Assembly: GCA_028712475.1 (NCBI GenBank)
Contig: JAQTQB010000003.1
Location: 1-64,000 of the forward strand
Length of the DNA: 64,000 bases
Direction: 5' to 3'
Origin: Verrucomicrobiales bacterium
GTDB lineage: Bacteria; Verrucomicrobiota; Verrucomicrobiia; Limisphaerales; UBA11358
Below, in pieces: positions 1 to 64,000 of this stretch (positions within the stretch are counted from its first letter, which is position 1; each line of letters starts with the position of its first letter). The translations under genes were made by a program, and so were the position numbers. The notes beneath the pieces were generated by a model. That model worked only from the letters and a program-made list of their open reading frames with translations, was not told the DNA's origin and made no database searches.

Positions 1-1759
1 TAAATTGCGCCGCTGAATCCGTCAGTTGAAAATGCTCCACACGGCGTTCACCAAACGGACGCCACAGCGAGATGTCACAATCATCTTCGCCGCCGAGAAA
101 ACCGACGACTTTAATGTCCGGCGGCAGCAACGCGCGGACGCCGGCGAGTGAATCCGAGCGTTCGGAATACACCGTGTAAACCTTCAGCGCGCGATTGATC
201 AGGCGCTGGTCGGGGTATCGCGCGTGCGCCTTGGACAAAATGGTTTTGGCCGGCCACAGCGGGCGGTCCGGCACCACGATCACAATGATGAAGGCAAAAA
301 TCAAAACCACGCCGACCAGTCCGCGCCACCACCACCGGCGGATGATTTCCGATTGCGCCGGGCCGATGAGCAGCAGCGGCAGCAGCAGCGGATAGTAGGG
401 CGCAATGAGCCGCGCCGTAGTGGTCATCCCCGATTTCATGCAATAGACCGCTAGCGAAACCCACGCCGCCAGCAGCACGCACCTGCAAAGCGCGGCGGGA
501 ATTTCAGTGCGGAATCCGCACTCGCCGCGTCGCATTCCGCACTTCCCAAGGACGGCAACCGCCAGCAGCAGGCTGACGCCAAACCCGAGGCCCGCCCAAT
601 CTTCCGTGGGCAGTTCGCCAATCGCAAAAAATCCGCCGTCGAAATAGTTGTCCGCCGCCGTGACCATGAAATGCGGCATGAACAGAGGCGCGTGCAGGTT
701 CCACCATCCGGCCAGCGGAAAAATGGGCGGGATGAAATTGACCAGCAGGATTTGAAAGCTGTGGCCCCAAAGCCCCACCCACGGGTTCTTCATGATCATG
801 AACGCCGGTTCCAGTTTCGCGCCCGACCAGTCGCCGCAATAATGAATGTTCAAAATGGCCATCGGCAGGAACGAGACCAGCGCCGCCAGCAAAATCATAA
901 ACGCGGTTGCAACAATTTTTTTCCGCAACAATGGCAGCACGGCAAAAATCAAAATTGCCCACGGCAGCAGCAGCGGCAGATTGCTGGGCTTGGCTCCCGT
1001 CAACAGCGCCGCTGCGAGAATGGAATGCCACACGTCCGCCGTCCGCCGCGAACGCCATGCCCGCGCGGCAAAATCAACCGCCGCCAGCGCGTAGGCCGTG
1101 GGGAAAGTGTCGTTGGCGATGCTGCCCGCCTGCAGCAGAAAATTATAGCCGGTCGGCAGCAGCCACATCCATTGCCACGCCACGCGGGCGCGGACGCCCA
1201 GCCGCGTGAAGATGCTGAAAACCAGTCCTGGCAGCAGCAGGAACGGGATGAAGTTGACCAGGAACAGCGCGCGGTCGGACTTCGTGAACAGCAGCAGCGG
1301 CGCGGTCAGCCATTCGAAGCCGCAGGCGCGGTCGTTCATCCGGTAGTTCTCGGTATGCACCCAGAACCAATGGTCGTGCGCCAGCCATTGCAGGACGCGC
1401 GCCACGCGATAGTTCAGCCCGGTGTAATTGCTCGGCGGATACAGCGCGCCACCCAGAAAAATCAGGACGGCCAGCGCTGCGAAACACAGCGGCAGCGGAC
1501 GACGGAAGCGGCGGGCGAGCGCGCGGAAGCGAAGATGGAAGATGGAGAATGGAAAATGGCCGCCTATCTTCAATCCTCGATTCTCAATCCTCGCCGTCAG
1601 GAACCAGTTGCGCCCTGCCAGAAGAAAAATTACGAAGGCGGCAAAGGCGATTCCGTAGCCGGTGCGGTTCAACTGACCGAAGGCCGAAAGCGTCCAGCCC
1701 GCCGCGACTGCGAATGCGGAAACCCAGAGCCAGAGCCGGACGAGCGGGACGAATGACAT
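1..1759 (-). CDS. Multi-pass GT-C-like membrane protein, partial (C-terminus off the window)
   Basis: The minus strand is open from an ATG at 1759 to the window edge (586 codons, no stop), so the C-terminus is missing. The translation starts MSFVPLVRLWLWVSAFAVAA and alternates about ten hydrophobic segments with short Arg/Trp-rich loops, including ANDTFPTAYALAAVDFAARA. This layout resembles GT-C (GT39/ArnT-like) glycosyltransferases that use polyprenyl-linked sugars at the inner membrane. I see no decisive catalytic motif, so the function is inferred from topology and from the neighbouring lipid A genes. It starts 23 bases after the cysE stop. A heptad-repeat palindrome (1531-1593) adds roughly 20 residues after the second membrane segment. 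A long plus-strand reading frame opposite it is a shadow. Confidence 0.75.
   Translation of the reverse strand, partial: MSFVPLVRLWLWVSAFAVAAGWTLSAFGQLNRTGYGIAFAAFVIFLLAGRNWFLTARIENRGLKIGGHFPFSIFHLRFRALARRFRRPLPLCFAALAVLIFLGGALYPPSNYTGLNYRVARVLQWLAHDHWFWVHTENYRMNDRACGFEWLTAPLLLFTKSDRALFLVNFIPFLLLPGLVFSIFTRLGVRARVAWQWMWLLPTGYNFLLQAGSIANDTFPTAYALAAVDFAARAWRSRRTADVWHSILAAALLTGAKPSNLPLLLPWAILIFAVLPLLRKKIVATAFMILLAALVSFLPMAILNIHYCGDWSGAKLEPAFMIMKNPWVGLWGHSFQILLVNFIPPIFPLAGWWNLHAPLFMPHFMVTAADNYFDGGFFAIGELPTEDWAGLGFGVSLLLAVAVLGKCGMRRGECGFRTEIPAALCRCVLLAAWVSLAVYCMKSGMTTTARLIAPYYPLLLPLLLIGPAQSEIIRRWWWRGLVGVVLIFAFIIVIVVPDRPLWPAKTILSKAHARYPDQRLINRALKVYTVYSERSDSLAGVRALLPPDIKVVGFLGGEDDCDISLWRPFGERRVEHFQLTDSAAQF
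1531..1593. repeat. Heptad-period repeat, two arms, inside a gene
   Basis: The left arm (1531-1558) is AGATGGA, AGATGGA, GAATGGA, AAATGG. The right arm (1565-1593) is ATCTTCA, ATCCTCG, ATTCTCA, ATCCTCG. Both have period 7 and they are loosely complementary. The element lies in frame in the membrane-protein gene and is translated as part of an apparent insertion between hydrophobic segments. Confidence 0.8.
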
Positions 1760-1782
1760 GGGCTTGATTGGATTTTTGACAA

Positions 1783-2697
1783 TCAAATCTGAAAATCCAC
1801 CGTCGTTTGTTTGTCCGCCTTGCTCAACACGCGCATGTCGAGGCCGTCGTAAATCACCAGCGAGTTCGGCGCGACGCTGTCCATGATGAACACGTTGCCG
1901 CCGATCGTGCTGCCCGCGCCGATGACCGTCTCGCCGCCGAGAATCGTCGCGCCCGGATAAATTGTCACGCGGTCCTCAATCGTCGGATGCCGTTTCTTGC
2001 CGCGCAATTGCTGGCCGCCCGCCGTGGACTTCGCGCCCAGCGTCACGCCATGATACATCTTCACATGGTTGCCGATGGTGGCCGTCTCGCCGACGACCGT
2101 GCCGGTGCAATGATCCACAAAAAAGTGCGAGCCGATCTTCGCGCCCGGATGCAGGTCCATGCCCGTGCGCGCGTGCGCCCACTCGCTCATGATGCGCGGG
2201 ATGAGCGCGACGTTTTTCAAATACAACTCGTGCGCCAGCCGCTGCACCGCGATGGCCTCGACGAACGGATACGAAACCAAAACTTCTTCCTTGCTCGCCG
2301 CCGCCGGGTCGCCATCGAACGCGGCTTCCACGTCCGTCTGCAAGACTTCGCGGATGCGCGGCAGGCTGCCGAGAAATTCCACCGTCAAGCTGTGCGCCGC
2401 CTTCGTGATGTCCTTTTTGGCAAGGCCGGCGGGTGGATTGTATTCCAGGCTCTTGCGGATTTCGTCCTCCAGTTTTCCGAGAACCGAGTCCAGCAGCGCC
2501 GCCGTTTCCATTTTGATTTCCGACGAGTGGACCAGCTTCTCATCAAAGAATCCGGGGAACAGCAGCCGCAGCAAATCCTGCGTGAACGCCGTGACGACGC
2601 GCTTGGACGGCAGGTTTTTCCCGTCCAGATGGTTGATGCCGCCGAGGCGCGCATACGACGCGACGAGTTCGTTCGTGAGTTGAGTGACGGTTTCCAC
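1783..2697 (-). CDS. cysE: Serine O-acetyltransferase, EpsC/SrpH type
   Basis: This cytoplasmic enzyme acetylates L-serine with acetyl-CoA, the first committed step of cysteine synthesis. The 304-residue protein has an alpha-helical N-terminal half of about 180 residues, then a left-handed beta-helix hexapeptide domain. Conserved stretches are LHPGAKIGSHFFVDHCTGTV (active-site His/Asp region) and GETATIGNHVKMYHGVTLGA, with the family Gly-rich turn near IGGNVF. The length and long N-terminal region fit the EpsC-like branch rather than the shorter E. coli CysE. It follows waaF in the same direction, separated by a repeat palindrome that could insulate it from the lipid A genes. The start ATG at 2697 gives a full-length N-terminus; no strong ribosome binding site is visible. 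Confidence 0.93.
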   Translation of the reverse strand: METVTQLTNELVASYARLGGINHLDGKNLPSKRVVTAFTQDLLRLLFPGFFDEKLVHSSEIKMETAALLDSVLGKLEDEIRKSLEYNPPAGLAKKDITKAAHSLTVEFLGSLPRIREVLQTDVEAAFDGDPAAASKEEVLVSYPFVEAIAVQRLAHELYLKNVALIPRIMSEWAHARTGMDLHPGAKIGSHFFVDHCTGTVVGETATIGNHVKMYHGVTLGAKSTAGGQQLRGKKRHPTIEDRVTIYPGATILGGETVIGAGSTIGGNVFIMDSVAPNSLVIYDGLDMRVLSKADKQTTVDFQI

Positions 2698-2740
2698 AGC
2701 AGCGATTTACCACAAAGTCGTGAAGACAAAAAGAAAAGAC

Positions 2741-2838
2741 TTTAACCACAAAGACACCAAGACACGAAGCTTTTGAAAAATCCAATGGTTCGCAAATCTA
2801 TTTCGTTTCTTGGTGCTTTTGTGCCTTGGTGGTTAAAC
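2741..2838. repeat. AACCACAAAG-type inverted repeat between cysE and waaF
   Basis: The left arm (2741-2769) begins TTTAACCACAAAGACACCAA and the right arm (about 2807-2838) ends GTGCCTTGGTGGTTAAA. They form a long imperfect hairpin. A second degenerate half-site (TTACCACAAAG) lies just before it at 2707. The right arm contains the TAA stop codon of waaF (2833-2835). I recognise this arm sequence as a type common in environmental bacterial genomes. Confidence 0.85.
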
Positions 2839-3975
2839 CGTTTTCAGAACGGCTTCAACGACGCGCTCCACGCTGATGCCGTTCATGCAGCGGAAATCAA
2901 TCGGGCATTCGCGCAGAAAACACGGCGAACACGGTGCGTCGGATTTGATCAAACGGTGCCGCGCGTCGCCCGGCAAACCCGGCCCGGTCAGTTCCGGCGA
3001 CGTGCTGCCGAAAGGCGCGACGACTGGCGTGCCCAGCGCGGCGGCGACGTGCATGGGGCCGGTGTCGTTCGTGAGCAGGACGCGGCAAATCTTCAGGAGC
3101 GCCATGAGTTCGCGGAGAGAAGTCTGGCCGGACAAATTGCGGATTGCGGATTGCGGATTGCGGATTGCAGATTCGATTCGGGCGGTCAACTGAAGGTCGC
3201 CTTTGCCGCCGAACAAAAGCCAGGCGCAGTTTGTGCGGTTTTGAATTTCCTGCGCGGCGGCAATGAATCTTTCCACGGGCCAGCGCTTGGCGGGGCCGTA
3301 TTCCGCGCCGGGATTCAAGCCGAAAACCGGCCCGTCATTTTTCTCCAGCCCGAATTTTTTCTTCGCCGCTTCAATTTCATCCGGCATCACCGTCAACAGT
3401 GGCGCAAGCGGTTCAGGATTTGCACCCAGCGCGGCGGCGAGGTGCAGATACTCGTGGATATGATGTGCGTTCGTAACTGCGCACGGCAGAGCGTGGCTGT
3501 TTGAATCTGGCCGCTGACTGCCGCCAGCAGCCACGAGTTTTTGGATTTCCGCCGCCGTTCGCTTGTGCATTTTCACCGCGTTGGTGCGCGGCGCGACAGT
3601 TTGCGTCAGGAAAAAATTCCGCCACGGACGCGCGTAGCCGACGCGCTGCGGGATTCCCGCGAGCCACGTTTCAATCGCCGAGCGCGGTGAGTTTGGCAGC
3701 ACGAGCGCGAGATCAAATTCGCCGGCGCGCAGTTGTTTGCCGATGGAGAAAACGCCTTCGCCCGGCGCAAACGAAATTGTTTCGTTCACCGCCGGATGAT
3801 TTAGCCAGAGGTCTTTAAGCTTTTCCGGCGTGAGCAGCGCGATGTGTGCGTCGTGAAATTTCTCCCGCAGCCGCAGCAGCGCGGGCGTGGTCATCACCGC
3901 GTCGCCCAGCCAATTGGTGCTTCGCACCAAAATTCTGCGTGGATGGAGGATGGAGGATGGAGGATGGCTTGCCAT
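2833..3975 (-). CDS. waaF: ADP-heptose:LPS heptosyltransferase II-like (GT9)
   Basis: This glycosyltransferase family 9 enzyme adds heptose to the LPS inner core at the cytoplasmic face of the inner membrane. The core starts ILVRSTNWLGDAVMTTPALL, the hallmark WaaF N-terminus. Family blocks PAKRWPVERF and LLTNDTGPMHVAAALGTPVV follow, with a Cys-rich end (CSPCFLREC). I place the start at the ATG at 3975, inside a heptad repeat, giving 380 residues and the N-terminus MASHPPSSILHPRRILVRS. The open frame extends upstream to 4221, but that part is antisense-like shadow of lpxL. A second repeat adds [12 protein letters not shown] in frame (3136-3180), and the stop codon lies in a third repeat. lpxL ends 2 bases upstream, so the genes are probably co-transcribed. 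Confidence 0.92.
   Translation of the reverse strand: MASHPPSSILHPRRILVRSTNWLGDAVMTTPALLRLREKFHDAHIALLTPEKLKDLWLNHPAVNETISFAPGEGVFSIGKQLRAGEFDLALVLPNSPRSAIETWLAGIPQRVGYARPWRNFFLTQTVAPRTNAVKMHKRTAAEIQKLVAAGGSQRPDSNSHALPCAVTNAHHIHEYLHLAAALGANPEPLAPLLTVMPDEIEAAKKKFGLEKNDGPVFGLNPGAEYGPAKRWPVERFIAAAQEIQNRTNCAWLLFGGKGDLQLTARIESAIRNPQSAIRNLSGQTSLRELMALLKICRVLLTNDTGPMHVAAALGTPVVAPFGSTSPELTGPGLPGDARHRLIKSDAPCSPCFLRECPIDFRCMNGISVERVVEAVLKTV
3136..3180. repeat. Heptad tandem repeat (ATTGCGG) inside waaF
   Basis: At least four exact ATTGCGG units are followed by degenerate units (ATTGCAG, ATTCG, ATTCG). On the coding strand this reads as the heptapeptide NPQSAIR, in frame in waaF. The same unit on the same coding strand occurs in thiD at 52377. 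Confidence 0.95.
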
Positions 3976-4000
3976 TTCTATTCTCCATCCTCCATCTTCG
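3941..4000. repeat. Heptad palindrome (GGATGGA) at the lpxL/waaF junction
   Basis: The left arm (3941-3967) repeats GGATGGA. The right arm (3976-4000) carries the complementary TTCTCCA, TCCTCCA series. The element holds the last residues and TAG stop of lpxL (3978-3980) and the ATG of waaF (3973-3975), so the boundary between the two genes is made of repeat DNA. Confidence 0.95.
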
Positions 4001-4901
4001 TTTCTGCCTTCACAGGCTTCGCAGGTTTCCAGCGCTTGTGAACCCAGAACCAGTTGGCGGGGTCGCGGCGCACGGCGGCTTCGAGGGCGCGGTTGACGTC
4101 CAGCATGATGTCCGCGGTGGAACGGGCGACGCCGTTTATGCGCGTGGGAATTTCGTCGCCCACTTCGATGTGCCATTTGGCCAGGCCGGTGCGGTAGCAG
4201 ATGGAGGTGTGCAGCGGGCAATTATAACGAAGCGCAAAAACCGCCGACGCGGCGGAGGTGGAACAGTCGTGGCCGAGGAATGGCAGGCGCAATCCGTTGC
4301 GGCCCGCGTGCTGGTCCGCGAGCAGGCCGAGCAGCAGGCCGGTGTCGCTCATGGCCTCCTTGAGCGCGGCGGCATCGGTGCGCCGCTCGAAAAAACGGCA
4401 GTCGGAGGTCTGGCGCAGGGACACCATGATGCGGTTGAGCGCGGGCTGTTTGAGGGCGCGATACGTTGCGGCGCATTTGAAGACGGGCACGAACTGGCCG
4501 AACCGGGCGTAAAGCTCGAAGTTGCCAAAATGCCCGATGGCCACGATCCGGCTTTGCGGCCCGGCGTTGGCTTCGTGCGGCACAATGCTTTTCGCGAACT
4601 TAAAATCAAAATGCGGATGCATCTGCCACGGGAGCATCGCCGCAGTTTTGATGGCGCTGCAGTAATTTTCGCCGATGCGCCGGAAATTTTCCTTCGCGAT
4701 GGCGCGGATTTCCTGCGGCGATTTTTCGCTGCCAAAGCACAGCGTGAGATTGTCCAAAGCCACCTTCCGGTGCCGCGCGTCGAGCCAGTAGGCCAGCGCG
4801 CCCAGCGTCCGGCCCAGCCGCGCGACCCAGACCAGCGGCAACGCCTGCAAAATGGCGACCACGCCGCGCGCCAGATAATAAATCAGCGTGTCCATGTTCA
4901 C
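3978..4901 (-). CDS. lpxL: Lipid A lauroyl-type acyltransferase
   Basis: This LpxL/HtrB-family acyltransferase transfers a secondary acyl chain to lipid A at the inner membrane. The 307-residue protein has an N-terminal hydrophobic segment (LIYYLARGVVAILQALPLVW), then the catalytic HX4E-type motif GHFGNFE near residue 140. Further family blocks are LLADQHAGRNGLRLPFLG and DPANWFWVHKRW near the C-terminus. Its start overlaps the lpxK stop by four bases (ATGA), which suggests translational coupling. The last residues, KMEDGE, and the stop come from the heptad repeat at 3941-4000. The native C-terminus has therefore probably been replaced. The exact acyl donor cannot be told from sequence. Confidence 0.92.
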   Translation of the reverse strand: MNMDTLIYYLARGVVAILQALPLVWVARLGRTLGALAYWLDARHRKVALDNLTLCFGSEKSPQEIRAIAKENFRRIGENYCSAIKTAAMLPWQMHPHFDFKFAKSIVPHEANAGPQSRIVAIGHFGNFELYARFGQFVPVFKCAATYRALKQPALNRIMVSLRQTSDCRFFERRTDAAALKEAMSDTGLLLGLLADQHAGRNGLRLPFLGHDCSTSAASAVFALRYNCPLHTSICYRTGLAKWHIEVGDEIPTRINGVARSTADIMLDVNRALEAAVRRDPANWFWVHKRWKPAKPVKAETKMEDGE

Positions 4902-6070
4902 CTGAAACAGATTTTACGGACGCAATCCTGGAAGTCGTTCGCCCCGGCGACAATCTTGATCTCGACGCGCATGAAAAATATCGGCAGGTCGCGCCGGTCA
5001 ATTTTCGGGAAGCGCACGGCGTCCTTTTGCGTGGTGATGATGACTTCGGCCTGGCGTTTTTTTGCGCGGTTGATCACGTTGATGACTTCCTGCTGCGTGA
5101 ACCGGTGATGGTCGGCGAAGCGTTTGGAATAGACGAGTTCGCCGCCGAGCTTCACGAGGCTTTGCTCGAAGCTTTCCGGCTGTGCGATGCCGCTCAACGA
5201 CGCGACCTTTTTTCCTTTCATAAATTCCAGGCCCATGCGCTCGCCGCTGAACACGTCCTCGAAATAAAGCGGATGATGCACGCACTCGATGACGGGGGCG
5301 TCGGAGTTTAATCTGGCGATCCGTTCGCGCAGTTCCGCCGTGTTGCCGTCGCTTTTGGTGATGAAAATCGTGTGGGCGCGCGAGAGGTGCGAGGGCGGCT
5401 CGCGCAGGGTGCCGCGCGGGAGGAGATGCTCGTTGCCGAACGGCTGCTGGCGGTCAATCAGCACGACATCGTGGCGGCGTCCGCGCAGATGCCAGTATTG
5501 AAACCCGTCGTCGAGCAGCAGCGTGTCGCAGCCGAACTTTTCAATCGCGTAGCGTCCGCTCTTCACGCGGTCTTTGTCCACGAGCACGACGACGTCCTTT
5601 AAATTGGACGCGAGCATGTAGGGTTCGTCGCCGGCGGTCTCGGAATCGAGCAGGAGCGATTTGCCGTCGGACACGACGCGCGGCGGCGTCTGGTCTTCGC
5701 GCAATAGAATTTTGTTGATGAACTTCTGGTGCAGCGGCGCGGGTTTGGAACGGTAGCCGCGCGAAAGGATCGCCACGTTGCGACCGGCGTCGCGGAGTTC
5801 GCGCGCAAATTTTTCCACGACGGGGGTTTTGCCGGTTCCGCCGACGGTGAGGTTGCCGATGGCGATGACCTGGACGCCGAGCGTTTTGTCGCGGAGGATG
5901 CGGACGTTGTAAAGCCAGAGGCGGATTTTGACGGCGACCTGGAATACTTTCGAGCCGCCAAACAACGTGGTGCGCGTCAGCTTCGCCTTAAAATCGTGTC
6001 GCTCCTCGAAAACGACTTCAAGGAAGAAAGTTTCTAAAGCTTCGGCCCAGGCCCGGAAAGTTTCGCGCAT
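4898..6070 (-). CDS. lpxK: Tetraacyldisaccharide 4'-kinase
   Basis: LpxK phosphorylates the 4' position of the lipid A disaccharide at the inner membrane, using ATP. The 390-residue protein has the expected N-terminal amphipathic region and the P-loop [20 protein letters not shown] near residue 95, then ILSRGYRSK. The DDGFQYW motif lies at about residues 205-210. It is somewhat longer than typical LpxK proteins because of its N-terminal segment ([20 protein letters not shown]). It is the first gene of lpxK-lpxL-waaF and overlaps lpxL by four bases. The gap upstream (6071-6208) contains a palindromic repeat. Confidence 0.95.
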
Positions 6071-6127
6071 TGCGGTCTAATGTGCCAAGCGCGCGCAGTC
6101 GCGGCAAGATTGGTTGTAAACCAGATT

Positions 6128-6199
6128 GGCGGGGCGAGACTCCCGGCGAGCCGTGGTGACCGTCTGCAAAGACCGGCTTGCGAGGACGCTCGCCCCACC
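6128..6199. repeat. REP-like palindrome between lpxK and the suf operon
   Basis: The left arm starts GGCGGGGCGAGACTCCCGGC and the right arm ends GAGGACGCTCGCCCCACC. They pair with a few mismatches around a loop of about 15 bases. The element lies in the 138-bp gap downstream of the suf operon and could act as a transcription terminator-like hairpin or be a mobile repeat. Confidence 0.75.
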
Positions 6200-6208
6200 G
6201 GATAAATT

Positions 6209-6685
6209 TCAAAAGCCGAGCTTGGCGATTTCCTGCTGCAAGGCGGTCTGGAAATCCTGCACGTCGGCGGCAGACGGTTTGTAGCCCGCTACTTTCGGCA
6301 CGACGCCGAGCCGTCCGGTCTGGTCCAAATACCAGTCGGCGCTCTGGCCGTCGCTGAAAGTTACCTTGCCGCTGATCATCGCGCCGGGCTTGGTGATTTG
6401 ATCCACGCTCACGGAAACATTGCCGCCGACGGGTGGCAGCGGTGTCTCGTTGCCGGGCAACGCAGCGGCAGCCACGGCCGGCTTTGCGGCAGCGGGCGGG
6501 GCGACAACTTTGGGCGGTTCGGGATCTTTCGGCGTCAGTTTCAAATCATCCACGAGGAAGCGGACTTCCATGTAGGTGAGTTTGACGCCGAATTCCGACA
6601 GCAGCCGGTTTTGGATTTCCGAAAGTTTCGCGCCTTCAATAATCCAGGCGCTGACACGCTGGCGTTGGGCTTCGTCTAAATTCAT
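6209..6685 (-). CDS. Conserved hypothetical protein, last gene of the suf operon
   Basis: I do not recognise a named family. The 158-residue protein has a charged helical N-terminus (MNLDEAQRQRVSAWIIEGAK, then LSEIQNRLLSEFGVKLTYME), which looks like a small helix-turn-helix-like module. A Pro/Ala-rich linker follows at about 75-100. The C-terminal part is beta-rich (ISGKVTFSDGQSADWYLDQT). I start it at the ATG at 6685, four bases after the sufC stop; the longer frame to 6742 would overlap sufC coding. Its position suggests co-expression with sufC. There is no signal peptide, so it is probably cytoplasmic. A role in Fe-S assembly is only a guess from position. Confidence 0.8.
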   Translation of the reverse strand: MNLDEAQRQRVSAWIIEGAKLSEIQNRLLSEFGVKLTYMEVRFLVDDLKLTPKDPEPPKVVAPPAAAKPAVAAAALPGNETPLPPVGGNVSVSVDQITKPGAMISGKVTFSDGQSADWYLDQTGRLGVVPKVAGYKPSAADVQDFQTALQQEIAKLGF

Positions 6686-6689
6686 TGGT

Positions 6690-7460
6690 TCAAACAGTAG
6701 CCGCTTCGCTGTTGAGAATCCAATCGTAACCTTTCGCCTCAAGTTCGAGTGCGAGGTCCTTGCCGCCGGTTTTCACGATGCGGCCGTCCACCAAAACGTG
6801 GACGAAATCCGGCACGATGAAATTCAGCAGCCGCTGATAATGCGTGATGACCAACTGCGCGTTGTCGGCGCGCTTCAAGGCGTTGACGCCGTGGCTGACG
6901 ACTTTGAGCGCGTCAATGTCCAGGCCGGAATCGGTTTCGTCGAGGATGGCGAGCTTGGGTTCCAGCACGGCCATCTGGAAAATTTCCGCGCGCTTCTTCT
7001 CGCCTCCGGAGAAACCTTCGTTCACCGAGCGCTTGAGCAGGTCTTCCTTGAGTTCGAGCAGCTTCATCTTTTCTTTGACGAGCGCGAGAAAATCAATCGC
7101 GTCAAGCTCCGGCAGGCCCTGATGCTTGCGGATCTCGTTGAAGGCGGCCTTGAGAAAGTAGGTGCTGTTCACGCCGGGGATCTCGACCGGATATTGGAAC
7201 GCAAGGAACAAACCTTCACGGGCGCGCTCCTCGGGATCGAGGTCGAGCAGGTCTTTGCCGCAATAAAGCACTTCGCCGGCGGAAACTTCGTAGCCATCGC
7301 GGCCCGCGAGCACGGCGGCCAGCGTGCTCTTGCCGCTGCCGTTCGGCCCCATGACGGCGTGGACTTCGCCCGCCTTGATGGTGAGGCTGATGCCTTTGAG
7401 GATCTGTTTGCCCTCCACGCCGGCGTGGAGGTTTTTGATTTCGAGGATGGTTTTGCTCAT
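6690..7460 (-). CDS. sufC: Fe-S cluster assembly ATPase SufC
   Basis: SufC is the ABC-type ATPase of the SufBCD scaffold that assembles iron-sulfur clusters in the cytoplasm. The 256-residue protein carries Walker A (MGPNGSGKSTLAAVLAG) near residue 38, the ABC signature FSGGEKKRAEIFQ near 150, and Walker B (PKLAILDETDSGLDIDALK) near 170, with the SufC-type Asp-Ser-Gly-Leu-Asp. Its ATG overlaps the stop of the HEPN-like gene by four bases. Translation of sufC may therefore depend on the gene inserted upstream. No sufD, sufS or sufU is visible nearby, so the rest of the pathway must lie elsewhere. Confidence 0.97.
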   Translation of the reverse strand: MSKTILEIKNLHAGVEGKQILKGISLTIKAGEVHAVMGPNGSGKSTLAAVLAGRDGYEVSAGEVLYCGKDLLDLDPEERAREGLFLAFQYPVEIPGVNSTYFLKAAFNEIRKHQGLPELDAIDFLALVKEKMKLLELKEDLLKRSVNEGFSGGEKKRAEIFQMAVLEPKLAILDETDSGLDIDALKVVSHGVNALKRADNAQLVITHYQRLLNFIVPDFVHVLVDGRIVKTGGKDLALELEAKGYDWILNSEAATV

Positions 7461-8041
7461 GTTGTAAAAAATTGTTTTGCCCGCGATACGTATGGTTGTT
7501 CAAGCCCACCAACATTAAGGAGATATTCTCCGTCTTCGTGCGGAATCAATTCTAAATACCTAGACCAGAGGTTATCAATGTGCCGGCTTGTCATTTTCTG
7601 AAGAGCCTCACACAAAATACAAATATTCTTAACGGCATCTGCTGTTGCCTTAAATCGCGTCACCAAAATATGAGTAATTTTTCCGTCTTTCCGAATAAAG
7701 CGGACTTGGTTCGCGCTACCGCCGTATTCGTCAAATTCTGGGGCATTAGCGTCCGTGTGTGCGTAAAGCCAACTCCTGAAATTTAGGGTTTCACTATGTA
7801 GTTTTTTATATTCTTCAGGAACTATGTCGTCAGTCAGTTTGCCCACGCCGCCGTAATTTTTCATGAAAGGACGGCTATATAAAACGTGAATCGCGACCAA
7901 AAGAGGATAAAAAGTAGGGGCTTCTTCGTTAAGTTTCTGTTCCAAAAAATATGTGCCAAGCTCTTGCGCTTGGCGAAAAGAATCACGAGCGTAAACCGTT
8001 TTCCAGAGCGTGCGTGCGTTGTTTAACTGGTCTTCTGTCAT
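7457..8041 (-). CDS. HEPN-like hypothetical protein inserted between sufB and sufC
   Basis: No family is recognised with certainty. The 194-residue, mostly helical protein contains RSWLYAHTD near residues 90-100. That matches the R-X4-6-H motif of HEPN ribonuclease-like proteins of toxin-antitoxin and defence systems. Its DNA is visibly AT-richer than sufB and sufC, which suggests transfer. I start it at the ATG at 8041 (MTEDQLNNARTLWKTVY), 13 bases after the sufB-tail stop, because the longer frame to 8086 would run into that fragment. It overlaps the sufC ATG by four bases. The HEPN assignment rests on one motif and helix content. It could instead be an unrelated helical protein. Confidence 0.75.
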   Translation of the reverse strand: MTEDQLNNARTLWKTVYARDSFRQAQELGTYFLEQKLNEEAPTFYPLLVAIHVLYSRPFMKNYGGVGKLTDDIVPEEYKKLHSETLNFRSWLYAHTDANAPEFDEYGGSANQVRFIRKDGKITHILVTRFKATADAVKNICILCEALQKMTSRHIDNLWSRYLELIPHEDGEYLLNVGGLEQPYVSRAKQFFTT

Positions 8042-8054
8042 GGGCTCGGTTTTG

Positions 8055-8156
8055 TTATCCCACGCTGCCTTCGAGACTAACACCAAGAAGTTTCTGCGCT
8101 TCGACGGCGAATTCCATCGGCAGTTCCTTGAACACTTCCTTGCAGAAGCCGTTCAT
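8055..8156 (-). pseudogene. Second copy of the sufB 3' end (33-codon ORF)
   Basis: From ATG 8156 to TAA 8055 this reads [20 protein letters not shown] and on to EGSVG. That is identical to the last 32 residues of SufB encoded at 8816-8914. Ten of those 32 codons differ, all synonymously, and the stop is TAA instead of TGA. The ORF overlaps the preceding antitoxin-like gene by four bases (ATGA), so it may be translated. It looks like the tail of a diverged sufB allele left by an insertion and not like a recent duplication. Confidence 0.9.
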
Positions 8157-8335
8157 GCCTTTGCCAGTTTGCGTTTCGGTTTGACGAGTGAAATTAGTTT
8201 GTGCCCAGAAGTTTTTTCGCGCTTCTGGACATCACGCAGCATGGCCTCGATGTCGAAGTTAAATTTTGCCGCGAGATGTTCCTTCGCTTTGCGAACCTCG
8301 GCGACAATCGGGTCTTCCCAAGTTTTTGTTTTCAT
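8153..8335 (-). CDS. Small protein paired with a PIN toxin (putative antitoxin)
   Basis: The 60-residue protein begins [21 protein letters not shown] recognise this pattern from small proteins encoded beside PIN-domain genes. It is acidic and helical at the N-terminus and Lys-rich at the end (KPKRKLAKA). It starts four bases after the stop of the frameshift-restored PIN gene, and its own stop overlaps the sufB-tail ORF. Its likely role is to bind and silence the PIN ribonuclease. That is inferred from gene pairing; no DNA-binding motif is evident. Here the partner follows the toxin, whereas many vapBC pairs have the antitoxin first. Confidence 0.8.
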
Positions 8336-8339
8336 AATT

Positions 8340-8812
8340 TTATTTTGCCAGCAATTCAGCCGGAGTGCAAATCACGGGGCAATCATGTCCGTGCGCGCGG
8401 CAGGCTTCGCCCATTTTGCCAAACATCGCGGCATTGGCAATATGGGCGCAGTTCCAGGTCATCAAAAATGCACGCCATAAATCGCCGAGAGCGCAATGTG
8501 CGTGGCGTCGCGGGCCGCCTTGGCCGGCAGCGGGCCGCTGCGGATCAATTGTTCCGCCAAACGAACCGTTTCAGGATTGATGGTGAGCAAAGGAAATGGC
8601 CGAAGCAATTCAAGCCGCTTTGCAGCCATTTGCGGCTCTCCAACTTTCGCCTCGTCCAGCACGACTTGCGAAATCCGGATGTCAAAATCGCCGCGCCTTT
8701 GTTCCCACCAATTTCGAGTTTGTTCCTGGTGCGCTGCCACAACCAGATCGCGACTTGGCCTGGCGACCAAATAACTGACGATGGTTGTTTCGAGATAAAG
8801 TTTGGCCTTCAT
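8340..8812 (-). pseudogene. PIN-domain (VapC-like) toxin gene, one-base frameshift
   Basis: The first frame (8812 to 8462) encodes 116 residues, MKAKLYLETTIVSYLVARPS onward, with PIN-type acidic positions in YLETTIV, VVLDEAK and ARDATHIALS. It stops just after YGVHF. The family continuation TWNCAHIANA follows immediately in another frame (8462 to 8340), ending CTPAELLAK. One extra T in the run at 8464-8468 (five A on the plus strand) would join them as HFLMTWNC, about 157 residues. Toxins of this family cleave RNA. The break may inactivate it, may be a sequencing error in a homopolymer, or could be translational slippage. The gene starts three bases after the sufB stop. Confidence 0.85.
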
Positions 8813-8815
8813 TTT

Positions 8816-10264
<1,449 letters not shown>

Positions 10265-10270
10265 GTGAAA

Positions 10271-10708
10271 TTATTTTTTCCGGCTGCCTGCGCAGTCCGC
10301 GCAGAGGCCGTGAACCGCGATGTCGTAGTGATCCACTTGGAAACCCTTCGGCCCCGGCATGGTAGTGGAATCTTTCTGAAGCGGCACGTCAAAAACTTCG
10401 CCGCAGGCGTCGCAAAAATAATGGCAATGCTCCTCCATGTTCGGGCAGAAGCGCGTCGCGCCGCGTTCGAGCTGGACCTGGCGGACGAGGCCGCACTTCA
10501 CGAGCGCATCGAGGCAGTTATAGACGGTCGCGTGGGAAATCTCCGGCATCGTGCGTTTCGTGCGGATGAAAATCTCCTCTGCCGTCGGGTGGTCGCGCTT
10601 TTGCATGACCACGTCGTAAACGTGCTGGCGCTGCGGCGTGAAACGAAAGCCGCCCGTGCTCAACCGTTCGCTGAATTCGCTGCCTGATTTTTTCTCGACC
10701 ATGCCCAT
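10271..10708 (-). CDS. Fur/PerR-family metalloregulator, first gene of suf operon
   Basis: This 145-residue DNA-binding repressor belongs to the Fur superfamily. It has a winged-helix N-terminal domain (FRFTPQRQHVYDVVMQKRDH, then PTAEEIFIRTK and ISHATVYNCLDALVKCGLV). The dimerisation domain carries a structural zinc site made of two CxxC pairs, CDAC and CADC. The short length and the flanking PerR-type box favour a PerR-like peroxide or iron sensor, but sequence alone does not separate PerR from Fur. It precedes sufB by seven bases, so Fe-S assembly is probably under its control. A second in-frame ATG at 10702 is also possible. Confidence 0.93.
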   Translation of the reverse strand: MGMVEKKSGSEFSERLSTGGFRFTPQRQHVYDVVMQKRDHPTAEEIFIRTKRTMPEISHATVYNCLDALVKCGLVRQVQLERGATRFCPNMEEHCHYFCDACGEVFDVPLQKDSTTMPGPKGFQVDHYDIAVHGLCADCAGSRKK

Positions 10709-10717
10709 CGCTAGGGC

Positions 10718-10746
10718 AAAATAAACGCCAGCCCCGAGCTAGTCAA
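10718..10746 (-). promoter_or_regulatory. Putative promoter of the regulator-suf operon
   Basis: On the minus strand, TTGACT (10741-10746) and TATTTT (10718-10723) are separated by exactly 17 bases, a good match to a housekeeping sigma-70 promoter. Transcription would start near 10711, leaving only a few bases before the ATG at 10708. The message may be nearly leaderless. Confidence 0.6.
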
Positions 10747-10748
10747 GA

Positions 10749-10765
10749 TTTAGAATAATTCTAAA
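10749..10765. promoter_or_regulatory. PerR/Fur-type box
   Basis: TTTAGAATAATTCTAAA is a perfect 8-1-8 inverted repeat. Its inner 15 bases match the PerR consensus TTATAATNATTATAA at all but two symmetrical positions. It lies just upstream of the putative -35 of the regulator gene and 96 bases from the divergent lipoprotein gene. Autoregulation by the Fur/PerR-like protein is the simplest reading. Confidence 0.75.
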
Positions 10766-10861
10766 TTGCATCTTTTGCCGGCTGGAGCAGCGGCGGGCGG
10801 ATAATTTATACAAATTTGGCGGCGGCGGTGTCTGTTCAATGGTAACGCGAAATATAAACCT

Positions 10862-12238
10862 ATGAAACCTACAATCAAACCTCTCGCAGCGGTGATTCTC
10901 GGCGTCGGATTATTCGTCGGCGGCTGCGCCAAGCCTTTGCCGCCGCTGAAAAACCCTGAAGTCGCGGCGCAATTGCAATCATTCGTCGTGGAAAAGGAGG
11001 CGCAGGCGAATGCGGCGACGAACAACTTGCCGCCGGAGTTCAAAGCCTTTTTTGCGGCGGCTCAAAAAGGCGACTGGCTGGCGGTCAGCAACCAGTTTGA
11101 AGATTTCCGAAAGCACGCGGGGCAATACGAGCATTCCGGCAAAACGGACGAGCGTTTGCGCGGGACGGCGTGGGAGGGCGTGAAGGAAATCTGGGGCGCG
11201 CTGTATTCTTTCAACTTGAGCGGCGAGAAGTATGCCGCCGTCTTCGGCAACGGCATCATCGAATCCATTCCGGCCGGCAGCATTTATTTTGGCGGCACGG
11301 ATCCGGGGCGGTTCGTGATCACGGCGATGCAAAAATCCCAGGTGAAGGCCGATCCGTTTTTCACGCTCACCCAAAATGCCTTGGCGGACTCAACGTATCT
11401 TGATTACGTGCAATCCATGTATGGGGGGGAAATCTACACGCCCACCCATGACGATTCGCAAAAATGTTTTCAGGATTACATGGAGGATGCGCAGAAGCGG
11501 CTTCAGAAAAACCAGTTGAAACCAGGCGAGGACGTCCACAAGGATTCCAATGGCAGAGTCCAGATCAGCGGGCAGGTTGCCGTCATGGAAATCAACGGGC
11601 TGCTGACCAAGGTCGTCTTCGACAAGAATCCCGGCCGCGAGTTTTACGTCGAGGAAAGTTTTCCGCTCGACTGGATGTATCCGCATCTCGAACCGCACGG
11701 CTTGATCATGAAACTTAACCGGCAGCCGCTGCCGGCGTTGTCCGATGAAATCGTGAAAACCGACCATGATTATTGGGTGAAACAAATGACCCCCATGATT
11801 GGCGGCTGGCTGGACACGGGCACGCCGGTCGGGGAGGTCGCGGCGTTCGCGGAAAAAGTTTATGTCAAAAACGATTTGGCCGGATTCAAGGGCGACCCGC
11901 AATTCATCCAACACTCGGACGCGCAGAAAATGTTTTCCAAGCTGCGCAGTTCCATCGCCGGTCTTTATGCGTGGCGCGCACAACACGCCGCCGACGATTC
12001 AGAAAAGAAACGCATGAACGACGCGGCGGATTTCGCCTTTCGCCAGGCGATGGCGCTTTGCCCCTGCTCGCCGGAAACGGTCTATCGGTATGTGAATCTT
12101 TTGATGAGCGAGAATCGGATTGCCGATGCGATTGTGGTGGCGGAAACGGCGGGGAAAATGCCCGCGATGCAAGGCAAAGATGGGGAGCAAGTGCGCGGGT
12201 TGATCCAGCAGTTGAAACAATTCCGAAAGGCGAAATAG
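10862..12238 (+). CDS. Large lipoprotein with TPR-like C-terminus
   Basis: The 458-residue protein starts MKPTIKPLAAVILGVGLFVG followed by a lipobox ending GGC near residue 22, so it should be lipidated and anchored in the envelope. I recognise no named domain. The middle is mixed alpha/beta, with YGGEIYTPTHDDSQKCFQDY and VEESFPLDWMYPHLEPHGLI. The last 120 residues are helical and TPR-like (AADFAFRQAMALCPCSPETV, then YRYVNLLMSENRIADAIVVA). It is divergent from the suf operon and faces away from the PerR box. It ends 11 bases before the convergent methyltransferase gene. Confidence 0.85.
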   Translation: MKPTIKPLAAVILGVGLFVGGCAKPLPPLKNPEVAAQLQSFVVEKEAQANAATNNLPPEFKAFFAAAQKGDWLAVSNQFEDFRKHAGQYEHSGKTDERLRGTAWEGVKEIWGALYSFNLSGEKYAAVFGNGIIESIPAGSIYFGGTDPGRFVITAMQKSQVKADPFFTLTQNALADSTYLDYVQSMYGGEIYTPTHDDSQKCFQDYMEDAQKRLQKNQLKPGEDVHKDSNGRVQISGQVAVMEINGLLTKVVFDKNPGREFYVEESFPLDWMYPHLEPHGLIMKLNRQPLPALSDEIVKTDHDYWVKQMTPMIGGWLDTGTPVGEVAAFAEKVYVKNDLAGFKGDPQFIQHSDAQKMFSKLRSSIAGLYAWRAQHAADDSEKKRMNDAADFAFRQAMALCPCSPETVYRYVNLLMSENRIADAIVVAETAGKMPAMQGKDGEQVRGLIQQLKQFRKAK

Positions 12239-12249
12239 GTATTCGGCAC

Positions 12250-12861
12250 TTATTTCTTGAAGACACTGACGCGGGCGGGCGGGAAATTCAGCCAGACGAT
12301 TTTTGAGGCGCGCAATTTGAAACTGGCGGCACCGCGCACCTGTTTTTTGCCGAGGTGATAGCTGTATTGAACCCAGTTGCCATCGGGTTCCAGCACCGCG
12401 CGGATTTTTTGCGTGAGGGCTTCGGCTTCTTCCGGCGGAAAATTGAGCAGCGGCAGGCTGGAGATGACCGCGCCGACGCTTTCAACGGGTTCGCGCCGGC
12501 TGCGCAGGAGGTGATCCAGATGCCAGGCGTCGCCGTTGATGATCTGGGCGCGGGGAAATTTTTCGCGCAACAGCCGCGCCATCTTCGGATTCCGTTCGAT
12601 GGCAACGAGCCGGTCTTCGCGCAGACCGCGTTTGATGAGCGCCTGTGTGACGGCACCGGTGCCGGGGCCTAGTTCCAGGACGAAACTGTCGGGATTGGAC
12701 GGCAGCCAGTGTGCCATGGCCGCCGCAAGCTGGCGCGAACTGGGTGCGACCGAGCCGGTCCGTTGCGGATTGGCGAACCATTCCTGCAGGAACAAGGTCG
12801 TGTCGGTCAATACCGCGATGAACTTTTTGGCCATGCTGACGTTTGGGTTGCTTGACTCCAT
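12250..12861 (-). CDS. Class I SAM methyltransferase, phospholipid N-methyltransferase-like
   Basis: This 203-residue Rossmann-fold methyltransferase has motif I FVLELGPGTGAVTQALIKRG near residue 55, motif II LVAIERNPKMARLLREKFP and an acidic IINGDAWHLDHLL. The FANPQRTGSVAPSSRQLA opening and SSLPLLNFPPEE block match the PmtA/KsgA-like group annotated as phospholipid N-methyltransferase or rRNA dimethylase-like. The substrate is therefore uncertain. I start at the ATG at 12861, which has AGGTG seven bases upstream; the frame continues to 12903 without support. Confidence 0.85.
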   Translation of the reverse strand: MESSNPNVSMAKKFIAVLTDTTLFLQEWFANPQRTGSVAPSSRQLAAAMAHWLPSNPDSFVLELGPGTGAVTQALIKRGLREDRLVAIERNPKMARLLREKFPRAQIINGDAWHLDHLLRSRREPVESVGAVISSLPLLNFPPEEAEALTQKIRAVLEPDGNWVQYSYHLGKKQVRGAASFKLRASKIVWLNFPPARVSVFKK

Positions 12862-12925
12862 TTGATGCACCTGAAGAGTAATTAATGTTGGGGGTTGCCG
12901 CAAACTTTAGTTTGCAACGGATTTG

Positions 12926-13702
12926 TCACCGGCGCGGGGGCGCTTCATTGATTTTCTGGCGTGCGTCGTTGCGGCGGGTTGACCAGTCGCCCCAGCTGGG
13001 CTCCCATTTTTCACCGGTCAGGTTGGTCTGTGCCGCCGGCCAGATGGCGTCGAGAACCTGCAGTTCGCGTTTTGCGGCGTCGCGTTCATTCCATTGGAGG
13101 TAAGATTCGACCAGGTTGAGGCGGTTTGCGGGATAATCCGGCACGAGCTTGACGGCCTGCTCGGAATAATAGCGGGCGGTGCGCTTGCTGCCGATGCTGG
13201 CCGGCCAGCCCGGCGCGTCACGATACAGCAGCCCGAGATTCCGCTCCGGCCCGGCATAGTCGAACCGTGCGTCCAACTGGCCCGCCGCCTTGAATTCCCG
13301 CTCTATTTCCTTCACGAGCTTCAAGGCGCCGAGAAATTTCGTGCGTGCCAGCTGGCCGAGGTTCATGGCCAGATAATAATGCGCCGCCGCCGATTTCGGA
13401 TCGCGGGCGATCAGTCGCCGGCACGCGGCGATGCCCTGCTCGGCGAGCGCGGCACGTTCGGGGTCGGTGGTTGCAAATTCGGCGAAATCAAAGGCCGCCC
13501 GGGCGAATTGCCAGGCGTTGGTGGGATTGGTCGTGTCCGCCTGGAACCGGGCCTGGGCACGCTGAAATTCCGCGCCGGCGCGGGCGGTGAAAATTTTCCG
13601 CTGCGCCTCGTCCGCCAAAACAATGCCGGCGGCGAGAATCAAAATTCCGGCGGCAAATTTCCACCGGGCCGCAGGCCGCGTTTTAGAATTAGCTGTTGCC
13701 AT
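12926..13702 (-). CDS. Membrane-anchored or exported TPR-like protein
   Basis: The 258-residue protein has a basic N-terminus and one hydrophobic stretch (WKFAAGILILAAGIVLADEA). This is a signal anchor or signal peptide, and the bulk should be periplasmic. The remainder consists of helical pairs with TPR spacing, for example PKSAAAHYYLAMNLGQLART, then TARYYSEQAVKLVPDYPANR and LNLVESYLQWNERDAAKREL. No catalytic motif is seen; TPR proteins usually act as scaffolds. The start is the ATG at 13702. A GTG directly before it is also in frame. It is divergent from the small lipoprotein gene with only 27 bases between. Confidence 0.85.
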   Translation of the reverse strand: MATANSKTRPAARWKFAAGILILAAGIVLADEAQRKIFTARAGAEFQRAQARFQADTTNPTNAWQFARAAFDFAEFATTDPERAALAEQGIAACRRLIARDPKSAAAHYYLAMNLGQLARTKFLGALKLVKEIEREFKAAGQLDARFDYAGPERNLGLLYRDAPGWPASIGSKRTARYYSEQAVKLVPDYPANRLNLVESYLQWNERDAAKRELQVLDAIWPAAQTNLTGEKWEPSWGDWSTRRNDARQKINEAPPRR

Positions 13703-13729
13703 CACGTCGGGGTGTTTTATAATCGTCTA

Positions 13730-13942
13730 GTGAGATTAAACTGGAATTTACTGCGGCTGGCAATGCTGGCGGCGTTCGGGCTGTTTGCCGCGGGCTGTAG
13801 CGGCATCAACGCGAGCCACAGCGTTTCGCCGCTGGACTTTTTTCTGCCGGGGATGGGGTCTTTTCTGAAGGCCGACCCGTCGGCGACGAATGCCCCGGTT
13901 TCCTTCCGTGAAATCTCCACCGAGGTTGCTTCCGTAAAATAA
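13730..13942 (+). CDS. Small lipoprotein upstream of hpnH
   Basis: A GTG at 13730 opens a 70-residue protein with a basic start, a hydrophobic core and a lipobox (LRLAMLAAFGLFAAGCSGIN). It is followed by a short Ser/Pro-rich tail. It is probably an envelope lipoprotein of unknown function. A much longer frame reaching back to 13094 is shadow sequence opposite the TPR gene. The stop lies three bases before the hpnH ATG, so the two are likely co-transcribed. Confidence 0.65.
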   Translation: MRLNWNLLRLAMLAAFGLFAAGCSGINASHSVSPLDFFLPGMGSFLKADPSATNAPVSFREISTEVASVK

Positions 13943-13945
13943 ATT

Positions 13946-15358
13946 ATGCGATTCCCATTTGCGCTGACAAAAAAAATTGCCAGTCACATCATCAAACACA
14001 AGCTCCGCAAGACGCCGAAGTTTGCAATGGTGCTGCAACTCGAACCGCTGCACACCTGCAACCTGACCTGCACCGGCTGCGGTCGCATCCGCGAATATTC
14101 CACGTCGCTCAAGGACATGGTGCCGCTGGAGCAATGCCTTCAGGCAGCGGTTGAATGCGATGCGCCGATGGTTTCCGTCTGTGGCGGCGAACCGCTGATT
14201 TATCCGAAAATCGAGGAGCTTATCAACGGCCTTCTCGACCAGGGCCGTGTCCTCTACATCTGCACGAACGGAATGTTCATGCGGAAAAAAATGCGGGACT
14301 ACCTCGCGGCGGTTTATTCGCCCGAAATCGAGCCGAAGCTCAAAAAGCTGCTCGACGGGAAATTGATTTCTGAAAAGGAAGCCGAAGTCATCCGTAAATC
14401 CGACGACGCGGCAAAGAAAAAAGCCGTTATCCGTCCGACGAAATGGATGTATTGGAACGTCCACGTTGACGGTTTGGAATTTACACACGACCTCATCGTT
14501 GAGCGTGAAGGCGTGTTCAAGGAATGTGTCGAGGCCATCAAGATGGCGAAGATTTGCGGCTATCAAGTCGCGACCAACACGACGGTTTATAAAGAAACCG
14601 ACGTGCAGGAAATCGAGGACATGTTCAAGTATTTGAGCTCGCTCGAAGTGGATGGCCACACGATTTCGCCCGGCTACGATTACGATGCGGCCAAGAAGGA
14701 CATGGTTTCGCGCCTCGGCAAAGACCCGAAGCAATTCTTCCTCACGCGCGACATGACGCGGCAGAAATTTGCGAAGATCCAGGAATGGGGCAAGGCGTTC
14801 ACCATTTTCGGCACGCCGGTTTATCAGGAATTTCTCGCGGGCAAACGCGAACTGACCTGCACCGCGTGGGCCATCCCGACGTTCAACGTCAAGGGCTGGA
14901 AAGCGCCGTGCTATCTGATGACCGATGGTCATTACGGCGGTTATCAGGAAATGCTCTCGAAGGTGCAGTGGGAAAAATACGGCGTCGTCAACGGCGTCGC
15001 CCGCGACCCGCGCTGCGAGCATTGCATGGTGCATTGCGGCTACGATCCCAGTGGCGCGCTCGGCACGAATTATCAATCCGGCGACAACTGGAAGAACATC
15101 AAATACAACTTCGGCTCGAAACCGAAACCGTTCCCGGCCTCGCCGGAGCTGGCGAAGATTGCGTTCAACGGCGTGACCATCGGCAAAGGCCATCTGGCCG
15201 AGGCGAAAGCCGCGATCAATTCACCCGCCGCCGGTGCGCGCGGCGCGTTCTCCAACGAAGTTCATCACGAAGCGCACGTTGCCAGCCATTGCGGCACGGG
15301 CGACACGTCCGAACGAGATGAATTGCTGGCGAAGATCAAAGACGTGAAGAAGTCTTGA
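13946..15358 (+). CDS. hpnH: Radical SAM protein, HpnH-like (adenosylhopane synthase)
   Basis: HpnH joins the adenosyl group of SAM to the hopanoid side chain. This protein has the radical SAM cluster motif CNLTCTGC near residue 37, the CGGEPL-type motif VCGGEPLIYPKIEEL near 78, and a C-terminal Cys-rich segment (RDPRCEHCMVHCGYDPSGAL) seen in the family. At 470 residues it is longer than the HpnH proteins I know (about 330-390). A Lys-rich insertion at about 125-165 (KLKKLLDGKLISEKEAEVIR) precedes WMYWNVHVDGL. A sibling radical SAM gene, hpnJ, lies downstream, supporting a hopanoid role, but no squalene-hopene cyclase gene is in the window. Confidence 0.88.
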   Translation: MRFPFALTKKIASHIIKHKLRKTPKFAMVLQLEPLHTCNLTCTGCGRIREYSTSLKDMVPLEQCLQAAVECDAPMVSVCGGEPLIYPKIEELINGLLDQGRVLYICTNGMFMRKKMRDYLAAVYSPEIEPKLKKLLDGKLISEKEAEVIRKSDDAAKKKAVIRPTKWMYWNVHVDGLEFTHDLIVEREGVFKECVEAIKMAKICGYQVATNTTVYKETDVQEIEDMFKYLSSLEVDGHTISPGYDYDAAKKDMVSRLGKDPKQFFLTRDMTRQKFAKIQEWGKAFTIFGTPVYQEFLAGKRELTCTAWAIPTFNVKGWKAPCYLMTDGHYGGYQEMLSKVQWEKYGVVNGVARDPRCEHCMVHCGYDPSGALGTNYQSGDNWKNIKYNFGSKPKPFPASPELAKIAFNGVTIGKGHLAEAKAAINSPAAGARGAFSNEVHHEAHVASHCGTGDTSERDELLAKIKDVKKS

Positions 15359-15413
15359 TTGAGGTCAATCCCTCGATCCCCGGCATGATTTCTCCTTTCG
15401 GATTTTAATCTTC

Positions 15414-16639
15414 ATGCCCACGTCCCGTTATTCCGAACGCACGCTACTCTTGCTGCTGGCGGCGGTGCAGTTCACGCACATCCTTGATTTCATGGTCATC
15501 ATGCCGCTGGGTGAACAACTCATGCGGGAGTTGGCCATCGGGCCGGGCAGTTCAGTCATCTCGTCGCGGCTTACACCATCAGCGCCGGCGTGATGGGTCT
15601 GATCACCGCGCCATTCATGGATCGCTTCGACCGGCGGAAAGTTTTGCTCCTTGCTTACGCCGGATTTTTCGTCGGCACGCTGGCTTGTGCTTTCTCAACC
15701 ACGGCAGAAATGTTGCTGGTGGCACGCGCGATTTGCGGTGCGTTCGGCGGTGTTTCCGGCGCAACCATCATGGCCATCGTTGGCGACATCGTCCCGCCGC
15801 AACGACGGGCTTCGGGCATGGGCGTTATCATGACCGCCTTCGCGGCAGCGGCGGCGCTGGGCGTGCCGTTCGGATTATATCTGGCGCAAAAGTTCCGTTG
15901 GGAAATGCCGTTCTTCCTGATCGCCGGCATGGGCGTTCTCGTGTGGCTGCTGATTTACGTCACGCTGCCGCCGATCCGAGCGCATTTGGATGATACCCCC
16001 GCGCATCATTTCAAGGCGTTCTTTGAATTGTTGCGCGATGCCAATGCCGGGCGCGCCCTGCTGTTCATGTCCGCGCTGGTGATGGGACATTTCGCCGTCA
16101 TCCCGCTGCTCGCGCCTTACCTCGTCTCCAATGCCGGACTGCCGGAAAATAAATTATTCCTCATTTACATGGTCGGCGGAGTTTGTTCGGCCCTCACCGC
16201 GCCGCTGTGCGGCAGGCTGGCCGACAAGTTTGGCCGGCTGCGGGTTTTCGCCATTTTGATTGCCGTGGCGTGCGTTGTGACCCTTTGGATCGCGACTTCT
16301 GGACGAATGCCTGTTTGGGCGGTGCTGATTTCGGCGGGATTGTTTTTCACATTTGCGAGCGGAAGATTCATCCCCGCGCAGGCCATCATGTCGCTGGCGG
16401 TGCCGTCGCAGCGGCGCGGTTCGTTCATGAGCCTGACAAGTTGCACGCGCGACCTCACTTCCGGCATCACTTCGAGCATCGGCGGGTGGATTGTGACCAG
16501 GTCGCCGACCGGACAACTGGTCAACTACGACAAGCTCGGCTGGCTGGCCGTCGCCGCCAGCCTTATCAGCCTGTGGCTGGCCAGCCGGGTGCGCGTGCAG
16601 GAAGTTCACGCACCGGAGCCATCGGTTGCGCACGGGTAA
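15414..16639 (+). pseudogene. MFS transporter (Bcr/CflA-like drug-efflux type), frameshifted
   Basis: The ATG at 15414 gives MPTSRYSERTLLLLLAAVQF, the first MFS helix, and stays open to RELAIGPG. It then leaves frame near 15545. The correct continuation QFSHLVAAYTISAGVMGLIT is present in another frame and runs to 16639. Restoring one G in the run at 15545-15547 joins them into about 408 residues. The DRFDRRKVLL loop after helix 2 and GRLADKFGRLRVF after helix 8 are MFS hallmarks. The gene sits between hpnH and hpnJ and may move a hydrophobic product, but that is guesswork. The downstream frame alone could start at the ATG at 15590 without the first helix. Confidence 0.85.
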
Positions 16640-16696
16640 AAAAACCATTGATGCAAACGCCGTGGAAAGCTTACACTTTTCGTCGTTGATTTGATT

Positions 16697-18148
16697 ATGA
16701 GCAAAACATTATTCCTTTCACCTCCGAGTTTTGACGGTTACGACGGCGGTGCCGGCGCGCGTTATCAGACGCGGCGCGAAGTCACCAGCTATTGGTATCC
16801 GACGTGGCTCGCCCAACCCGCCGCGCTTGTGCCGAACAGCAAGCTGCTCGATTGTCCGCCGCACGGCATCAAGAAGGACGAATGCCTGAAGATCGCCAGG
16901 GAATACGATCACGTCATCATCCACACCAGCACGCCGTCATTGCGCAACGATTGCAAGGTGGCCGAGGCGATCAAGGCGCAACAGCCCGACACGAAGATCG
17001 GCTTTGTCGGCGCGCACGCCGCCGTGCTGCCCACGGAAACGCTGAAAGCCTCCACCGCGATTGACTGGGTCGGCCGCAAGGAATTTGATTACACCTGCAA
17101 GGAAGTCAGCGAAGGCCGCGACTTTTCCAGCATCAACGGGCTTTCCTACAAGGACAAGGACGGCAAGATCAGGCACAACGCCGAGCGTGAATTGATCCAT
17201 GACATGGACGTTCTGCCGTGGGTGGCGGATGTTTACCGGCGCGATCTGGACATCCAGAAATATTTCAACGGCTACCTGCAGCATCCTTACATGAGCATGT
17301 ATACCGGACGCGGCTGTCCGGCCCAATGCACATTCTGTCTCTGGCCGCAGACCATTGGCGGCCACAAGTATCGCGTCCGTTCCGCCCAGAACGTCGCCGA
17401 CGAAATGGCCTACCTGAAAAAAGTTTTCCCGGAAGTGAAGGAATTCTTTTTCGACGACGACACCTTCACCGCGAACCTGCCGCGCGCGCGGGAGATCGCC
17501 AAAAAAATCGCGCCACTCGGCCTTTGCTGGTCATGCAACAGCCGCGCAAACATTGATTACGACACGATAAAATCTTTCAAAGACAACGGGCTCCGCCTGT
17601 TCCTCGTCGGCTACGAAAGCGGCAATGACGACATTCTCACGCGCATCAAGAAGGGCGTGACGATGGCGGAGATGCGGCAGTTCACCAAGGATTGCCACAA
17701 GGCCGATGTCCTCATCCACGGCACGTTCATCCTTGGGTTGCCGGTGGAGACGCAGCAGACCATCCAGAACACGATGGACTTTGCGAAGGAACTCGACGTG
17801 TTCAGCATCCAGGTCTCGCTCGCCGCGCCGTATCCCGGCACGGAACTTTACGAGATGGCCAGGCAGAACGGCTGGTTCACCAACAAGGACAAGACCGATC
17901 TCGTGGAAAGCGGCGGATTGCAGCAGAGCACGCTCGAATATCCCGGCTTGAGCAAGGACAAGATTGCCGAGGAACTGGATCGTTTCTATCGCGGCTATTA
18001 TCTGCGCCCGAAACCCATTCTGCGCATCATCAAGACGATGCTGGAAGACAAGGACATGCTGGTGCGCCGCACCCGCGAAGGCTTTGAATTTTTCAAGAGC
18101 CTCGCCCAGCGCAAAGCCGACCGGGCAGCCCGGGCGCTTCCGGCATAA
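16697..18148 (+). CDS. hpnJ: B12-binding radical SAM protein, HpnJ-like
   Basis: HpnJ-type proteins modify the hopanoid side-chain cyclitol. The 483-residue protein begins MSKTLFLSPPSFDGYDGGAG, typical of HpnJ. It continues with a cobalamin-binding-type N-terminal domain of about 180 residues. The radical SAM motif CPAQCTFC lies near residue 210, followed by the family blocks FFFDDDTFTANLPRAREIAK and GYESGNDDILTRIKKGVT. I start at the ATG at 16697; a TTG six bases earlier is in frame. It is in the same direction as hpnH with the broken MFS gene between, and is followed by a good hairpin terminator. Confidence 0.92.
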   Translation: MSKTLFLSPPSFDGYDGGAGARYQTRREVTSYWYPTWLAQPAALVPNSKLLDCPPHGIKKDECLKIAREYDHVIIHTSTPSLRNDCKVAEAIKAQQPDTKIGFVGAHAAVLPTETLKASTAIDWVGRKEFDYTCKEVSEGRDFSSINGLSYKDKDGKIRHNAERELIHDMDVLPWVADVYRRDLDIQKYFNGYLQHPYMSMYTGRGCPAQCTFCLWPQTIGGHKYRVRSAQNVADEMAYLKKVFPEVKEFFFDDDTFTANLPRAREIAKKIAPLGLCWSCNSRANIDYDTIKSFKDNGLRLFLVGYESGNDDILTRIKKGVTMAEMRQFTKDCHKADVLIHGTFILGLPVETQQTIQNTMDFAKELDVFSIQVSLAAPYPGTELYEMARQNGWFTNKDKTDLVESGGLQQSTLEYPGLSKDKIAEELDRFYRGYYLRPKPILRIIKTMLEDKDMLVRRTREGFEFFKSLAQRKADRAARALPA

Positions 18149-18174
18149 ATCGTTTGCCGTCCAAAACAATTCCA

Positions 18175-18222
18175 GGCGCGTCAGTGGGAGGTCTGATCTC
18201 GACTGATGCGCCCCTTTTATTT
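18175..18222 (+). terminator. Rho-independent terminator after hpnJ
   Basis: GGCGCGTCAGT (18175-18185) pairs with ACTGATGCGCC (18202-18212) with one wobble, followed by CCTTTTATTT. It lies in the 80-bp gap between convergent hpnJ and the porin gene. Confidence 0.7.
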
Positions 18223-18228
18223 GTCCCG

Positions 18229-19872
18229 TCACCACCAGACTTCCATCTGCATGCCCCAGGTCAGGCCGTCGGTGTCGTTCGCGAAATCATTGCCGCCCAC
18301 GTAGCCTTTGTAGCTTTCGGTCCAGGTCGCGTAGGTGACGTAGGCGCGGATGACGGGCCGGCTGAGAAATTTGTCGCCCAACGACACTTGTGGCGCGAGC
18401 GTGAATTTGTAGAGCGTGCCGCTCTGGTTGATGCCCGAATCATCCACATGATCCACGCCCGGCTCAAACGCGAGGCTGAAGAAATTATTGAAATGATAAA
18501 TCGGCCGCACGCCGGCGGAGATCCATTGTCGGTTGCCCTGGACGTTGTTGTAGTCGGTGTATTGATACACGATGGCCGGGCTGATGGAGATGTTCGCCCA
18601 CGGCTGTGCGATAAAGCTCTCGGTCGCGCGGAAGCGCCACGAATGCGGCTCGTCGGGGATGATGAACGTGCCGTTGGTCAAGGTCGCGGTTTCGAAACCG
18701 GAGGTGAACGTCTTGGCCGCGCCATTGCCGATCTGCATGGAGAATTTGTTCACGCCATCCTCGCTTAAGAATTTTTCATGCGTGTGAATGAACGTGAGCG
18801 CCCCTCCCTGCGAATTGGGCGCCTGCTGGCCGAGCGCGTTTTTGCCGCTGTTTTCGGAGGCAAACACCAGTCCGAATTCACCCTTGCCCCACGGCAATTC
18901 CACGTCGTAGAGGCTCAACACAAAGCTTTGCTTGCTGAACCCGGCCTCGTTTTGGGGATCTGGCTGGATGACGATGTCGGACGAATACACGCCGCTCTGC
19001 TGGCCGTTGCCGATCCACGCCAGCGCCATTTTGCCGACGGGCGTCTCAAAATCCTCCACGCCGCCGCCGCCGCCGCTCATGTTGTAGAAAAAGAAATCGT
19101 TGATGCAGATGTCCTGCCGGCGATAGAAGCGGTTGCCCGCCCAAAATTTCAACTCCGGCTGCGCGGCAAAAACATTGCCGATCTCCGCCCACGCTTCCGG
19201 CAGCGACGTCTGGAAGGTGCTGCCGGAACCGACGTTGGAATACGGATCATAAAACGCCACGCGCACCTGCGTGCGCGCAATCGGGCCGGTGGGCGTGCCG
19301 TCGGCGCGCGGCGGGGCGTCGGGCGAAAACAGGTCGGGCACATACCAGTTCTTGCCGAAGATGAGTTCACCGTAGGTTTCCGCCTCGTTGCCGAGCCGGT
19401 ATTTGGCGAACGCGCCGGGCGCCTGGAACGCCGGCTGCGGCCCGCCCTGATCATCGCGGCCGTAGCCCGAACGGAAGTAGCCGTTGAAGTCTATGAAGTC
19501 GTTGAGAATTTCTTGCACCCGGTCCTTGAAGACCCGGTTCGTCTGGGCCAGCGTCATGCCGCGCGATTCCGCGTCGCTTTTGAACTGGAGACTGGCGAAC
19601 GCCATGCCGCGTTCAGCCATCGTCGGCTCGGCGTTGGTGCTGATGACAACGATGGTGCTGGTCACGACATTCGTCGCTGCGGACGCCGTCTCGACCTTCT
19701 GTAACCGTTCCTCCAGCGCATGAATACGCTGCTCGTAATCCGCCCGCATCTGTTGCATTTCCTTGCGGATCGCCTCCACGTCAGGATTCTGCGCCGGCGG
19801 TGTTTGCGCCCGCACGGGATTGACTGCCGAAAGGATCAACACTATCGCGATTTGCAGGAGCCGTGTTTTCAT
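18229..19872 (-). CDS. LamB/maltoporin-family outer membrane porin with N-terminal coiled coil
   Basis: The 547-residue protein has a signal peptide (MKTRLLQIAIVLILSAVNPV) cleaved near PVRAQT. A coiled coil follows (EMQQMRADYEQRIHALEERL). The beta-barrel includes FNGYFRSGYGRDDQGGPQPA and ends in the aromatic strand WGMQMEVWW. This arrangement fits the LamB/ScrY group of carbohydrate porins, where the coiled coil reaches into the periplasm. The frame continues upstream to 19932 with an Arg/Lys-rich leader; I chose the ATG at 19872 because the signal peptide begins there. It lies downstream of the sugar porter and nagB on the same strand, consistent with sugar uptake. The substrate is not known. 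Confidence 0.88.
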   Translation of the reverse strand: MKTRLLQIAIVLILSAVNPVRAQTPPAQNPDVEAIRKEMQQMRADYEQRIHALEERLQKVETASAATNVVTSTIVVISTNAEPTMAERGMAFASLQFKSDAESRGMTLAQTNRVFKDRVQEILNDFIDFNGYFRSGYGRDDQGGPQPAFQAPGAFAKYRLGNEAETYGELIFGKNWYVPDLFSPDAPPRADGTPTGPIARTQVRVAFYDPYSNVGSGSTFQTSLPEAWAEIGNVFAAQPELKFWAGNRFYRRQDICINDFFFYNMSGGGGGVEDFETPVGKMALAWIGNGQQSGVYSSDIVIQPDPQNEAGFSKQSFVLSLYDVELPWGKGEFGLVFASENSGKNALGQQAPNSQGGALTFIHTHEKFLSEDGVNKFSMQIGNGAAKTFTSGFETATLTNGTFIIPDEPHSWRFRATESFIAQPWANISISPAIVYQYTDYNNVQGNRQWISAGVRPIYHFNNFFSLAFEPGVDHVDDSGINQSGTLYKFTLAPQVSLGDKFLSRPVIRAYVTYATWTESYKGYVGGNDFANDTDGLTWGMQMEVWW

Positions 19873-19998
19873 GGCGGTTCGGGTCAGGGTTGCCGACTTG
19901 CGTTTTTTTCGGGAACGCGCCAAGACTTTCACCGGCCCATCGTTCTGTCAACCACAGACGGGGGACGAAACACGGATTCAATTCCGTTCAGACAAATA

Positions 19999-20238
19999 CT
20001 AAACCGCAGCGGCTTCAGCTTCCGGCAAGCCCTTGCCCTTGCCGTGGTTCAGGTTGATGAACTGCTTCGTTTCCGCGATGTAGCCGACGATGTTGAACCG
20101 GCCCATCGGTTCCTTTTTTGCAGCGGCGAAGGCGGTGCCCGTTGCCCCGAAGTTTTTGCCTCCGGCGGCATTTTTTGTCCACAGGTTGCTGCTGGTGAGA
20201 TATTCCAGCTTCTCCGCGTCTTCGATGAGGATGTTCAT
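19999..20238 (-). CDS. Small conserved hypothetical protein
   Basis: The 79-residue protein starts MNILIEDAEKLEYLTSSNLW and includes GRFNIVGYIAETKQFINLNH. It looks like a small soluble single-domain protein that I have seen annotated only as hypothetical in related bacteria. The frame stays open upstream to a TTG at 20373 and passes a signal-like stretch with a lipobox-like LAAAGC. An alternative 124-residue lipoprotein reading is therefore possible. I prefer the internal ATG at 20238 because the conserved-looking sequence begins there. No function is proposed. Confidence 0.6.
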   Translation of the reverse strand: MNILIEDAEKLEYLTSSNLWTKNAAGGKNFGATGTAFAAAKKEPMGRFNIVGYIAETKQFINLNHGKGKGLPEAEAAAV

Positions 20239-20369
20239 GAACAATGATATTAGCAGACCTGCCGGAACCTGCGGCACACAAAATCGGATTATATTTCCAG
20301 TCCAGCATCCTGCGGCGGCTAAAGTTGCCGCCACCAGCACGGGAATGAAAACTGCCATGGTTTGAATTT

Positions 20370-22128
20370 TCAATTTTTGCGGCCTTCAAAGTGCCCCTCG
20401 ATTTCTTCCAAGGTTTTCCCTTTTGTTTCCGGCAGGAAAAACGCAGCAGTGACAAAATAAATCACCGTGAAGCCGGCGAACGCGAAGAACATCGTCGCGT
20501 AGCCATATTTGCCTACCGTTGGCAGAAAGATGGCGGCGATGGTCGTCGAGACGGCCTGGTTGATGAGCAGCGCGATGCTCATGCCGTTGGAGCGGATGCG
20601 CGTGGGCATCAGTTCGGAGAGCGCGAGCCACACGCACACGCCCGGCCCGACGGCGAAGAACGACATGAATACGAAAAGGCAGGTCGCCGTGAGCCAGCCG
20701 TTTTGCTCATCCGGCACAGGCGTGATGAGCGCGTTCTCAATTTTCAAGGGAGCCGCGCGCGCTGCGTCGAGATCGGCAAATGGATTTGAGAAAAAAGCGA
20801 CGACTTTGTTCGGCGGAATGCAGTTTGCGCGTGTGATCTCAATGGATTTTGCGGTTTTGTCGTCGGAACGGATGGCGGTGGTCGCTCCGTGAAAATCGCC
20901 ATAGGAATAAATGATGACCAATGAACTTGGCAAAGCTCCGCCGGTAAAATTTGACGCCGTCGTTTCATTGAACGCGAACGTGAGCGTCTGGCCGGTTGCG
21001 ACCATAGCCTGCACGGCGGCTTTCACTTCAATTCGCTTTGCCTCGGTCTTGTGAAACAGAATTCCCGCGCATACAAGTGAGACGATGATTCCGGCGCTGC
21101 CAAGCGAAAGCAGAAATTTTCTTCCCTTGCGATCCACGAGCAGGACGGCACCGATGGTCACAAGAAAATTGATCAGCGTGAAAAGCGCGCTGGCAAAATG
21201 CGCGTGCAGGTCGGAAAGTCCTGCCTGGATGAGGATGGTCGCGTTGTAGCCTATGATGGAATTGATGCCGGTGAGCTGGTTGCACGCGAGGATGACGCAG
21301 ACCAGAAGAAATGGAGCCACATATTTGCGGCGCAGCAGCGATTCCCCGGTCTTTTCACCGGTGGAAGTCATCGCTTTTTCGGCGGCAACAGTTTCTGCCA
21401 TTTCCTGCAATTCGGTTTCCGCCTGCGCGTCCGTTCGCGAACGCAAAAGCGCGGCGCGCGCGGCGGCGGTTTTTCCGCGACGGAACAGCCAGCGCGGTGA
21501 TTCAGCCACCATGAAACTGCCGATGACGAACAAAATCCCGGGCGGCAGCGAGACCCAGAAAATGCCCCGCCAGGCCGTGTCCTTGAACGCCAAAAGCCTG
21601 TCTGCGCCGCCAAGTCCAGCCACTTCATCAACGCGCTGGCTGAAATACAATCCGATGATCGTCGCCGCGAAAAATGCCGAACGTCAGCAGCCATTGAAAA
21701 ATGCCCGTCCCCTTGCCGCGATGCGACGCGCTCAAGCATTCGGCGAGATAAAGCGGGATGACGACGCCGATCAATCCGGCGCTGATGCCTTGCAGCAGGC
21801 GGCCAACCACGAGCGGCCCGTAACCGTGGGCCAGCGCAATCACCGGAATGCTGACGACAAAAAGAATGCCGCTCAACGCCATCATTTTTTTCCGGCCCAG
21901 CCAGTCGGCGAGCATTCCGGCGAACAAGGTTGAAATCACGCTGCCGAGCAGGACGGCGGCGACGATGAAGGAAAGCTGGCCGGCGTTCAGTCCCGAAGTC
22001 GCTTCCAAATATGGCAGCGCGCCGGCGATGATGCCCACATCCACGCCGTAAAGCAGGCCGCCCAGTCCGGCGACGAGCAGGAGAAAACGGTTGTAGCCGG
22101 ATTTCCCTGCGCCTTGATTCTCGTTCAT
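20370..22128 (-). pseudogene. Sugar:H+ symporter (MFS sugar porter), frameshifted
   Basis: The first frame (22128 to 21628) encodes helices 1-5, with LLYGVDVGIIAGALPYLEAT, the loop GMLADWLGRKK and GRLLQGISAGLIGVVIPLYL, then loses frame after LLTFGIF. The second frame (21650 to 20370) picks up with GLYFSQRVDEVAGLGG-like sequence. It carries LLVCVILACNQLTGINSIIG (the sugar-porter QxxGIN signature), LVDRKGRKFLL and the ending PETKGKTLEEIEGHF. Removing one T from the five-T run near 21672-21676 restores a single protein of about 585 residues. The restored protein has an unusual insertion of about 120 residues between helices 9 and 10. It is adjacent to nagB. Confidence 0.88.
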
Positions 22129-22134
22129 ATCAGT

Positions 22135-22938
22135 TTAATGCGCCGGCGGGCGGGTGCGGAACGGTTCCCACTCCGGTTCATTCTCAAAAATCCAGCGGTA
22201 ATAGTCCGTCGCCTTCAGTTCGCCCGCCGCCGCCTCGTCCAGCACGACGGCGCAACGCGGGTGCAGTTGCAGCGCCGTGGCGGAAATCATGCCGGTCATC
22301 GGGCCTTCCACGGCTTGGGCGACAATCGCCGCCTTGGCTTCGCCTGTCGCCAGCAGCAGGCACTGGCGGCAATCGAGAATGGTGCCGATGCCCATCGTGA
22401 TGCCGCGGCGCGGCATCGCTTCCGGATCGGCAAAGAGCGGCGCATTTTGGGCGAGGGTCGCGGGCGCCAACGCCTTGACGCGGGTGCGCGAGCGGAAGGC
22501 GGACAGCGGTTCATTGAAGCCGAGGTGTCCTGCCAGGCCGATGCCGAGCAATTGCAAATCAATCCCACCGGCTGCAACGATCCGCCGTTCATAATTTTCA
22601 CATTCGGCTTCCAGGTCGGCCGCCGCGCCGTCCGGCAGATGCGTGTTGCGCAAATCAATGTTCACCTTGGAAAACAGGCGCTGGTTCATGCAATGCCGGT
22701 AGGAATGAGGATCGCCGCCCGGCAGGCCGGCATATTCATCGAGGTTGAATGTGCGGCATTGCGAAAAATCCAGGCCGTCCGCGTGGTGCATTTGCGCGAG
22801 CCGCGCATAAACGGATTCCATCGTGCGACCGGTGGCGAGGCCAAGCGTGAGGCGCGGATTAGCCCGCATTTTTGCGGCGATGATCCGGGCGGTCAAATCA
22901 GCGGCGTCGGCGGCGTTGGGTCGGATGATGACTTCCAC
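22135..22938 (-). CDS. nagB: Glucosamine-6-phosphate deaminase
   Basis: NagB converts glucosamine-6-phosphate to fructose-6-phosphate and ammonia, linking amino sugar use to glycolysis. The 267-residue protein has the family sequence LGLATGRTMESVYARLAQMH, FNLDEYAGL (catalytic Asp) and LLGIGLAGHLGFNEP (catalytic Glu/His region). The GLAGHIGFNEP-type motif is conserved, with Leu for Ile. I use the GTG at 22938 because VEVIIRPNAADAA matches the usual N-terminus; a GTG at 22965 is also in frame. The sugar porter follows it with a six-base gap, so uptake and catabolism are probably one unit, with the substrate likely an amino sugar. Confidence 0.93.
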   Translation of the reverse strand: MEVIIRPNAADAADLTARIIAAKMRANPRLTLGLATGRTMESVYARLAQMHHADGLDFSQCRTFNLDEYAGLPGGDPHSYRHCMNQRLFSKVNIDLRNTHLPDGAAADLEAECENYERRIVAAGGIDLQLLGIGLAGHLGFNEPLSAFRSRTRVKALAPATLAQNAPLFADPEAMPRRGITMGIGTILDCRQCLLLATGEAKAAIVAQAVEGPMTGMISATALQLHPRCAVVLDEAAAGELKATDYYRWIFENEPEWEPFRTRPPAH

Positions 22939-23061
22939 GGGCTTGGCTCGGGTTTCTGGGAACACCGCACCTTCGCAAAATCAGCCACGCAGCGCAACGG
23001 CAAGTTGCGTCCGTTGGCATTTTTCGCGGCGGGTGGTGCGCCCGGCCGGTTGGAAAATTTT

Positions 23062-23475
23062 CTACTCCATCCCGACCGGGCGGCGCGCGGCTTTCTTTTC
23101 GCCGTGTTTGGATTTGTCAGCAAGCATCCGGGCTTTGGCGCGACGGGAACGCTTGCGCTTCTGGCGGCGGATTTTTTCGATCTCGGCGCGCTGCGCGGCG
23201 ACGAAGCCCTTTTGTTTTTCCTCGATCTTGTCGAGCAGCAACCGGCGCGCGATGTAGCGGTTGAGCCCCTGCTGGCGGGTTTCCTGGCATTTCACCTGCA
23301 CGCCGGTCGGGCGGTGCAGCAGCATGACGCAGGTGGAAACTTTGTTCACGTTCTGCCCGCCATGCCCGCCGGAGCGGACAAAGGATTCTTCAATGTCAGC
23401 CTCGCGCACGCCCAACGCGGTCATGCGTTGCGCGAGCTGGTTTGCTTTTTCGAGGCTGACAGGGAGCGCGCTCAC
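23062..23475 (-). CDS. Peptide chain release factor-like protein (GGQ domain only)
   Basis: The 137-residue protein consists of the class I release-factor catalytic domain. The peptidyl-tRNA hydrolysis motif is [20 protein letters not shown] near residues 31-50. A strongly basic tail follows ([20 protein letters not shown]). It lacks codon-recognition domains, as do ribosome-rescue factors such as ArfB. Here it has [11 protein letters not shown] instead of the SSGPGGQNVNK of canonical ArfB, so it is better called RF-like. The GTG at 23475 overlaps the TGA of the upstream lipoprotein gene. The longer frame to 23640 lies opposite or inside that gene and is rejected. Confidence 0.88.
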
Positions 23476-23987
23476 GGCGTCTGGGCTGCCTGCATGGCAG
23501 CTACTTTCAAATTGTCCCTGATGTTGTTCAGAAGTTCCTGGTAAGGGCCGCTCTGCCAGCCATACAGCGGGAACGTCTGTTCGTTGACGAAGTCGCCGGG
23601 GCTGGTTATGACAAACGCCTTGCAGGAGAGCAGAAAGCAATTGACGCCCTGTGGCTGGATGCCCATGCGCACGCGCACGATGGTCCGTTCCCCTTCATGT
23701 GCGCCGACAAATCCGGCGTAAGCGATCTGTTCGCCCTTGGTGGCCTCTTTTTCGTAAACCTGCGTGCCATCGGAGAGCCGGATGGACTGGTAATTGGCGT
23801 TCGCAAACACGGCGTCGGCGGCTTGACGAATTTTCTCGGGGCTCTGGTTGTAAATGAACACCGACGCGAAACTGGCCGAGGCCGGCTTGTCCATCGAACG
23901 GCAGCCGGCGGCAAACAAGGCGGCAAGTATGCAGAGCAGTCCGGTCCGGCAGATGAACCGGGTGAAGATCAGGGAGGATGTGTTCAT
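23472..23987 (-). CDS. Hypothetical lipoprotein
   Basis: The 171-residue protein has a signal sequence with a lipobox ([20 protein letters not shown]), so it is probably an envelope lipoprotein. The mature part has mixed alpha/beta character ([20 protein letters not shown], then [20 protein letters not shown]) and resembles small DUF-type stress lipoproteins. I do not recognise the family. It overlaps the start of the release-factor-like gene by four bases (GTGA), suggesting translational coupling. Upstream lies a fragment of the cupin gene's 3' end. Confidence 0.85.
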
Positions 23988-24073
23988 GGTTTTGTGAATG
24001 GTTGAATTGGATTATTCCGTCTGCTCAATGCGACGATACGGAACTGTTTTCAGAACTGCCAGCGCAATTGCGT

Positions 24074-24122
24074 CACCGTCAGCGGGCCGTCGAATGTGGT
24101 CAGGCTGATGACTTCCGTGCGG
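24074..24122 (-). repeat. Copy of the cupin gene 3' end
   Basis: This 49-base stretch matches 25593-25641, the 3' end of the cupin gene, at 48 positions. On the minus strand it still reads TEVISLTTFDGPLTV, then continues TQLRWQF and stops, so its tail differs from the intact gene. More degraded similarity extends toward 24150. The two bactofilin genes lie between the fragment and the intact cupin gene. Confidence 0.85.
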
Positions 24123-24152
24123 TGCCGTGCGGACGCCTTTGCCAGCGCGGGG

Positions 24153-24866
24153 TCAAAGGAGCCGGGTCTGTTTGTTGCCTGCCTTCGAGCCGATGTTCAT
24201 TTTTCCGACGACCACCGCGCCCGCCTCCACCACCAAGTTCGCGGCATCCAGATTGCCGAAGAATCGCGCGGTGGATTTCAGGGTGACGGTTCCGGTCGCG
24301 TGCAAATTGGCCGCGAGTTCGCCGGCGATTTCCGCCGAGCCGGCCTTGATGACGTCCGGCCAGCGGAAATGGTTTTCCGCCGGGATGACCAGGTGCGCGG
24401 CGGCCAGGCTGCCCTTGATCTCGGCGGTGGAATAAATCGTCAGTGAGCGTTCAGCAGACAGTTTGCCGTGAAACTTTCCCTTGATGACGACCTCGCCGCC
24501 GATGGTTTCGGTGTTGAAAACATAGCCCTTTGGTTCAACCACGAACCGGCCCTTGGTCTTGAAATTTTTGGCGACGGCGTTGGTGATGTGGTAATCATGC
24601 AAGTCCAGGTAACGGCTGCATCGCTTGCACATTGTGGATTCGGCGCTGGCGGGAACGTCCAGCTCCGAGCCGCACTCGAAACAAATGATGCGCCGCAGAT
24701 CCAGTGCGCGTTCGGGTGTTTTTCGCGCTGGATTGAGGGCTTCCTGAACGTGAAAATGCCGGCCGCACTTCTTGCAGTTGGTGGAAAACGCAGCGCGCGG
24801 TTCAGGCTGCTGGTGGCCGCAATGGGGACAGGCCACCAGGACTTTGTCCTGTTTCGTTGCCGGCAT
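24153..24866 (-). CDS. Bactofilin with N-terminal double zinc ribbon
   Basis: The 237-residue protein has two zinc-ribbon-like modules before the polymer-forming domain. The first uses CPHCGH and CKKCGRHF. The second uses CFECGS and CKRCSRYL. From about residue 110 a beta-helical bactofilin domain follows (GGEVVIKGKFHGKLSAERSL, then TIYSTAEIKGSLAAAHLVIP). Bactofilins self-assemble into cytoskeletal filaments at the membrane in bacterial morphogenesis. The Cys modules could bind zinc, nucleic acid or a partner. It follows the plain bactofilin gene by 27 bases, so the two are probably co-expressed and may co-polymerise. Confidence 0.88.
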   Translation of the reverse strand: MPATKQDKVLVACPHCGHQQPEPRAAFSTNCKKCGRHFHVQEALNPARKTPERALDLRRIICFECGSELDVPASAESTMCKRCSRYLDLHDYHITNAVAKNFKTKGRFVVEPKGYVFNTETIGGEVVIKGKFHGKLSAERSLTIYSTAEIKGSLAAAHLVIPAENHFRWPDVIKAGSAEIAGELAANLHATGTVTLKSTARFFGNLDAANLVVEAGAVVVGKMNIGSKAGNKQTRLL

Positions 24867-24893
24867 TCAATGTGGGGTGCGCCGCGAGGCGGT

Positions 24894-25307
24894 TCAACGC
24901 TTGATCAGTTCGGGGGCTTTCGGCGGTTCGGCGGGTCGCGAGGGCGGCGCGATGGGCGCCACCTTGTTCGGGTTGACTTCCGTCTTGCCGACGAAGGTCA
25001 CGCCTTCCTCGATGGCGAGTTTCGTGGCGCGGATGTCGCCGAACACTTCGGCCTTGGCCTTGATTTCAATCTTCTCCTTGGCGGCGATGTTGCCGTTGAC
25101 CTTGCCGCGCACCACGACGGTCTGTGCGGCGATGTTGCCGTTGATGACGGCGCTGTCGCCCAGGTTCAGCGTGCCGTCCGTGTTGATATCACCGTCCAGC
25201 TTGCCCTCGAAGGTCAGTTCGCCGGCGAATTTGATGTTGCCTTTGATTTCAACGTCCGAGTTCAGGACGTTCTTGCTTGTGTTGCTTGTGTTCATGTTAA
25301 TGTCCAT
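24894..25307 (-). CDS. Bactofilin
   Basis: The 137-residue protein is a minimal bactofilin. The N-terminus is short and flexible (MDINMNTSNTSKNVLNSD). The beta-helix repeats follow, with VEIKGNIKFAGELTFEGKLD, then GDINTDGTLNLGDSAVINGN and VVVRGKVNGNIAAKEKIEIK. The tail is Pro-rich (APPSRPAEPPKAPELIKR). Such proteins form nucleotide-independent filaments that organise envelope growth or polysaccharide machinery. I start it at the ATG at 25307, with GGAG about 14 bases upstream; the frame extends to a TTG at 25328. It leads a two-gene unit with the zinc-ribbon bactofilin. Confidence 0.9.
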   Translation of the reverse strand: MDINMNTSNTSKNVLNSDVEIKGNIKFAGELTFEGKLDGDINTDGTLNLGDSAVINGNIAAQTVVVRGKVNGNIAAKEKIEIKAKAEVFGDIRATKLAIEEGVTFVGKTEVNPNKVAPIAPPSRPAEPPKAPELIKR

Positions 25308-25586
25308 AATTTTTTCGAGTCTCCGCAATTAGGGTTCGACACGCAACAATAGAAATACGCTCGAAATAATTCCACGCGAGCAGAAATTTTCCAGACCGGA
25401 AAGACCGGCGGCTGAACTTCCCGGCTACTTTGTTGTCGCACCGGCTCTTGTGCCGCTTGTCCCATGCCGTTGCCAGGCTGGTTTCAACAAGAATGGCAGA
25501 TTTGATTGTGAAAAATGAGATTGAATAAGTTCGGGCGCAGCGGGACGGAGTCAACAAACCAGGGTCTTGCAGCAATCCGCCGGGTT

Positions 25587-25916
25587 TCACGCCACGGTCA
25601 GCGGGCCGTCGAATGTGGTCAGGCTGATGACTTCCGTGCGGGCGATGTGCGGGCCGTGCTGCGTGCCTTTGGGCGCGAAAAACAATGCGCCGGTGGTGTA
25701 GGTCACGCCGGCTTCCTCCCACTCGCCGGAGAGGACGTAAGCCCATTCGTTGGCGAGCGGATGCGTGTGCGCCGGGATGGTGTGGCCAGCCTTGAATTTG
25801 CGCAGCACCACGACTCCGCCGGTGTCGGGGTGCTTGTGCAGCACAATCAACTCAACGCCGTCGTAAGGGCCGGGCTGCCAGGTTTTATCTTTGGCCAGGG
25901 CGACGTAGGGAAACAT
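25587..25916 (-). CDS. Cupin-domain protein (ChrR-like)
   Basis: The 109-residue protein is a single cupin barrel. Conserved positions include VVLRKFKAGHTIPAHTHPLA (metal-binding His residues), NEWAYVLSGEWEEAGVTYTT and PKGTQHGPH. It resembles the cupin domain of ChrR-type anti-sigma factors and of small acetylacetone dioxygenase-like proteins, so metal binding is likely but the activity is unknown. It starts four bases downstream of the glutaminase stop. Its 3' end is partly duplicated at 24074-24122 beyond the bactofilin genes. Confidence 0.88.
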   Translation of the reverse strand: MFPYVALAKDKTWQPGPYDGVELIVLHKHPDTGGVVVLRKFKAGHTIPAHTHPLANEWAYVLSGEWEEAGVTYTTGALFFAPKGTQHGPHIARTEVISLTTFDGPLTVA

Positions 25917-25919
25917 AAA

Positions 25920-27770
25920 TCAATCGAACAAGCTTAATTCACGGTTGGCCTTGCGCAGGCGGTGGCACAGGCTCAAGTTCAGGTTTTTGAGCAGTTTGAT
26001 TTTGGTGGCGGGATGCGAGACGCCCAGCCGGTCGAAATTATCGAGGCTCAACACGTCGCATTCCACTTCCGTGTCGGCCACGACCATGGCCGAGCGCGGC
26101 GCGCGGTCTATCGCCGCCATCTCGCCAAAGACCATCCCGGCGGAAAAGGTGGCCAGCCGCCGCCGTGCGCCGCCGGCCTGCGGGACAAAGACGCTCACGC
26201 CGCCGCGTGCGAGCAGAAAAATCTCCTGCGCCTCGGCGCCGATGTGGATGATGGTTTCGCCGGCCTTGTAGCTCTGCCGCTTGAGAAACGAGGCGAAGGT
26301 TTTAAGTTCGCCCAGCGTGAAATGATTGCACAGTTCATATTCCACGACCCGGGCCCGTTGCCGTGCCGGGCGGGCGGGCAGGACGTTTTTCAGAAGCCGG
26401 TTCTCGCACCATTCCAGCGCGAGGTCGTTGTCGTCGAACGGCTGGAAAAGTTTTTCAAAGCGTTTGCCCAGCTTGGCCTTGAGGTAACGCCGCAAGAGCG
26501 GCATGTGGCCGGTGTGGGTGAAGAGCACGGGTTTGCCCTGCTCCGCCAGCTTGAGCAGGATTTCGTAAAACAGGCGGCAGGCGCTTTCGTTGAGCGTGAG
26601 GACGCGCTTGAAATCGAGAATGAGCTGCTGCGTGGCGTCAAAATCGCCGATCACGTCGCGGACGACGGCCTCGGCGGTGATGAAACTCAAATGGCCCTGA
26701 AGCTGATAAACTTTGATGCCGCCGCCCGATTGACTCAACACCTGGCTTTCTTCCTGGGTGCGCACGCGGCTGGAATTCAATTCCGCGCCGGTGAACTTGA
26801 AGCGGATGGCGGACTTGCCGATGTTCGGACGGTTCAGCAGGTGCAGGTCGCAATGCCGCGAAATGGCGTCGCACACCTTGATCCCGCGCACGCTGTTGCC
26901 GTGCGCATCCAGCGGCGGCGAGAAGACGCCGATGCCGAGCTGCCCCGGCAGCACGGCGATGATCCCGCCCGCGACGCCGCTCTTGGCGGGCATCCCGATC
27001 TTGTAGATCCATTCCCCGGCGTAATCATACATCCCGCATGAACCCATCACGCTCAAAATGCTTTCGACGTATTCGCCGCGGATGGCCTGCTTGCCGGTGA
27101 CGGGGTTCACGCCGCGGTTCGCCAGCGTGGCGGCCATGATGCCAAGGTCGCGCGCGGTCACGGAAACGGAGCATTGCTGGAAATATAATTCCACCGACGG
27201 GATCGGGTCGCTGGTAAGAATGTCAAAGTTGCGCAGCATGTGGCCGATGGCGCGGTTGCGATGGCCGGTCTCGCTCTCGGAACGATAGATGGATTCATCC
27301 ACGGTCACGCCGTGTCCCGTGTAAAGCGCGAACATGTCCAGCAGGCGTTGCAGCCGCGTATGCGCCGATTTGCCGGCGATGAGCGACGTGGTGGCAATCG
27401 CGCCGGCATTGATCATCGGGTTGCGCGGACGGCCCGTGCCGGGTTCGAGGCTGATGGAATTGAAGGCGTCGCCGGTCGGCTCCATCCCGATTTTTTTCAG
27501 CACTTCCGTCCGCCCATTGTCTTCCAGCGCCAGCCCATAAACGAACGGCTTGGAGATGGACTGGATGGTGAACGGCTGCCGGGAATCCCCGGCTTCATAC
27601 ACGGCTCCGGTGGCGGTCACGAGGCAGATGCCGAACCAGTTTGGATTCGCCTTGGCGAGTCCCGGAATGTAAGTGGCCACGTCGCCATCCTTCACGGCGG
27701 CGAATTCGCGGTGCAGTTGTTCGAGATAATCCAGGACGGGCGAAGTCGGCGGCTTAGTTTCGGGCTTCAT
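25920..27770 (-). CDS. glsA: Glutaminase fused to STAS and cyclic-nucleotide-binding domains
   Basis: The N-terminal 310 residues are a serine-dependent glutaminase (beta-lactamase-like fold) that hydrolyses L-glutamine to glutamate and ammonia. The motif FTIQSISKPF contains the catalytic Ser-x-x-Lys, and GRPRNPMINAGAIATTSLIA follows. Residues about 340-455 look like a STAS domain (GIKVYQLQGHLSFITAEAVV, ending LILDFKRVLTLNESACRLFY). Residues about 485-610 are a CRP-like cNMP-binding domain (AGETIIHIGAEAQEIFLLAR, GMVFGEMAAIDRAPRSAMVV). No DNA-binding domain follows. The fusion suggests nucleotide or partner control of glutamine breakdown. The ATG at 27770 is preferred over one at 27794. Confidence 0.93.
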   Translation of the reverse strand: MKPETKPPTSPVLDYLEQLHREFAAVKDGDVATYIPGLAKANPNWFGICLVTATGAVYEAGDSRQPFTIQSISKPFVYGLALEDNGRTEVLKKIGMEPTGDAFNSISLEPGTGRPRNPMINAGAIATTSLIAGKSAHTRLQRLLDMFALYTGHGVTVDESIYRSESETGHRNRAIGHMLRNFDILTSDPIPSVELYFQQCSVSVTARDLGIMAATLANRGVNPVTGKQAIRGEYVESILSVMGSCGMYDYAGEWIYKIGMPAKSGVAGGIIAVLPGQLGIGVFSPPLDAHGNSVRGIKVCDAISRHCDLHLLNRPNIGKSAIRFKFTGAELNSSRVRTQEESQVLSQSGGGIKVYQLQGHLSFITAEAVVRDVIGDFDATQQLILDFKRVLTLNESACRLFYEILLKLAEQGKPVLFTHTGHMPLLRRYLKAKLGKRFEKLFQPFDDNDLALEWCENRLLKNVLPARPARQRARVVEYELCNHFTLGELKTFASFLKRQSYKAGETIIHIGAEAQEIFLLARGGVSVFVPQAGGARRRLATFSAGMVFGEMAAIDRAPRSAMVVADTEVECDVLSLDNFDRLGVSHPATKIKLLKNLNLSLCHRLRKANRELSLFD

Positions 27771-27852
27771 TGTAGATTGATGGATAAAGGGCAACCGCTT
27801 TATTTGCCCGTCAAATAATTACGCAATGGCCATGCCGCCGTCCACTGGAATT

Positions 27853-29373
27853 TTACTTTTGCGGCGCGAGCGGCTGCATCGTCATGGGATCGCGCAAAGG
27901 CCATTCGTGGAAGGAACCGAAGAGCGTCTTCAAATCCACCGGATGCGTGGGGTAGCCGAGCAGGATGTCCGCCTGGTTGCCGACCACTAGCACGGCGAAT
28001 TTATCCGGGGTCAGATATTTTTTCGCCACGCGCAGCACGTCCTCTTTCGTCACGGATTGGATGTTGGCGCGGAAATTCTGCCAGAACTGCGGGTCTTTCG
28101 CGTGGCGGCCGGTGAATTCATCCATCGCGAACTGTTCGACGATTTTTTCCTTCGTGTTAAAAAAATTCGGGAAGCCTTCGATGATGGATTTCTTGGACAG
28201 GTTCAATTCCGCGTCGCTCACCGGCTGCGCGGACATTCGTTTGGTTTCCTCCAGCGCGATGGCGCAGGCGTAGGCGACCGTGCGCGACTTGGACTGGAAG
28301 GCGATGGTGAACGTGCCGGGATAATACACTCCCGGCGGAAAACTCGAATAGACCGAATACGCCAGCCCTTCGTCCGAGCGGATGCGGTTCATAAGGTGCG
28401 AAGTGAATCCGCCGCCGCCAAGAATGTTGTTCATGATGACGACCGCGTAATAATCCGGGTTGCCGCGCTGGATGCCGGGCAGCATGAGCGACACGCGGCC
28501 TTGATCCACATCCGGCTTGTTCACCAGATAAACGCCCGGTGCGGCAAAGACGATATTGGTGGGAATGGGCGGTGGGGTTCCTGTTCGGAGTTCGCGATCC
28601 ATCGCGATGACGTTAGGGCCGCTGGAAAACACTTTTTCCAGTTTGGCAATCATTGCGTCACGCTCGAAATCTCCAGTAATGGCGATGACGAAATTGGACG
28701 GCCAAAACCATTGGTAATGGAATTCTTCAAGGTCTCGACGCGTAATTGAATCAATGGAATTACTGGTGGAATAGCGGTTCGCCCAGAACTTTTCGCCGTG
28801 CGCCAAGAAGTCCGCCTCGCGATCTTCAATGGCAGAAGAATCGTCGTTGCGCTGTTTCATGGCTTGCAACGTCTGCTGTTTGCGCAGCGTAATTTTGTCG
28901 TCTTGAAAACGCGGGGCGTAAAGCACGTCGCGCAAAAGTCCGAGCCCGGCATCCAGATCTTTGGAAAGCAGATTGAGGCCCACGTTGCCCTGCGTGTCGC
29001 CGATGCTGGATTCGAGTTGCGCGCCGAGAAATGCGACGCGTTCCTCAAACTGTGAGGCGGAATTGGTTCCCGCGCCGCCGTGAGTGAGCAGCCAGCCGGT
29101 GAGTTCGGCCAGGCCTTCCTTGCCTGCCAGTTCGAGATATTTGCCGGTGCGAACGTAAACCGTGATGTTCACCAGCGGACGTTCGTGATCCGGCACAATG
29201 TAGGCGACCGGCCCGGACTTGAGCTGCACGCGGTATTGATCCGGCACCGGCGCGTCGTATTTAAGCGGCGGAAATGAAAGTTTTTCCGGCCGGTCAGGAA
29301 TGTCGGCACTGTGGAGAATTTGAAACGGTGCGACCAGGGCGACAGATAAAATCAGGGAGGAAAAGATTTTCAT
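27853..29373 (-). CDS. M16-family peptidase subunit lacking the zinc motif
   Basis: The 506-residue exported protein has a signal peptide (MKIFSSLILSVALVAPFQIL) and an M16 fold (YRVQLKSGPVAYIVPDHERP, ITGDFERDAMIAKLEKVFSS). Where the active HxxEH motif should be, it has GLAELTGWLLTHGG, so the zinc ligands are absent. Such inactive partners pair with an active M16 subunit to form a heterodimeric clamshell. The active partner is the gene directly upstream, and the two overlap by four bases. The complex probably degrades or processes peptides in the periplasm. The substrate is unknown. Confidence 0.92.
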   Translation of the reverse strand: MKIFSSLILSVALVAPFQILHSADIPDRPEKLSFPPLKYDAPVPDQYRVQLKSGPVAYIVPDHERPLVNITVYVRTGKYLELAGKEGLAELTGWLLTHGGAGTNSASQFEERVAFLGAQLESSIGDTQGNVGLNLLSKDLDAGLGLLRDVLYAPRFQDDKITLRKQQTLQAMKQRNDDSSAIEDREADFLAHGEKFWANRYSTSNSIDSITRRDLEEFHYQWFWPSNFVIAITGDFERDAMIAKLEKVFSSGPNVIAMDRELRTGTPPPIPTNIVFAAPGVYLVNKPDVDQGRVSLMLPGIQRGNPDYYAVVIMNNILGGGGFTSHLMNRIRSDEGLAYSVYSSFPPGVYYPGTFTIAFQSKSRTVAYACAIALEETKRMSAQPVSDAELNLSKKSIIEGFPNFFNTKEKIVEQFAMDEFTGRHAKDPQFWQNFRANIQSVTKEDVLRVAKKYLTPDKFAVLVVGNQADILLGYPTHPVDLKTLFGSFHEWPLRDPMTMQPLAPQK

Positions 29374-30920
29374 TTTGATTCAGCAGCAGCGGTTTCCGGC
29401 TTGCGGGTGAAAGTGGCGACGGCGCGGTTGTCTTTCTTGAAATATTCATTGGCCACTCGCATCACATCGGCGGCGGTGACGGCTTCCAGTTTCGGCTGCG
29501 CGGCGTTGATTTCACGCCAGTCGCCCTCGCCATCATTGAATATGAGGTTTTGCAGGATGTTCAGGTTGGAATTGAGCTGGCGATATTGCTCGGCGGCGAA
29601 ATTGTTTTTCACCTTTTGCAATTCTTCCGGCGGAACCGGATCGCGCTTTAATTTGTCGAGTTCGGCGTAGATGCCATTCTCCACTTCCTCCGGCGTGTGG
29701 CCGTCCGCCGCTTCGCCGCTGATGTCGAACCAGCCCGCCCATTTTTGGGAATTCTGGCTGGCGGAAATGTCCGTCGCCACGCCGCTGCCCAGCACCAGTC
29801 CCTTGTAAAGCCGGCCAGTGTGCGTCGAAAGCAGCTGCGCGAGAATCTGTAGCGCGTAGGAATCCTTGTGCGCGAACGGGACGGTGTGCCACATGATGTC
29901 CACCTGGGGATTGGCGGCAACCTCGGCGTTCATGCGCTTCTCGGCAGGTTGTTTCATTTCCGTGGTGACGAGGTCGGGCGGATTGTTTTTTCCGCGCGGG
30001 ATCCGGCCAAAATATTTTTCCGCCATTGCCGCAACCTGTTTCGGATCAAAATCACCGACGAGAATCAACGTGATGTTTTGCGGGGAATAAAACATCGCGT
30101 GAAAAGCGTCCGCCTGCGGTTTGGAGATGGACGAAATATCTGAAGGCCAGCCGATCGTCGGCCAGCTGTATGGCAACGATTGCCAGAACAGCGCGTTGAA
30201 AGCCTCTTCCGACGGGCCGAGCGGCGTGGAATCGTAGCGCATCCGGCGCTCCTCGAAGACGACATCACGCTCGGCATAAAATTCGCGGAAGACCGGATGA
30301 AAAATCCGCTCCGACTCCAGCCACATCCAGAGTTCCAGCTTGTTCGCTGGCACGCCAACGAAGTAGGCAGTCATGTCGTCCATCGTAAAAGCGTTCATGC
30401 CGTTACCACCGTTGGCCTGGTAAATTTTCCAAATTTCGTTTTTGACGATGACTTTTCGTTCTTCCAAGACCAGTTCCTGAAATTGTTTTTGCAGTTCGCG
30501 ATAATACGGCGTCCAATTTTCCGGTTTCTGCCAGTCGTCCACGCCGCCGCGCCGCCATGCCGCGCGCATTTTGGATTCCTCCGCGCGCATCTCGTCGCGG
30601 ATTTTTTCTTGTTCGGCCAGAATTTCAAAATCCCTTTTGTAATCCGTCGTGCCAATGCTGGTCGTGCCCTTGAACATCATGTGCTCAAATAAATGCGCAA
30701 TGCCCGTGATGCCGGGGCTTTCATTCGCGCTGCCGACATGCGCAACCCATCCGCCCGCGACAGACGGATCATCGTGACGTTCGACCATCAGCAGCGTCAA
30801 GCCGTTGGTGAGGGTTTTTTCCACGACATGAACTTCTTGCGCGGAAAGCGTTGCGATGAGCGCAAATTGAAAAATGAAAAGAGCAAACCAAGTCAGGGCG
30901 ATTTTATTTAAGGCCGTCAT
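29370..30920 (-). CDS. Zinc-dependent M16-family peptidase (active subunit)
   Basis: The active M16 subunit has the inverted zinc motif HLFEH in GITGIAHLFEHMMFKGTTSI near residue 75, with the downstream Glu region (FYAERDVVFEERRMR) expected for the third ligand. A signal peptide precedes it (MTALNKIALTWFALFIFQFA, ending near TLSAQE). I start at the ATG at 30920, giving 516 residues; the frame runs up to 31154 but that part is the shadow of the neighbouring gene. A Lys/Glu-rich helical insertion lies at about 110-160. It is co-transcribed with the inactive partner and divergent from the zincin gene. Confidence 0.92.
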   Translation of the reverse strand: MTALNKIALTWFALFIFQFALIATLSAQEVHVVEKTLTNGLTLLMVERHDDPSVAGGWVAHVGSANESPGITGIAHLFEHMMFKGTTSIGTTDYKRDFEILAEQEKIRDEMRAEESKMRAAWRRGGVDDWQKPENWTPYYRELQKQFQELVLEERKVIVKNEIWKIYQANGGNGMNAFTMDDMTAYFVGVPANKLELWMWLESERIFHPVFREFYAERDVVFEERRMRYDSTPLGPSEEAFNALFWQSLPYSWPTIGWPSDISSISKPQADAFHAMFYSPQNITLILVGDFDPKQVAAMAEKYFGRIPRGKNNPPDLVTTEMKQPAEKRMNAEVAANPQVDIMWHTVPFAHKDSYALQILAQLLSTHTGRLYKGLVLGSGVATDISASQNSQKWAGWFDISGEAADGHTPEEVENGIYAELDKLKRDPVPPEELQKVKNNFAAEQYRQLNSNLNILQNLIFNDGEGDWREINAAQPKLEAVTAADVMRVANEYFKKDNRAVATFTRKPETAAAESK

Positions 30921-31027
30921 AAATTGTGTAATCAGACAAACGATAAGCATGCGCCGTTCAAGCGCGAGCGAAAAACGCGCATACGACGAAAGTTGCATTG
31001 CCGCAAAACACGCGTCAGAATTGCAAT

Positions 31028-31399
31028 GTGAATTTGGATTGGGAAAAACTATGCGCCCTTGCGCTGTCGGAAGTGGAGATGACAATTGAATCGCTGCCAG
31101 AACCGTTGCGCGGGCGTGCGGAAAAGCTGCCGGTGATATTTGAGCACCTGCCAAATGCGGAATTGCAAGCCGATGGAATTGAAGCGGACACGCTAGGCTT
31201 GTTTACTGGCGCAGAATTTGTTGAAGAAAGCGACGCGCCACTGCCGCCGCAGATCGTTCTGTTTTTGGAGAACCTTTGGAGCTTTGCAGAAACGGGCGAG
31301 AAACTTTTTCGTGAAGAAGTGCGGACGACTTTTTTGCATGAGCTGGGCCATTATTTGGGTTTGGACGAGGATGAATTGACTGCGCGTGGATTGGAATAG
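31028..31399 (+). CDS. Small zincin-like metallopeptidase family protein
   Basis: The 123-residue protein has the minimal-gluzincin motif HELGHYLG in TTFLHELGHYLGLDEDELTA at its C-terminus, typical of the small possibly metal-dependent protease family (PF06262). The family is cytoplasmic and of unknown physiological role. Family sequences ESLPEPLRGRAEKLPV and LGLFTGAEFVEE support the call. I use the GTG at 31028 (VNLDWEKLCALALSEVEM); a TTG at 30998 is in frame but adds an unlikely N-terminus. A short hairpin with a T-rich tail overlaps its stop codon, and the rRNA operon begins downstream. Confidence 0.87.
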   Translation: MNLDWEKLCALALSEVEMTIESLPEPLRGRAEKLPVIFEHLPNAELQADGIEADTLGLFTGAEFVEESDAPLPPQIVLFLENLWSFAETGEKLFREEVRTTFLHELGHYLGLDEDELTARGLE

Positions 31400-31420
31400 C
31401 CCTTATTTCATGGGCTTTTA
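31398..31420 (+). terminator. Short hairpin terminator after the metallopeptidase gene
   Basis: AGCCC (31398-31402) pairs with GGGCT (31412-31416), followed by TTTTA. The stem is only five pairs, so it is weak. It overlaps the TAG stop codon. Confidence 0.45.
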
Positions 31421-31540
31421 ATAATTATTTCGAAGCGTCGAAAAATAATAAAAAAAAGCCTTGCATGATGTTTCGATGCTGATAGATTCATCTGCCGTTC
31501 GCGATGCGGTGAAGTGCGAAGTGGCTGGCTGAAAAGCCTG

Positions 31541-31568
31541 TTGACAATAGGTGCGAAGTTGATAAATT
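31541..31568 (+). promoter_or_regulatory. Putative rRNA operon promoter
   Basis: TTGACA (31541-31546) is followed after 16 bases by TAAATT (31563-31568), about 275 bases before the 16S gene. This is the best sigma-70-like site in the 445-base gene-free stretch 31400-31844. That stretch otherwise holds the rRNA leader, boxA and the 16S processing arm. Confidence 0.55.
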
Positions 31569-31699
31569 TCACACCCCTAAAACTCGAATCTGAGATGCCG
31601 AGTAGAAAGCGATGTTCGGCGCTCGGGTTTTTTTGTCCCCCAAATGGGAAGCAAAGCGGTTCGAGTTTTGAGCAAAATTTTGGGTGTTTAGACACCTGC

Positions 31700-31710
31700 T
31701 GCTCTTTGAA
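31700..31710 (+). promoter_or_regulatory. boxA antitermination element in the rRNA leader
   Basis: TGCTCTTTGAA matches the boxA sequence bound by NusB/NusE (consensus TGCTCTTTA). The same sequence recurs at 33524 after 16S, and GTTCTTTGACA at 33829 before 23S is a weaker copy. Confidence 0.8.
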
Positions 31711-31729
31711 AATTGAATTGTGCGATTAG
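31706..31729 (+). other. 5' arm of the 16S pre-rRNA processing stem
   Basis: The 24 bases here are complementary at 23 positions to 33494-33517, downstream of 16S. Together they can form the long stem that brackets 16S and is cleaved by RNase III. Confidence 0.8.
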
Positions 31730-31844
31730 TAAGAGCCCCTTCAAAGTAAGCCAGTTAGTTGGCTGACTTTGAGGAGTTTAACCAAAAAATTAAGTAAGTA
31801 AATGCTGTCTGGTCTCACGATCAGGCAGGAATCAACTAACGTTT

Positions 31845-33407
<1,563 letters not shown>

Positions 33408-33493
33408 ACCACGGGTCCGAGGTAACAATCGGACTTCCGAGGTCGGACGAAGGTTTGAGAGTCAAATTTCAAACTGTTCGGATTTGGCTCAAG

Positions 33494-33535
33494 CTAATCG
33501 CACAATTCAATCTTCAAGGGCAATGCTCTTTGAAC
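33494..33535 (+). promoter_or_regulatory. 16S processing stem 3' arm and second boxA
   Basis: Bases 33494-33517 pair with 31706-31729. TGCTCTTTGAAC at 33524-33535 repeats the leader boxA, as expected for antitermination in the 16S-23S spacer. Confidence 0.75.
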
Positions 33536-33589
33536 AAACAAGTGAAAAAATCGAACGCTGACCAGCGCCGAGAATAAATTTATTCGTGT

Positions 33590-33665
<76 letters not shown>

Positions 33666-33685
33666 GCTCAGCTTTTACGCCGGGC

Positions 33686-33762
33686 GGGCGTGTAGCTCAG
33701 TTGGTTAGAGCATGCGCTTGATAAGCGCAGGGTCACTGGTTCGAATCCAGTCACGCCCACCA
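33686..33762 (+). tRNA. tRNA-Ile (GAT)
   Basis: The acceptor stem GGGCGTG pairs with CACGCCC. The anticodon loop TTGATAA carries GAT. The T arm contains GTTCGAATC, and CCA is encoded at 33760-33762. It follows tRNA-Ala by 20 bases, the reverse of the common Ile-Ala order. Confidence 0.97.
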
Positions 33763-33839
33763 CTTGTTTGCAACAATTTTCCGAAACCAGCCGCCGGAGC
33801 CTTGAAACTCCGGCAGCGCAGTTCGGTGCGTTCTTTGAC

Positions 33840-33850
33840 AACTACACATA
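33840..33850 (+). other. 5' arm of the 23S pre-rRNA processing stem
   Basis: AACTACACATA pairs perfectly with TATGTGTAGTT at 36874-36884, downstream of 23S. This is consistent with an RNase III processing stem around 23S. Confidence 0.7.
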
Positions 33851-33917
33851 GGTAAAACAAAAGTAGGGCAAAAATACAATTCGCCGAGTAGTCATCAGAG
33901 ATGATGATATATTTTGT

Positions 33918-36783
<2,866 letters not shown>

Positions 36784-36956
36784 TTTTTTATTAAACCAGT
36801 CTTAAACTTCGGTTTATGACTGCACGATAAAAGCGTTTTTAACTCGCGAATTGTAGTAGCTCGAAATTGTCCTTATGTGTAGTTTTCAGGGAATCACCGA
36901 ACCGCTTCGGATATGATCTTTATAAATTTTGCACGGTTGAATCCGTGCTAATCAAT

Positions 36957-37070
36957 TTGGTGGCCATAAAGCTGTGGTCCGACCCGTTCCCATTCCGAAC
37001 ACGGCCGTCAAACACAGTCTTGCCAATGGTAGTGGTTGTATAGCTTCCGCGAGAGTAGGTTGCCGCCAGT
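36957..37070 (+). rRNA. rrf: 5S ribosomal RNA
   Basis: GGTGGC at the start pairs with GCCGCC at the end. The inner sequence CCCGTTCCCATTCCGAACAC is the conserved 5S loop. The 174-base gap after 23S (36784-36956) holds the 23S processing arm and no gene. Confidence 0.92.
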
Positions 37071-37076
37071 CTTTCA

Positions 37077-37110
37077 AAAAAGCCGGAGAATTTTATTTCT
37101 CCGGTTTTTT
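37077..37110 (+). terminator. Terminator of the rRNA operon (possibly bidirectional)
   Basis: CCGGAGAA (37083-37090) pairs perfectly with TTCTCCGG (37097-37104), followed by six T. An A-run precedes the stem, so it can also terminate the convergent rmuC transcript. Confidence 0.9.
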
Positions 37111-37131
37111 CTATTTCCGATTGAAGTTTGA

Positions 37132-38499
37132 TTAACCCGGCGGCAAACGCAGCGTGGCATCAAGCGGCGGCAATTCTGACAAATCTTTTCCGCCCGTGCC
37201 GCCACCAAGCTTTTGTAGCTTCTCGCCCGAAGGTTTAATGCGCGATTCGTAGCTGCCTACCGCCTGGTTAAACGCCCGGTTCGCCGTCTCCAGCCCCCCC
37301 CGAATTTTTTCCAGATGTTCGGTGAACGTCACAATGCGCACATAAAGTTCCTGTGCCGCCTCGGCGATCTTCTGCGCGTTCTCCGTTTGTGCGTGTTGCT
37401 GCCAGCTTACGCTCACCGAACGCAACAGCGCGATGAGCGATGCGGGCGTCGCCAGTAAAATCCGTTTCTCCGCCGCCCACACAATTAGATCGTGATCGCC
37501 TTCCAATGCCGCGCTGAACAATGACTCCGCAGGCACGAACAGCACTACGTAATCCAGGGCGTTCGGAAATTGTGACGGATAATCTCGTTCAGCGAGTGCG
37601 CGGATGGTCGCTTTTAGCTTTGTTGCATGCGCCACGAGTGCTTCAGCGCGTTTGGCTGGTTCGGCGGATTCCAGAGCGTTGAAAAAATCGAAGTCAGGAA
37701 CCTTTGCATCCACGATGATGAAACGGTCGCCCGGCAATTTCACCACCAAGTCAGGCCGGTTCTCGCCCGATGACGTTTGCTCGGTAAAATCGCAGTGTGC
37801 ACTCATGCCTGCCGCCTCAACGACGCGCCGCAGCGTTTCTTCGCCCCACTTGCCGCGCGCCTGGTTTGAGTGCAGCACCAGCCGGAACTGCTGCGTCTCC
37901 TGTGCGAGCGTTGTGCTTTGTTGTGAGAGCAGTTCCAACTGCTTTTTTACTTCGCCAAGCGTGGAGGACTGCGCCGCGCTGTTCGACTGCAAATTTTTCT
38001 GATATGTCTCGAGCTGCTGCTTGAGCGGTTCGACCAAACCTTTGATGGCCTCCTGCCTCTGCGCCAAATCACCTTTGGCCGTTTCCTGAAATTTGCCGAA
38101 CGATTGTTCCGCCAGCCGTAAAAATTCTGGCGCGGATTGTTTTAGTGCGTCTGCGCTCAACGCCTTGAACGTGTCGCGCAAATCAGCCATTGCTTTTTCC
38201 TGCGCGGCCTTGGCATCGCGCAAGGTCTGTTCGTGAAGCAGCTTTTGCTCGGCGAGAATTTTTTCGGCCGCCGCTTGATTTGCCTGCGCGGTGGCGAGCG
38301 AGGTTTTGGTCTGGGAAAGTTGTTCGCGTGTCTGGAACAGTTCCGCTTCGCGCTGGGTGAGTTGCTGGCGCAATTCATTTTCCAGCCGCAAATCAGCGGG
38401 CATGACCGTTTGTTTGCGCGAGCCGAGCAGCCAGCCAATAAATAATCCCAGCCCGCCACCAATGACGAACGCGATGGCGATCTGGATTCCAAGCGGCAT
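37132..38499 (-). CDS. rmuC: DNA recombination protein RmuC
   Basis: RmuC proteins limit recombination at inverted repeats and have a PD-(D/E)XK-like nuclease core. The 455-residue protein has an N-terminal membrane anchor (IQIAIAFVIGGGLGLFIGWL), then a long coiled coil at about 40-190, then the conserved RmuC domain. Domain blocks are SNQARGKWGEETLRRVVEAA, GENRPDLVVKLPGDRFIIVD with AKVPDFDF, and LDYVVLFVPAESLFSAALEG. A DNA-inversion-related protein is notable in a genome rich in palindromic repeats, but the link is speculative. It is followed by ridA upstream in transcription and ends at the rRNA terminator. Confidence 0.95.
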   Translation of the reverse strand: MPLGIQIAIAFVIGGGLGLFIGWLLGSRKQTVMPADLRLENELRQQLTQREAELFQTREQLSQTKTSLATAQANQAAAEKILAEQKLLHEQTLRDAKAAQEKAMADLRDTFKALSADALKQSAPEFLRLAEQSFGKFQETAKGDLAQRQEAIKGLVEPLKQQLETYQKNLQSNSAAQSSTLGEVKKQLELLSQQSTTLAQETQQFRLVLHSNQARGKWGEETLRRVVEAAGMSAHCDFTEQTSSGENRPDLVVKLPGDRFIIVDAKVPDFDFFNALESAEPAKRAEALVAHATKLKATIRALAERDYPSQFPNALDYVVLFVPAESLFSAALEGDHDLIVWAAEKRILLATPASLIALLRSVSVSWQQHAQTENAQKIAEAAQELYVRIVTFTEHLEKIRGGLETANRAFNQAVGSYESRIKPSGEKLQKLGGGTGGKDLSELPPLDATLRLPPG

Positions 38500-38502
38500 A
38501 AA

Positions 38503-38886
38503 TCAGAAGTGCGCGACCACCTCAATTTCCACGCTCGCGCCTTTGGGCAGGCCGGCGACTTGAATCGTCGAGCGCGCCGGGAAATTGTCCGTGAAATATT
38601 TGGCATAAACTTCATTCATGCCGGCGAAATTCGCGAGGTCGGTCAGGAACACCGTGCTTTTCACGACGCTGGAGAACGTGAGCTTCTGGTCGTCGAGAAT
38701 CGCCTTCACGTTTTCCAGCACCCGTTCGGTTTGGGCTGTGATGTCGCCGGCAATCAAGCTGCCGTCGGCGGGACTGATGGGAATCTGGCCGGCGCAGAAC
38801 AGCAGGTCGCCGACGCGCACGGCGTGGTTATACGGGCCGACAGCCGTGGGTGATTTCGCAGGTTTGATGACGGTTTTAGTAGCCAT
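38503..38886 (-). CDS. ridA: RidA family reactive intermediate deaminase
   Basis: RidA hydrolyses reactive enamine/imine intermediates such as 2-aminoacrylate made by PLP enzymes. The 127-residue protein has the usual length. Family motifs are SPTAVGPYNHAVRVGDLLFC near the N-terminus and FPARSTIQVAGLPKGASVEI at the end, including the conserved substrate-binding Arg. It lies three bases upstream of rmuC on the same strand. The start ATG at 38886 gives the standard N-terminus. Confidence 0.95.
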   Translation of the reverse strand: MATKTVIKPAKSPTAVGPYNHAVRVGDLLFCAGQIPISPADGSLIAGDITAQTERVLENVKAILDDQKLTFSSVVKSTVFLTDLANFAGMNEVYAKYFTDNFPARSTIQVAGLPKGASVEIEVVAHF

Positions 38887-39004
38887 GAGATGATTTGTTT
38901 TGATTCAGAAATGCGCGGCAAGTTTGTCGCTTTTAATTGCCAGCGTCAAGATGCGGTGGTAAGTCGTCTCCACTTTTCCAATAATCTGTCTGCAAGGGCC
39001 GTAA

Positions 39005-39547
39005 TTATTTTACCGCCAGCGCAGCCTCAATGGCAGCAGTCGCTTCAGGTGAATCGGGTGTGACCTTGGAATCGAAGCGGTTGAGGATTTTCCCGTCCTT
39101 GCCGATGAGGAACTTGGTAAAATTCCATTTGATGTCGCCGGGGAATGGCGAAGTCTCGCCGGCGAGGGCGACGTAAAGCGGATTCCGTTTCGCGCCGTTC
39201 ACTTCAATTTTGTCGAAGAGCGGAAAAGTCACGTCGTATTTGGAAGTGCAGAATTGTTTGATCTCCGCGTCCGTGCCAGGCTCCTGTCCGCCGAACTGGT
39301 TGCAGGGAAAGCCGAGGACGACGAAGCCCTGGCCCTTGTATTTCTGATAAACGGCTTCCAGGTTTTTGTATTGTGGCGTGAAACCGCAATGGGAGGCGAC
39401 GTTCACGATGAGCACCACCTTGCCTCTGTAAGCGTTGAGCGTGGCGTCCTTGCCATCAATGTCTTTTACGGCGATGTCGTAGATGGAACCGGCGTGAAGC
39501 AATGCAGGCATAAAAATTAATGCAGCAAGATAGGCGAATGTTTTCAT
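39005..39547 (-). CDS. Exported glutathione peroxidase family protein
   Basis: The 180-residue thiol peroxidase has a signal peptide (MKTFAYLAALIFMPALLHAG), so it should act in the periplasm. The catalytic Cys is in VNVASHCGFTPQYKNLEAVY. The family Gln and Trp are in GFPCNQFGGQEPG and IKWNFTKFLIG. It reduces peroxides, probably with thioredoxin-like donors, as most bacterial Gpx do. I start it at the ATG at 39547; one at 39562 adds five residues. The 118-base gap before ridA shows nothing clear. Confidence 0.92.
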   Translation of the reverse strand: MKTFAYLAALIFMPALLHAGSIYDIAVKDIDGKDATLNAYRGKVVLIVNVASHCGFTPQYKNLEAVYQKYKGQGFVVLGFPCNQFGGQEPGTDAEIKQFCTSKYDVTFPLFDKIEVNGAKRNPLYVALAGETSPFPGDIKWNFTKFLIGKDGKILNRFDSKVTPDSPEATAAIEAALAVK

Positions 39548-39578
39548 GGCGAAAGGATTCACCGGAACAACCCCGCTG

Positions 39579-40400
39579 TCAACCTGGTGATGAACCTATG
39601 GCGACCGGCTTCTCAAAACAATACGAGCGATACGAAAGCTCGCCGCTGCTGAGCGCATTGTGAATCCGCGAGCCTTTGACGCCCGCAAAATCCGCGCCAA
39701 GCGTGTGCAGGAATTTCGGCAGATGCCGCGTGATCAAGTCCTGCGAACGCGGGGAGTTCCGGTTCATGCCGCGCAGGACTTCGGCGTTGATGTTCTGGGC
39801 GCGCAGCATTTTCAGCGGCGTGGCGGCGAGCGCCTTTTCCCATTCAGCCAGGTTTTCGCTAAATCGGAAGTCGGCGTAGAGAAAATTTCCGCCAGGCCGC
39901 AGCACCCGCGCCACCTCCGCCAGAAATCGCGGGAAGTTCGGATAACAATGCGACGCCTCGACATTGATGACCGCGTCAAAGGCGTTCGGTTCAAACGGCA
40001 GATTTTCCGCGTCGCCTTGCACGAAGCTCAATCCGTCAATACGATGACGCTGTTTGCAAAATTTTATTCCAGCGGGATTCAAATCAAGCGCGGTATAACT
40101 CTTCGGTTGAAGCGTGTGCGTCAGGTAGCTGGCGCCGCCGCCGTGGCCGCAGCTCACTTCGAGAACATTTTTCCCGTGCAGTTCCACCTGCGTGGCGACG
40201 TGATAATAAAGCTGGATGCAGGCGCGATTGGGTTCGTCGCCGGGCGCGAGCGGGATGTCCATCGGCGGCTCTTCCTCGTAGGCGTAGTTGAGAAACAGAA
40301 CCTCCTCGCCGCGCAGCCGCCGCGTGAGAAACGGATACCAAAGCTGCCAGACGGCCTTGCGAATCTGGCCGATGGCAAACAGGTGATCAATGACGGGCAC
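39579..40400 (-). CDS. Class I SAM-dependent methyltransferase
   Basis: The 273-residue protein has motif [21 protein letters not shown] near residue 79, motif [16 protein letters not shown] and post-motif sequences [20 protein letters not shown] and [20 protein letters not shown]. The layout resembles small-molecule or lipid methyltransferases such as the mycobacterial phthiotriol enzyme, but the substrate cannot be inferred here. It starts at a GTG (40400) with no clear ribosome binding site. Its neighbours are gpx and a gre-like gene, which do not suggest a pathway. Confidence 0.88.
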
Positions 40401-40472
40401 TCGGAACTTTTACGCGAAACGGTCACGAATGCCAACTTTGTTCGGCAGACAAAGCCGCGCTCCCGGGCGGGA

Positions 40473-40952
40473 TTATTCCACGCTGACGATTTTAGCGGGC
40501 TGGCGCGTGCCGCCGAGCGTGAGTTGCGGACTTTCGCCCTGTTTCTTGCCGAGGAGCTGTTCGCCCAGCGGCGATTGCGGCGTGATGACGAGAATTTCTT
40601 TTTTGTCGTGCAAGACTTCCGTGCCGCCGGCGCGCGGGCCGATGAAGTAAAAGAAATTTTCCCCGCCGTTTTCCAGTTCCACAAGCGCGCCGAGACCAAT
40701 GGCGTCGTCCGCGCCAAACTTTTTCACGGGCAGCTTTTCAAATTCGGCGATGGCCGATTCAATCTCCGCCGCCTGCTTGGACTGTCCGCGCGCGAGGTAG
40801 GATGCTTCGAGGCCGCGCGTGTCGTATTTGCTCTCGGCCTTGCTCGATTCGTGCGTGGCCTCGGCACGAGAGAATTGCGCGGCGCGAAAATAAATTGCCA
40901 GCTCGCTTGTGAGCTTGGCGGTGATTTTCTTGATGAGGGCGCGTTTGTTCAC
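40473..40952 (-). CDS. GreA/GreB-family transcription elongation factor-like protein
   Basis: The 159-residue protein has a helical N-terminal region (MNKRALIKKITAKLTSELAI) and a C-terminal GreA/GreB-type domain (DDAIGLGALVELENGGENFF, then ITPQSPLGEQLLGKKQGES). GreA/B act in the RNA polymerase secondary channel to rescue backtracked complexes. The N-terminal hairpin is weakly conserved, so it may be a Gre-domain regulator and not true GreA. The GTG at 40952 overlaps the mtnP stop (GTGA). The larger frame to 41234 is shadow of mtnP. Confidence 0.87.
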   Translation of the reverse strand: MNKRALIKKITAKLTSELAIYFRAAQFSRAEATHESSKAESKYDTRGLEASYLARGQSKQAAEIESAIAEFEKLPVKKFGADDAIGLGALVELENGGENFFYFIGPRAGGTEVLHDKKEILVITPQSPLGEQLLGKKQGESPQLTLGGTRQPAKIVSVE

Positions 40953-41812
40953 AGATACTTCGCAATGATCGGTTTCAGCTCGGCGATGGTTTTTTTCGGC
41001 CAGAATTTGCGGTCGGTCATGATGGCGTTTTTCAACGCGTCGTGGCACGGCCAGTTGGGTTCGGCGGGAATCTGCGGAACGACTTTGGCGACGATGGCCT
41101 TGGCGGTCGCGGCGTTCTTCATCAGATTGGCGATGACCATTTCCACGGTGACGTGCGCCTCGTCCACTTTCCAACAATCGTAATCGGTGATCATCGCCAT
41201 CGTTGCGTAGGCGATCTCGGCTTCGCGGGCGCACTTGGCCTCGCCGAGATTTGTCATGCCGATGACGTCGTAGCCGAGCTTGTGGTTCGTGAGTGATTCG
41301 GCGCGGGTGCTGAACGCCGGGCCTTCCATGTTCACATAAGTGCCGCCGTCGTGGACGCGCGTCTTGAGCGAACGCGCGGTCTTCAGCAGCAACTGGCGCA
41401 ATTCCTCCGCAATCGGATCGGCGAACGCAATGTGGCCGACGATGCCGCGCCCGAAGAATGTGTGCTCAAAGCCGCGCTTGGTGCGGTCGAGAAACTGGTC
41501 GGGCAAAACGATGTCGCAAGGACGATATTTTTTCTGGAGCGAACCGACGGCGCTGACGCTGATGATCCACGCGACTCCAAGTTTCTTCATCGCCCAGATG
41601 TTTGCGCGATGGTTGAGTTCGCCGGGCAAGATGCGATGCCCGCGTCCGTGGCGTGGGAGAAAAACCACTTCGCGTCCGGCGAGCGTGCCGGTGAGAAATT
41701 CATCCGACGGCGCGCCGAACGGCGTTTTGACCTTCACCCATTTCTGGTTGGTGAAACCTTCAATGTGATACAGCCCGCTGCCGCCGATGATGCCGATGCG
41801 ATGATTTGACAT
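40949..41812 (-). CDS. mtnP: S-methyl-5'-thioadenosine phosphorylase
   Basis: MtnP cleaves methylthioadenosine to adenine and methylthioribose-1-phosphate in methionine salvage. The 287-residue protein begins MSNHRIGIIGGSGLYHIEGF, the purine nucleoside phosphorylase opening. It has FLPRHGRGHRILPGELNHRA (phosphate binding), VSAVGSLQKKYRPCDIVLPD and the substrate motif NMEGPAFSTRAESLTNHKLG followed by GMTNLGEAKCAREAEIAYAT. The length and motifs match MtnP closely. I start it at the ATG at 41812; the frame to 41848 is unsupported. It couples to the gre-like gene by a four-base overlap. Confidence 0.95.
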   Translation of the reverse strand: MSNHRIGIIGGSGLYHIEGFTNQKWVKVKTPFGAPSDEFLTGTLAGREVVFLPRHGRGHRILPGELNHRANIWAMKKLGVAWIISVSAVGSLQKKYRPCDIVLPDQFLDRTKRGFEHTFFGRGIVGHIAFADPIAEELRQLLLKTARSLKTRVHDGGTYVNMEGPAFSTRAESLTNHKLGYDVIGMTNLGEAKCAREAEIAYATMAMITDYDCWKVDEAHVTVEMVIANLMKNAATAKAIVAKVVPQIPAEPNWPCHDALKNAIMTDRKFWPKKTIAELKPIIAKYL

Positions 41813-41938
41813 GGCAAAATTGTTAACCGCGAAGCGCACGAAACACACGACAAAACTGGCGGCAGCAGTTGCGACGAGATGTCGCGGTCACGCGTTTTCT
41901 CGGCTGGCGTTTGGCGGAATTTGGAGTAGTCTGCGCGC

Positions 41939-43027
41939 ATGGAACTCTTTAACAAAATTTTGAAAATCGCCATTGATGGCGGCGCGTCGGACGTTCACCT
42001 GAAAATCGGCACGCCCGTGATTTTCCGCATCAACCGTGAATTGATCGCGGTCGAATGTCCGTTTCCGACGGCGGACTGGATGGCCAAGGTTGTCGTGAAC
42101 ATCACGCCGGATCATTTGAAAAGGCGGCTGGAGGAAGACCGCGAGATTGATTTTTCCTATTTCATTCCAGGCATCGGACGGTTTCGCACAAACCTGTTTC
42201 AGCAGCGCGGACAGTGGTGTTTTGCCCTGCGCCACGTCAAGACCAATGTGCCAAGCTTCGCGCAGCTCGGCCTGCTGGAGCAGATCAAGCAGATCGCGGA
42301 ATCGCCGCGCGGCATCGTGCTGGTGGCCGGCGCGACCGGCTGCGGGAAATCCACCACGCTCGCGGCGATGATCGAGCACATCAACAACAATTTCAAAAAG
42401 CACATCATTACGCTGGAAGACCCGATTGAATTTGTCTTTGAAGACAACCAGTCCGTGATTGAACAGCGCGAGGTCGGCCTCGACACGCAATCCTTTCATC
42501 ACGCGCTCAAAAACGTTCTCCGGCAGGATCCGGACATCATCATGCTGGGCGAAATGCGCGATGCCGTTAGCTTTGCGGCGGCCATGAGCGCGGCGGACAC
42601 GGGGCATCTGGTCTTGTCCACGCTGCACACCACCACGGCGTCGCAGTCCATCAACCGCATCCTTGATTTTTTCAAGGCCGATGAACGCGAACAAGTCCGC
42701 CGCCAGCTCGCGGCCACGATGCGCGGTGTGATTTGCCAGCGCATGGTCACCACGGTGGACGGCAAGCTGACGCCCGCGCTGGAAATTCTCATCAACTCGC
42801 CGCTCGTGAAAAAAATGATCGAGGAAAACCGGCTGGATAAACTCGCCGCCGCCATTGAAACCAGTGCGGACGACGGGATGCTCACGTTCAATCAATGTCT
42901 GTTCAATCTCGTCAAATCCGGGCGTGTGTCGGAGAAGGAAGCCTTGGCCAAGGCCAGCAATCCGCAGGCGTTGGAGATGAATTTCAAAGGCATCTTCCTC
43001 AATGAGGGCGGGCGGATTGTGAGCTGA
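41939..43027 (+). CDS. pilT: Type IV pilus retraction ATPase, PilT/PilU type
   Basis: PilT-type hexameric ATPases depolymerise type IV pili at the cytoplasmic membrane. The 362-residue protein begins [20 protein letters not shown]. It has Walker [21 protein letters not shown] near residue 130, the Asp box [15 protein letters not shown] and Walker [21 protein letters not shown]. The His box follows ([20 protein letters not shown]). No other pilus-assembly genes lie adjacent, though a prepilin-like protein is encoded at 51240. A 90-base gap separates it from the divergent mtnP. Confidence 0.94.
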
Positions 43028-43100
43028 TAGGCGGATAATATCACACCCGGCTTCATTTACCATTGACGTCAATGGCTGCTATCGGAGATTTTGTCGCGCT

Positions 43101-44651
43101 ATGGCAAAAATTCAACGCGCACTCATTTCCGTTTCGGACAAGGCCGGGCTGGTTTCCTTCGCCCAAATTCTCGCGCAGGCCGGAATTGAAATCATTTCCA
43201 CCGGCGGCACGGCCAAGGCGCTGCGCGACGCCGGCCTCACCGTCAAAGATATCAGCGAACACACGGGCTTCCCCGAAATGCTCGACGGGCGCGTCAAGAC
43301 GCTGCACCCGAAAGTTCACGGCGGCCTGCTGTTCATTCGCGGCAACGAAGCGCACGAGGCGGCGGTGAAAGCGCATGGCATCTCGCCGATTGATCTGGTG
43401 GTTGTGAATCTTTATCCGTTCGAGGCAACGGTCGCCAGGCCGGATGTGAGCCTGCACGACGCGATTGAGAACATTGACATCGGCGGGCCTTCGATGCTCC
43501 GCAGCGCGGCGAAAAACCACGACAGCGTCACGGTCATCGTTGACCCGGCAGATTACGCGGAAGTGGCGGAACAAATTTCGGCAGGCGGCGACACCACTTT
43601 GGAATTGCGCCGGCACCTTGCCGCGAAAGTTTTCGCGCGAACGGCGGCTTACGATGGAGCGATTGCGGCTCATTTGCAGAAGGAATTTTCTGCCGGCAAA
43701 AATGTGCTGCCCGCCGCGCTCACAATTTCCGCGCCGCTTGTGCAATCATTGCGCTACGGGGAAAATCCGCATCAGGCCGCCGCGCTTTACGGCAAGTTCA
43801 ACGAATTTTTCCAGCAGCTTCACGGCAAGGAACTTTCCTACAACAACATTTTGGATCTGACGGCGGCGGCGAATCTGATCGGCGAATTTGAAAAAGACCC
43901 GCCAACACTGGCGATTCTCAAGCACACGAATCCTTGTGGCGTGGGGCAGGGTGCAACTCTGCGTGAGGCGTGGGACAAGGCGTTCGCCACGGACAAGCAG
44001 GCACCGTTCGGTGGAATCATCGCGGTGAATCGTCCGCTAGATGGCGCATGCGCCGAGGTGATCGCGGAAATTTTCAGCGAGGTAATCATCGCGCCGGATT
44101 TTTCTCCCGAGGCGCTGGCGGTGTTGCAGAGGAAGAAAAACCTGCGGCTGCTGAAAGTTTTGAAGTCACCCCTCGCGGGCGGGGCGTTCGATGTGCGCGG
44201 CGTCGGCGCGGGTTCGTATTTGTTGCAGGAGCGCGATGTGAAAATTATCACGCGCGCAGATTTGAAGTTTGTGACCAAACGCCAACCGACGGAAGCAGAG
44301 CTGTGCGCGATGCTGTTCGGCTGGCGCGTGGTGAAGCACGTCAAGTCAAACGCGATTGTTTATGCGGGCGCGGACCGGACTTTGGGCGTGGGCGCAGGCC
44401 AGATGAGCCGTGTGGATTCAAGCCGCATCGCGGTGTGGAAAGCGGGCGAGGCGAAATTGTCGCTCGCGGGCAGCGTAGTTTGCAGCGACGCATTTTTCCC
44501 GTTCGCGGACGGTTTGATTGCGGCGGCGGAGGCGGGTGCGACGGCGGCCATCCAGCCGGGCGGTTCGGTGCGCGATGCGGAAGTGATCGCGGCGGCGGAC
44601 GAACGCGGCGTGGCGATGGCGTTCACCGCCGCGCGGCATTTCCGGCACTAA
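43101..44651 (+). CDS. purH: Bifunctional AICAR transformylase/IMP cyclohydrolase
   Basis: PurH carries out the last two steps of de novo IMP synthesis. The 516-residue protein has the N-terminal MGS-like cyclohydrolase domain ([20 protein letters not shown], then [16 protein letters not shown] and [20 protein letters not shown]). The C-terminal transformylase domain has [37 protein letters not shown] and [10 protein letters not shown]-type sequence. Length and motifs are standard. Its 3' end overlaps the convergent FHA gene by four bases. Confidence 0.97.
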
Positions 44652-45037
44652 CGGATCAGCCAGTAAAGCAAAACAAACTGGCCGAGGGTGACGAGCGCGA
44701 GCAGCGCCCACACAAAACCTTCGCGGATGCGCAGGCCGCCTTGTGTGGCGGCGGCGAGCCAGAACTGGAGTTTCACGGAACCGACCGTCAGTGTGTCGCC
44801 GTTGCGGAGGGTGGTATTTTGAACCGGCCCGCCATTGACGGTGACGAGGGCATCGGGCGCGGTGGCCAGGTTGAAGCCTGACTGCGGTTGAAATTCGAGG
44901 GTGAAGTGATGATCCCAGACACCGTCGTCTTCCAGTTGTAGTTCATTCCCCGGCGCACGCCCGATGCGGAAAGGAAAACGGCGGACAACCGTCTGGTTGC
45001 CCGCCTGTTTTCCGGAAAGGATGTTGAGTTGAATCAT
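44648..45037 (-). CDS. FHA-domain protein with C-terminal membrane helix
   Basis: The 129-residue protein has an FHA domain ([20 protein letters not shown], then WDHHFTLEF and [20 protein letters not shown]). FHA domains bind phosphothreonine peptides. A single C-terminal hydrophobic helix ([20 protein letters not shown]) anchors it with the FHA domain in the cytoplasm. It is the last gene of the exopolysaccharide operon and its ATG overlaps the preceding stop as TGATG. A partner phosphoprotein is not known; the BY-kinase upstream is a tyrosine kinase, so a direct link is uncertain. Confidence 0.88.
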
Positions 45038-45639
45038 CACCAAAGTTTGCGCGCCACGACAATCTGATCGCCGGGATAGACATGCGGGTCTTTGGATGAG
45101 TCTCGCTGCGCCGCGTCACAGTCCACCTTGATGCGCTGTCCGTTGGCGCGAATCAGCAGGACATTGCCATGGTTGGCAAAGTCGGTGAAATCGCCGGCGG
45201 AGGCGATGGCTTTGGTGACGGTAATTTCGCCGACATAAAGCTGGCGGCCGGAGCCTTTGACCTCGCCGCGGACGTAATAGATGAGGTCGCTGGCCTTCAC
45301 CGTCACCGTGAGACGAACAAAATACTTGGGAACGTAAAGGTCGTGGATTTCATTCTGCAGTTCGCCCGCCGTTTTTCCGACGGCACGAACCGGGCCGATA
45401 AGCGACAAAGTGATGCTGCCATCTTCCTTGATGATTTCCTCGTGCGGCAAAATCTGGTCAGGCGTTCCGGAAAAATTGACGCTGACCGTTTCGCCGACAT
45501 GAAAACGGGCAACTTCGGCGTTGGATTGCTTTTGGATGTCAGGTGAAGCTGCCATTGGCGGTGGCGTCGAGCAGCCGTTGAAAATCCAAGTGGCGAGAAA
45601 CAGGCCAAAAACAAAAGTTCTGGGGACAAATAATTTCAT
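45037..45639 (-). CDS. Polysaccharide export lipoprotein, Wza-like
   Basis: The 200-residue protein has a lipobox (FGLFLATWIFNGCSTPPPM), then a polysaccharide export domain (FHVGETVSVNFSGTPDQILP, with EIIKEDGSITLSLIGPVRAV) and a SLBB-like region (YVRGEVKGSGRQLYVGEITV). It forms the periplasmic/outer-membrane part of a capsule or exopolysaccharide export channel. It is shorter than E. coli Wza and lacks the C-terminal amphipathic helix, so the beta-barrel encoded two genes upstream may provide the outer-membrane pore. The start is the ATG at 45639. Confidence 0.92.
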   Translation of the reverse strand: MKLFVPRTFVFGLFLATWIFNGCSTPPPMAASPDIQKQSNAEVARFHVGETVSVNFSGTPDQILPHEEIIKEDGSITLSLIGPVRAVGKTAGELQNEIHDLYVPKYFVRLTVTVKASDLIYYVRGEVKGSGRQLYVGEITVTKAIASAGDFTDFANHGNVLLIRANGQRIKVDCDAAQRDSSKDPHVYPGDQIVVARKLW

Positions 45640-45670
45640 GGGACTAATCGTTGTAAAATCCGGGGTGGAA

Positions 45671-47836
45671 TCAATATTTTTGTTTGATTCCAATGTGGCC
45701 GTCATCGCCGGGGTCTTTGGATGCGGCAGCCTCTTGTTCCTTGGCGGTGCCGGAATAATAATAATCGTGGTAATAGCCGCTGTAGTAATAATAGCTTTCG
45801 TCCTGCGACATGTTGATGTTGTTCAGCACGATGCCGAGGAAGGTGCCGCCAACCTTTTCAATCACCTGTTTGGCGCGGAGGTTCATCGGCTGCGGATAGC
45901 GGCGATATTGGATGACTTGGACAACCATGTCCATTTCACTGGCCAGAACCGAGGCGTCGCTCACGCCTAAAATTGGCGGTGAGTCAAAAAGAATGAAGTC
46001 GTAGCGATGTTTCAGTTCGGCGACCATGTCCTTCATCGCAGCCGAATTCAAAATGCTCATGGAGCTGCTGGGCAATTTGCCGCTGGCCATGAAGTTGAGC
46101 GTAGCCACGCCAGTGGTCTGGATGACCTCCTCAAGCGTGTTCTGCTTGAGCAGATAATTTGTGAGGCCAATGTCGTTTGTGACGTGCAGCAGCTTGTGAA
46201 GCGTGGGGCGGCGCAAATCGGAATCCACCACCAGCACGCGCTGGCCGGCCTGGGCGAAAACGGTGGCGAGGTTCAGCGTGGTGGTTGATTTGCCTTCGCC
46301 GGCGCCGGCGCTGACCACCACGATGGTGGTGAGTTTTTCATCTTTGCGCGCAAACAGGATGTTGGTGCGCAAGACGCGGTAAGCTTCCGCATAACGGCTT
46401 TCCGGGCCCTCATCGGTGAGATAGCCGACGTTTTGCGGGATGACACCAAGCACCGGTGCCTGAAATGCTCGTTCCACGTCGTCAATGGTCTTGACGCTGG
46501 TGTCGAGATACTCGATGAAGAAGGCAAGGCCGATACCGACAATGAGTCCGAAAATCAGGCCCAAGGTGATGTTGAGCGCCTTGTTGGGCCGGACGGGGTC
46601 TTTGCCGGGTTCGGCAATCTGGGTGATTTCAACCACGGAAGATTTGGGGATGGCCAGGTCAATTTTTTCCGTCTCAATCCGGGCGGCCAGCAGCTTGTGA
46701 AATTCCACCATGTTCGCCAGCTTGCGCTTTTCTTCCCAGTATGGCTGGCCGCGAACGGCTTCTTCCTGATCTTTCTTTGTGGCAAGCTCCACTTCTCTGG
46801 TGAGCGTATCGAGCGCGGCTTTCTCCGTGCTCAATCTATTATCAAACCCGATCATGATGCCGTCAACGCGGTCGTCAATCTGTTTGTTCACCTCATTGAT
46901 CATGGATTGAATGCGGATGACATCCGGGTGCGCCAGCCCTAAATCGTTTGTCTTGGTGACAAACACCTGTTGAGATTCGTGCAATTTTTCCAACAGGCCG
47001 GAGAGCGCGCCATCTGGATTGATTGTCGGCAGAACGTCTCTCAATTTGACCCGATCCAAGGCTTTGAGCTGGGTCAGCTCCTCTTTGAGCCGGTTGTAAT
47101 CGGACTGCCCTTTCATCATCAAGTCATGATATTGGCGCAGTTGCTCCTGATTCAACGTGGGTGTCGGAACAAACGATTGGGGGTCGGTGTCAACAATGGC
47201 GAGTTCTTTGCGCAGATTGTCCACATTGGACCGAATGGTCTGGATTTGATCGCCTTCAGACTTGTATTGATCCTCCAAAACCTTGATGCCGCCGACCGTC
47301 CGCAGTTTGTGCCGGTCAACCCGGTAATCATGATAAGCCTTGGCGATGGCATTGGCCAGGGCAGCCGCTTCATTTTTGTCCGCACTGTAAACGGTGATTC
47401 CAACCAGCGTTGTGTTACGAACCGGACTCAACGCCATTTGATTTTTTAAAAACTCCACCGTTTCAGAAGTCTTGAACGTGTCCACACCATATTTTTTGCC
47501 CCAGACCGTATTCAAGTTCAGAGCCTCCACCACCTTGCCCAAAACCGTCGGACCTTGGAGAATTTCAAGCTGGGTCTGTAAAAAATAAGGATTGTAGCCG
47601 GCTTCCGTGCCGCCACCACCGCGCATGGTGTAAATATCAGAAGCGGTGTCCTCCTCAATATTGATTTGAGCGGTGCTGGAATAAGAAACCGGCAGAATAA
47701 ACGTGACCGCTGTCGCAATGATGGCCGTAATCAGAAAAACCGTGATGATGATCGCCTTGCGGATGCGGATGATGCGCCAATAGTCCAGAAAGTGCAGTCT
47801 GGCTTCCTGTGGCGGCTGATTTTGGGGCGAATCCAT
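45671..47836 (-). CDS. Exopolysaccharide co-polymerase/tyrosine autokinase, Wzc-like
   Basis: The 721-residue inner-membrane protein controls polysaccharide chain length and export by autophosphorylation. It has a Wzz domain with a first membrane helix (KAIIITVFLITAIIATAVTF), a large periplasmic coiled-coil region, a second helix (ITLGLIFGLIVGIGLAFFIE) and a cytoplasmic BY-kinase domain. Kinase motifs are Walker A SAGAGEGKSTTTLNLATVFA, Walker A' RVLVVDSDLRRPTLH and Walker B YDFILFDSPPILGVSDASVL. A Tyr cluster with nine Tyr lies near the C-terminus (SYYYYSGYYHDYYYSGT). It lies in the middle of the operon. Confidence 0.95.
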   Translation of the reverse strand: MDSPQNQPPQEARLHFLDYWRIIRIRKAIIITVFLITAIIATAVTFILPVSYSSTAQINIEEDTASDIYTMRGGGGTEAGYNPYFLQTQLEILQGPTVLGKVVEALNLNTVWGKKYGVDTFKTSETVEFLKNQMALSPVRNTTLVGITVYSADKNEAAALANAIAKAYHDYRVDRHKLRTVGGIKVLEDQYKSEGDQIQTIRSNVDNLRKELAIVDTDPQSFVPTPTLNQEQLRQYHDLMMKGQSDYNRLKEELTQLKALDRVKLRDVLPTINPDGALSGLLEKLHESQQVFVTKTNDLGLAHPDVIRIQSMINEVNKQIDDRVDGIMIGFDNRLSTEKAALDTLTREVELATKKDQEEAVRGQPYWEEKRKLANMVEFHKLLAARIETEKIDLAIPKSSVVEITQIAEPGKDPVRPNKALNITLGLIFGLIVGIGLAFFIEYLDTSVKTIDDVERAFQAPVLGVIPQNVGYLTDEGPESRYAEAYRVLRTNILFARKDEKLTTIVVVSAGAGEGKSTTTLNLATVFAQAGQRVLVVDSDLRRPTLHKLLHVTNDIGLTNYLLKQNTLEEVIQTTGVATLNFMASGKLPSSSMSILNSAAMKDMVAELKHRYDFILFDSPPILGVSDASVLASEMDMVVQVIQYRRYPQPMNLRAKQVIEKVGGTFLGIVLNNINMSQDESYYYYSGYYHDYYYSGTAKEQEAAASKDPGDDGHIGIKQKY

Positions 47837-47916
47837 AAATAGTAAAAAACAATGGGAGCCTTGTGCTATGACCCGGCTCCCGGCTGGATGTTCAATGTGT
47901 CCTGTTCAATGCCGTA

Positions 47917-49224
47917 TTAATAAGTGGCAGTTACACCTGCATAAACGCGGTTGCGGTTATAACCACGGCCAGGAATTTGAGAGTTTAGCTGGTCAAAATT
48001 ATCCCCGATATCAGCCGAAAAATGCCGGTTGAAAGCATAGGAAAAATTCAAGCCAGCGCTGTAAAGGTCGTCCACATCGCCGTCGTAAGTCCCGCCGTTG
48101 AAAGATGAAAATTGAACCTGCCCGACGAGCGAACCCCGCAGCTTGGGCGTTATCTGGTGGTTGATGGAGCCGTAAATCACCGAACTTTGCTGGGACACCG
48201 TAATGCTGCCATTGTTGGCGTCCACCGCGATCTCATCCGTCGAATTCATGGATTCTGTAAAACCAATTTCAGCAAAACAGCCGGGCTGGTAGGTGTAGGT
48301 CAGGGACAAATTTCCATACGGATTCCAGTTGTTTTGAGAATTTTGAGGATCGTTGTAATAGTCCGAATATTGGGCGCCAAATCTACCGGAAAACACCAGA
48401 TTTGGGGCGAAATTATGCGTCGTTCCTAGATAAACAGCCTGCGAACGGCTGTTACGCGAATCACTAAAATAGATGAAGCCAGGTGGCGGAACCGGTGCCG
48501 TGCTCGTCAGCGGCACTTGAGCAATCGGCTCATCGGCGGTATAATTTACCTGGGAGAATTGGTAGCCGAAAAAGAACATGGTTGTCGGACTTTGATGCCA
48601 CTGGAAATCAATCCCGACTGAGTTGCCTATCCGGTTGAGTTCGCCAGCCAGGCTTGGGTTGGCCGCCGTTCCGTTATCGTTCTGATAATTCCAAAAATCA
48701 CTGTGATAATATAATGACGTGCTAAATTCCCGTGTCCAATCCGTGTGCAACGTGACCGTTCCATTATTGACCAGATAGCTCTGCGAGGTGCGAATCGGAT
48801 TGGAAACGGGACCTCCAGTGTTCAATTCGGGATCTTGCGCGATAAGAAATGTATCCTCCACGCGTGTCTGCCATCGCTCTGTGAAAGCGTGATCCAGCCA
48901 TAAATCCGTCCGGAACGTCTGGTCAATCGGATTTTCACCCTGATTTTCGCGGGCTTGGTAATAATAAAGTCCGTAAATAAACCGCATCCCAAACTCCGTC
49001 TGCTGCATCGGAACATTGATGCTTATCGCAGGGCTGACCTCGAACCCGCCGCTGCCGCTTTGGGAATTGCCCGTGGTGTAGTTGTTGTCGTAAAACCCGC
49101 GGAGCGATCCGGAAAGACTCCACATCCTGGTGGCGTCCATCGAACCTTGATCCGGCGCGTAAGCCGCCTGCAAGCCCGACGTTCCGGCGGCTACAAGCCC
49201 CACAGAGAGAAGAATTTTTTTCAT
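47917..49224 (-). CDS. Outer-membrane beta-barrel of the exopolysaccharide locus
   Basis: The 435-residue protein has a signal peptide (MKKILLSVGLVAAGTSGLQA) and alternating aromatic beta strands throughout, for example LSGSLRGFYDNNYTTGNSQS and GVDFQWHQ-like strands. It ends in an aromatic residue (YAGVTATY), as outer-membrane barrels do. The family resembles the putative beta-barrel porins found in exosortase or exopolysaccharide clusters. It is the first gene of the operon, before the wzc-like gene. A minus-strand TTGACG about 95-100 bases upstream may be part of its promoter, but the -10 is poor. Confidence 0.88.
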   Translation of the reverse strand: MKKILLSVGLVAAGTSGLQAAYAPDQGSMDATRMWSLSGSLRGFYDNNYTTGNSQSGSGGFEVSPAISINVPMQQTEFGMRFIYGLYYYQARENQGENPIDQTFRTDLWLDHAFTERWQTRVEDTFLIAQDPELNTGGPVSNPIRTSQSYLVNNGTVTLHTDWTREFSTSLYYHSDFWNYQNDNGTAANPSLAGELNRIGNSVGIDFQWHQSPTTMFFFGYQFSQVNYTADEPIAQVPLTSTAPVPPPGFIYFSDSRNSRSQAVYLGTTHNFAPNLVFSGRFGAQYSDYYNDPQNSQNNWNPYGNLSLTYTYQPGCFAEIGFTESMNSTDEIAVDANNGSITVSQQSSVIYGSINHQITPKLRGSLVGQVQFSSFNGGTYDGDVDDLYSAGLNFSYAFNRHFSADIGDNFDQLNSQIPGRGYNRNRVYAGVTATY

Positions 49225-49388
49225 AACAGGTTTGGATACTTTGTTTGGACTGCCAACGCCCCTTTACATTCAAAAAAAAAGTGCGGACAGATGATGCAGG
49301 AACAAACTAGCAGCCGGACAAGCCTCCCGTCAAAACAAATTTAGACATTCGACTAGACGAAAACTGCTGTCATTAACCCGCTTTTGTC

Positions 49389-51140
49389 TCACCCTTGACG
49401 GGTTTTTTGTTTCAATTGTTTCAGCAGCGATTTCAAGGGCAGGGTATTAATCACGTCTGGCTTTTCCAGCCAGCCTTTTCGGGCAATCCCCGCGCCCAGC
49501 CGCAGAAAACCAGCGTGTTCGTTCCGGTGCGAATCGGGATTGATCACACACTTCACGCCTTTGCTCCTGGCATAAGGCCAATGCCGCCAGTCCAGATCAA
49601 ACCGGTAAGGATTGCAGTTCAATTCAATCCAGGTGCCAGTTTCGGCGCAAGCGTCAATTACCGCATGAACATTCACCGGATACGGCTCGCGCTCCAAAAG
49701 CAGCCGCCCCGTCATGTGCCCGATGATGCGGACAAACGGATTCTCCGCCGCGCGAATCAGGCGTCTTGTATTCTCCGCCTCGCTGCCCGACGGCACATGC
49801 AAACTGGCCACGACCACATCCAATTCCTCCAGCAAATCATCGTCAAAATCCAGCCGCTCCTTCAAAATATCCACCTCGCTGCCGGTCAACAACTGGAAAT
49901 CACTGCCGCGAGCCGCGATTTTTACGTTCAGTTTTTTGATTTCAGAAATCTGTTCGCGCAGCCGTTTCGCGTCCAGCCCGTTTGCCTGAAACGACGACTT
50001 TGAGTGATCCGTGATCGCCCAGTATTCAAGGCCCAAATCCTCCATGTAGGCCGCGATTTCTTCCAGCGTGTTGTGGCCGTCGCTCCAGTTCGAGTGGTTG
50101 TGCAGCGCGCCTTTCAAATCCGTCCACTCAATCAGTCGCGGCAGATTGTTTTGCTCCGCCGCCGAAAACTCCCCGTGATCCTCGCGCAATTCCGGCGGCA
50201 CAAAAACCAGGCCCATCTTTGCGAAAATGTCCTCTTCCGTCTGGCACGGCACGAGCAGCTTTGGATCGCGTGTCTCTTCCTTCGATTTGAACAGCCCGTA
50301 TTCGTTAAGCCGCAGACCGCGCTGGATCGCCCGCTGCCGCATTACGATGTTGTGTTCCTTGCCGCCCGTAAAATAAGCCAGCGCGAATGGAAATTCCGCG
50401 TCGCTCACCACGCGCAAATCGCACTGAATCCCACCTTCAAGAATCACGCTCGCCTTGGTTTCACCTTTCGCGATGACCTTGATGATTCCCGGTTGGGAAA
50501 CGAAAAACCCAATCACGGCCGCCGGTTTTTTTGACGACGCCAGCAGGTCAATGTCGCCGATGACCTCCTTGAACCGGCGCAAACTGCCCGCCGTGCTGCA
50601 ACGGATCACGTCTGGATGCCCGCGCAAATCTTCCAGCAACGGCTCCGCCGCGCGCAGCGCATCCGCCAGCAGATGTTTGCTCGCGTAAGTCCGCTTGCGC
50701 TCGATGCCCTCCAGGATATTCGCCTGCGTTTTCTCGCCAAAACCATCAAGCTCCGCCACCTTGCCCGCCTTGCAGGCCGCTTCTAGTTTCTCGATGGAAT
50801 CCACGCCAAGATTCTTATTTAGCGCCTGGATTTTCTTCGGCCCCAGCCCGGAAATCCCCAGCATCTCAATCAACCCCGGCGGAATCGAAGCTTTCAATTC
50901 GTCGTAGTATTTCAATTTGCCCGTCTCGACCAGCTCCGTGATCTTTTGTTCGAGCGCTTCGCCGATGCCCTTGATTTCGCCAAGCCGTTTTTCCGCGACG
51001 AGTTTTGCGAGCGGCTCGCTCAAACCTTCAATCGTCCGCGCCGCGTTCGCGTAGGCGCGCGTCTTGAACGGGTTTTCGCCCTTCAGTTCCAGCAGCGTTC
51101 CGATCTCGACGAGAATCTCCGCCACTTTGTCTTTATCCAT
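49389..51140 (-). CDS. polX: DNA polymerase/3'-5' exonuclease PolX
   Basis: Bacterial PolX is a family X DNA polymerase used in base excision repair. The 583-residue protein has an N-terminal helix-hairpin-helix region ([39 protein letters not shown]) and a polymerase core with [20 protein letters not shown]. The C-terminal PHP exonuclease domain has [20 protein letters not shown] and the metal-binding ending [21 protein letters not shown] start at the ATG at 51140, the standard N-terminus; the frame extends ten codons upstream. It is divergent from the prepilin-like gene. Confidence 0.95.
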
Positions 51141-51239
51141 GCGCCAAATATGAAGACGACCGCGCGGCATTCAAGAATCAAAATTATTTCTGAACTTGTC
51201 CGGCCTCGGTTCAATGGTAGTTTGCCGAAGTCGAATGTG

Positions 51240-52085
51240 ATGAATTTTCTGCTCCAGAACCGACCCCGACAGCGCGCAGCTTTCACGCTGATCGAGCTGC
51301 TTGTCGTCATTGTCATCATCGCCATTCTCGCCGCGCTGCTGCTGCCGGCGCTTTCCCGCGCCAAGGCCAGGGCATACCAGATTCAATGTCTGGGCAACCT
51401 CAAGCAGTTGTCGCTGACCTATGCGCTCTACACCGGCGACAACAGCGAGAAACTGCCCCCAAACGGTTACAGCGACAGCGCCAATCCCGCTCCCGGCGTG
51501 AACCGGCTCTGGGTCATGGGCGGCGAACATATTTTCCCAAACGAATTCACCAACACAGATTTTCTGATCAACCCCCAGTTCGCGTTGTTCGCCGATTATC
51601 TGCGCACCCCGGCAGTCTATAAATGCCCGGCCGACCGCACCACCGTCGCAATGGGCGCAGAGCAAATGCCACGAGTTCGAAATTATACGCTCAACGCCTA
51701 TTTCAACTGGCAGTTTCCAGCCAACGACCTGCCGAACAACAATCAATATTTGACCTTTGTCAAAACTTCAGAAATCGCAAGGGCTGGCGGAAGCGCGCTT
51801 TTTACCTTTATTGACACGGCCCCGGTCAACATTTGTAATTCTGCGTTCCAAGTTTTCATGGGCACCAGCACCTATTTTTGGCACCGGCCTTCGGTGGAAC
51901 ACGACAACTCCGGCACTGTCGCCTTTGCTGACGGCCATGTTGAAGCCCACGCCTGGCGCAATCCCGCCACCATCCAGGCCGCGCGCGACGGTGGCGTCGG
52001 TGATGGCGCGCATTTCACTTTGGGCAACTCTTCCATAAACCCCGATTTCAAATGGCTCCAAGACCACGCCAGCATTCACAAGTGA
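51240..52085 (+). CDS. Type II secretion/prepilin-like protein with H-X9-DG C-terminal domain
   Basis: The 281-residue protein begins with a class III-type signal [20 protein letters not shown], then a hydrophobic helix and the family sequence [20 protein letters not shown]. The C-terminal part carries [20 protein letters not shown] (HX9DG-like). The residue before the Phe is Ala, not the usual Gly; verrucomicrobial members commonly have Ala there. Such proteins are pseudopilin-like and occur in many copies per genome. Their role is not established. The start ATG at 51240 is chosen over longer frames that run through polX shadow. Its stop overlaps the thiD GTG. Confidence 0.88.
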
Positions 52086-52975
52086 AGAAAATCCAACCGC
52101 GATCCATCGCACTTACCATCGCCGGCTCCGACAGCGGCGGCGGCGCAGGCATCCAGGCCGATTTGAAAACTTTCGCCGCGCTCGGCGTTCACGGCACGAG
52201 CGTCATCGCCTGCCTGACCGCGCAAAATCCCAGACACGTCCTCGGTGTCGAACCGTGTTCTCCCAAAATGCTGCGGCAGCAAATCGAAGCCGTGTTTGAA
52301 GAACTTCCGCCGGCGGCGGTGAAAACTGGAATGTTGTTCTCGGTTGAAAATATTGCAGCGGTCGTAAATTTTTTTGGCAATCCGCAATCCGCAATCCGCA
52401 ATCCGCAATTGGTTGTTGACCCGGTGATGGTTTCCACCAGCGGCGCGCGGCTGCTGCAGCCGGCGGCGGAGAAAATCTTGAAGGAAAAATTGCTGCCGCT
52501 CGCTGTGCTCGTCACGCCGAACCTGGACGAGGCTGAAATCTTGACCGGACAAAAAATTTCATCCATCGAAGCCATGCGCGCGGCGGCGCGGGAAATCCAT
52601 TCGCACTACGGCTGCGCGGCGCTGGTGAAAGGCGGACACCTGAAAAGTTCCCGCGAGGCCGTGGATGTTTTCTTCGATGGCGAAACGGAACTGCTGCTCT
52701 CCGCGCCGTTTGTGAAAGGCGTGTCCACGCACGGCACCGGCTGCACTTATTCGGCGGCGATTTGCGCGGCGCTGGCGCTGGGGCACAGTTTGCCGCACGC
52801 GGTGGAGATCGGGAAAAATTTTATCACGGCGGCCATCGCCAACAGCTATCGCATCGGAAACCACTTTGCGCTCGGTCAGGTTTCGCGGGACACGCTCAAA
52901 AATTCGGGCGGCGCAGGCGGAAGAACTGGTTCGCGTTCGTCGTGTTCAGCTTTAGGCTGTTCATGTTGTTCGTGA
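52082..52975 (+). CDS. thiD: Hydroxymethylpyrimidine/phosphomethylpyrimidine kinase
   Basis: ThiD phosphorylates HMP and HMP-P in thiamine synthesis. The 297-residue protein has the ribokinase-type opening [44 protein letters not shown] and the catalytic anion-hole region [21 protein letters not shown] heptad repeat (52377-52410) adds [10 protein letters not shown] in frame just before LVVDPVM. The C-terminal tail [20 protein letters not shown] is encoded by DNA opposite the end of the convergent subtilase-like gene (80-base overlap) and looks non-native. The GTG at 52082 overlaps the preceding stop. Confidence 0.95.
52377..52410. repeat. Heptad tandem repeat (CAATCCG) inside thiD
   Basis: Four CAATCCG units and a partial unit lie in frame and encode [10 protein letters not shown]. 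It is the same unit as in waaF at 3136, read on the same strand. Confidence 0.95.
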
Positions 52976-54512
52976 TGCTGGCGGGCGGGAGGCCGCTGGC
53001 CGTCCAGTTCGGCGCAACCAGATTTGCCGTGCTTTCAACCATGAATCCCGCCGGATAAACAGGCCACTTCAGCGTGGTGTTCGTGCCTGATTGGACGATG
53101 CTCAATGTTTCTGAGAAAAATTCAAACGCCAGTGCGTAAGGTTCCGCCGCGCTGACGATGCCCGCGCCGCCGGCTTTCCAGACCTGCAAATCGTAGCGGC
53201 CCTGGGCGAGTTGCGGCACATAGATGTGCTCGACGTTGTCCACGAGGCTCGTGCTGCACGCGACAAGATTGCTGTTGGCGCAATTGTAGAGGAATAAATT
53301 CAGATTGTTGATGGCGGCCTGGTTAGGCTGACGATTCCAGACCAGCGTGGTTGTGGCGGTGTATTTTGTGCCGGGCAGGTTGTTTGTGACGTTGAAGTAA
53401 TAATGGTTCACCGCATCAAACTGTGCCGGCAGTTTGCCGCTGGTGTTGGTGTTGAAATCCCAGCCGCTCAATACGGGAATCGTGCCGCTCGCGCCGGTGG
53501 GCGGATGCGCGCCGCCGGTGCCGACGGTCGTGGAAACGATGTAACTCCGCTTGCCGCCGGCGAGCTGTTTGCAGGCATTAAAAACATTCAGCACACCCGC
53601 GCCGTAACGCGCATCCAGCGGCGAGGAGTTTGCATTCGTCCAGTTCGCCGGCTTCACCGCGCCGTTCAACAGCAACACCTTCAATGTGCGGGGGCCGGTG
53701 GCGGAGTTTGTGTCGTTGCCGCCGTCGCCGCGCAGCCCGGCCTGCATCAGCAGCGCCGCCGCGCCCGCGACTTGCGGCGTGGAAAAACTGGTGGCTCCGG
53801 CGGGTGCGGTGATGTCCGGCTTGCAGCGGCCGTTGTCCAAAGTTGGGCCGATGCATGAACTGCCGCCATAAGCCGCGACGCCCAGGCCGTTATAGCAAGT
53901 CGCCGGCGGATACACCTGCGCTTGATTCGTCGGGCCGCCATTGCCTGCGCCAGAAACAAAAAGTGTATTGTATTGAGCCGCGTAATCGTCGTATTGCGAG
54001 TCAATGTTCTGCTCCATGCTGACCGATTCATGACTCCAATCAGGATTGCAGAAGATAAAACTTTGGTTCACTACCGGATCGTTGATGCTGGGCGGGATCA
54101 GCGGTGTGATGATGTTGTAGTAAAAATAACCGGCGTCGTAATTGTCCACATGCGCCACATTCGTCGCCACGCCGCCGGACAATCCATAAAAATATCCGCC
54201 CACACCGTTGGCATGGCCGGATTCGCTGCCGACGCTGTTTGGAAAATTCGTCGCCGTGCCGCTGGCGGAAGTGTAAGTGAGGAACAGGCTTGCCGGCTGA
54301 TTTACCGCAGTGGGGTTGACCTCAAACGTCGGCGCGGCCGCTTCCGGTTGTGCAACATTGATGCCCGCACCATTGATATTGGTCGTCACTGTCCGCAGCA
54401 ACGTAAGGCCGATCATGTTCAAATCCTGTGCACGGGACGGTGTCCAAAACAAGCCGGCGGATCCGGCGAGGATCAAGACCAGCACTGATTTTTGTATCAT
54501 CAGATTGTTCAT
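52896..54512 (-). CDS. Subtilase-like secreted protein lacking the catalytic Asp motif
   Basis: The protein of about 538 residues has a hydrophobic signal (MIQKSVLVLILAGSAGLFWT) and a peptidase S8-like domain. The His motif region is GSESGHANGVGGYFYG and the catalytic Ser is in APAGATSFSTPQVAGAAALL. The expected N-terminal Asp motif (VIDTG type) is absent; the corresponding place reads INGAGINVAQPEA. The C-terminal half has a jelly-roll-like domain (TATTTLVWNRQPNQ) and ends with a domain whose last residues are [13 protein letters not shown], a motif I associate with verrucomicrobial secreted proteins. Several ATGs are possible; I use 54512. It overlaps the 3' end of thiD. Confidence 0.85.
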   Translation of the reverse strand: MNNLMIQKSVLVLILAGSAGLFWTPSRAQDLNMIGLTLLRTVTTNINGAGINVAQPEAAAPTFEVNPTAVNQPASLFLTYTSASGTATNFPNSVGSESGHANGVGGYFYGLSGGVATNVAHVDNYDAGYFYYNIITPLIPPSINDPVVNQSFIFCNPDWSHESVSMEQNIDSQYDDYAAQYNTLFVSGAGNGGPTNQAQVYPPATCYNGLGVAAYGGSSCIGPTLDNGRCKPDITAPAGATSFSTPQVAGAAALLMQAGLRGDGGNDTNSATGPRTLKVLLLNGAVKPANWTNANSSPLDARYGAGVLNVFNACKQLAGGKRSYIVSTTVGTGGAHPPTGASGTIPVLSGWDFNTNTSGKLPAQFDAVNHYYFNVTNNLPGTKYTATTTLVWNRQPNQAAINNLNLFLYNCANSNLVACSTSLVDNVEHIYVPQLAQGRYDLQVWKAGGAGIVSAAEPYALAFEFFSETLSIVQSGTNTTLKWPVYPAGFMVESTANLVAPNWTASGLPPASITNNMNSLKLNTTNANQFFRLRRPNF

Positions 54513-54663
54513 CGGAATGATTGAGAAAATCATGTCCAGCACGAATAATACCAATCCATGTTGTTTTTTCAACGGATGATGGTCAAACCACTCCGCCGGA
54601 GTTTTTTCAATCCGCTTCTGAAAATTCTGTCGAATTCCGCCGGTTTTGCCTTAACTTTGGCAG

Positions 54664-55386
54664 ATGTCCGACACGCTCGTCGTCAACGAAATCTATTTGA
54701 GCTTGCAAGGCGAAAGCACCTTCGCCGGGCTGCCGTGCGTCTTCATCCGTCTCACCGCCTGCGACCTGCGCTGTTCTTACTGCGATACCGCCTACGCCTT
54801 TACCGAAGGCAAAAAGAAATCACTGGCTGAAATTTTAACGGAAGTGAAACGCCTTGCCGCGCCATTTTCAAATCCGCAATTGCCATTGGTCGAACTGACC
54901 GGCGGCGAACCATTGCTGCAAAAAAAATCCCTGCCGCTCATGAAATCGCTCTGCGACGACGGCTTCACTGTCCTGATCGAGACCAGCGGCGCGCATGACA
55001 TTTCAAAGATTGATCCGCGCGTCCGCCGCATCATGGATTTGAAATGCCCCGCCAGCGGCGAAGTCGCCCGCAACCGTTTTGAGAACATCGCGCATCTGAA
55101 AGCCACCGACGAAATCAAGTTTGTCATCGGCACTGTGGAAGATTACGAATGGGCCAAACAGCAGATTGCAGCGCACAAGCTGGATGCCATTTGTCCGCTG
55201 TTGTTTTCCTGGGTGCATCCGCTCGCGCCGGAGCAGCAAAGCAAGGCGCTGAAAAAAGTTCCCGCCAAACTCACGCCGATTTCCCGCCGCGACCTCGCGG
55301 AGAAAATAATCGCTGATGCTTTGCCTGTCCGTTTTCAGATCCAGCAGCACAAGATCATCTGGCCGCCGGAACAACGCGGCGTTTAG
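54664..55386 (+). CDS. queE: 7-carboxy-7-deazaguanine synthase
   Basis: QueE is a radical SAM enzyme that makes the 7-deazaguanine ring of queuosine. The 240-residue protein has VNEIYLSLQGESTFAGLPCV at the start. The cluster motif is CDLRCSYCD, with spacing C-x3-C-x2-C, and ELTGGEPLLQKKSL is the GGEP motif. These and the length fit QueE. It is divergent from the subtilase gene. The 151-base gap upstream has a short hairpin (ACTCC-GCC-GGAGT followed by six T near 54592-54608), but no preQ1 riboswitch that I can recognise. Confidence 0.93.
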   Translation: MSDTLVVNEIYLSLQGESTFAGLPCVFIRLTACDLRCSYCDTAYAFTEGKKKSLAEILTEVKRLAAPFSNPQLPLVELTGGEPLLQKKSLPLMKSLCDDGFTVLIETSGAHDISKIDPRVRRIMDLKCPASGEVARNRFENIAHLKATDEIKFVIGTVEDYEWAKQQIAAHKLDAICPLLFSWVHPLAPEQQSKALKKVPAKLTPISRRDLAEKIIADALPVRFQIQQHKIIWPPEQRGV

Positions 55387-55388
55387 AA

Positions 55389-55461
55389 ATTTACGATTGC
55401 CGATTTACGATTTACGATTGATAAATCTGCGGCGCGTAAATCGTGAATCGCAAATCGTAAA
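55389..55461. repeat. Heptad palindrome (ACGATTT) between queE and the aminotransferase
   Basis: The left arm repeats ACGATTG, CCGATTT, ACGATTT, ACGATTG, and the right arm has TAAATCG, TGAATCG, CAAATCG. They can pair around TGCGGCGCG. The element fills nearly the whole gap and ends three bases before the GTG of the next gene. The right-arm orientation contains stops, consistent with its non-coding place. Confidence 0.9.
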
Positions 55462-55464
55462 CCC

Positions 55465-56848
<1,384 letters not shown>

Positions 56849-56859
<11 letters not shown>

Positions 56860-56966
56860 ACTCGGATAGACACGAATCCGAAAACGGGTTGACGCTAATT
56901 TCACGAATTTTCGCGAATTCAAAACCGGAATCAATTCGTGTTAATTCGCGCAATTCACGTCAAAAT
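56849..56966. repeat. AACCACGAATGA/AATTCGCG inverted repeat, copy 1
   Basis: AACCACGAATGA supplies the aminotransferase stop codon (56857-56859). Then TTGACGCTAATTTCACGAAT (56889 onward) pairs loosely with AATTCGCGCAATTCACGTCAA (ending near 56962) around a short loop. A related copy lies at 60679-60815. Confidence 0.88.
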
Positions 56967-56974
56967 CTTTTCCC

Positions 56975-57967
56975 ATGACTCTCACCGAAATGCGCTCCTT
57001 GCTGGCGAAACGCGACATTCAATTGACGCGCTCGCTCGGCCAGAATTTTCTCCACGACGGCAACCAGCTTCGCCGTATCGTGGACGCGGCGGAGCTGACG
57101 CCGCCGGACAACGTTCTCGAGATCGGGCCGGGGCTGGGGCCGCTGACGGAATTGTTAGTTGAGAAAGCGGGTGAAGTGCTGGCAATTGAGATGGACGCGC
57201 GGCTCGTGGAGGTTTTGTGTGAACGATTCGGTTTGGAAAAAAAAGAAGGAGCGCCCGCCCTCTCCCCGGCCATCTCCCCCGAGGAGAGGGAGAATATTTC
57301 GGACGCGTCCGTAAATTTCACGCCTCCGGATTTGTCCCAGCGCGGAAATGAAAATCCCCCTCTCCTTGGGGAGAGGGCCGGGGTGAGGGAGGACAACCAT
57401 CATCCCGACAACTTATTTCTGATCCACGACGACGCGCTTGCCTATCTCAAACGCGAGGCGCGCGACTGGAGCGATTGGAAGCTCGTGGCGAACCTGCCAT
57501 ATTCCGTCGCCTCGCCGATTTTGGTGGAACTCGCCGCCGGTCCGCGCGCGCCGAAGCTGATCGTCGCCACGCTGCAACTGGAAGTTGCGAAGCGGCTGAT
57601 GGCGCAGGCGGACGACGACGATTACGGCATTCTGACGCTGCTGGTGCAGATTGATTTTGAGCCGCGCGGCAGCTTCAAGATTCCGCCGGAATGTTTTTTC
57701 CCGTCGCCCGACGTGGACTCCGCGTGTGTGTGCCTCGTGCGCCGCGCGACGCCGCTGCTGCCGGAAAATCTCCGCGCCACCTTTGTGAAAATCGTGAAGC
57801 GCGGCTTCTCGCAACGGCGCAAGATGATGCTGAAACTGCTCAAGCAAGACTGGCCGAAGGAAAAACTGGCCGCCGCGTTCGCCGCGCTGAACATCTCGCC
57901 GATGGAACGCGCGGAGAAATTGACGCTGGAACAGTTTGTGGCGCTGACGGAAAAACTTTTCAATTGA
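56975..57967 (+). CDS. rsmA: 16S rRNA dimethyladenosine transferase with repeat-derived insertion
   Basis: RsmA (KsgA) dimethylates two adjacent adenosines near the 3' end of 16S rRNA during ribosome maturation. The 330-residue protein has the family start RDIQLTRSLGQNFLHDGNQL, motif I VLEIGPGLGPLTELLVEKAG, NLPYSVASPILVEL (motif IV NLPY) and FFPSPDVDSACVCLVRR. Between LVEVLCERFG and NLFLIHDDALAYL about 50 residues are inserted (PALSPAISPEEREN to PPLLGERAGVRED). They are encoded by a palindromic repeat at 57251-57393. This falls in the SAM-binding domain, in a place where a surface loop is expected, so activity may be kept. Confidence 0.95.
   Translation: MTLTEMRSLLAKRDIQLTRSLGQNFLHDGNQLRRIVDAAELTPPDNVLEIGPGLGPLTELLVEKAGEVLAIEMDARLVEVLCERFGLEKKEGAPALSPAISPEERENISDASVNFTPPDLSQRGNENPPLLGERAGVREDNHHPDNLFLIHDDALAYLKREARDWSDWKLVANLPYSVASPILVELAAGPRAPKLIVATLQLEVAKRLMAQADDDDYGILTLLVQIDFEPRGSFKIPPECFFPSPDVDSACVCLVRRATPLLPENLRATFVKIVKRGFSQRRKMMLKLLKQDWPKEKLAAAFAALNISPMERAEKLTLEQFVALTEKLFN
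57251..57393. repeat. CCCTCTCC/GGAGAGGG palindrome inside rsmA
   Basis: The left part (CCCTCTCCCCGGCCATCTCC with GAGGAGAGGGAG) and the right part (CCCCTCTCCTTGGGGAGAGG with CCGGGGTGAGGG) are each hairpins and also pair with each other. A related single hairpin lies before clpX at 61532-61576. I recognise this arm sequence as a widespread bacterial REP-like motif. Confidence 0.88.
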
Positions 57968-58000
57968 GGTTGAAACAAATGTGGCGCATTTTTTTGTCTT

Positions 58001-58468
58001 ATGCAAAATGGAACATTGTTTGGACTGTTCGGACGAAGCCTTTATCTGAATTTATTTATCGCTGTAGCCGTTTGTCTTGCTCCACGAGCACACGCTGAGG
58101 AACCAGTTATAAAAGATGCTGTGCTTTATTTAGAGAATTTTTTGTTTATGACAAACGTTACGATTAAAGCCGATGTTTTAAGTTTGAATCCTGGCACATT
58201 AAAAATTCGCCTTGCGGATAAGGATTACGACTACTCTGGAAATTTTACGATAATTCTGGATAAACCCCGCGAACACAAAACTTCCTATTTTGGTTTTGGT
58301 GCTCCAGAGAAGGCAAAATTTGTGATTCTAAATAATGTTCTTAAACAAACTACATTTCCACTTGCAGATGCCACGATTTGGGAAAAGAAGAAGAACTATG
58401 TCGTGTTAGAATCCGCAGGCAAGGAGTGGATTCATTCTGGCGGTTATACAATCCAAAATTCACCGTGA
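58001..58468 (+). CDS. Secreted hypothetical protein, AT-rich
   Basis: The 155-residue protein has a signal peptide (LFIAVAVCLAPRAHAEEP), with cleavage likely after AHA. The mature part is beta-rich (FLFMTNVTIKADVLSLNPGT, then KIRLADKDYDYSGNFTIILD). I recognise no family. The DNA is visibly AT-richer than rsmA and clpP, and the gene opens a block of accessory genes ending with a ParDE pair. It precedes the next gene by seven bases. Probably recently acquired; no function is proposed. Confidence 0.8.
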   Translation: MQNGTLFGLFGRSLYLNLFIAVAVCLAPRAHAEEPVIKDAVLYLENFLFMTNVTIKADVLSLNPGTLKIRLADKDYDYSGNFTIILDKPREHKTSYFGFGAPEKAKFVILNNVLKQTTFPLADATIWEKKKNYVVLESAGKEWIHSGGYTIQNSP

Positions 58469-58475
58469 AGTCTTC

Positions 58476-59252
58476 ATGGCAGACACGCTCCAAGATTTGA
58501 TTGCCTCGGTGATACTGGATATTCCCGTTGCGGCCGATCATCTTAAATCTGCACGCGAAGAAATTTGCCGCCAGATTGATCCAGAAATTGACTTTTATAT
58601 CCGCCAACAATTGGATTGTATCGTCAATGTAGCGAAAGACGCTTCGTTTTTGGCGACTCATTTACGCTTTCATAATCTTAGCGCCTTGTGCCGCTTGGCA
58701 TTTGAATCGCGCATTCATTTTCTCTCGGCAATTAAAATTGAAGGGTATGTTGCTCGAAAATTCATCAAGCAAACAACCGAGCATATCGCCAGATTGAAAG
58801 CCATGGCTTCGGACAGCCAAATCGCGATGTTCGTCGGCGAAGAGGTAAAGCGCCACGAATCGTATTTGCAAACATTGCTGACTAATTATAGCGGAATTCC
58901 AGAGCGTCAGTGGAATCTTAAAGAGGCCGCAACCGAGATCGGTTTGTCGCAAGAATATGACGGAAGATACGTCGGTCTTTCGCAGGCTATCCATAGCACA
59001 CCAGCAGGGTTGTTGACTAAAGACGACCCATACATTGTCGCTTCGAGCTTGGTATTTCTTTTTGCAGATGTTCTAAACACAATTGAGTTCACGATTGCCC
59101 CATTGAGCAATGGTGTTTCGCAAGGGCCGTTGTCTGGAGCATGGAAAGAGCTTTTCGATCCTTTGATTTCATTGAGGAAGCAGGAAGTTGTTTTTAAGAA
59201 ACGGCTCAACGAATTTTCAACGCAGGAAATTGATTCCAAAAACAATTTTTGA
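58476..59252 (+). CDS. Helical hypothetical protein, DUF5677-like
   Basis: The 258-residue, all-helical protein contains HNLSALCRLAFESRIHFLSA near residue 70, which resembles the R-x-x-x-E-type helix of the DUF5677 family. A His/Asp-rich helix region follows. Its DNA is AT-rich. The family has no firmly known role and is often found near defence or toxin genes; here it precedes a phosphatase-like gene and a ParDE pair. The assignment is tentative. The stop overlaps the next start by four bases. Confidence 0.78.
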   Translation: MADTLQDLIASVILDIPVAADHLKSAREEICRQIDPEIDFYIRQQLDCIVNVAKDASFLATHLRFHNLSALCRLAFESRIHFLSAIKIEGYVARKFIKQTTEHIARLKAMASDSQIAMFVGEEVKRHESYLQTLLTNYSGIPERQWNLKEAATEIGLSQEYDGRYVGLSQAIHSTPAGLLTKDDPYIVASSLVFLFADVLNTIEFTIAPLSNGVSQGPLSGAWKELFDPLISLRKQEVVFKKRLNEFSTQEIDSKNNF

Positions 59253-59614
59253 CGCAATTGAATAACTCCAACGAGCGCACAAAAATTCTTTTCGTGTGCA
59301 GCCGCAACCGGCGGCGTAGCCTGACGGCGGAAACGATTTTCAAGGGCGAACCGGCGTGGGACGTTTGTTCGGCGGGAACCGAAGAAAGTGCGCGCATCAA
59401 AGTGACTGCAGGACATCTCGGCTGGGCCGATGTCGTTGTGGTGATGGAAAAGCGACACAAGGAACGGCTGCGGCAAAAATATCCGGAGGAACTCGCGGCG
59501 AAACGATGTGTTTGCCTTTTCATTTCCGACGATTACGAGTTTATGGACGCAAACTTGATTGAGCTTTTGCGCGAGAAAATGCGGGAATATTTTCCGTCGG
59601 CAGGCACGGCTTGA
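59249..59614 (+). CDS. Low-molecular-weight protein-tyrosine-phosphatase-like protein
   Basis: The 121-residue protein has the CX5R(S) loop FVCSRNRRRSLTAETIF near residue 17 and SAGTEESARIKVTAGHLGWA, typical of low-molecular-weight phosphatase folds of the short type. A general-acid Asp is plausible in the FISDDYEFMDANL segment. It probably dephosphorylates a small phosphoester or phosphotyrosine in the cytoplasm; the substrate is unknown. The start is a TTG at 59249 overlapping the previous stop, which is unusual but gives the full N-terminus. A TTG three codons later is possible. Confidence 0.85.
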   Translation: MTQLNNSNERTKILFVCSRNRRRSLTAETIFKGEPAWDVCSAGTEESARIKVTAGHLGWADVVVVMEKRHKERLRQKYPEELAAKRCVCLFISDDYEFMDANLIELLREKMREYFPSAGTA

Positions 59615-59644
59615 TTTATTCCGCGGTTACCATAGTTTGATTGC

Positions 59645-59860
59645 ATGAATGTCGCCTTGCCGCGAAACCTTGAAGAGTATGTGGCTGAACTGGTGCAAAC
59701 CAGCGGTTACAAAGCCCCGGATGAGGTCGTTTCGGAAGCGTTGCGAGAACACCAGTCGCGTCGGCAGATTCTCATGACGCCGGAATTGGAACGGCTGCTC
59801 GATGAAGGCCTGGAAGATTTGGACCAGGCCAAAACGACCGACGAATTGCGTCGGTCATGA
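59645..59860 (+). CDS. ParD-like antitoxin
   Basis: The 71-residue protein begins MNVALPRNLEEYVAELVQTS, a ribbon-helix-helix DNA-binding start. It continues KAPDEVVSEALREHQ, the typical ParD/CopG sequence, with an acidic C-terminal toxin-binding tail (RLLDEGLEDLDQAKTTDELR). It should neutralise the ParE-like toxin encoded next and repress the operon. Its stop overlaps the toxin ATG by four bases. Confidence 0.92.
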   Translation: MNVALPRNLEEYVAELVQTSGYKAPDEVVSEALREHQSRRQILMTPELERLLDEGLEDLDQAKTTDELRRS

Positions 59861-60177
59861 TTCACGCCAGGTTCAGTCCAAAAGCCGCGCACGATTTGGA
59901 CGAAATTGTTCGATTTATTGCTTCCGATAATCCCGATGCCGCGCAACGCGTGCGGAACACGATTCTCGATGTCGCCGATCTTCTTGCGCAAAACCGTGAA
60001 CTTGGCAGACATGTTCGCAATGCTTCTCCGCGTCACGCGCAAATCCGCTGGTTTGTCGTTCCGAAGTTTCGCAATTATCTGATTTTTTATCAGCCATTTC
60101 AGGAAACCGTCATGGTGGTTCGCGTGCTTCATGCGGCGCAGGATTGGACGCGGTTTTTCCCGCCGGAAAATCTATGA
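59857..60177 (+). CDS. ParE/RelE-family toxin
   Basis: The 106-residue protein has the ParE fold sequence MIHARFSPKAAHDLDEIVRF, then IASDNPDAAQRVRNTILDVA and RWFVVPKFRNYLIFYQPFQE with VMVVRVLHAAQDW. ParE-type toxins poison DNA gyrase, whereas RelE-type toxins cleave mRNA; the sequence is closer to ParE. It pairs with the ParD-like antitoxin. Its own stop overlaps the Nudix ATG by four bases, so toxin and Nudix protein may be co-expressed. Confidence 0.93.
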   Translation: MIHARFSPKAAHDLDEIVRFIASDNPDAAQRVRNTILDVADLLAQNRELGRHVRNASPRHAQIRWFVVPKFRNYLIFYQPFQETVMVVRVLHAAQDWTRFFPPENL

Positions 60178-60704
60178 GCGAAGAAATTTTCGACATCGTC
60201 AATGAGCGCGACGAGGTGGTCGGGCAGGCACCGCGCAAGGAGGTTCATGCGCGCGGGTTGTGGCATCGCGCGGTGCATGTGCTGGTGTTCAATGCGCGCG
60301 GCGAGGTTTTCCTTCAGAAGCGCTCCATGCAAAAGGACATCGCCGCCGGCAAGTGGGATTCGTCGGCGTCCGGCCATCTGGACACGGGCGAGGATTACGA
60401 CACGTGCGCGGTGCGCGAGGTGCGCGAGGAGATCGGCCTGCACCTGACGGCGACGGGGGCGTCGCGGCCACTTACGCGGCTTTTCAAGATTGACGCATGC
60501 AAGGAGACGGGCTGGGAATTCTGCTGGATTTACACCTGCCGAAGCGAAGGGCCGTTCATCTTGCATCCCGAGGAAATCGAGACGGGTGGATGGTTTACGC
60601 CGGATGCGGTGACGAAGTGGATGAGCGAGAAGCCGCAGGATTTCGCCAGCGCGTTTGTGTTGATCTGGAAAACATTTTTAACCATGAACCCGAAAACGGT
60701 TTGA
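60174..60704 (+). CDS. Nudix hydrolase
   Basis: The 176-residue protein carries a complete Nudix box, GHLDTGEDYDTCAVREVREE followed by IGLHL near residues 66-90, which binds Mg2+ and hydrolyses a nucleoside-diphosphate-linked substrate. The opening IFDIVNERDEVVGQAPRKEV is typical of the YfcD/Idi-like Nudix branch, so the substrate is uncertain. The start ATG at 60174 overlaps the ParE stop. The last codons and stop (TMNPKTV) lie within a repeat (60679-60815). Confidence 0.92.
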   Translation: MSEEIFDIVNERDEVVGQAPRKEVHARGLWHRAVHVLVFNARGEVFLQKRSMQKDIAAGKWDSSASGHLDTGEDYDTCAVREVREEIGLHLTATGASRPLTRLFKIDACKETGWEFCWIYTCRSEGPFILHPEEIETGGWFTPDAVTKWMSEKPQDFASAFVLIWKTFLTMNPKTV

Positions 60705-60815
60705 CGCGAATTACGCGAATTTTCGCCAATTCAAAATCAAATCACGACTTCTGCGGTAAATTAAAATCGTTTTACAGAAGTTCAATTAGCGTTAATTCGC
60801 GAAATTCGCGCAAGG
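60679..60815. repeat. TTGACGCGAATT/AATTCGCG inverted repeat, copy 2
   Basis: ACCATGAACCCGAAAACGGT followed by TTGACGCGAATTACGCGAAT pairs loosely with GTTAATTCGCGAAATTCGCG near 60790-60810. It resembles the copy at 56849-56966 and supplies the Nudix stop codon. The middle (CAAATCACGACTTCTGCGGT and on) is different. Confidence 0.85.
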
Positions 60816-60872
60816 TCTTTTTTCTCTTGCCGGTCGCGTAATAAACCTTTCACGACTTTACTTGCGGCGAAA

Positions 60873-60878
60873 AAGGAG
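60873..60878 (+). promoter_or_regulatory. Strong ribosome binding site of clpP
   Basis: AAGGAG lies 12 bases before the clpP ATG and pairs with the 16S 3' end CCTCC. It supports the start at 60891. Such clear sites are rare in this window. Confidence 0.7.
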
Positions 60879-60890
60879 TAGTTATTTCCC

Positions 60891-61520
60891 ATGCAAAATT
60901 ATTACGTTCCGATTGTGGTGGAGCAGACGGGCCGCGGGGAGCGGAGCTGGGACATTTATTCCCGCCTGCTGGTGGACCGCATTCTTTTTCTCGGCACGCC
61001 GGTGGATGACACGGTGGCGAACATCATCATTGCGCAGCTTTTATTTCTCCAGATGTCAGATCCGAAGAAGGACATCCATCTCTACATCAATTCGCCCGGC
61101 GGCAGCGTCACGGCGGGGCTGGCGATCTACGACACGATCCAATACATGACCTGCGACGTGAACACCTATTGCGTCGGGCAGGCGGCGAGCATGGGCGCGG
61201 TGCTGCTGGCGGCGGGCGCGAAGGGCAAGCGTTATGCGCTGCCGAATTCCAACGTCATGATCCATCAGGTGCTGGGCGGCGCGGAAGGCCAGGCGAGCGA
61301 CGTGGAAATCCGCGTGAAACACATGCTCAAACTCAAGCAGACGCTGAACGCCATTCTCGCGAAGCACACCGGCAAGCCGGCGGAACAGGTGGAAAAGGAT
61401 TGCGACCGCGATTATTTCATGTCCGCCGAGGAGGCGAAAGCTTACGGCCTGGTGGATCAAGTCGTGCAATCGCGGAAGGAAATTCCCGGCGCAGTGGATA
61501 AAACGTCGGTGATAGTATGA
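60891..61520 (+). CDS. clpP: ATP-dependent Clp protease proteolytic subunit
   Basis: ClpP is the serine protease barrel that degrades proteins fed by ClpX or ClpA. The 209-residue protein has the catalytic Ser in [20 protein letters not shown], the His in [20 protein letters not shown] and the Asp in [20 protein letters not shown]. Standard N-terminal processing sequences are present ([20 protein letters not shown]). Length is normal. clpX follows 108 bases later with a palindrome and heptad repeat in the gap. Confidence 0.97.
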
Positions 61521-61525
61521 ACTCA

Positions 61526-61622
61526 AAGCGAACCCTCACCCCGGCCCTCTCCCTTTCCGAAAGGGCGAGGGAGAAGCGTTGTGGTGTTCGGTGCTTGTCA
61601 CTCGTCACTCGTCACTCGTCAC
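61526..61622. repeat. REP-like hairpin and heptad (TCACTCG) tract between clpP and clpX
   Basis: CCCTCACCCCGGCCCTCTCC and AAGGGCGAGGGAG form a hairpin (61532-61576). Then three TCACTCG units and a partial one follow (61598-61622), ending seven bases before the clpX ATG. Both repeat classes seen elsewhere in the window lie side by side here. Confidence 0.9.
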
Positions 61623-61628
61623 CTTAAT

Positions 61629-62921
61629 ATGGCCCGTCCGACCAACATCACGATGTGCAGTTTCTGCGGCAAGTCGCACGCGGAAGTCCGCAAGCTCATC
61701 TCCGGGCCGGGCGTTTATATCTGCGACAACTGCATCATCCTTTGCAAAAACGTCCTCGACCGCGAATTGCAGGTGGCGACGCAGAAGAAGCAGCCGAAGT
61801 TCACTGTGCCCAGGCCGGCGGAAATCAAGCGCCAGCTTGACCTTTATTGCATCGGACAGGATCAGGCAAAGAAGACGTTGGCCGTCGCCGTTCACAATCA
61901 TTACAAACGCATCAAATCAGAGCCGGTGAAGGAAAATAACGAAGCCGCGAAGCCTGGCCCGGCAGATCCGCACGCCGGAGTTGAGATCGAGAAGAGCAAT
62001 ATTTTGATGATCGGGCCGACGGGTTCGGGCAAAACGCTGCTCGCACGCACGCTGGCGAAAATCCTCGACGTGCCGTTTGCGATTGCCGATGCGACGACGC
62101 TGACCGAGGCGGGTTATGTGGGCGAGGACGTGGAGAACATCATTTTGCGGCTGCTGCAAAATTCCGATTACGACGTGAAGCGCGCGCAACGCGGCATCGT
62201 CTATATTGACGAGATTGACAAGATTGCGCGCCGGTCGGAAAGCGCGTCCATCACGCGCGACGTGAGCGGCGAAGGCGTGCAGCAGGCGTTGCTGAAAATC
62301 CTCGAAGGCACGGCCTGCAACGTGCCGCCGCAGGGCGGGCGCAAGCATCCGCAGCAGGAATACATCCGCGTGGACACGACGGACATTTTGTTCATCTGTG
62401 GCGGGGCGTTCGTCGGCCTGGAGAAAGTCATCCAACGTCGGCTGGGCCGGCACGCGATGGGTTTCAGCGCCGTGCACGAGACGCACAAGGCCGTCCACGG
62501 CATGCGCGACGAGGTTTTATCGCACATCGAGCCGGAGGATCTGCTCAACGCCGGGTTCATTCCCGAATTCGTAGGGCGGCTGCCGATTGTCACGACGCTT
62601 GCGGAACTGACCGAGGACCAGATGGTTTCCATTCTCACCGAACCGAAGAACGCGTTGACGAAGCAATTTGCCAAGCTCATGGCGATGGAAGGCGTGGAGC
62701 TGGAATTCACGCCAGACGCGCTCCGCGAACTGGCGGCGCAGGCGCTGATAAAAGGCACGGGCGCGCGGGCGTTGCGCGGGCTGATCGAGAAGCTGATGCT
62801 CGACGTGATGTTCGACGCGCCAGATTACAGCGACATCGTCCACGTCAAAATCACGCGGCAGGTGGTGCGCGGCGAGATCCAGCCGATTGTCAGAAGGAAA
62901 CAGAACGCGGAGGCGGCGTAA
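61629..62921 (+). CDS. clpX: ATP-dependent Clp protease ATP-binding subunit ClpX
   Basis: ClpX is the AAA+ unfoldase partner of ClpP. The 430-residue protein starts [20 protein letters not shown] with the zinc-binding domain ([12 protein letters not shown]). Walker A is [20 protein letters not shown] and Walker B is [20 protein letters not shown]. The pore loop and sensor regions [20 protein letters not shown] and [14 protein letters not shown] are present. I start at the ATG at 61629; the frame upstream to 61581 is repeat-derived. Confidence 0.97.
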
Positions 62922-63089
62922 TATGATTGAAGGATGGCGCGACAAAGAACACCTCGTTTCTTTGAAGAGCCGGAAATTATAAAGATTGTAAAAAAACCAC
63001 GGCTTGCCCAACCGCATTCCGAACTTACAAATTATTGGTCTTCGTGGCTGGGGCTGGCTGCGACAACGATTGCAAATGTGCCTGGAGCC

Positions 63090-64000
63090 ATGAAAACCCA
63101 TTTCCACACCCGCCGGGATTTTTTGAGAACCACTGTCCTCGCCGCCGCCAGCGTGCCGTTCATGGGCGCATTTGCCTCAAGTCTTCGCGCCGCCGGACCG
63201 GAGCGGAAACTGGGTTTCGCGCTGGCGGGGCTTGGTTCTTTCAGCACGCATCAACTCGCGCCCGCGCTGCAAAAAACCAGATTCTGCCGGCTCGCGGGCA
63301 TCGTCACCGGCACGCCGGCAAAGGCGGAAACGTGGTCGGCGCAATACAACATTCCCGCCAAAAGCATTTACACTTATGACACGATGGAGCAGATGGCGGA
63401 CAATCCCGGCATTGATGTCGTTTATGTCGTCACGCCCAACGCGCTGCACGCCGAACACACCATCAAGGCGGCGAAAGCCGGCAAACACGTCCTGTGCGAA
63501 AAACCGATGGAGGTGTCGGCGGGAAAATGCCAGCAGATGATTGACGCCTGCAAAAAGGCTGGCAGGCAACTGGCCATCGGCTACCGCCTTCATTTTGAGC
63601 CGAACAATCTGGAATGTGTCCGCCTCGCGCGTGAAAAAGTTTTCGGCGACCTGAAAATCATCGAGGCCGGGCTGGGTTTTCGCATCGGCGACCCGTTGCA
63701 ATGGCGGCTCAACCGCGCGCTGGCCGGCGGCGGGCCGCTCATGGACGTGGGCATTTATGCATTGCAGGCGACGCGCTATCTGACCGGTGAGGAACCGGCT
63801 TCCGTTTCCGCGATCACGACCGTGACCGACCCGGTGAAGTTCAAGGAGGTGGAGGAATCCATCGCATGGCAGGTGAAGTTTCCCAGCGGCATCATTGCCA
63901 GTTGCAACAGCACCTACAATTTTGGCGGCATGAACCGCTATCAGGCGTTCGCGGAAAAGGGCTGGTTTCAATTGTCCCCGGCTTTCGCCTACGGCGGCAT
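63090..64000 (+). CDS. Tat-exported Gfo/Idh/MocA-family oxidoreductase, partial
   Basis: The gene runs off the window with 303 codons present. It starts MKTHFHTRRDFLRTTVLAAA, a twin-arginine signal (RRDFLR), so the protein should fold in the cytoplasm and be exported. A Rossmann domain follows (KLGFALAGLGSFSTHQLAPA). The NAD(P)-binding family motif is in CEKPMEVSAGKCQQMIDACK and the catalytic-type region is GYRLHFEPNNLECVRLAREK. It resembles glucose-fructose oxidoreductase-like proteins. The 168-base gap after clpX is open in the same frame from 62935, but I see no reason to extend the start. Confidence 0.9.
   Translation, partial: MKTHFHTRRDFLRTTVLAAASVPFMGAFASSLRAAGPERKLGFALAGLGSFSTHQLAPALQKTRFCRLAGIVTGTPAKAETWSAQYNIPAKSIYTYDTMEQMADNPGIDVVYVVTPNALHAEHTIKAAKAGKHVLCEKPMEVSAGKCQQMIDACKKAGRQLAIGYRLHFEPNNLECVRLAREKVFGDLKIIEAGLGFRIGDPLQWRLNRALAGGGPLMDVGIYALQATRYLTGEEPASVSAITTVTDPVKFKEVEESIAWQVKFPSGIIASCNSTYNFGGMNRYQAFAEKGWFQLSPAFAYGG

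What the first reader, a model, noticed from the sequence alone, without database searches (positions are those of the whole stretch)
1531..61622. Heptad-period repeats that read the same in every frame and insert into genes
At least eight tracts with an exact 7-base period but different units occur: AGATGGA (1531), ATTGCGG (3136, 52377), GGATGGA (3941), ACGATTT (55389), CACGCAT (55784), CAATCGG (56060), TCACGCG (56603), TCACTCG (61598). Because 7 is coprime to 3, a perfect tract gives one heptapeptide (NPQSAIR, GWRMEDG, QSAIGNR) in every frame. CAATCCG, GGATGGA, AGATGGA and CAATCGG lack stops on both strands, so all six frames stay open. Units whose reverse strand would carry stops are found only in the open orientation inside genes. 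GGATGGA also offers an ATG in every frame. The design tolerates insertion into genes and may be a neutral by-product or a selected property. Heptamer STRR repeats of cyanobacteria are the nearest known parallel. I know of no description of the frame property here.
Basis: partly seen in the sequence, partly recalled or inferred. Interest (0 to 1): 0.8.

Follow-up and report, generated by a model that had tools for sequence, protein, structure and literature searches.

The report
Seven-base repeats in loops and spacers
Short DNA stretches that repeat every seven bases sit in flexible loops of proteins and between neighbouring genes of this bacterium, and its relatives carry different seven-base repeats at the same places, often without a change in length; that they read the same in every frame is simple arithmetic.

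Summary
The repeats are real and period 7 is special: 52 imperfect period-7 tracts in 748 kb of this genome, against 0-8 for other tested periods (14 and 21 aside) and 0 in the Markov control. Seven of the nine listed places hold exact tracts; two are imperfect. The frame property is arithmetic: unit stop content is like random heptamers, tracts are depleted in genes (35 of 99; coding fraction 0.85), and frame and orientation effects were described for TAACTGA repeats in 2015.

(1) 39 of 99 tracts have an inverted partner within 150 bp (control 4 of 99), mostly at junctions of co-directional genes. (2) At the same protein loops relatives carry different units (up to 12 per site); at three of six sites loop length is the same with and without a tract, and unequal lengths are rarely multiples of 21 (5 of 168 pairs). 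(3) Variable columns tend to be contiguous.

Best reading: known heptanucleotide repeats, made by 7-nt slippage-type copying in weakly constrained DNA, with partly length-neutral concerted turnover. The copying step is inferred. New variant of a known kind.

The parts
1528..1592 (.). two imperfect heptad arms (1528-1559 and 1564-1592), an inverted pair inside a gene called at 2-1759 (-)
   Evidence: no Pfam match for the gene at 1e-5
2833..3975 (-). heptosyltransferase II gene; start at 3975 inferred from orthologs (the gene caller put it at 3894)
   Evidence: TIGR02195 and PF01075; junction compared
3133..3176 (-). heptad tract, AATCCGC in coding sense, in a loop of the heptosyltransferase (site Hep1)
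   Evidence: 12 distinct units among 16 tract-bearing orthologs
3933..3967 (-). GGATGGA arm; on the minus strand it encodes the N-terminus of the heptosyltransferase if the gene starts at 3975
3975..4002 (.). inverted partner arm, over the stop and C-terminal codons of the lipid A acyltransferase gene (3978-4901, -)
52374..52418 (+). heptad tract CAATCCG in a loop of ThiD (ORF 52052-52975)
55389..55426 (+). first arm (GATTNNN) of the heptad hairpin in the 78-nt spacer between queE (ends 55386) and the aminotransferase (starts 55465)
55435..55463 (+). second arm (AATCNNN) of the same hairpin
55784..55813 (+). imperfect TCACNNN tract in the class-III aminotransferase (site AT1)
56036..56127 (+). 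GTAG-tagged REP-like palindrome inside the aminotransferase, with the tract (AATCGGC)n at 56068-56098 in its loop (site AT2)
56596..56627 (+). TCACGCG tract in the aminotransferase (site AT3)
61583..61622 (+). TCACTCG tract between clpP (ends 61520) and clpX (called start 61629); no inverted heptad partner found

Best explanation
These are bacterial heptanucleotide repeats that arise and turn over by a DNA-copying process with a 7-nucleotide step, in DNA that tolerates change: protein loops, gene ends, spacers of co-directional genes, loops of REP-like palindromes. Shown here: the excess at period 7, the inverted pairing, the location, different units at the same orthologous loop, whole columns changed in register between orthologs of equal length, and a contiguous constant core with variable positions. 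Inferred: during replication a strand slips by about 7 nt using the 4-5 nt core as microhomology, copies some bases and often realigns, so that bases are overwritten without a length change; fold-back copying would make the inverted arms. The tracts are mostly neutral; the frame property and the strand bias in genes follow from arithmetic and from selection against stops.
For: Period-7 excess, also in 864 kb of tract-selected contigs from other phyla (113 tracts; 0-21 for other periods). Inverted partner in 39 of 99 vs 4 of 99 control. 18 of 20 spacers with a heptad pair are co-directional. Lag-7 self-match >=14/17 in 46 ortholog regions, lags 5 and 6 once each, lags 4 and 8-11 never. Distinct units per tract-bearing orthologs: 7 of 11, 7 of 8, 10 of 14, 12 of 16, 6 of 7. 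89 of 117 equal-length pairs have a column changed in nearly all units with units that differ under every rotation; 79 of them keep two or more columns in register. Invariant run 199 vs 175.7 +- 4.9 (0 of 3000).
Against: No mutation was observed; all is comparative. Length does change elsewhere: G011 has an array of about 28 TCACCCG-type units and G018 long arrays, and Xanthomonas repeats differ in length between species (PMC4692102). ThiD and AT1 loops are longer with tracts. The lag-1 test of contiguity was weak (165 of 3000). Own hairpin arms match no better than same-class arms of other hairpins (11 of 20 above the mean), which does not support recent arm-to-arm copying. Equal lengths may reflect shared ancestry and limits on loop length. 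Why 7 is not explained.
Confidence: 0.5

Rival explanations
1. Ordinary heptanucleotide slippage: units are gained and lost by 7 nt. In genes a +7 frameshifts and a later -7 restores the frame (a phase-variation-like cycle), which homogenises units while selection restores length.
For: Long arrays exist; unit number varies in Xanthomonas; at the queE-aminotransferase spacer G000 and G003 differ as if one unit had been gained and one lost at equal total length (my reading).
Against: Of 168 unequal tract-bearing pairs only 5 differ by a multiple of 21; 147 of 315 pairs are equal. It needs frameshifted intermediates in ThiD and a heptosyltransferase. It does not explain inverted pairs.
Confidence: 0.22
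2. Dispersal of mobile palindromic elements (REP- or MITE-like) whose arms are heptads, moved by a Y1 or other transposase.
For: Inverted arms shared among loci by class; one tract lies in a GTAG palindrome with 134 near matches in the genome; the queE-aminotransferase hairpin is present in 2 of 20 genomes in which the pair was found adjacent, against 1-9 nt in 7 of them.
Against: Hairpin loops are mostly unrelated in the listing; a specific arm matched 2 places in G000; Y1 counts do not follow AATC-tract counts by eye; most intragenic tracts lack a partner (31 of 35); loop lengths unchanged at three sites.
Confidence: 0.11
3. Selected function of the DNA or RNA: protein-binding heptads, or hairpins at gene junctions that tune translation coupling or mRNA stability.
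For: Contiguous core with variable positions; 18 of 20 heptad-pair spacers are co-directional and 22 of 30 co-directional spacers with tracts have one within 12 nt of a gene end.
Against: Units differ between orthologs at the same site; relatives lack the hairpin at the same junction; density is patchy.
Confidence: 0.1
4. One reading: a frame-neutral repeat selected, or at least suited, for insertion into genes.
For: Sense strand open in 11 of 13 one-sided intragenic tracts.
Against: Depletion in genes, no comparable excess at other periods with the same property, stop content like random heptamers.
Confidence: 0.04

Closest known systems
GGGNATC repeats of Xanthomonas and GGGGA(T/C)T of Nostoc (PMC4692102; passages read)
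   Same: 7-bp units, often about four copies, heterogeneous positions, under-represented in coding DNA, between aligned ORFs, near gene ends, inverted pairs in 70 and 75 cases in two Xanthomonas genomes.
   Different: Here many unit classes in one genome, several without G-runs; different units at the same orthologous loop at equal length. Nostoc had few inverted pairs; intragenic share 7-11% in Xanthomonas, 35 of 99 here.
Long simple sequence repeats with heptanucleotide units (Mrazek 2007, not held; seen only as cited in PMC4679880 and PMC4692102)
   Same: Excess of 7-nt units; slippage tied to polymerase contact length was proposed there.
   Different: In-place turnover at orthologous loops and the inverted pairing tested here; I could not check whether that paper treats them.
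TAACTGA direct repeats of Beggiatoaceae, Cyanobacteria, Bacteroidetes (PMC4679880; passages read)
   Same: Heptamers near gene ends; stops in all frames in one orientation, a heptapeptide in the other.
   Different: One fixed unit; related heptamers rarely or never repeated there; direct, hardly inverted.
Cyanobacterial STRR heptamers (recalled; cited in passing)
   Same: 7-bp tandem units; AATCNNN tracts found here in Nostoc, Calothrix and others.
   Different: Not compared sequence by sequence.
GTAG REP palindromes and Rickettsia RPE inserts (PMC3733652, passages)
   Same: Palindromes in co-directional spacers and inside genes, in loops or linkers; known in a verrucomicrobium.
   Different: Conserved palindrome sequence; heptads are a periodic pattern without fixed sequence and occur mostly outside these palindromes in the tracts I saw.

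Membership tests
Bacterial heptanucleotide simple repeats | tandem units of exactly 7 nt beyond chance | tested here: met
Bacterial heptanucleotide simple repeats | unit number changes by slippage | tested here: inconclusive
   long arrays in G011, G018; ortholog lengths rarely differ by 21 (5 of 168)
Xanthomonas/Nostoc G-rich heptamers | G-run in each unit able to form a quadruplex | tested here: not met
   window and ortholog units such as CAATCCG, TCACGCG, AAAACTA lack runs of three G or C; some other tracts are G-rich
Xanthomonas/Nostoc G-rich heptamers | inverted pairs and aligned-ORF spacers | tested here: met
TAACTGA repeats | unit TAACTGA | tested here: not met
   not among the 99 listed own tracts; no separate search of the whole genome
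GTAG REP | conserved GTAG-tagged palindrome | tested here: not met
   true only of the palindrome around 56068 and some others; other tracts shown lack it
GTAG REP | linked to a Y1 (RAYT) transposase | tested here: inconclusive
   36 of 40 genomes have Y1 matches; counts do not follow AATC-tract counts by eye
Cyanobacterial STRR | sequence classes of the original STRRs | not tested
   original paper not consulted

The most novel reading that the evidence does not exclude
A templated 7-nt rewriting process works in many bacterial phyla: it overwrites loosely constrained DNA, including enzyme loops and the facing ends of neighbouring genes, with heptamer repeats without changing length, and each lineage keeps its own repeat dialect because tracts at one locus can template others (within-genome unit distance 2.74 vs 3.11 +- 0.12 shuffled, 9 of 5000; relatedness and composition not controlled).
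Probability: 0.3. Interest if true: 0.82.

Novelty: new variant of a known kind. Interest (0 to 1): 0.56.

Why it matters
Why bacterial simple repeats so often have a 7-base unit has been open since at least 2007 (as cited in PMC4679880 and PMC4692102). Orthologous loops in which the unit is replaced in register at constant length make this a testable question about replication. It also warns that such loops in annotated proteins may reflect DNA-level copying rather than selection on the peptide, and it offers one frame for repeats that were described apart (GGGNATC, STRR-type).

Tried and rejected
Frame-neutral design as the cause of period 7: rejected on stop content, depletion in genes and lack of a comparable excess at other periods not divisible by 3. 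Y1 transposase as driver: no visible correlation. A fixed high-copy heptad element: one AACA-type arm matched 2 places in G000. Hairpin arms as recent copies of each other: own partner no better than other same-class arms. G-quadruplexes as the common cause: many units lack G-runs. Conserved phase of the AAYY core: seen at ThiD, by eye not at AT3, not claimed in general. No particular polymerase was tested.

Mended while checking: the aligner dropped a stop symbol in some ThiD rows, which shifted their DNA by one codon; counts of concerted columns were therefore redone with every stop kept as X (89 of 117 pairs instead of 98). Lag counts, lengths and distinct units did not change. One search used the older alignment; its units are compared under rotation.

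The gene caller is home-made and misplaces some starts, e.g. the tract at 3941 was called intergenic but encodes an N-terminus if the start inferred is right. Thresholds were mine, set while working. Genomes are drafts. Site Hep2 was added because the G000 sequence looked odd there, without a tract of its own. Genomes with tracts of 10-12 of 17 count as without. Tracts whose sequence was dominated by period 1-3 (>=0.65 identity) were dropped before counting. One search gave 0 of 2000 for contiguity but includes tract ends; I rely (50 tracts).
Full report
1. The observation. Exact tracts lie at 3136-3168, 3941-3967, 52377-52409, 55401-55419, 56068-56098, 56610-56627 and 61597-61622; 1531 and 55784 are imperfect. 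Runs of at least 14 lag matches in the window: 5 for period 7, 1 for period 3, 0 for the other periods from 2 to 15. The window was chosen for the finding, so I took 284 kb elsewhere in the same genome: 7 such runs for period 7, 3 for period 14, 0-1 for the other periods up to 24; control for period 7: 0. Imperfect tracts (>=17 of 21 lag matches) over 748 kb, window included: 52 for period 7; periods 4, 5, 6, 8, 9, 10, 11, 12, 13, 15, 17 give 0, 0, 4, 4, 2, 8, 2, 3, 0, 5, 1; 14 and 21 give 35 and 7; control for period 7: 0. With the looser >=15 of 21, period 7 gives 99 (control 10); these 99 are the set used below.

2. Frame property. A unit whose length is not a multiple of 3 gives one repeating peptide in every frame by arithmetic. 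Random heptamers are open on both strands in 50-60% of cases, on one in 30-37%, on none in 9-13%. The 64 tracts not fully inside genes give 33, 29 and 2. Inside genes 33 of 35 majority units are open in sense; of 13 one-sided ones 11 are (p 0.011), as selection against stops predicts. 35 of 99 tracts lie inside genes, against a coding fraction of 0.852. MacGregor 2015 noted for TAACTGA that one orientation has stops in all three frames and that the other gives heptapeptide repeats (passages).

3. Hairpins. 39 of 99 tracts have an inverted partner (>=15 of 20) within 150 bp; the same tracts moved to random places give 4 of 99, and direct copies in the flanks 1 of 99. Pairing: 4 of 35 inside genes, 35 of 64 elsewhere (Fisher p 2.9e-5). 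Of 602 spacers 20 hold a heptad inverted pair: 18 co-directional, 2 divergent, 0 convergent. Among 30 co-directional spacers of 20-400 nt with tracts, 22 have a tract within 12 nt of a gene end, 13 at both ends. The window has three pairs: 1528-1592, 3933-4002, 55389-55463. The last fills the 78-nt spacer between queE and the aminotransferase. In 20 of 27 genomes queE was found upstream: G000 and G003 have 78 nt with a GATTNNN/AATCNNN hairpin whose triplets differ, seven genomes have 1-9 nt, eleven have 23-183 nt of other sequence. The pair at 3933-4002 spans the stop of the acyltransferase and the likely start of the heptosyltransferase, so its arms would encode a C-terminus and an N-terminus; at that junction G002 has a heptad hairpin and G008 a heptad tract.

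4. Core and spacer. Varying columns tend to be contiguous (GTGAC+NN, AACA+NNN). With 7 nt cut from each end of 50 tracts (own genome, G021, G029) the summed longest invariant run is 199 against 175.7 +- 4.9 for shuffled columns (0 of 3000); a lag-1 statistic was weaker (165 of 3000). Own hairpin partners were not clearly closer than same-class arms of other hairpins (mean 18.8 vs 17.7).

5. Orthologs. ThiD (28 genomes), the class-III aminotransferase (27) and the heptosyltransferase (27) were aligned within the genus and order (names). In six variable regions a self-match of >=14 of 17 occurs at lag 7 in 46 cases, at lags 5 and 6 once each, at lags 4 and 8-11 never. Distinct units among tract-bearing genomes: ThiD 7 of 11, AT1 7 of 8, AT3 10 of 14, Hep1 12 of 16, Hep2 6 of 7. 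At Hep1, AATCCGC, AATCGGC, CATCGGC, CATCCAG, CACGCAC and AAACTGA-type units occupy the same loop. Median length with/without tract: AT3 90/90, Hep1 135/135, Hep2 144/144 (p 0.44, 0.43, 0.82); ThiD 96/84 (p 0.001), where three same-genus genomes below the threshold also have 96; AT1 91.5/66 (p 0.03); AT2 162/81 with one bearer, inside a palindromic insertion.

6. Concerted change. Among 117 pairs of equal length with tracts at nearly the same place, 89 have at least one column that differs in nearly all units, with units that differ under every rotation; 79 of these keep two or more columns in register (which corrects). Close examples: G013/G014 GGAAGTT vs GGAAATC, G008/G012 CATCGGC vs AATCGGC. 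Of all 315 tract-bearing pairs at five sites 147 have equal length, 5 differ by a multiple of 21, 163 otherwise. Whole-unit slippage kept in frame would give multiples of 21. Pairs share ancestry, so this describes rather than tests. Units are more alike between loci of one genome than with genomes shuffled within sites (2.74 vs 3.11 +- 0.12; 9 of 5000); relatedness and base composition were not controlled.

7. Spread. AATCNNN three times followed by AAT occurs in 33 of 40 genomes (own included), reversed-pattern control 0-3 per genome; G010 and G011 have none but 2 and 3 control hits. In those 864 kb, away from the selecting tract, period 7 gives 113 tracts, periods 4, 5, 6, 8, 9, 10, 11, 13 give 0, 1, 10, 21, 10, 3, 0, 1, and 12 and 15 give 17 and 18; 51 of 116 loci have a further tract; 26 of 82 forward AATC tracts have an inverted partner. 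Samples of 36-100 kb from G002, G005, G010, G025 and G031 had none; G034 had 12 and G000 6.6 per 100 kb; G011 and G018 have long arrays. The trait is patchy.

8. REP link. The tract at 56068 lies in the loop of a GTAG-tagged palindrome with 134 near matches (<=3 mismatches) in the genome; loops vary and some others hold heptads (by eye). The palindrome is at the same aminotransferase site in G033 and, altered, in G002, without the tract. GTAG REPs inside genes, also in a verrucomicrobium, are on record (PMC3733652, passages).

9. Reading. Known: heptamers are prominent among bacterial simple repeats and a polymerase-contact explanation was proposed (Mrazek 2007, only as cited). Known in Xanthomonas: about four units, inverted pairs, aligned ORFs, closeness to gene ends, also length differences between species. 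Not in the passages I read: many unit types with this anatomy in one genome, and replacement of the unit at orthologous protein loops at constant length. The listings of searches showed me no paper on that; most subscription journals are not held. Best reading: 7-nt slippage-type copying, often length-neutral, in weakly constrained DNA; the copying step is inferred, and ordinary +-7 slippage with selection on frame is the main rival.

Noticed in passing
window 56975-57967: ksgA/rsmA (TIGR00755) carries an extra stretch of about 50 residues that looks like a REP-type palindrome read in frame (translation).
   Followed up: no
window 2700-2840: Spacer with an inverted repeat whose arms have a rough period of 8 to 10 (CACAAAGACACCAAGACACGAAG); relatives have period-10-like arms (CATCCGTGTC) at other spacers.
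   Followed up: partly
window 61530-61582: Palindrome CCCTCACCCCGGCCCTCTCCC..GAGGGAG just before the TCACTCG tract, between clpP and clpX.
   Followed up: no
L235 (G003, ThiD locus): The ThiD loop that holds a heptad tract elsewhere holds a GC-rich palindromic insert in frame in G003 (168 nt against 96).
   Followed up: partly
L317 2916-3110 (G011): Array of about 28 TCACCCG-type units, by far the longest seen.
   Followed up: no
L394 (G001, heptosyltransferase locus): An in-frame tandem duplication of about 34 residues at the Hep2 loop (246 nt against 144).
   Followed up: no
window 31845-37071: Complete rRNA operon: 16S, tRNA-Ala(tgc), tRNA-Ile(gat), 23S, 5S.
   Followed up: no

Follow-up and report, generated by a model that had tools for sequence, protein, structure and literature searches.

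In the 64,000-nucleotide stretch of DNA analysed here (the window), a cupin gene is followed by two bactofilin genes and then by a second copy of its own 3' end. The stranded cupin end is probably the scar of an insertion anchored at the end of the cupin gene. The locus also appears likely to belong to a class found throughout the genome, in which one to three compact cargo genes lie at the stop codon (less often the start codon) of a conserved gene, between two copies of the end of that gene. The features of the locus are as follows:

25587..25916, minus strand: intact cupin gene (the target gene), 109 amino acids; Pfam Cupin_7 3e-16, Cupin_2 1e-7
25590..25641, minus strand: direct repeat, copy 1; the last 52 coding nucleotides of the intact cupin
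24894..25328, minus strand: bacA, bactofilin ORF with a likely start at 25307 (cargo gene 1); PF04519 3e-27
24153..24866, minus strand: bacB, bactofilin with an N-terminal zinc-ribbon-like region (cargo gene 2); PF04519 1e-18
24071..24122, minus strand: direct repeat, copy 2; the stranded cupin 3' end (scar), identical to copy 1 at 50 of 52 positions
23472..23987, minus strand: small lipoprotein-like gene, the next gene past the cupin scar; name read from sequence
23062-23475, minus strand: peptide-chain-release-factor-like (RF-like) gene, after the lipoprotein-like gene

The match reported in the first-pass annotation, between 24074-24122 and 25593-25641, was reproduced by realignment at 48 of 49 bases (98%). 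Drawn longer, the repeat covers 24071-24122 and 25590-25641 and contains an exact core at 24078-24122; a 44-nucleotide repeat core occurs at only two sites in the window, where shuffled sequence is expected to give 0.00. Orthologs of the cupin in 34 relatives are 63-91% identical to it, with conservation extending up to ..GPLTV. In the stranded copy the cupin reading frame continues through RTEVISLTTFDGPLTV, after which it encodes TQLRWQF before a stop at 24050. The single mismatch among the 49 bases is synonymous, and the tails are so nearly identical that donor and native copies are indistinguishable at the cupin, where the argument from diverged alleles developed below consequently does not apply.

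Between the two repeat copies lies the bactofilin pair and nothing else genic. Both bactofilin genes are intact, share the orientation of the cupin and score above the PF04519 gathering threshold. The bacB stop codon precedes the scar by 30 nucleotides and the C-terminus of the protein (..GKMNIGSKAGNKQTRLL) is conserved among congeners; the scar is therefore not bacB sequence, and an origin as a portion of that gene was ruled out. A cupin fragment close to a cupin gene, in the same orientation, could in principle have been left by a decayed tandem paralog, or by local tandem duplication and subsequent deletion. The similarity, however, is limited to 52 nucleotides at 96-98% with sharp ends, no further sequence of a second cupin lies beside the fragment, and the native end of bacB flanks it on one side. 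The decayed paralog was rejected on the limited length and sharp ends of the match, and the finding of this arrangement at dozens of other genes unrelated to one another, each of which would need its own coincidence, makes this whole group of origins very improbable.

The order of genes on the minus strand is M16 peptidases, glutaminase, cupin, bacA, bacB, cupin scar, lipoprotein-like gene and RF-like gene, where the M16 peptidase and lipoprotein names are those we presume from our own reading and the remaining families are from Pfam. In three congeners (G042, G012 and G037) the RF gene directly follows the cupin and this type of bactofilin pair is lacking, while in three others (G021, G022 and G024) the pair is conserved at other loci. 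These data indicate that in the present genome (G000) the bactofilin pair was added behind the cupin. In G045, the closest relative as judged by SufB (96%), synteny extends over the M16 peptidases and the cupin, and unrelated DNA follows the cupin. A search of the relatives for an exact empty cupin-lipoprotein site returned none, because the lipoprotein gene, which is also different, separates the scar from RF; likewise, none of the cupin loci examined in relatives contained a duplicated cupin tail. In G065, a member of another family, an RNase H-like gene (rnhA), bacA and bacB lie between two tails of a mannose-1-phosphate-guanylyltransferase-like (manC-like) gene, which span 54 nucleotides at 87% identity and both terminate in a stop codon. 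Bactofilins have thus been the cargo of such an arrangement at least twice. On the other side of the cupin, between it and the M16 peptidase genes, the glutaminase at 25920-27794 is fused to STAS and cyclic-nucleotide-binding domains; this fusion gene is missing from the corresponding position in the closest relative.

The first-pass annotation had likened the cupin locus to sufB in the same window. The order of gene, insert and tail is indeed present at both, but the sufB match is of a different kind, being diverged and almost purely synonymous. The relevant features are:

8816..10264, minus strand: sufB (target gene), PF01458; the last ~99 nucleotides form repeat copy 1
8462..8812, minus strand: PIN-like toxin-type ORF (cargo), beginning 3 nucleotides past the sufB stop; weak PIN match, E 0.008, below the Pfam cut-off
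8153..8335, minus strand: putative antitoxin ORF (cargo), whose stop codon abuts the sufB scar
8055..8153, minus strand: stranded sufB 3' end, synonymously diverged, with its own stop codon TAA (TGA in the intact gene)

The tail repeat pairs 8059-8153 with 8820-8914 at 89% identity. Of the 102 positions compared, 14 are mismatched between scar and intact end (11 third, one second and two first codon positions), and the encoded residues are identical except at the boundary. In congeners sufB is followed by sufC with no second tail, the second tail being present only in this genome among the loci read, and the two tails are equally distant from the sufB of the congeners. A further ORF of ~200 amino acids (7457-8042), with an ATG near 8042 that is at most ~15 nucleotides past the sufB scar, extends up to sufC; as sufB adjoins sufC in congeners, this ORF may be older cargo at the same site. 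Elsewhere in the window, the stretch at 31845-37071 lacks long ORFs because it holds a complete rRNA operon on the plus strand (16S, two tRNAs, 23S and 5S). Runs of a 7-base unit at 3136-3168 and 52377-52410 are mutually inverted copies ~49 kb apart, and similar 7-base arrays occur at 3941, 56068 and 61597.

A scan of 2.36 Mb of this 3.4-Mb draft genome, made with home-made gene calls, showed that duplicated gene ends are common. Isolated repeat pairs spaced 0.3-5 kb apart were direct in 70 cases and inverted in 12, and at a score of at least 40 the counts were 32 and 0. Removal of within-gene repeats and paralogous genes left 47 pairs, 45 of which have a spacing of at most 4.2 kb. These 45 non-paralogous pairs have a median length of 62 nucleotides (25-427), a median spacing of 993 nucleotides and identities of 80-100%. 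In 19 of the 45 a repeat that reaches into a gene has its edge within 10 nucleotides of a stop or start codon, compared with a mean of 2.9 and a maximum of 10 in 400 trials of random placement. Cases at gene 5' ends, in which the similarity runs from the ATG onward (C17:118706 and C17:321339), mirror those at 3' ends. The 45 pairs may not all form one class, as some are intergenic and a few may be ordinary duplications. The longest scar is a thrS-like 3' end of 427 nucleotides (89% identity), which lies 3.7 kb past the intact gene (C9:127850-131997).

The genome search suggested in the first-pass annotation, for gene ends that recur downstream, thus yielded many further cases, far above both the inverted-repeat and the random-placement controls. 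That annotation had named a lack of other cases, or descent of the fragment from a decayed paralog, as grounds for abandoning its view; the genome holds further cases, and the paralog origin fails on the 52-nucleotide extent and sharp ends of the cupin match. Its proposal of a common integration route at gene 3' ends agrees with the many cases in the genome and with the reappearance of some of them at the same genes in other species of the genus, and needs amending in that 5' ends are also used and many tails are diverged alleles. The mechanism that it offered as an example, a single crossover of circular DNA, is one possible route; neither a circle nor a donor fragment was seen as an intermediate. 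Chance or an error of assembly might be considered, given that the assembly is a draft of 29 contigs. The shuffle expectation of 0, the differences between copies and between their flanks, and the recurrence of the same arrangements in independently assembled genomes mean that this explanation can in practice be dismissed.

The targets are largely conserved genes and include what we take, from the sequence and with no database assignment, to be msrA, guaA, murA, purQ, sufB, hisF, ahcY, thrS, purC and mtnA. The cargo is mostly toxin-antitoxin-like, with other selfish modules besides. Pfam matches in the inserts comprise ParE toxins, PIN, HicA, HicB, DUF5615, an IS200-like (Y1) transposase, Bro-N, RibD_C and a hydrolase, and the guaA, hisF and sufB inserts give nucleotidyltransferase-like and PIN-like matches below the cut-off. 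Among 17 curated 3' cases the cargo is co-oriented with its target in 15, and the median gaps are 30 nucleotides from target stop to cargo and 23 nucleotides from cargo to scar. At purC the start of the cargo toxin gene lies inside the purC stop codon.

Many of the stranded tails have the character of alleles rather than of decayed duplicates. When 22 gene-end pairs were pooled, mismatches at codon positions 3, 2 and 1 numbered 68, 22 and 19, a bias that is to be read with the provisos that the intact gene accumulates synonymous changes too and that individual pairs are short. In several pairs the stop codon is kept and its type switched between the intact gene and the scar (sufB TGA/TAA, ahcY TAA/TGA and purC TGA/TAA). 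The third-position bias and the swapped stop codons point to an origin of many tails as alleles from elsewhere. In two cases it is the intact tail that looks foreign, on the basis of anomalous identities: that of hisF is 99% identical to G027 and G029 against 84% to G045, and that of murA is 96% identical to G015 against 81% to G045.

These data bear on one alternative, which is an insertion that creates a long target duplication whose functionless copy decays afterwards. Long, variable direct repeats, on the order of 100 bp, are described around some restriction-modification units (PMC3874152, PMC1643837), and the cupin pair (48/49), together with several others at 98-100%, would fit fresh duplications. 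A duplication process blind to genes, however, would be expected to place its edges at stop or start codons less often than is observed, and neither the third-position bias nor the exchange of one stop codon for another is the mark of neutral decay. In addition, the second purC tails described below, which have nearly the same starting base and differ in spacing, would require that one segment was duplicated repeatedly. Simple target duplication is therefore insufficient for all loci, and its plain, neutral form was rejected for sufB and for the pooled set on the strength of the third-position bias and stop swaps; as a general account it is unlikely. It is possible for near-identical pairs such as the cupin.

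Recurrence at the same genes in other species provides further insight into the class. Related cargo and a second guaA tail are present in G000, G035, G003 and G037, the cargo in G035 being 80% identical in DNA. G000 and G035 share the first base of the second tail, and the DNA past it differs. Empty guaA sites occur in G042 and G004, where guaA is directly followed by a YjbQ-like gene, and the same YjbQ-like gene is positioned past the guaA scar in G000 and G003. Partial second purC tails lie 0.6-1.1 kb downstream of the gene in G000, G012, G035 (two copies), G021 and G022, all starting at query nucleotides 37-40, and a partial second tail is also present in G009; the tails that begin at query nucleotides 37-40 differ in spacing. 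The toxin gene found at the purC stop codon of the present genome occupies this position in G000, G012 and G035, and elsewhere in the genus has only distant relatives (38-40% identity, in four other genomes). Partial second murA tails were found in G000, G028 and G022, and second hisF tails in G000, G009 (three copies) and G022. The guaA loci were read as sequence, and the purC, murA and hisF tails outside G000 are coordinates of search matches. By such coordinates there are apparent arrays of three hisF ends in G009 (C276:100-1634) and of three purC ends in G035 (C44:25036-26257).

The near-fixed tail boundaries at purC and guaA, together with tandem arrays such as that at purC in G035, are also what site-specific integration by trans-acting recombinases would produce, where the attachment site is a gene end restored on integration. 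The anatomy matches, in that the gene is restored on one side and a remnant lies on the other, and islands are known to occupy guaA. A search of the cupin, sufB, guaA and purC inserts revealed no integrase; an integrase-like fragment is present in one other insert (C9:347264-348013) and the remaining inserts are without one. The targets, moreover, are dozens of unrelated genes, and no common motif was seen at the inner boundaries when alignments were inspected by eye. Integration of this kind is made less likely by the lack of an integrase and of a visible motif, and we regard it as improbable. A tail boundary shared by several species could alternatively reflect one old insertion that was inherited and often lost.

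The reading that we prefer is an insertion anchored in the target gene. At the cupin, the bactofilin pair would have been placed behind the gene by recombination that used its conserved 3' end, leaving the cupin intact and a second, 52-nucleotide cupin end on the far side. We infer that the step is homologous recombination within the conserved target gene, the donor being DNA from a relative that carried the gene with cargo behind it. The far end may be formed by illegitimate joining inside the old gene end, or by entry of the unit's own copy of the gene end through homology. The same combination of cargo and tail boundary recurs in different species, and this suggests that some units may travel with a gene-end copy, which would serve as the far homology arm or be the product of excision and re-entry; shared boundaries favour such a copy, or common descent with losses. 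The homologous step, the joint travel of cargo and tail and the order of events are conjectural to this extent. A bolder version of the proposal, which we put forward tentatively, is that these units are recombinase-free mobile cassettes. Each would join a small number of compact cargo genes, co-oriented in most cases, to a copied end of one housekeeping gene, and this end would act as a portable homology arm. Such cassettes would enter the same gene across species, restore it, ride its operon, stack into arrays and exit without trace through recombination between gene ends.

The loci bear on the question of how toxin-antitoxin pairs of the chromosome, and other small selfish genes, can move in the absence of a transposase. 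With ~45 scars in one genome, and target-specific tails that recur across species, this question becomes directly testable, as each tail names the gene that the unit used and, where diverged, may show which of the two alleles is the incoming one. Should tails and cargo travel together, genes could spread simply through the recombination system of the cell with the host gene unharmed.

Our literature search for toxin-antitoxin cassettes tied to duplicated gene ends returned related works only, and the class shares features with several known systems. Integrative elements at gene 3' ends, such as the islands at guaA, restore the gene end on one side and leave a remnant on the other. The loci described here likewise have a restored gene end and a remnant on the far side, but differ in that the unit contains no recombinase, the cargo is 0.5-1.5 kb and dozens of genes are targeted. 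In Vibrio cholerae, type VI effector-immunity modules undergo stepwise displacement, for which homology-facilitated illegitimate recombination has been proposed (PMC5361080). There, as here, incoming DNA is anchored by a conserved upstream portion, the former 3' end is displaced downstream as a remnant and arrays result. A homologous anchor on one side is present in our loci, as conserved target genes with diverged second tails, and at the other junction no motif is seen by eye, yet the boundary is common across species at guaA, purC and murA. The V. cholerae system, however, involves one variable effector locus (PMC5361080), whereas the present loci are housekeeping genes, dozens of them and unrelated to one another, which encode an unaltered product and have foreign cargo behind them. 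In Microcystis MaOC1, two 152-bp direct repeats enclose a ParDE-like module (PMC7935541), which shares with our loci a toxin-antitoxin pair directly behind a gene and long flanking direct repeats. In contrast to the scars, the MaOC1 repeats are identical and start 14 bp past the stop codon, and hence contain no gene end (PMC7935541).

The closest resemblance is to insertion with long target duplication (Nobusato et al. 2000, as cited in PMC3874152 and PMC1643837), which concerns selfish modules with no known transposase flanked by long direct target repeats of variable length. Long, variable direct repeats are equally a feature here (49-52 nucleotides at the cupin, 25-427 nucleotides in the genome set). 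The present class differs in that its repeats end where conserved genes stop or start, and in that many of the copies are alleles that have diverged through synonymous changes. Its cargo consists mostly of toxin-antitoxin-like genes, and its target genes are shared between species, where tail boundaries are nearly fixed and arrays occur. The class thus resembles insertion with long target duplication, and is distinguished from it by the precision with which gene ends are used, by tails that are allele-like and by recurrence.
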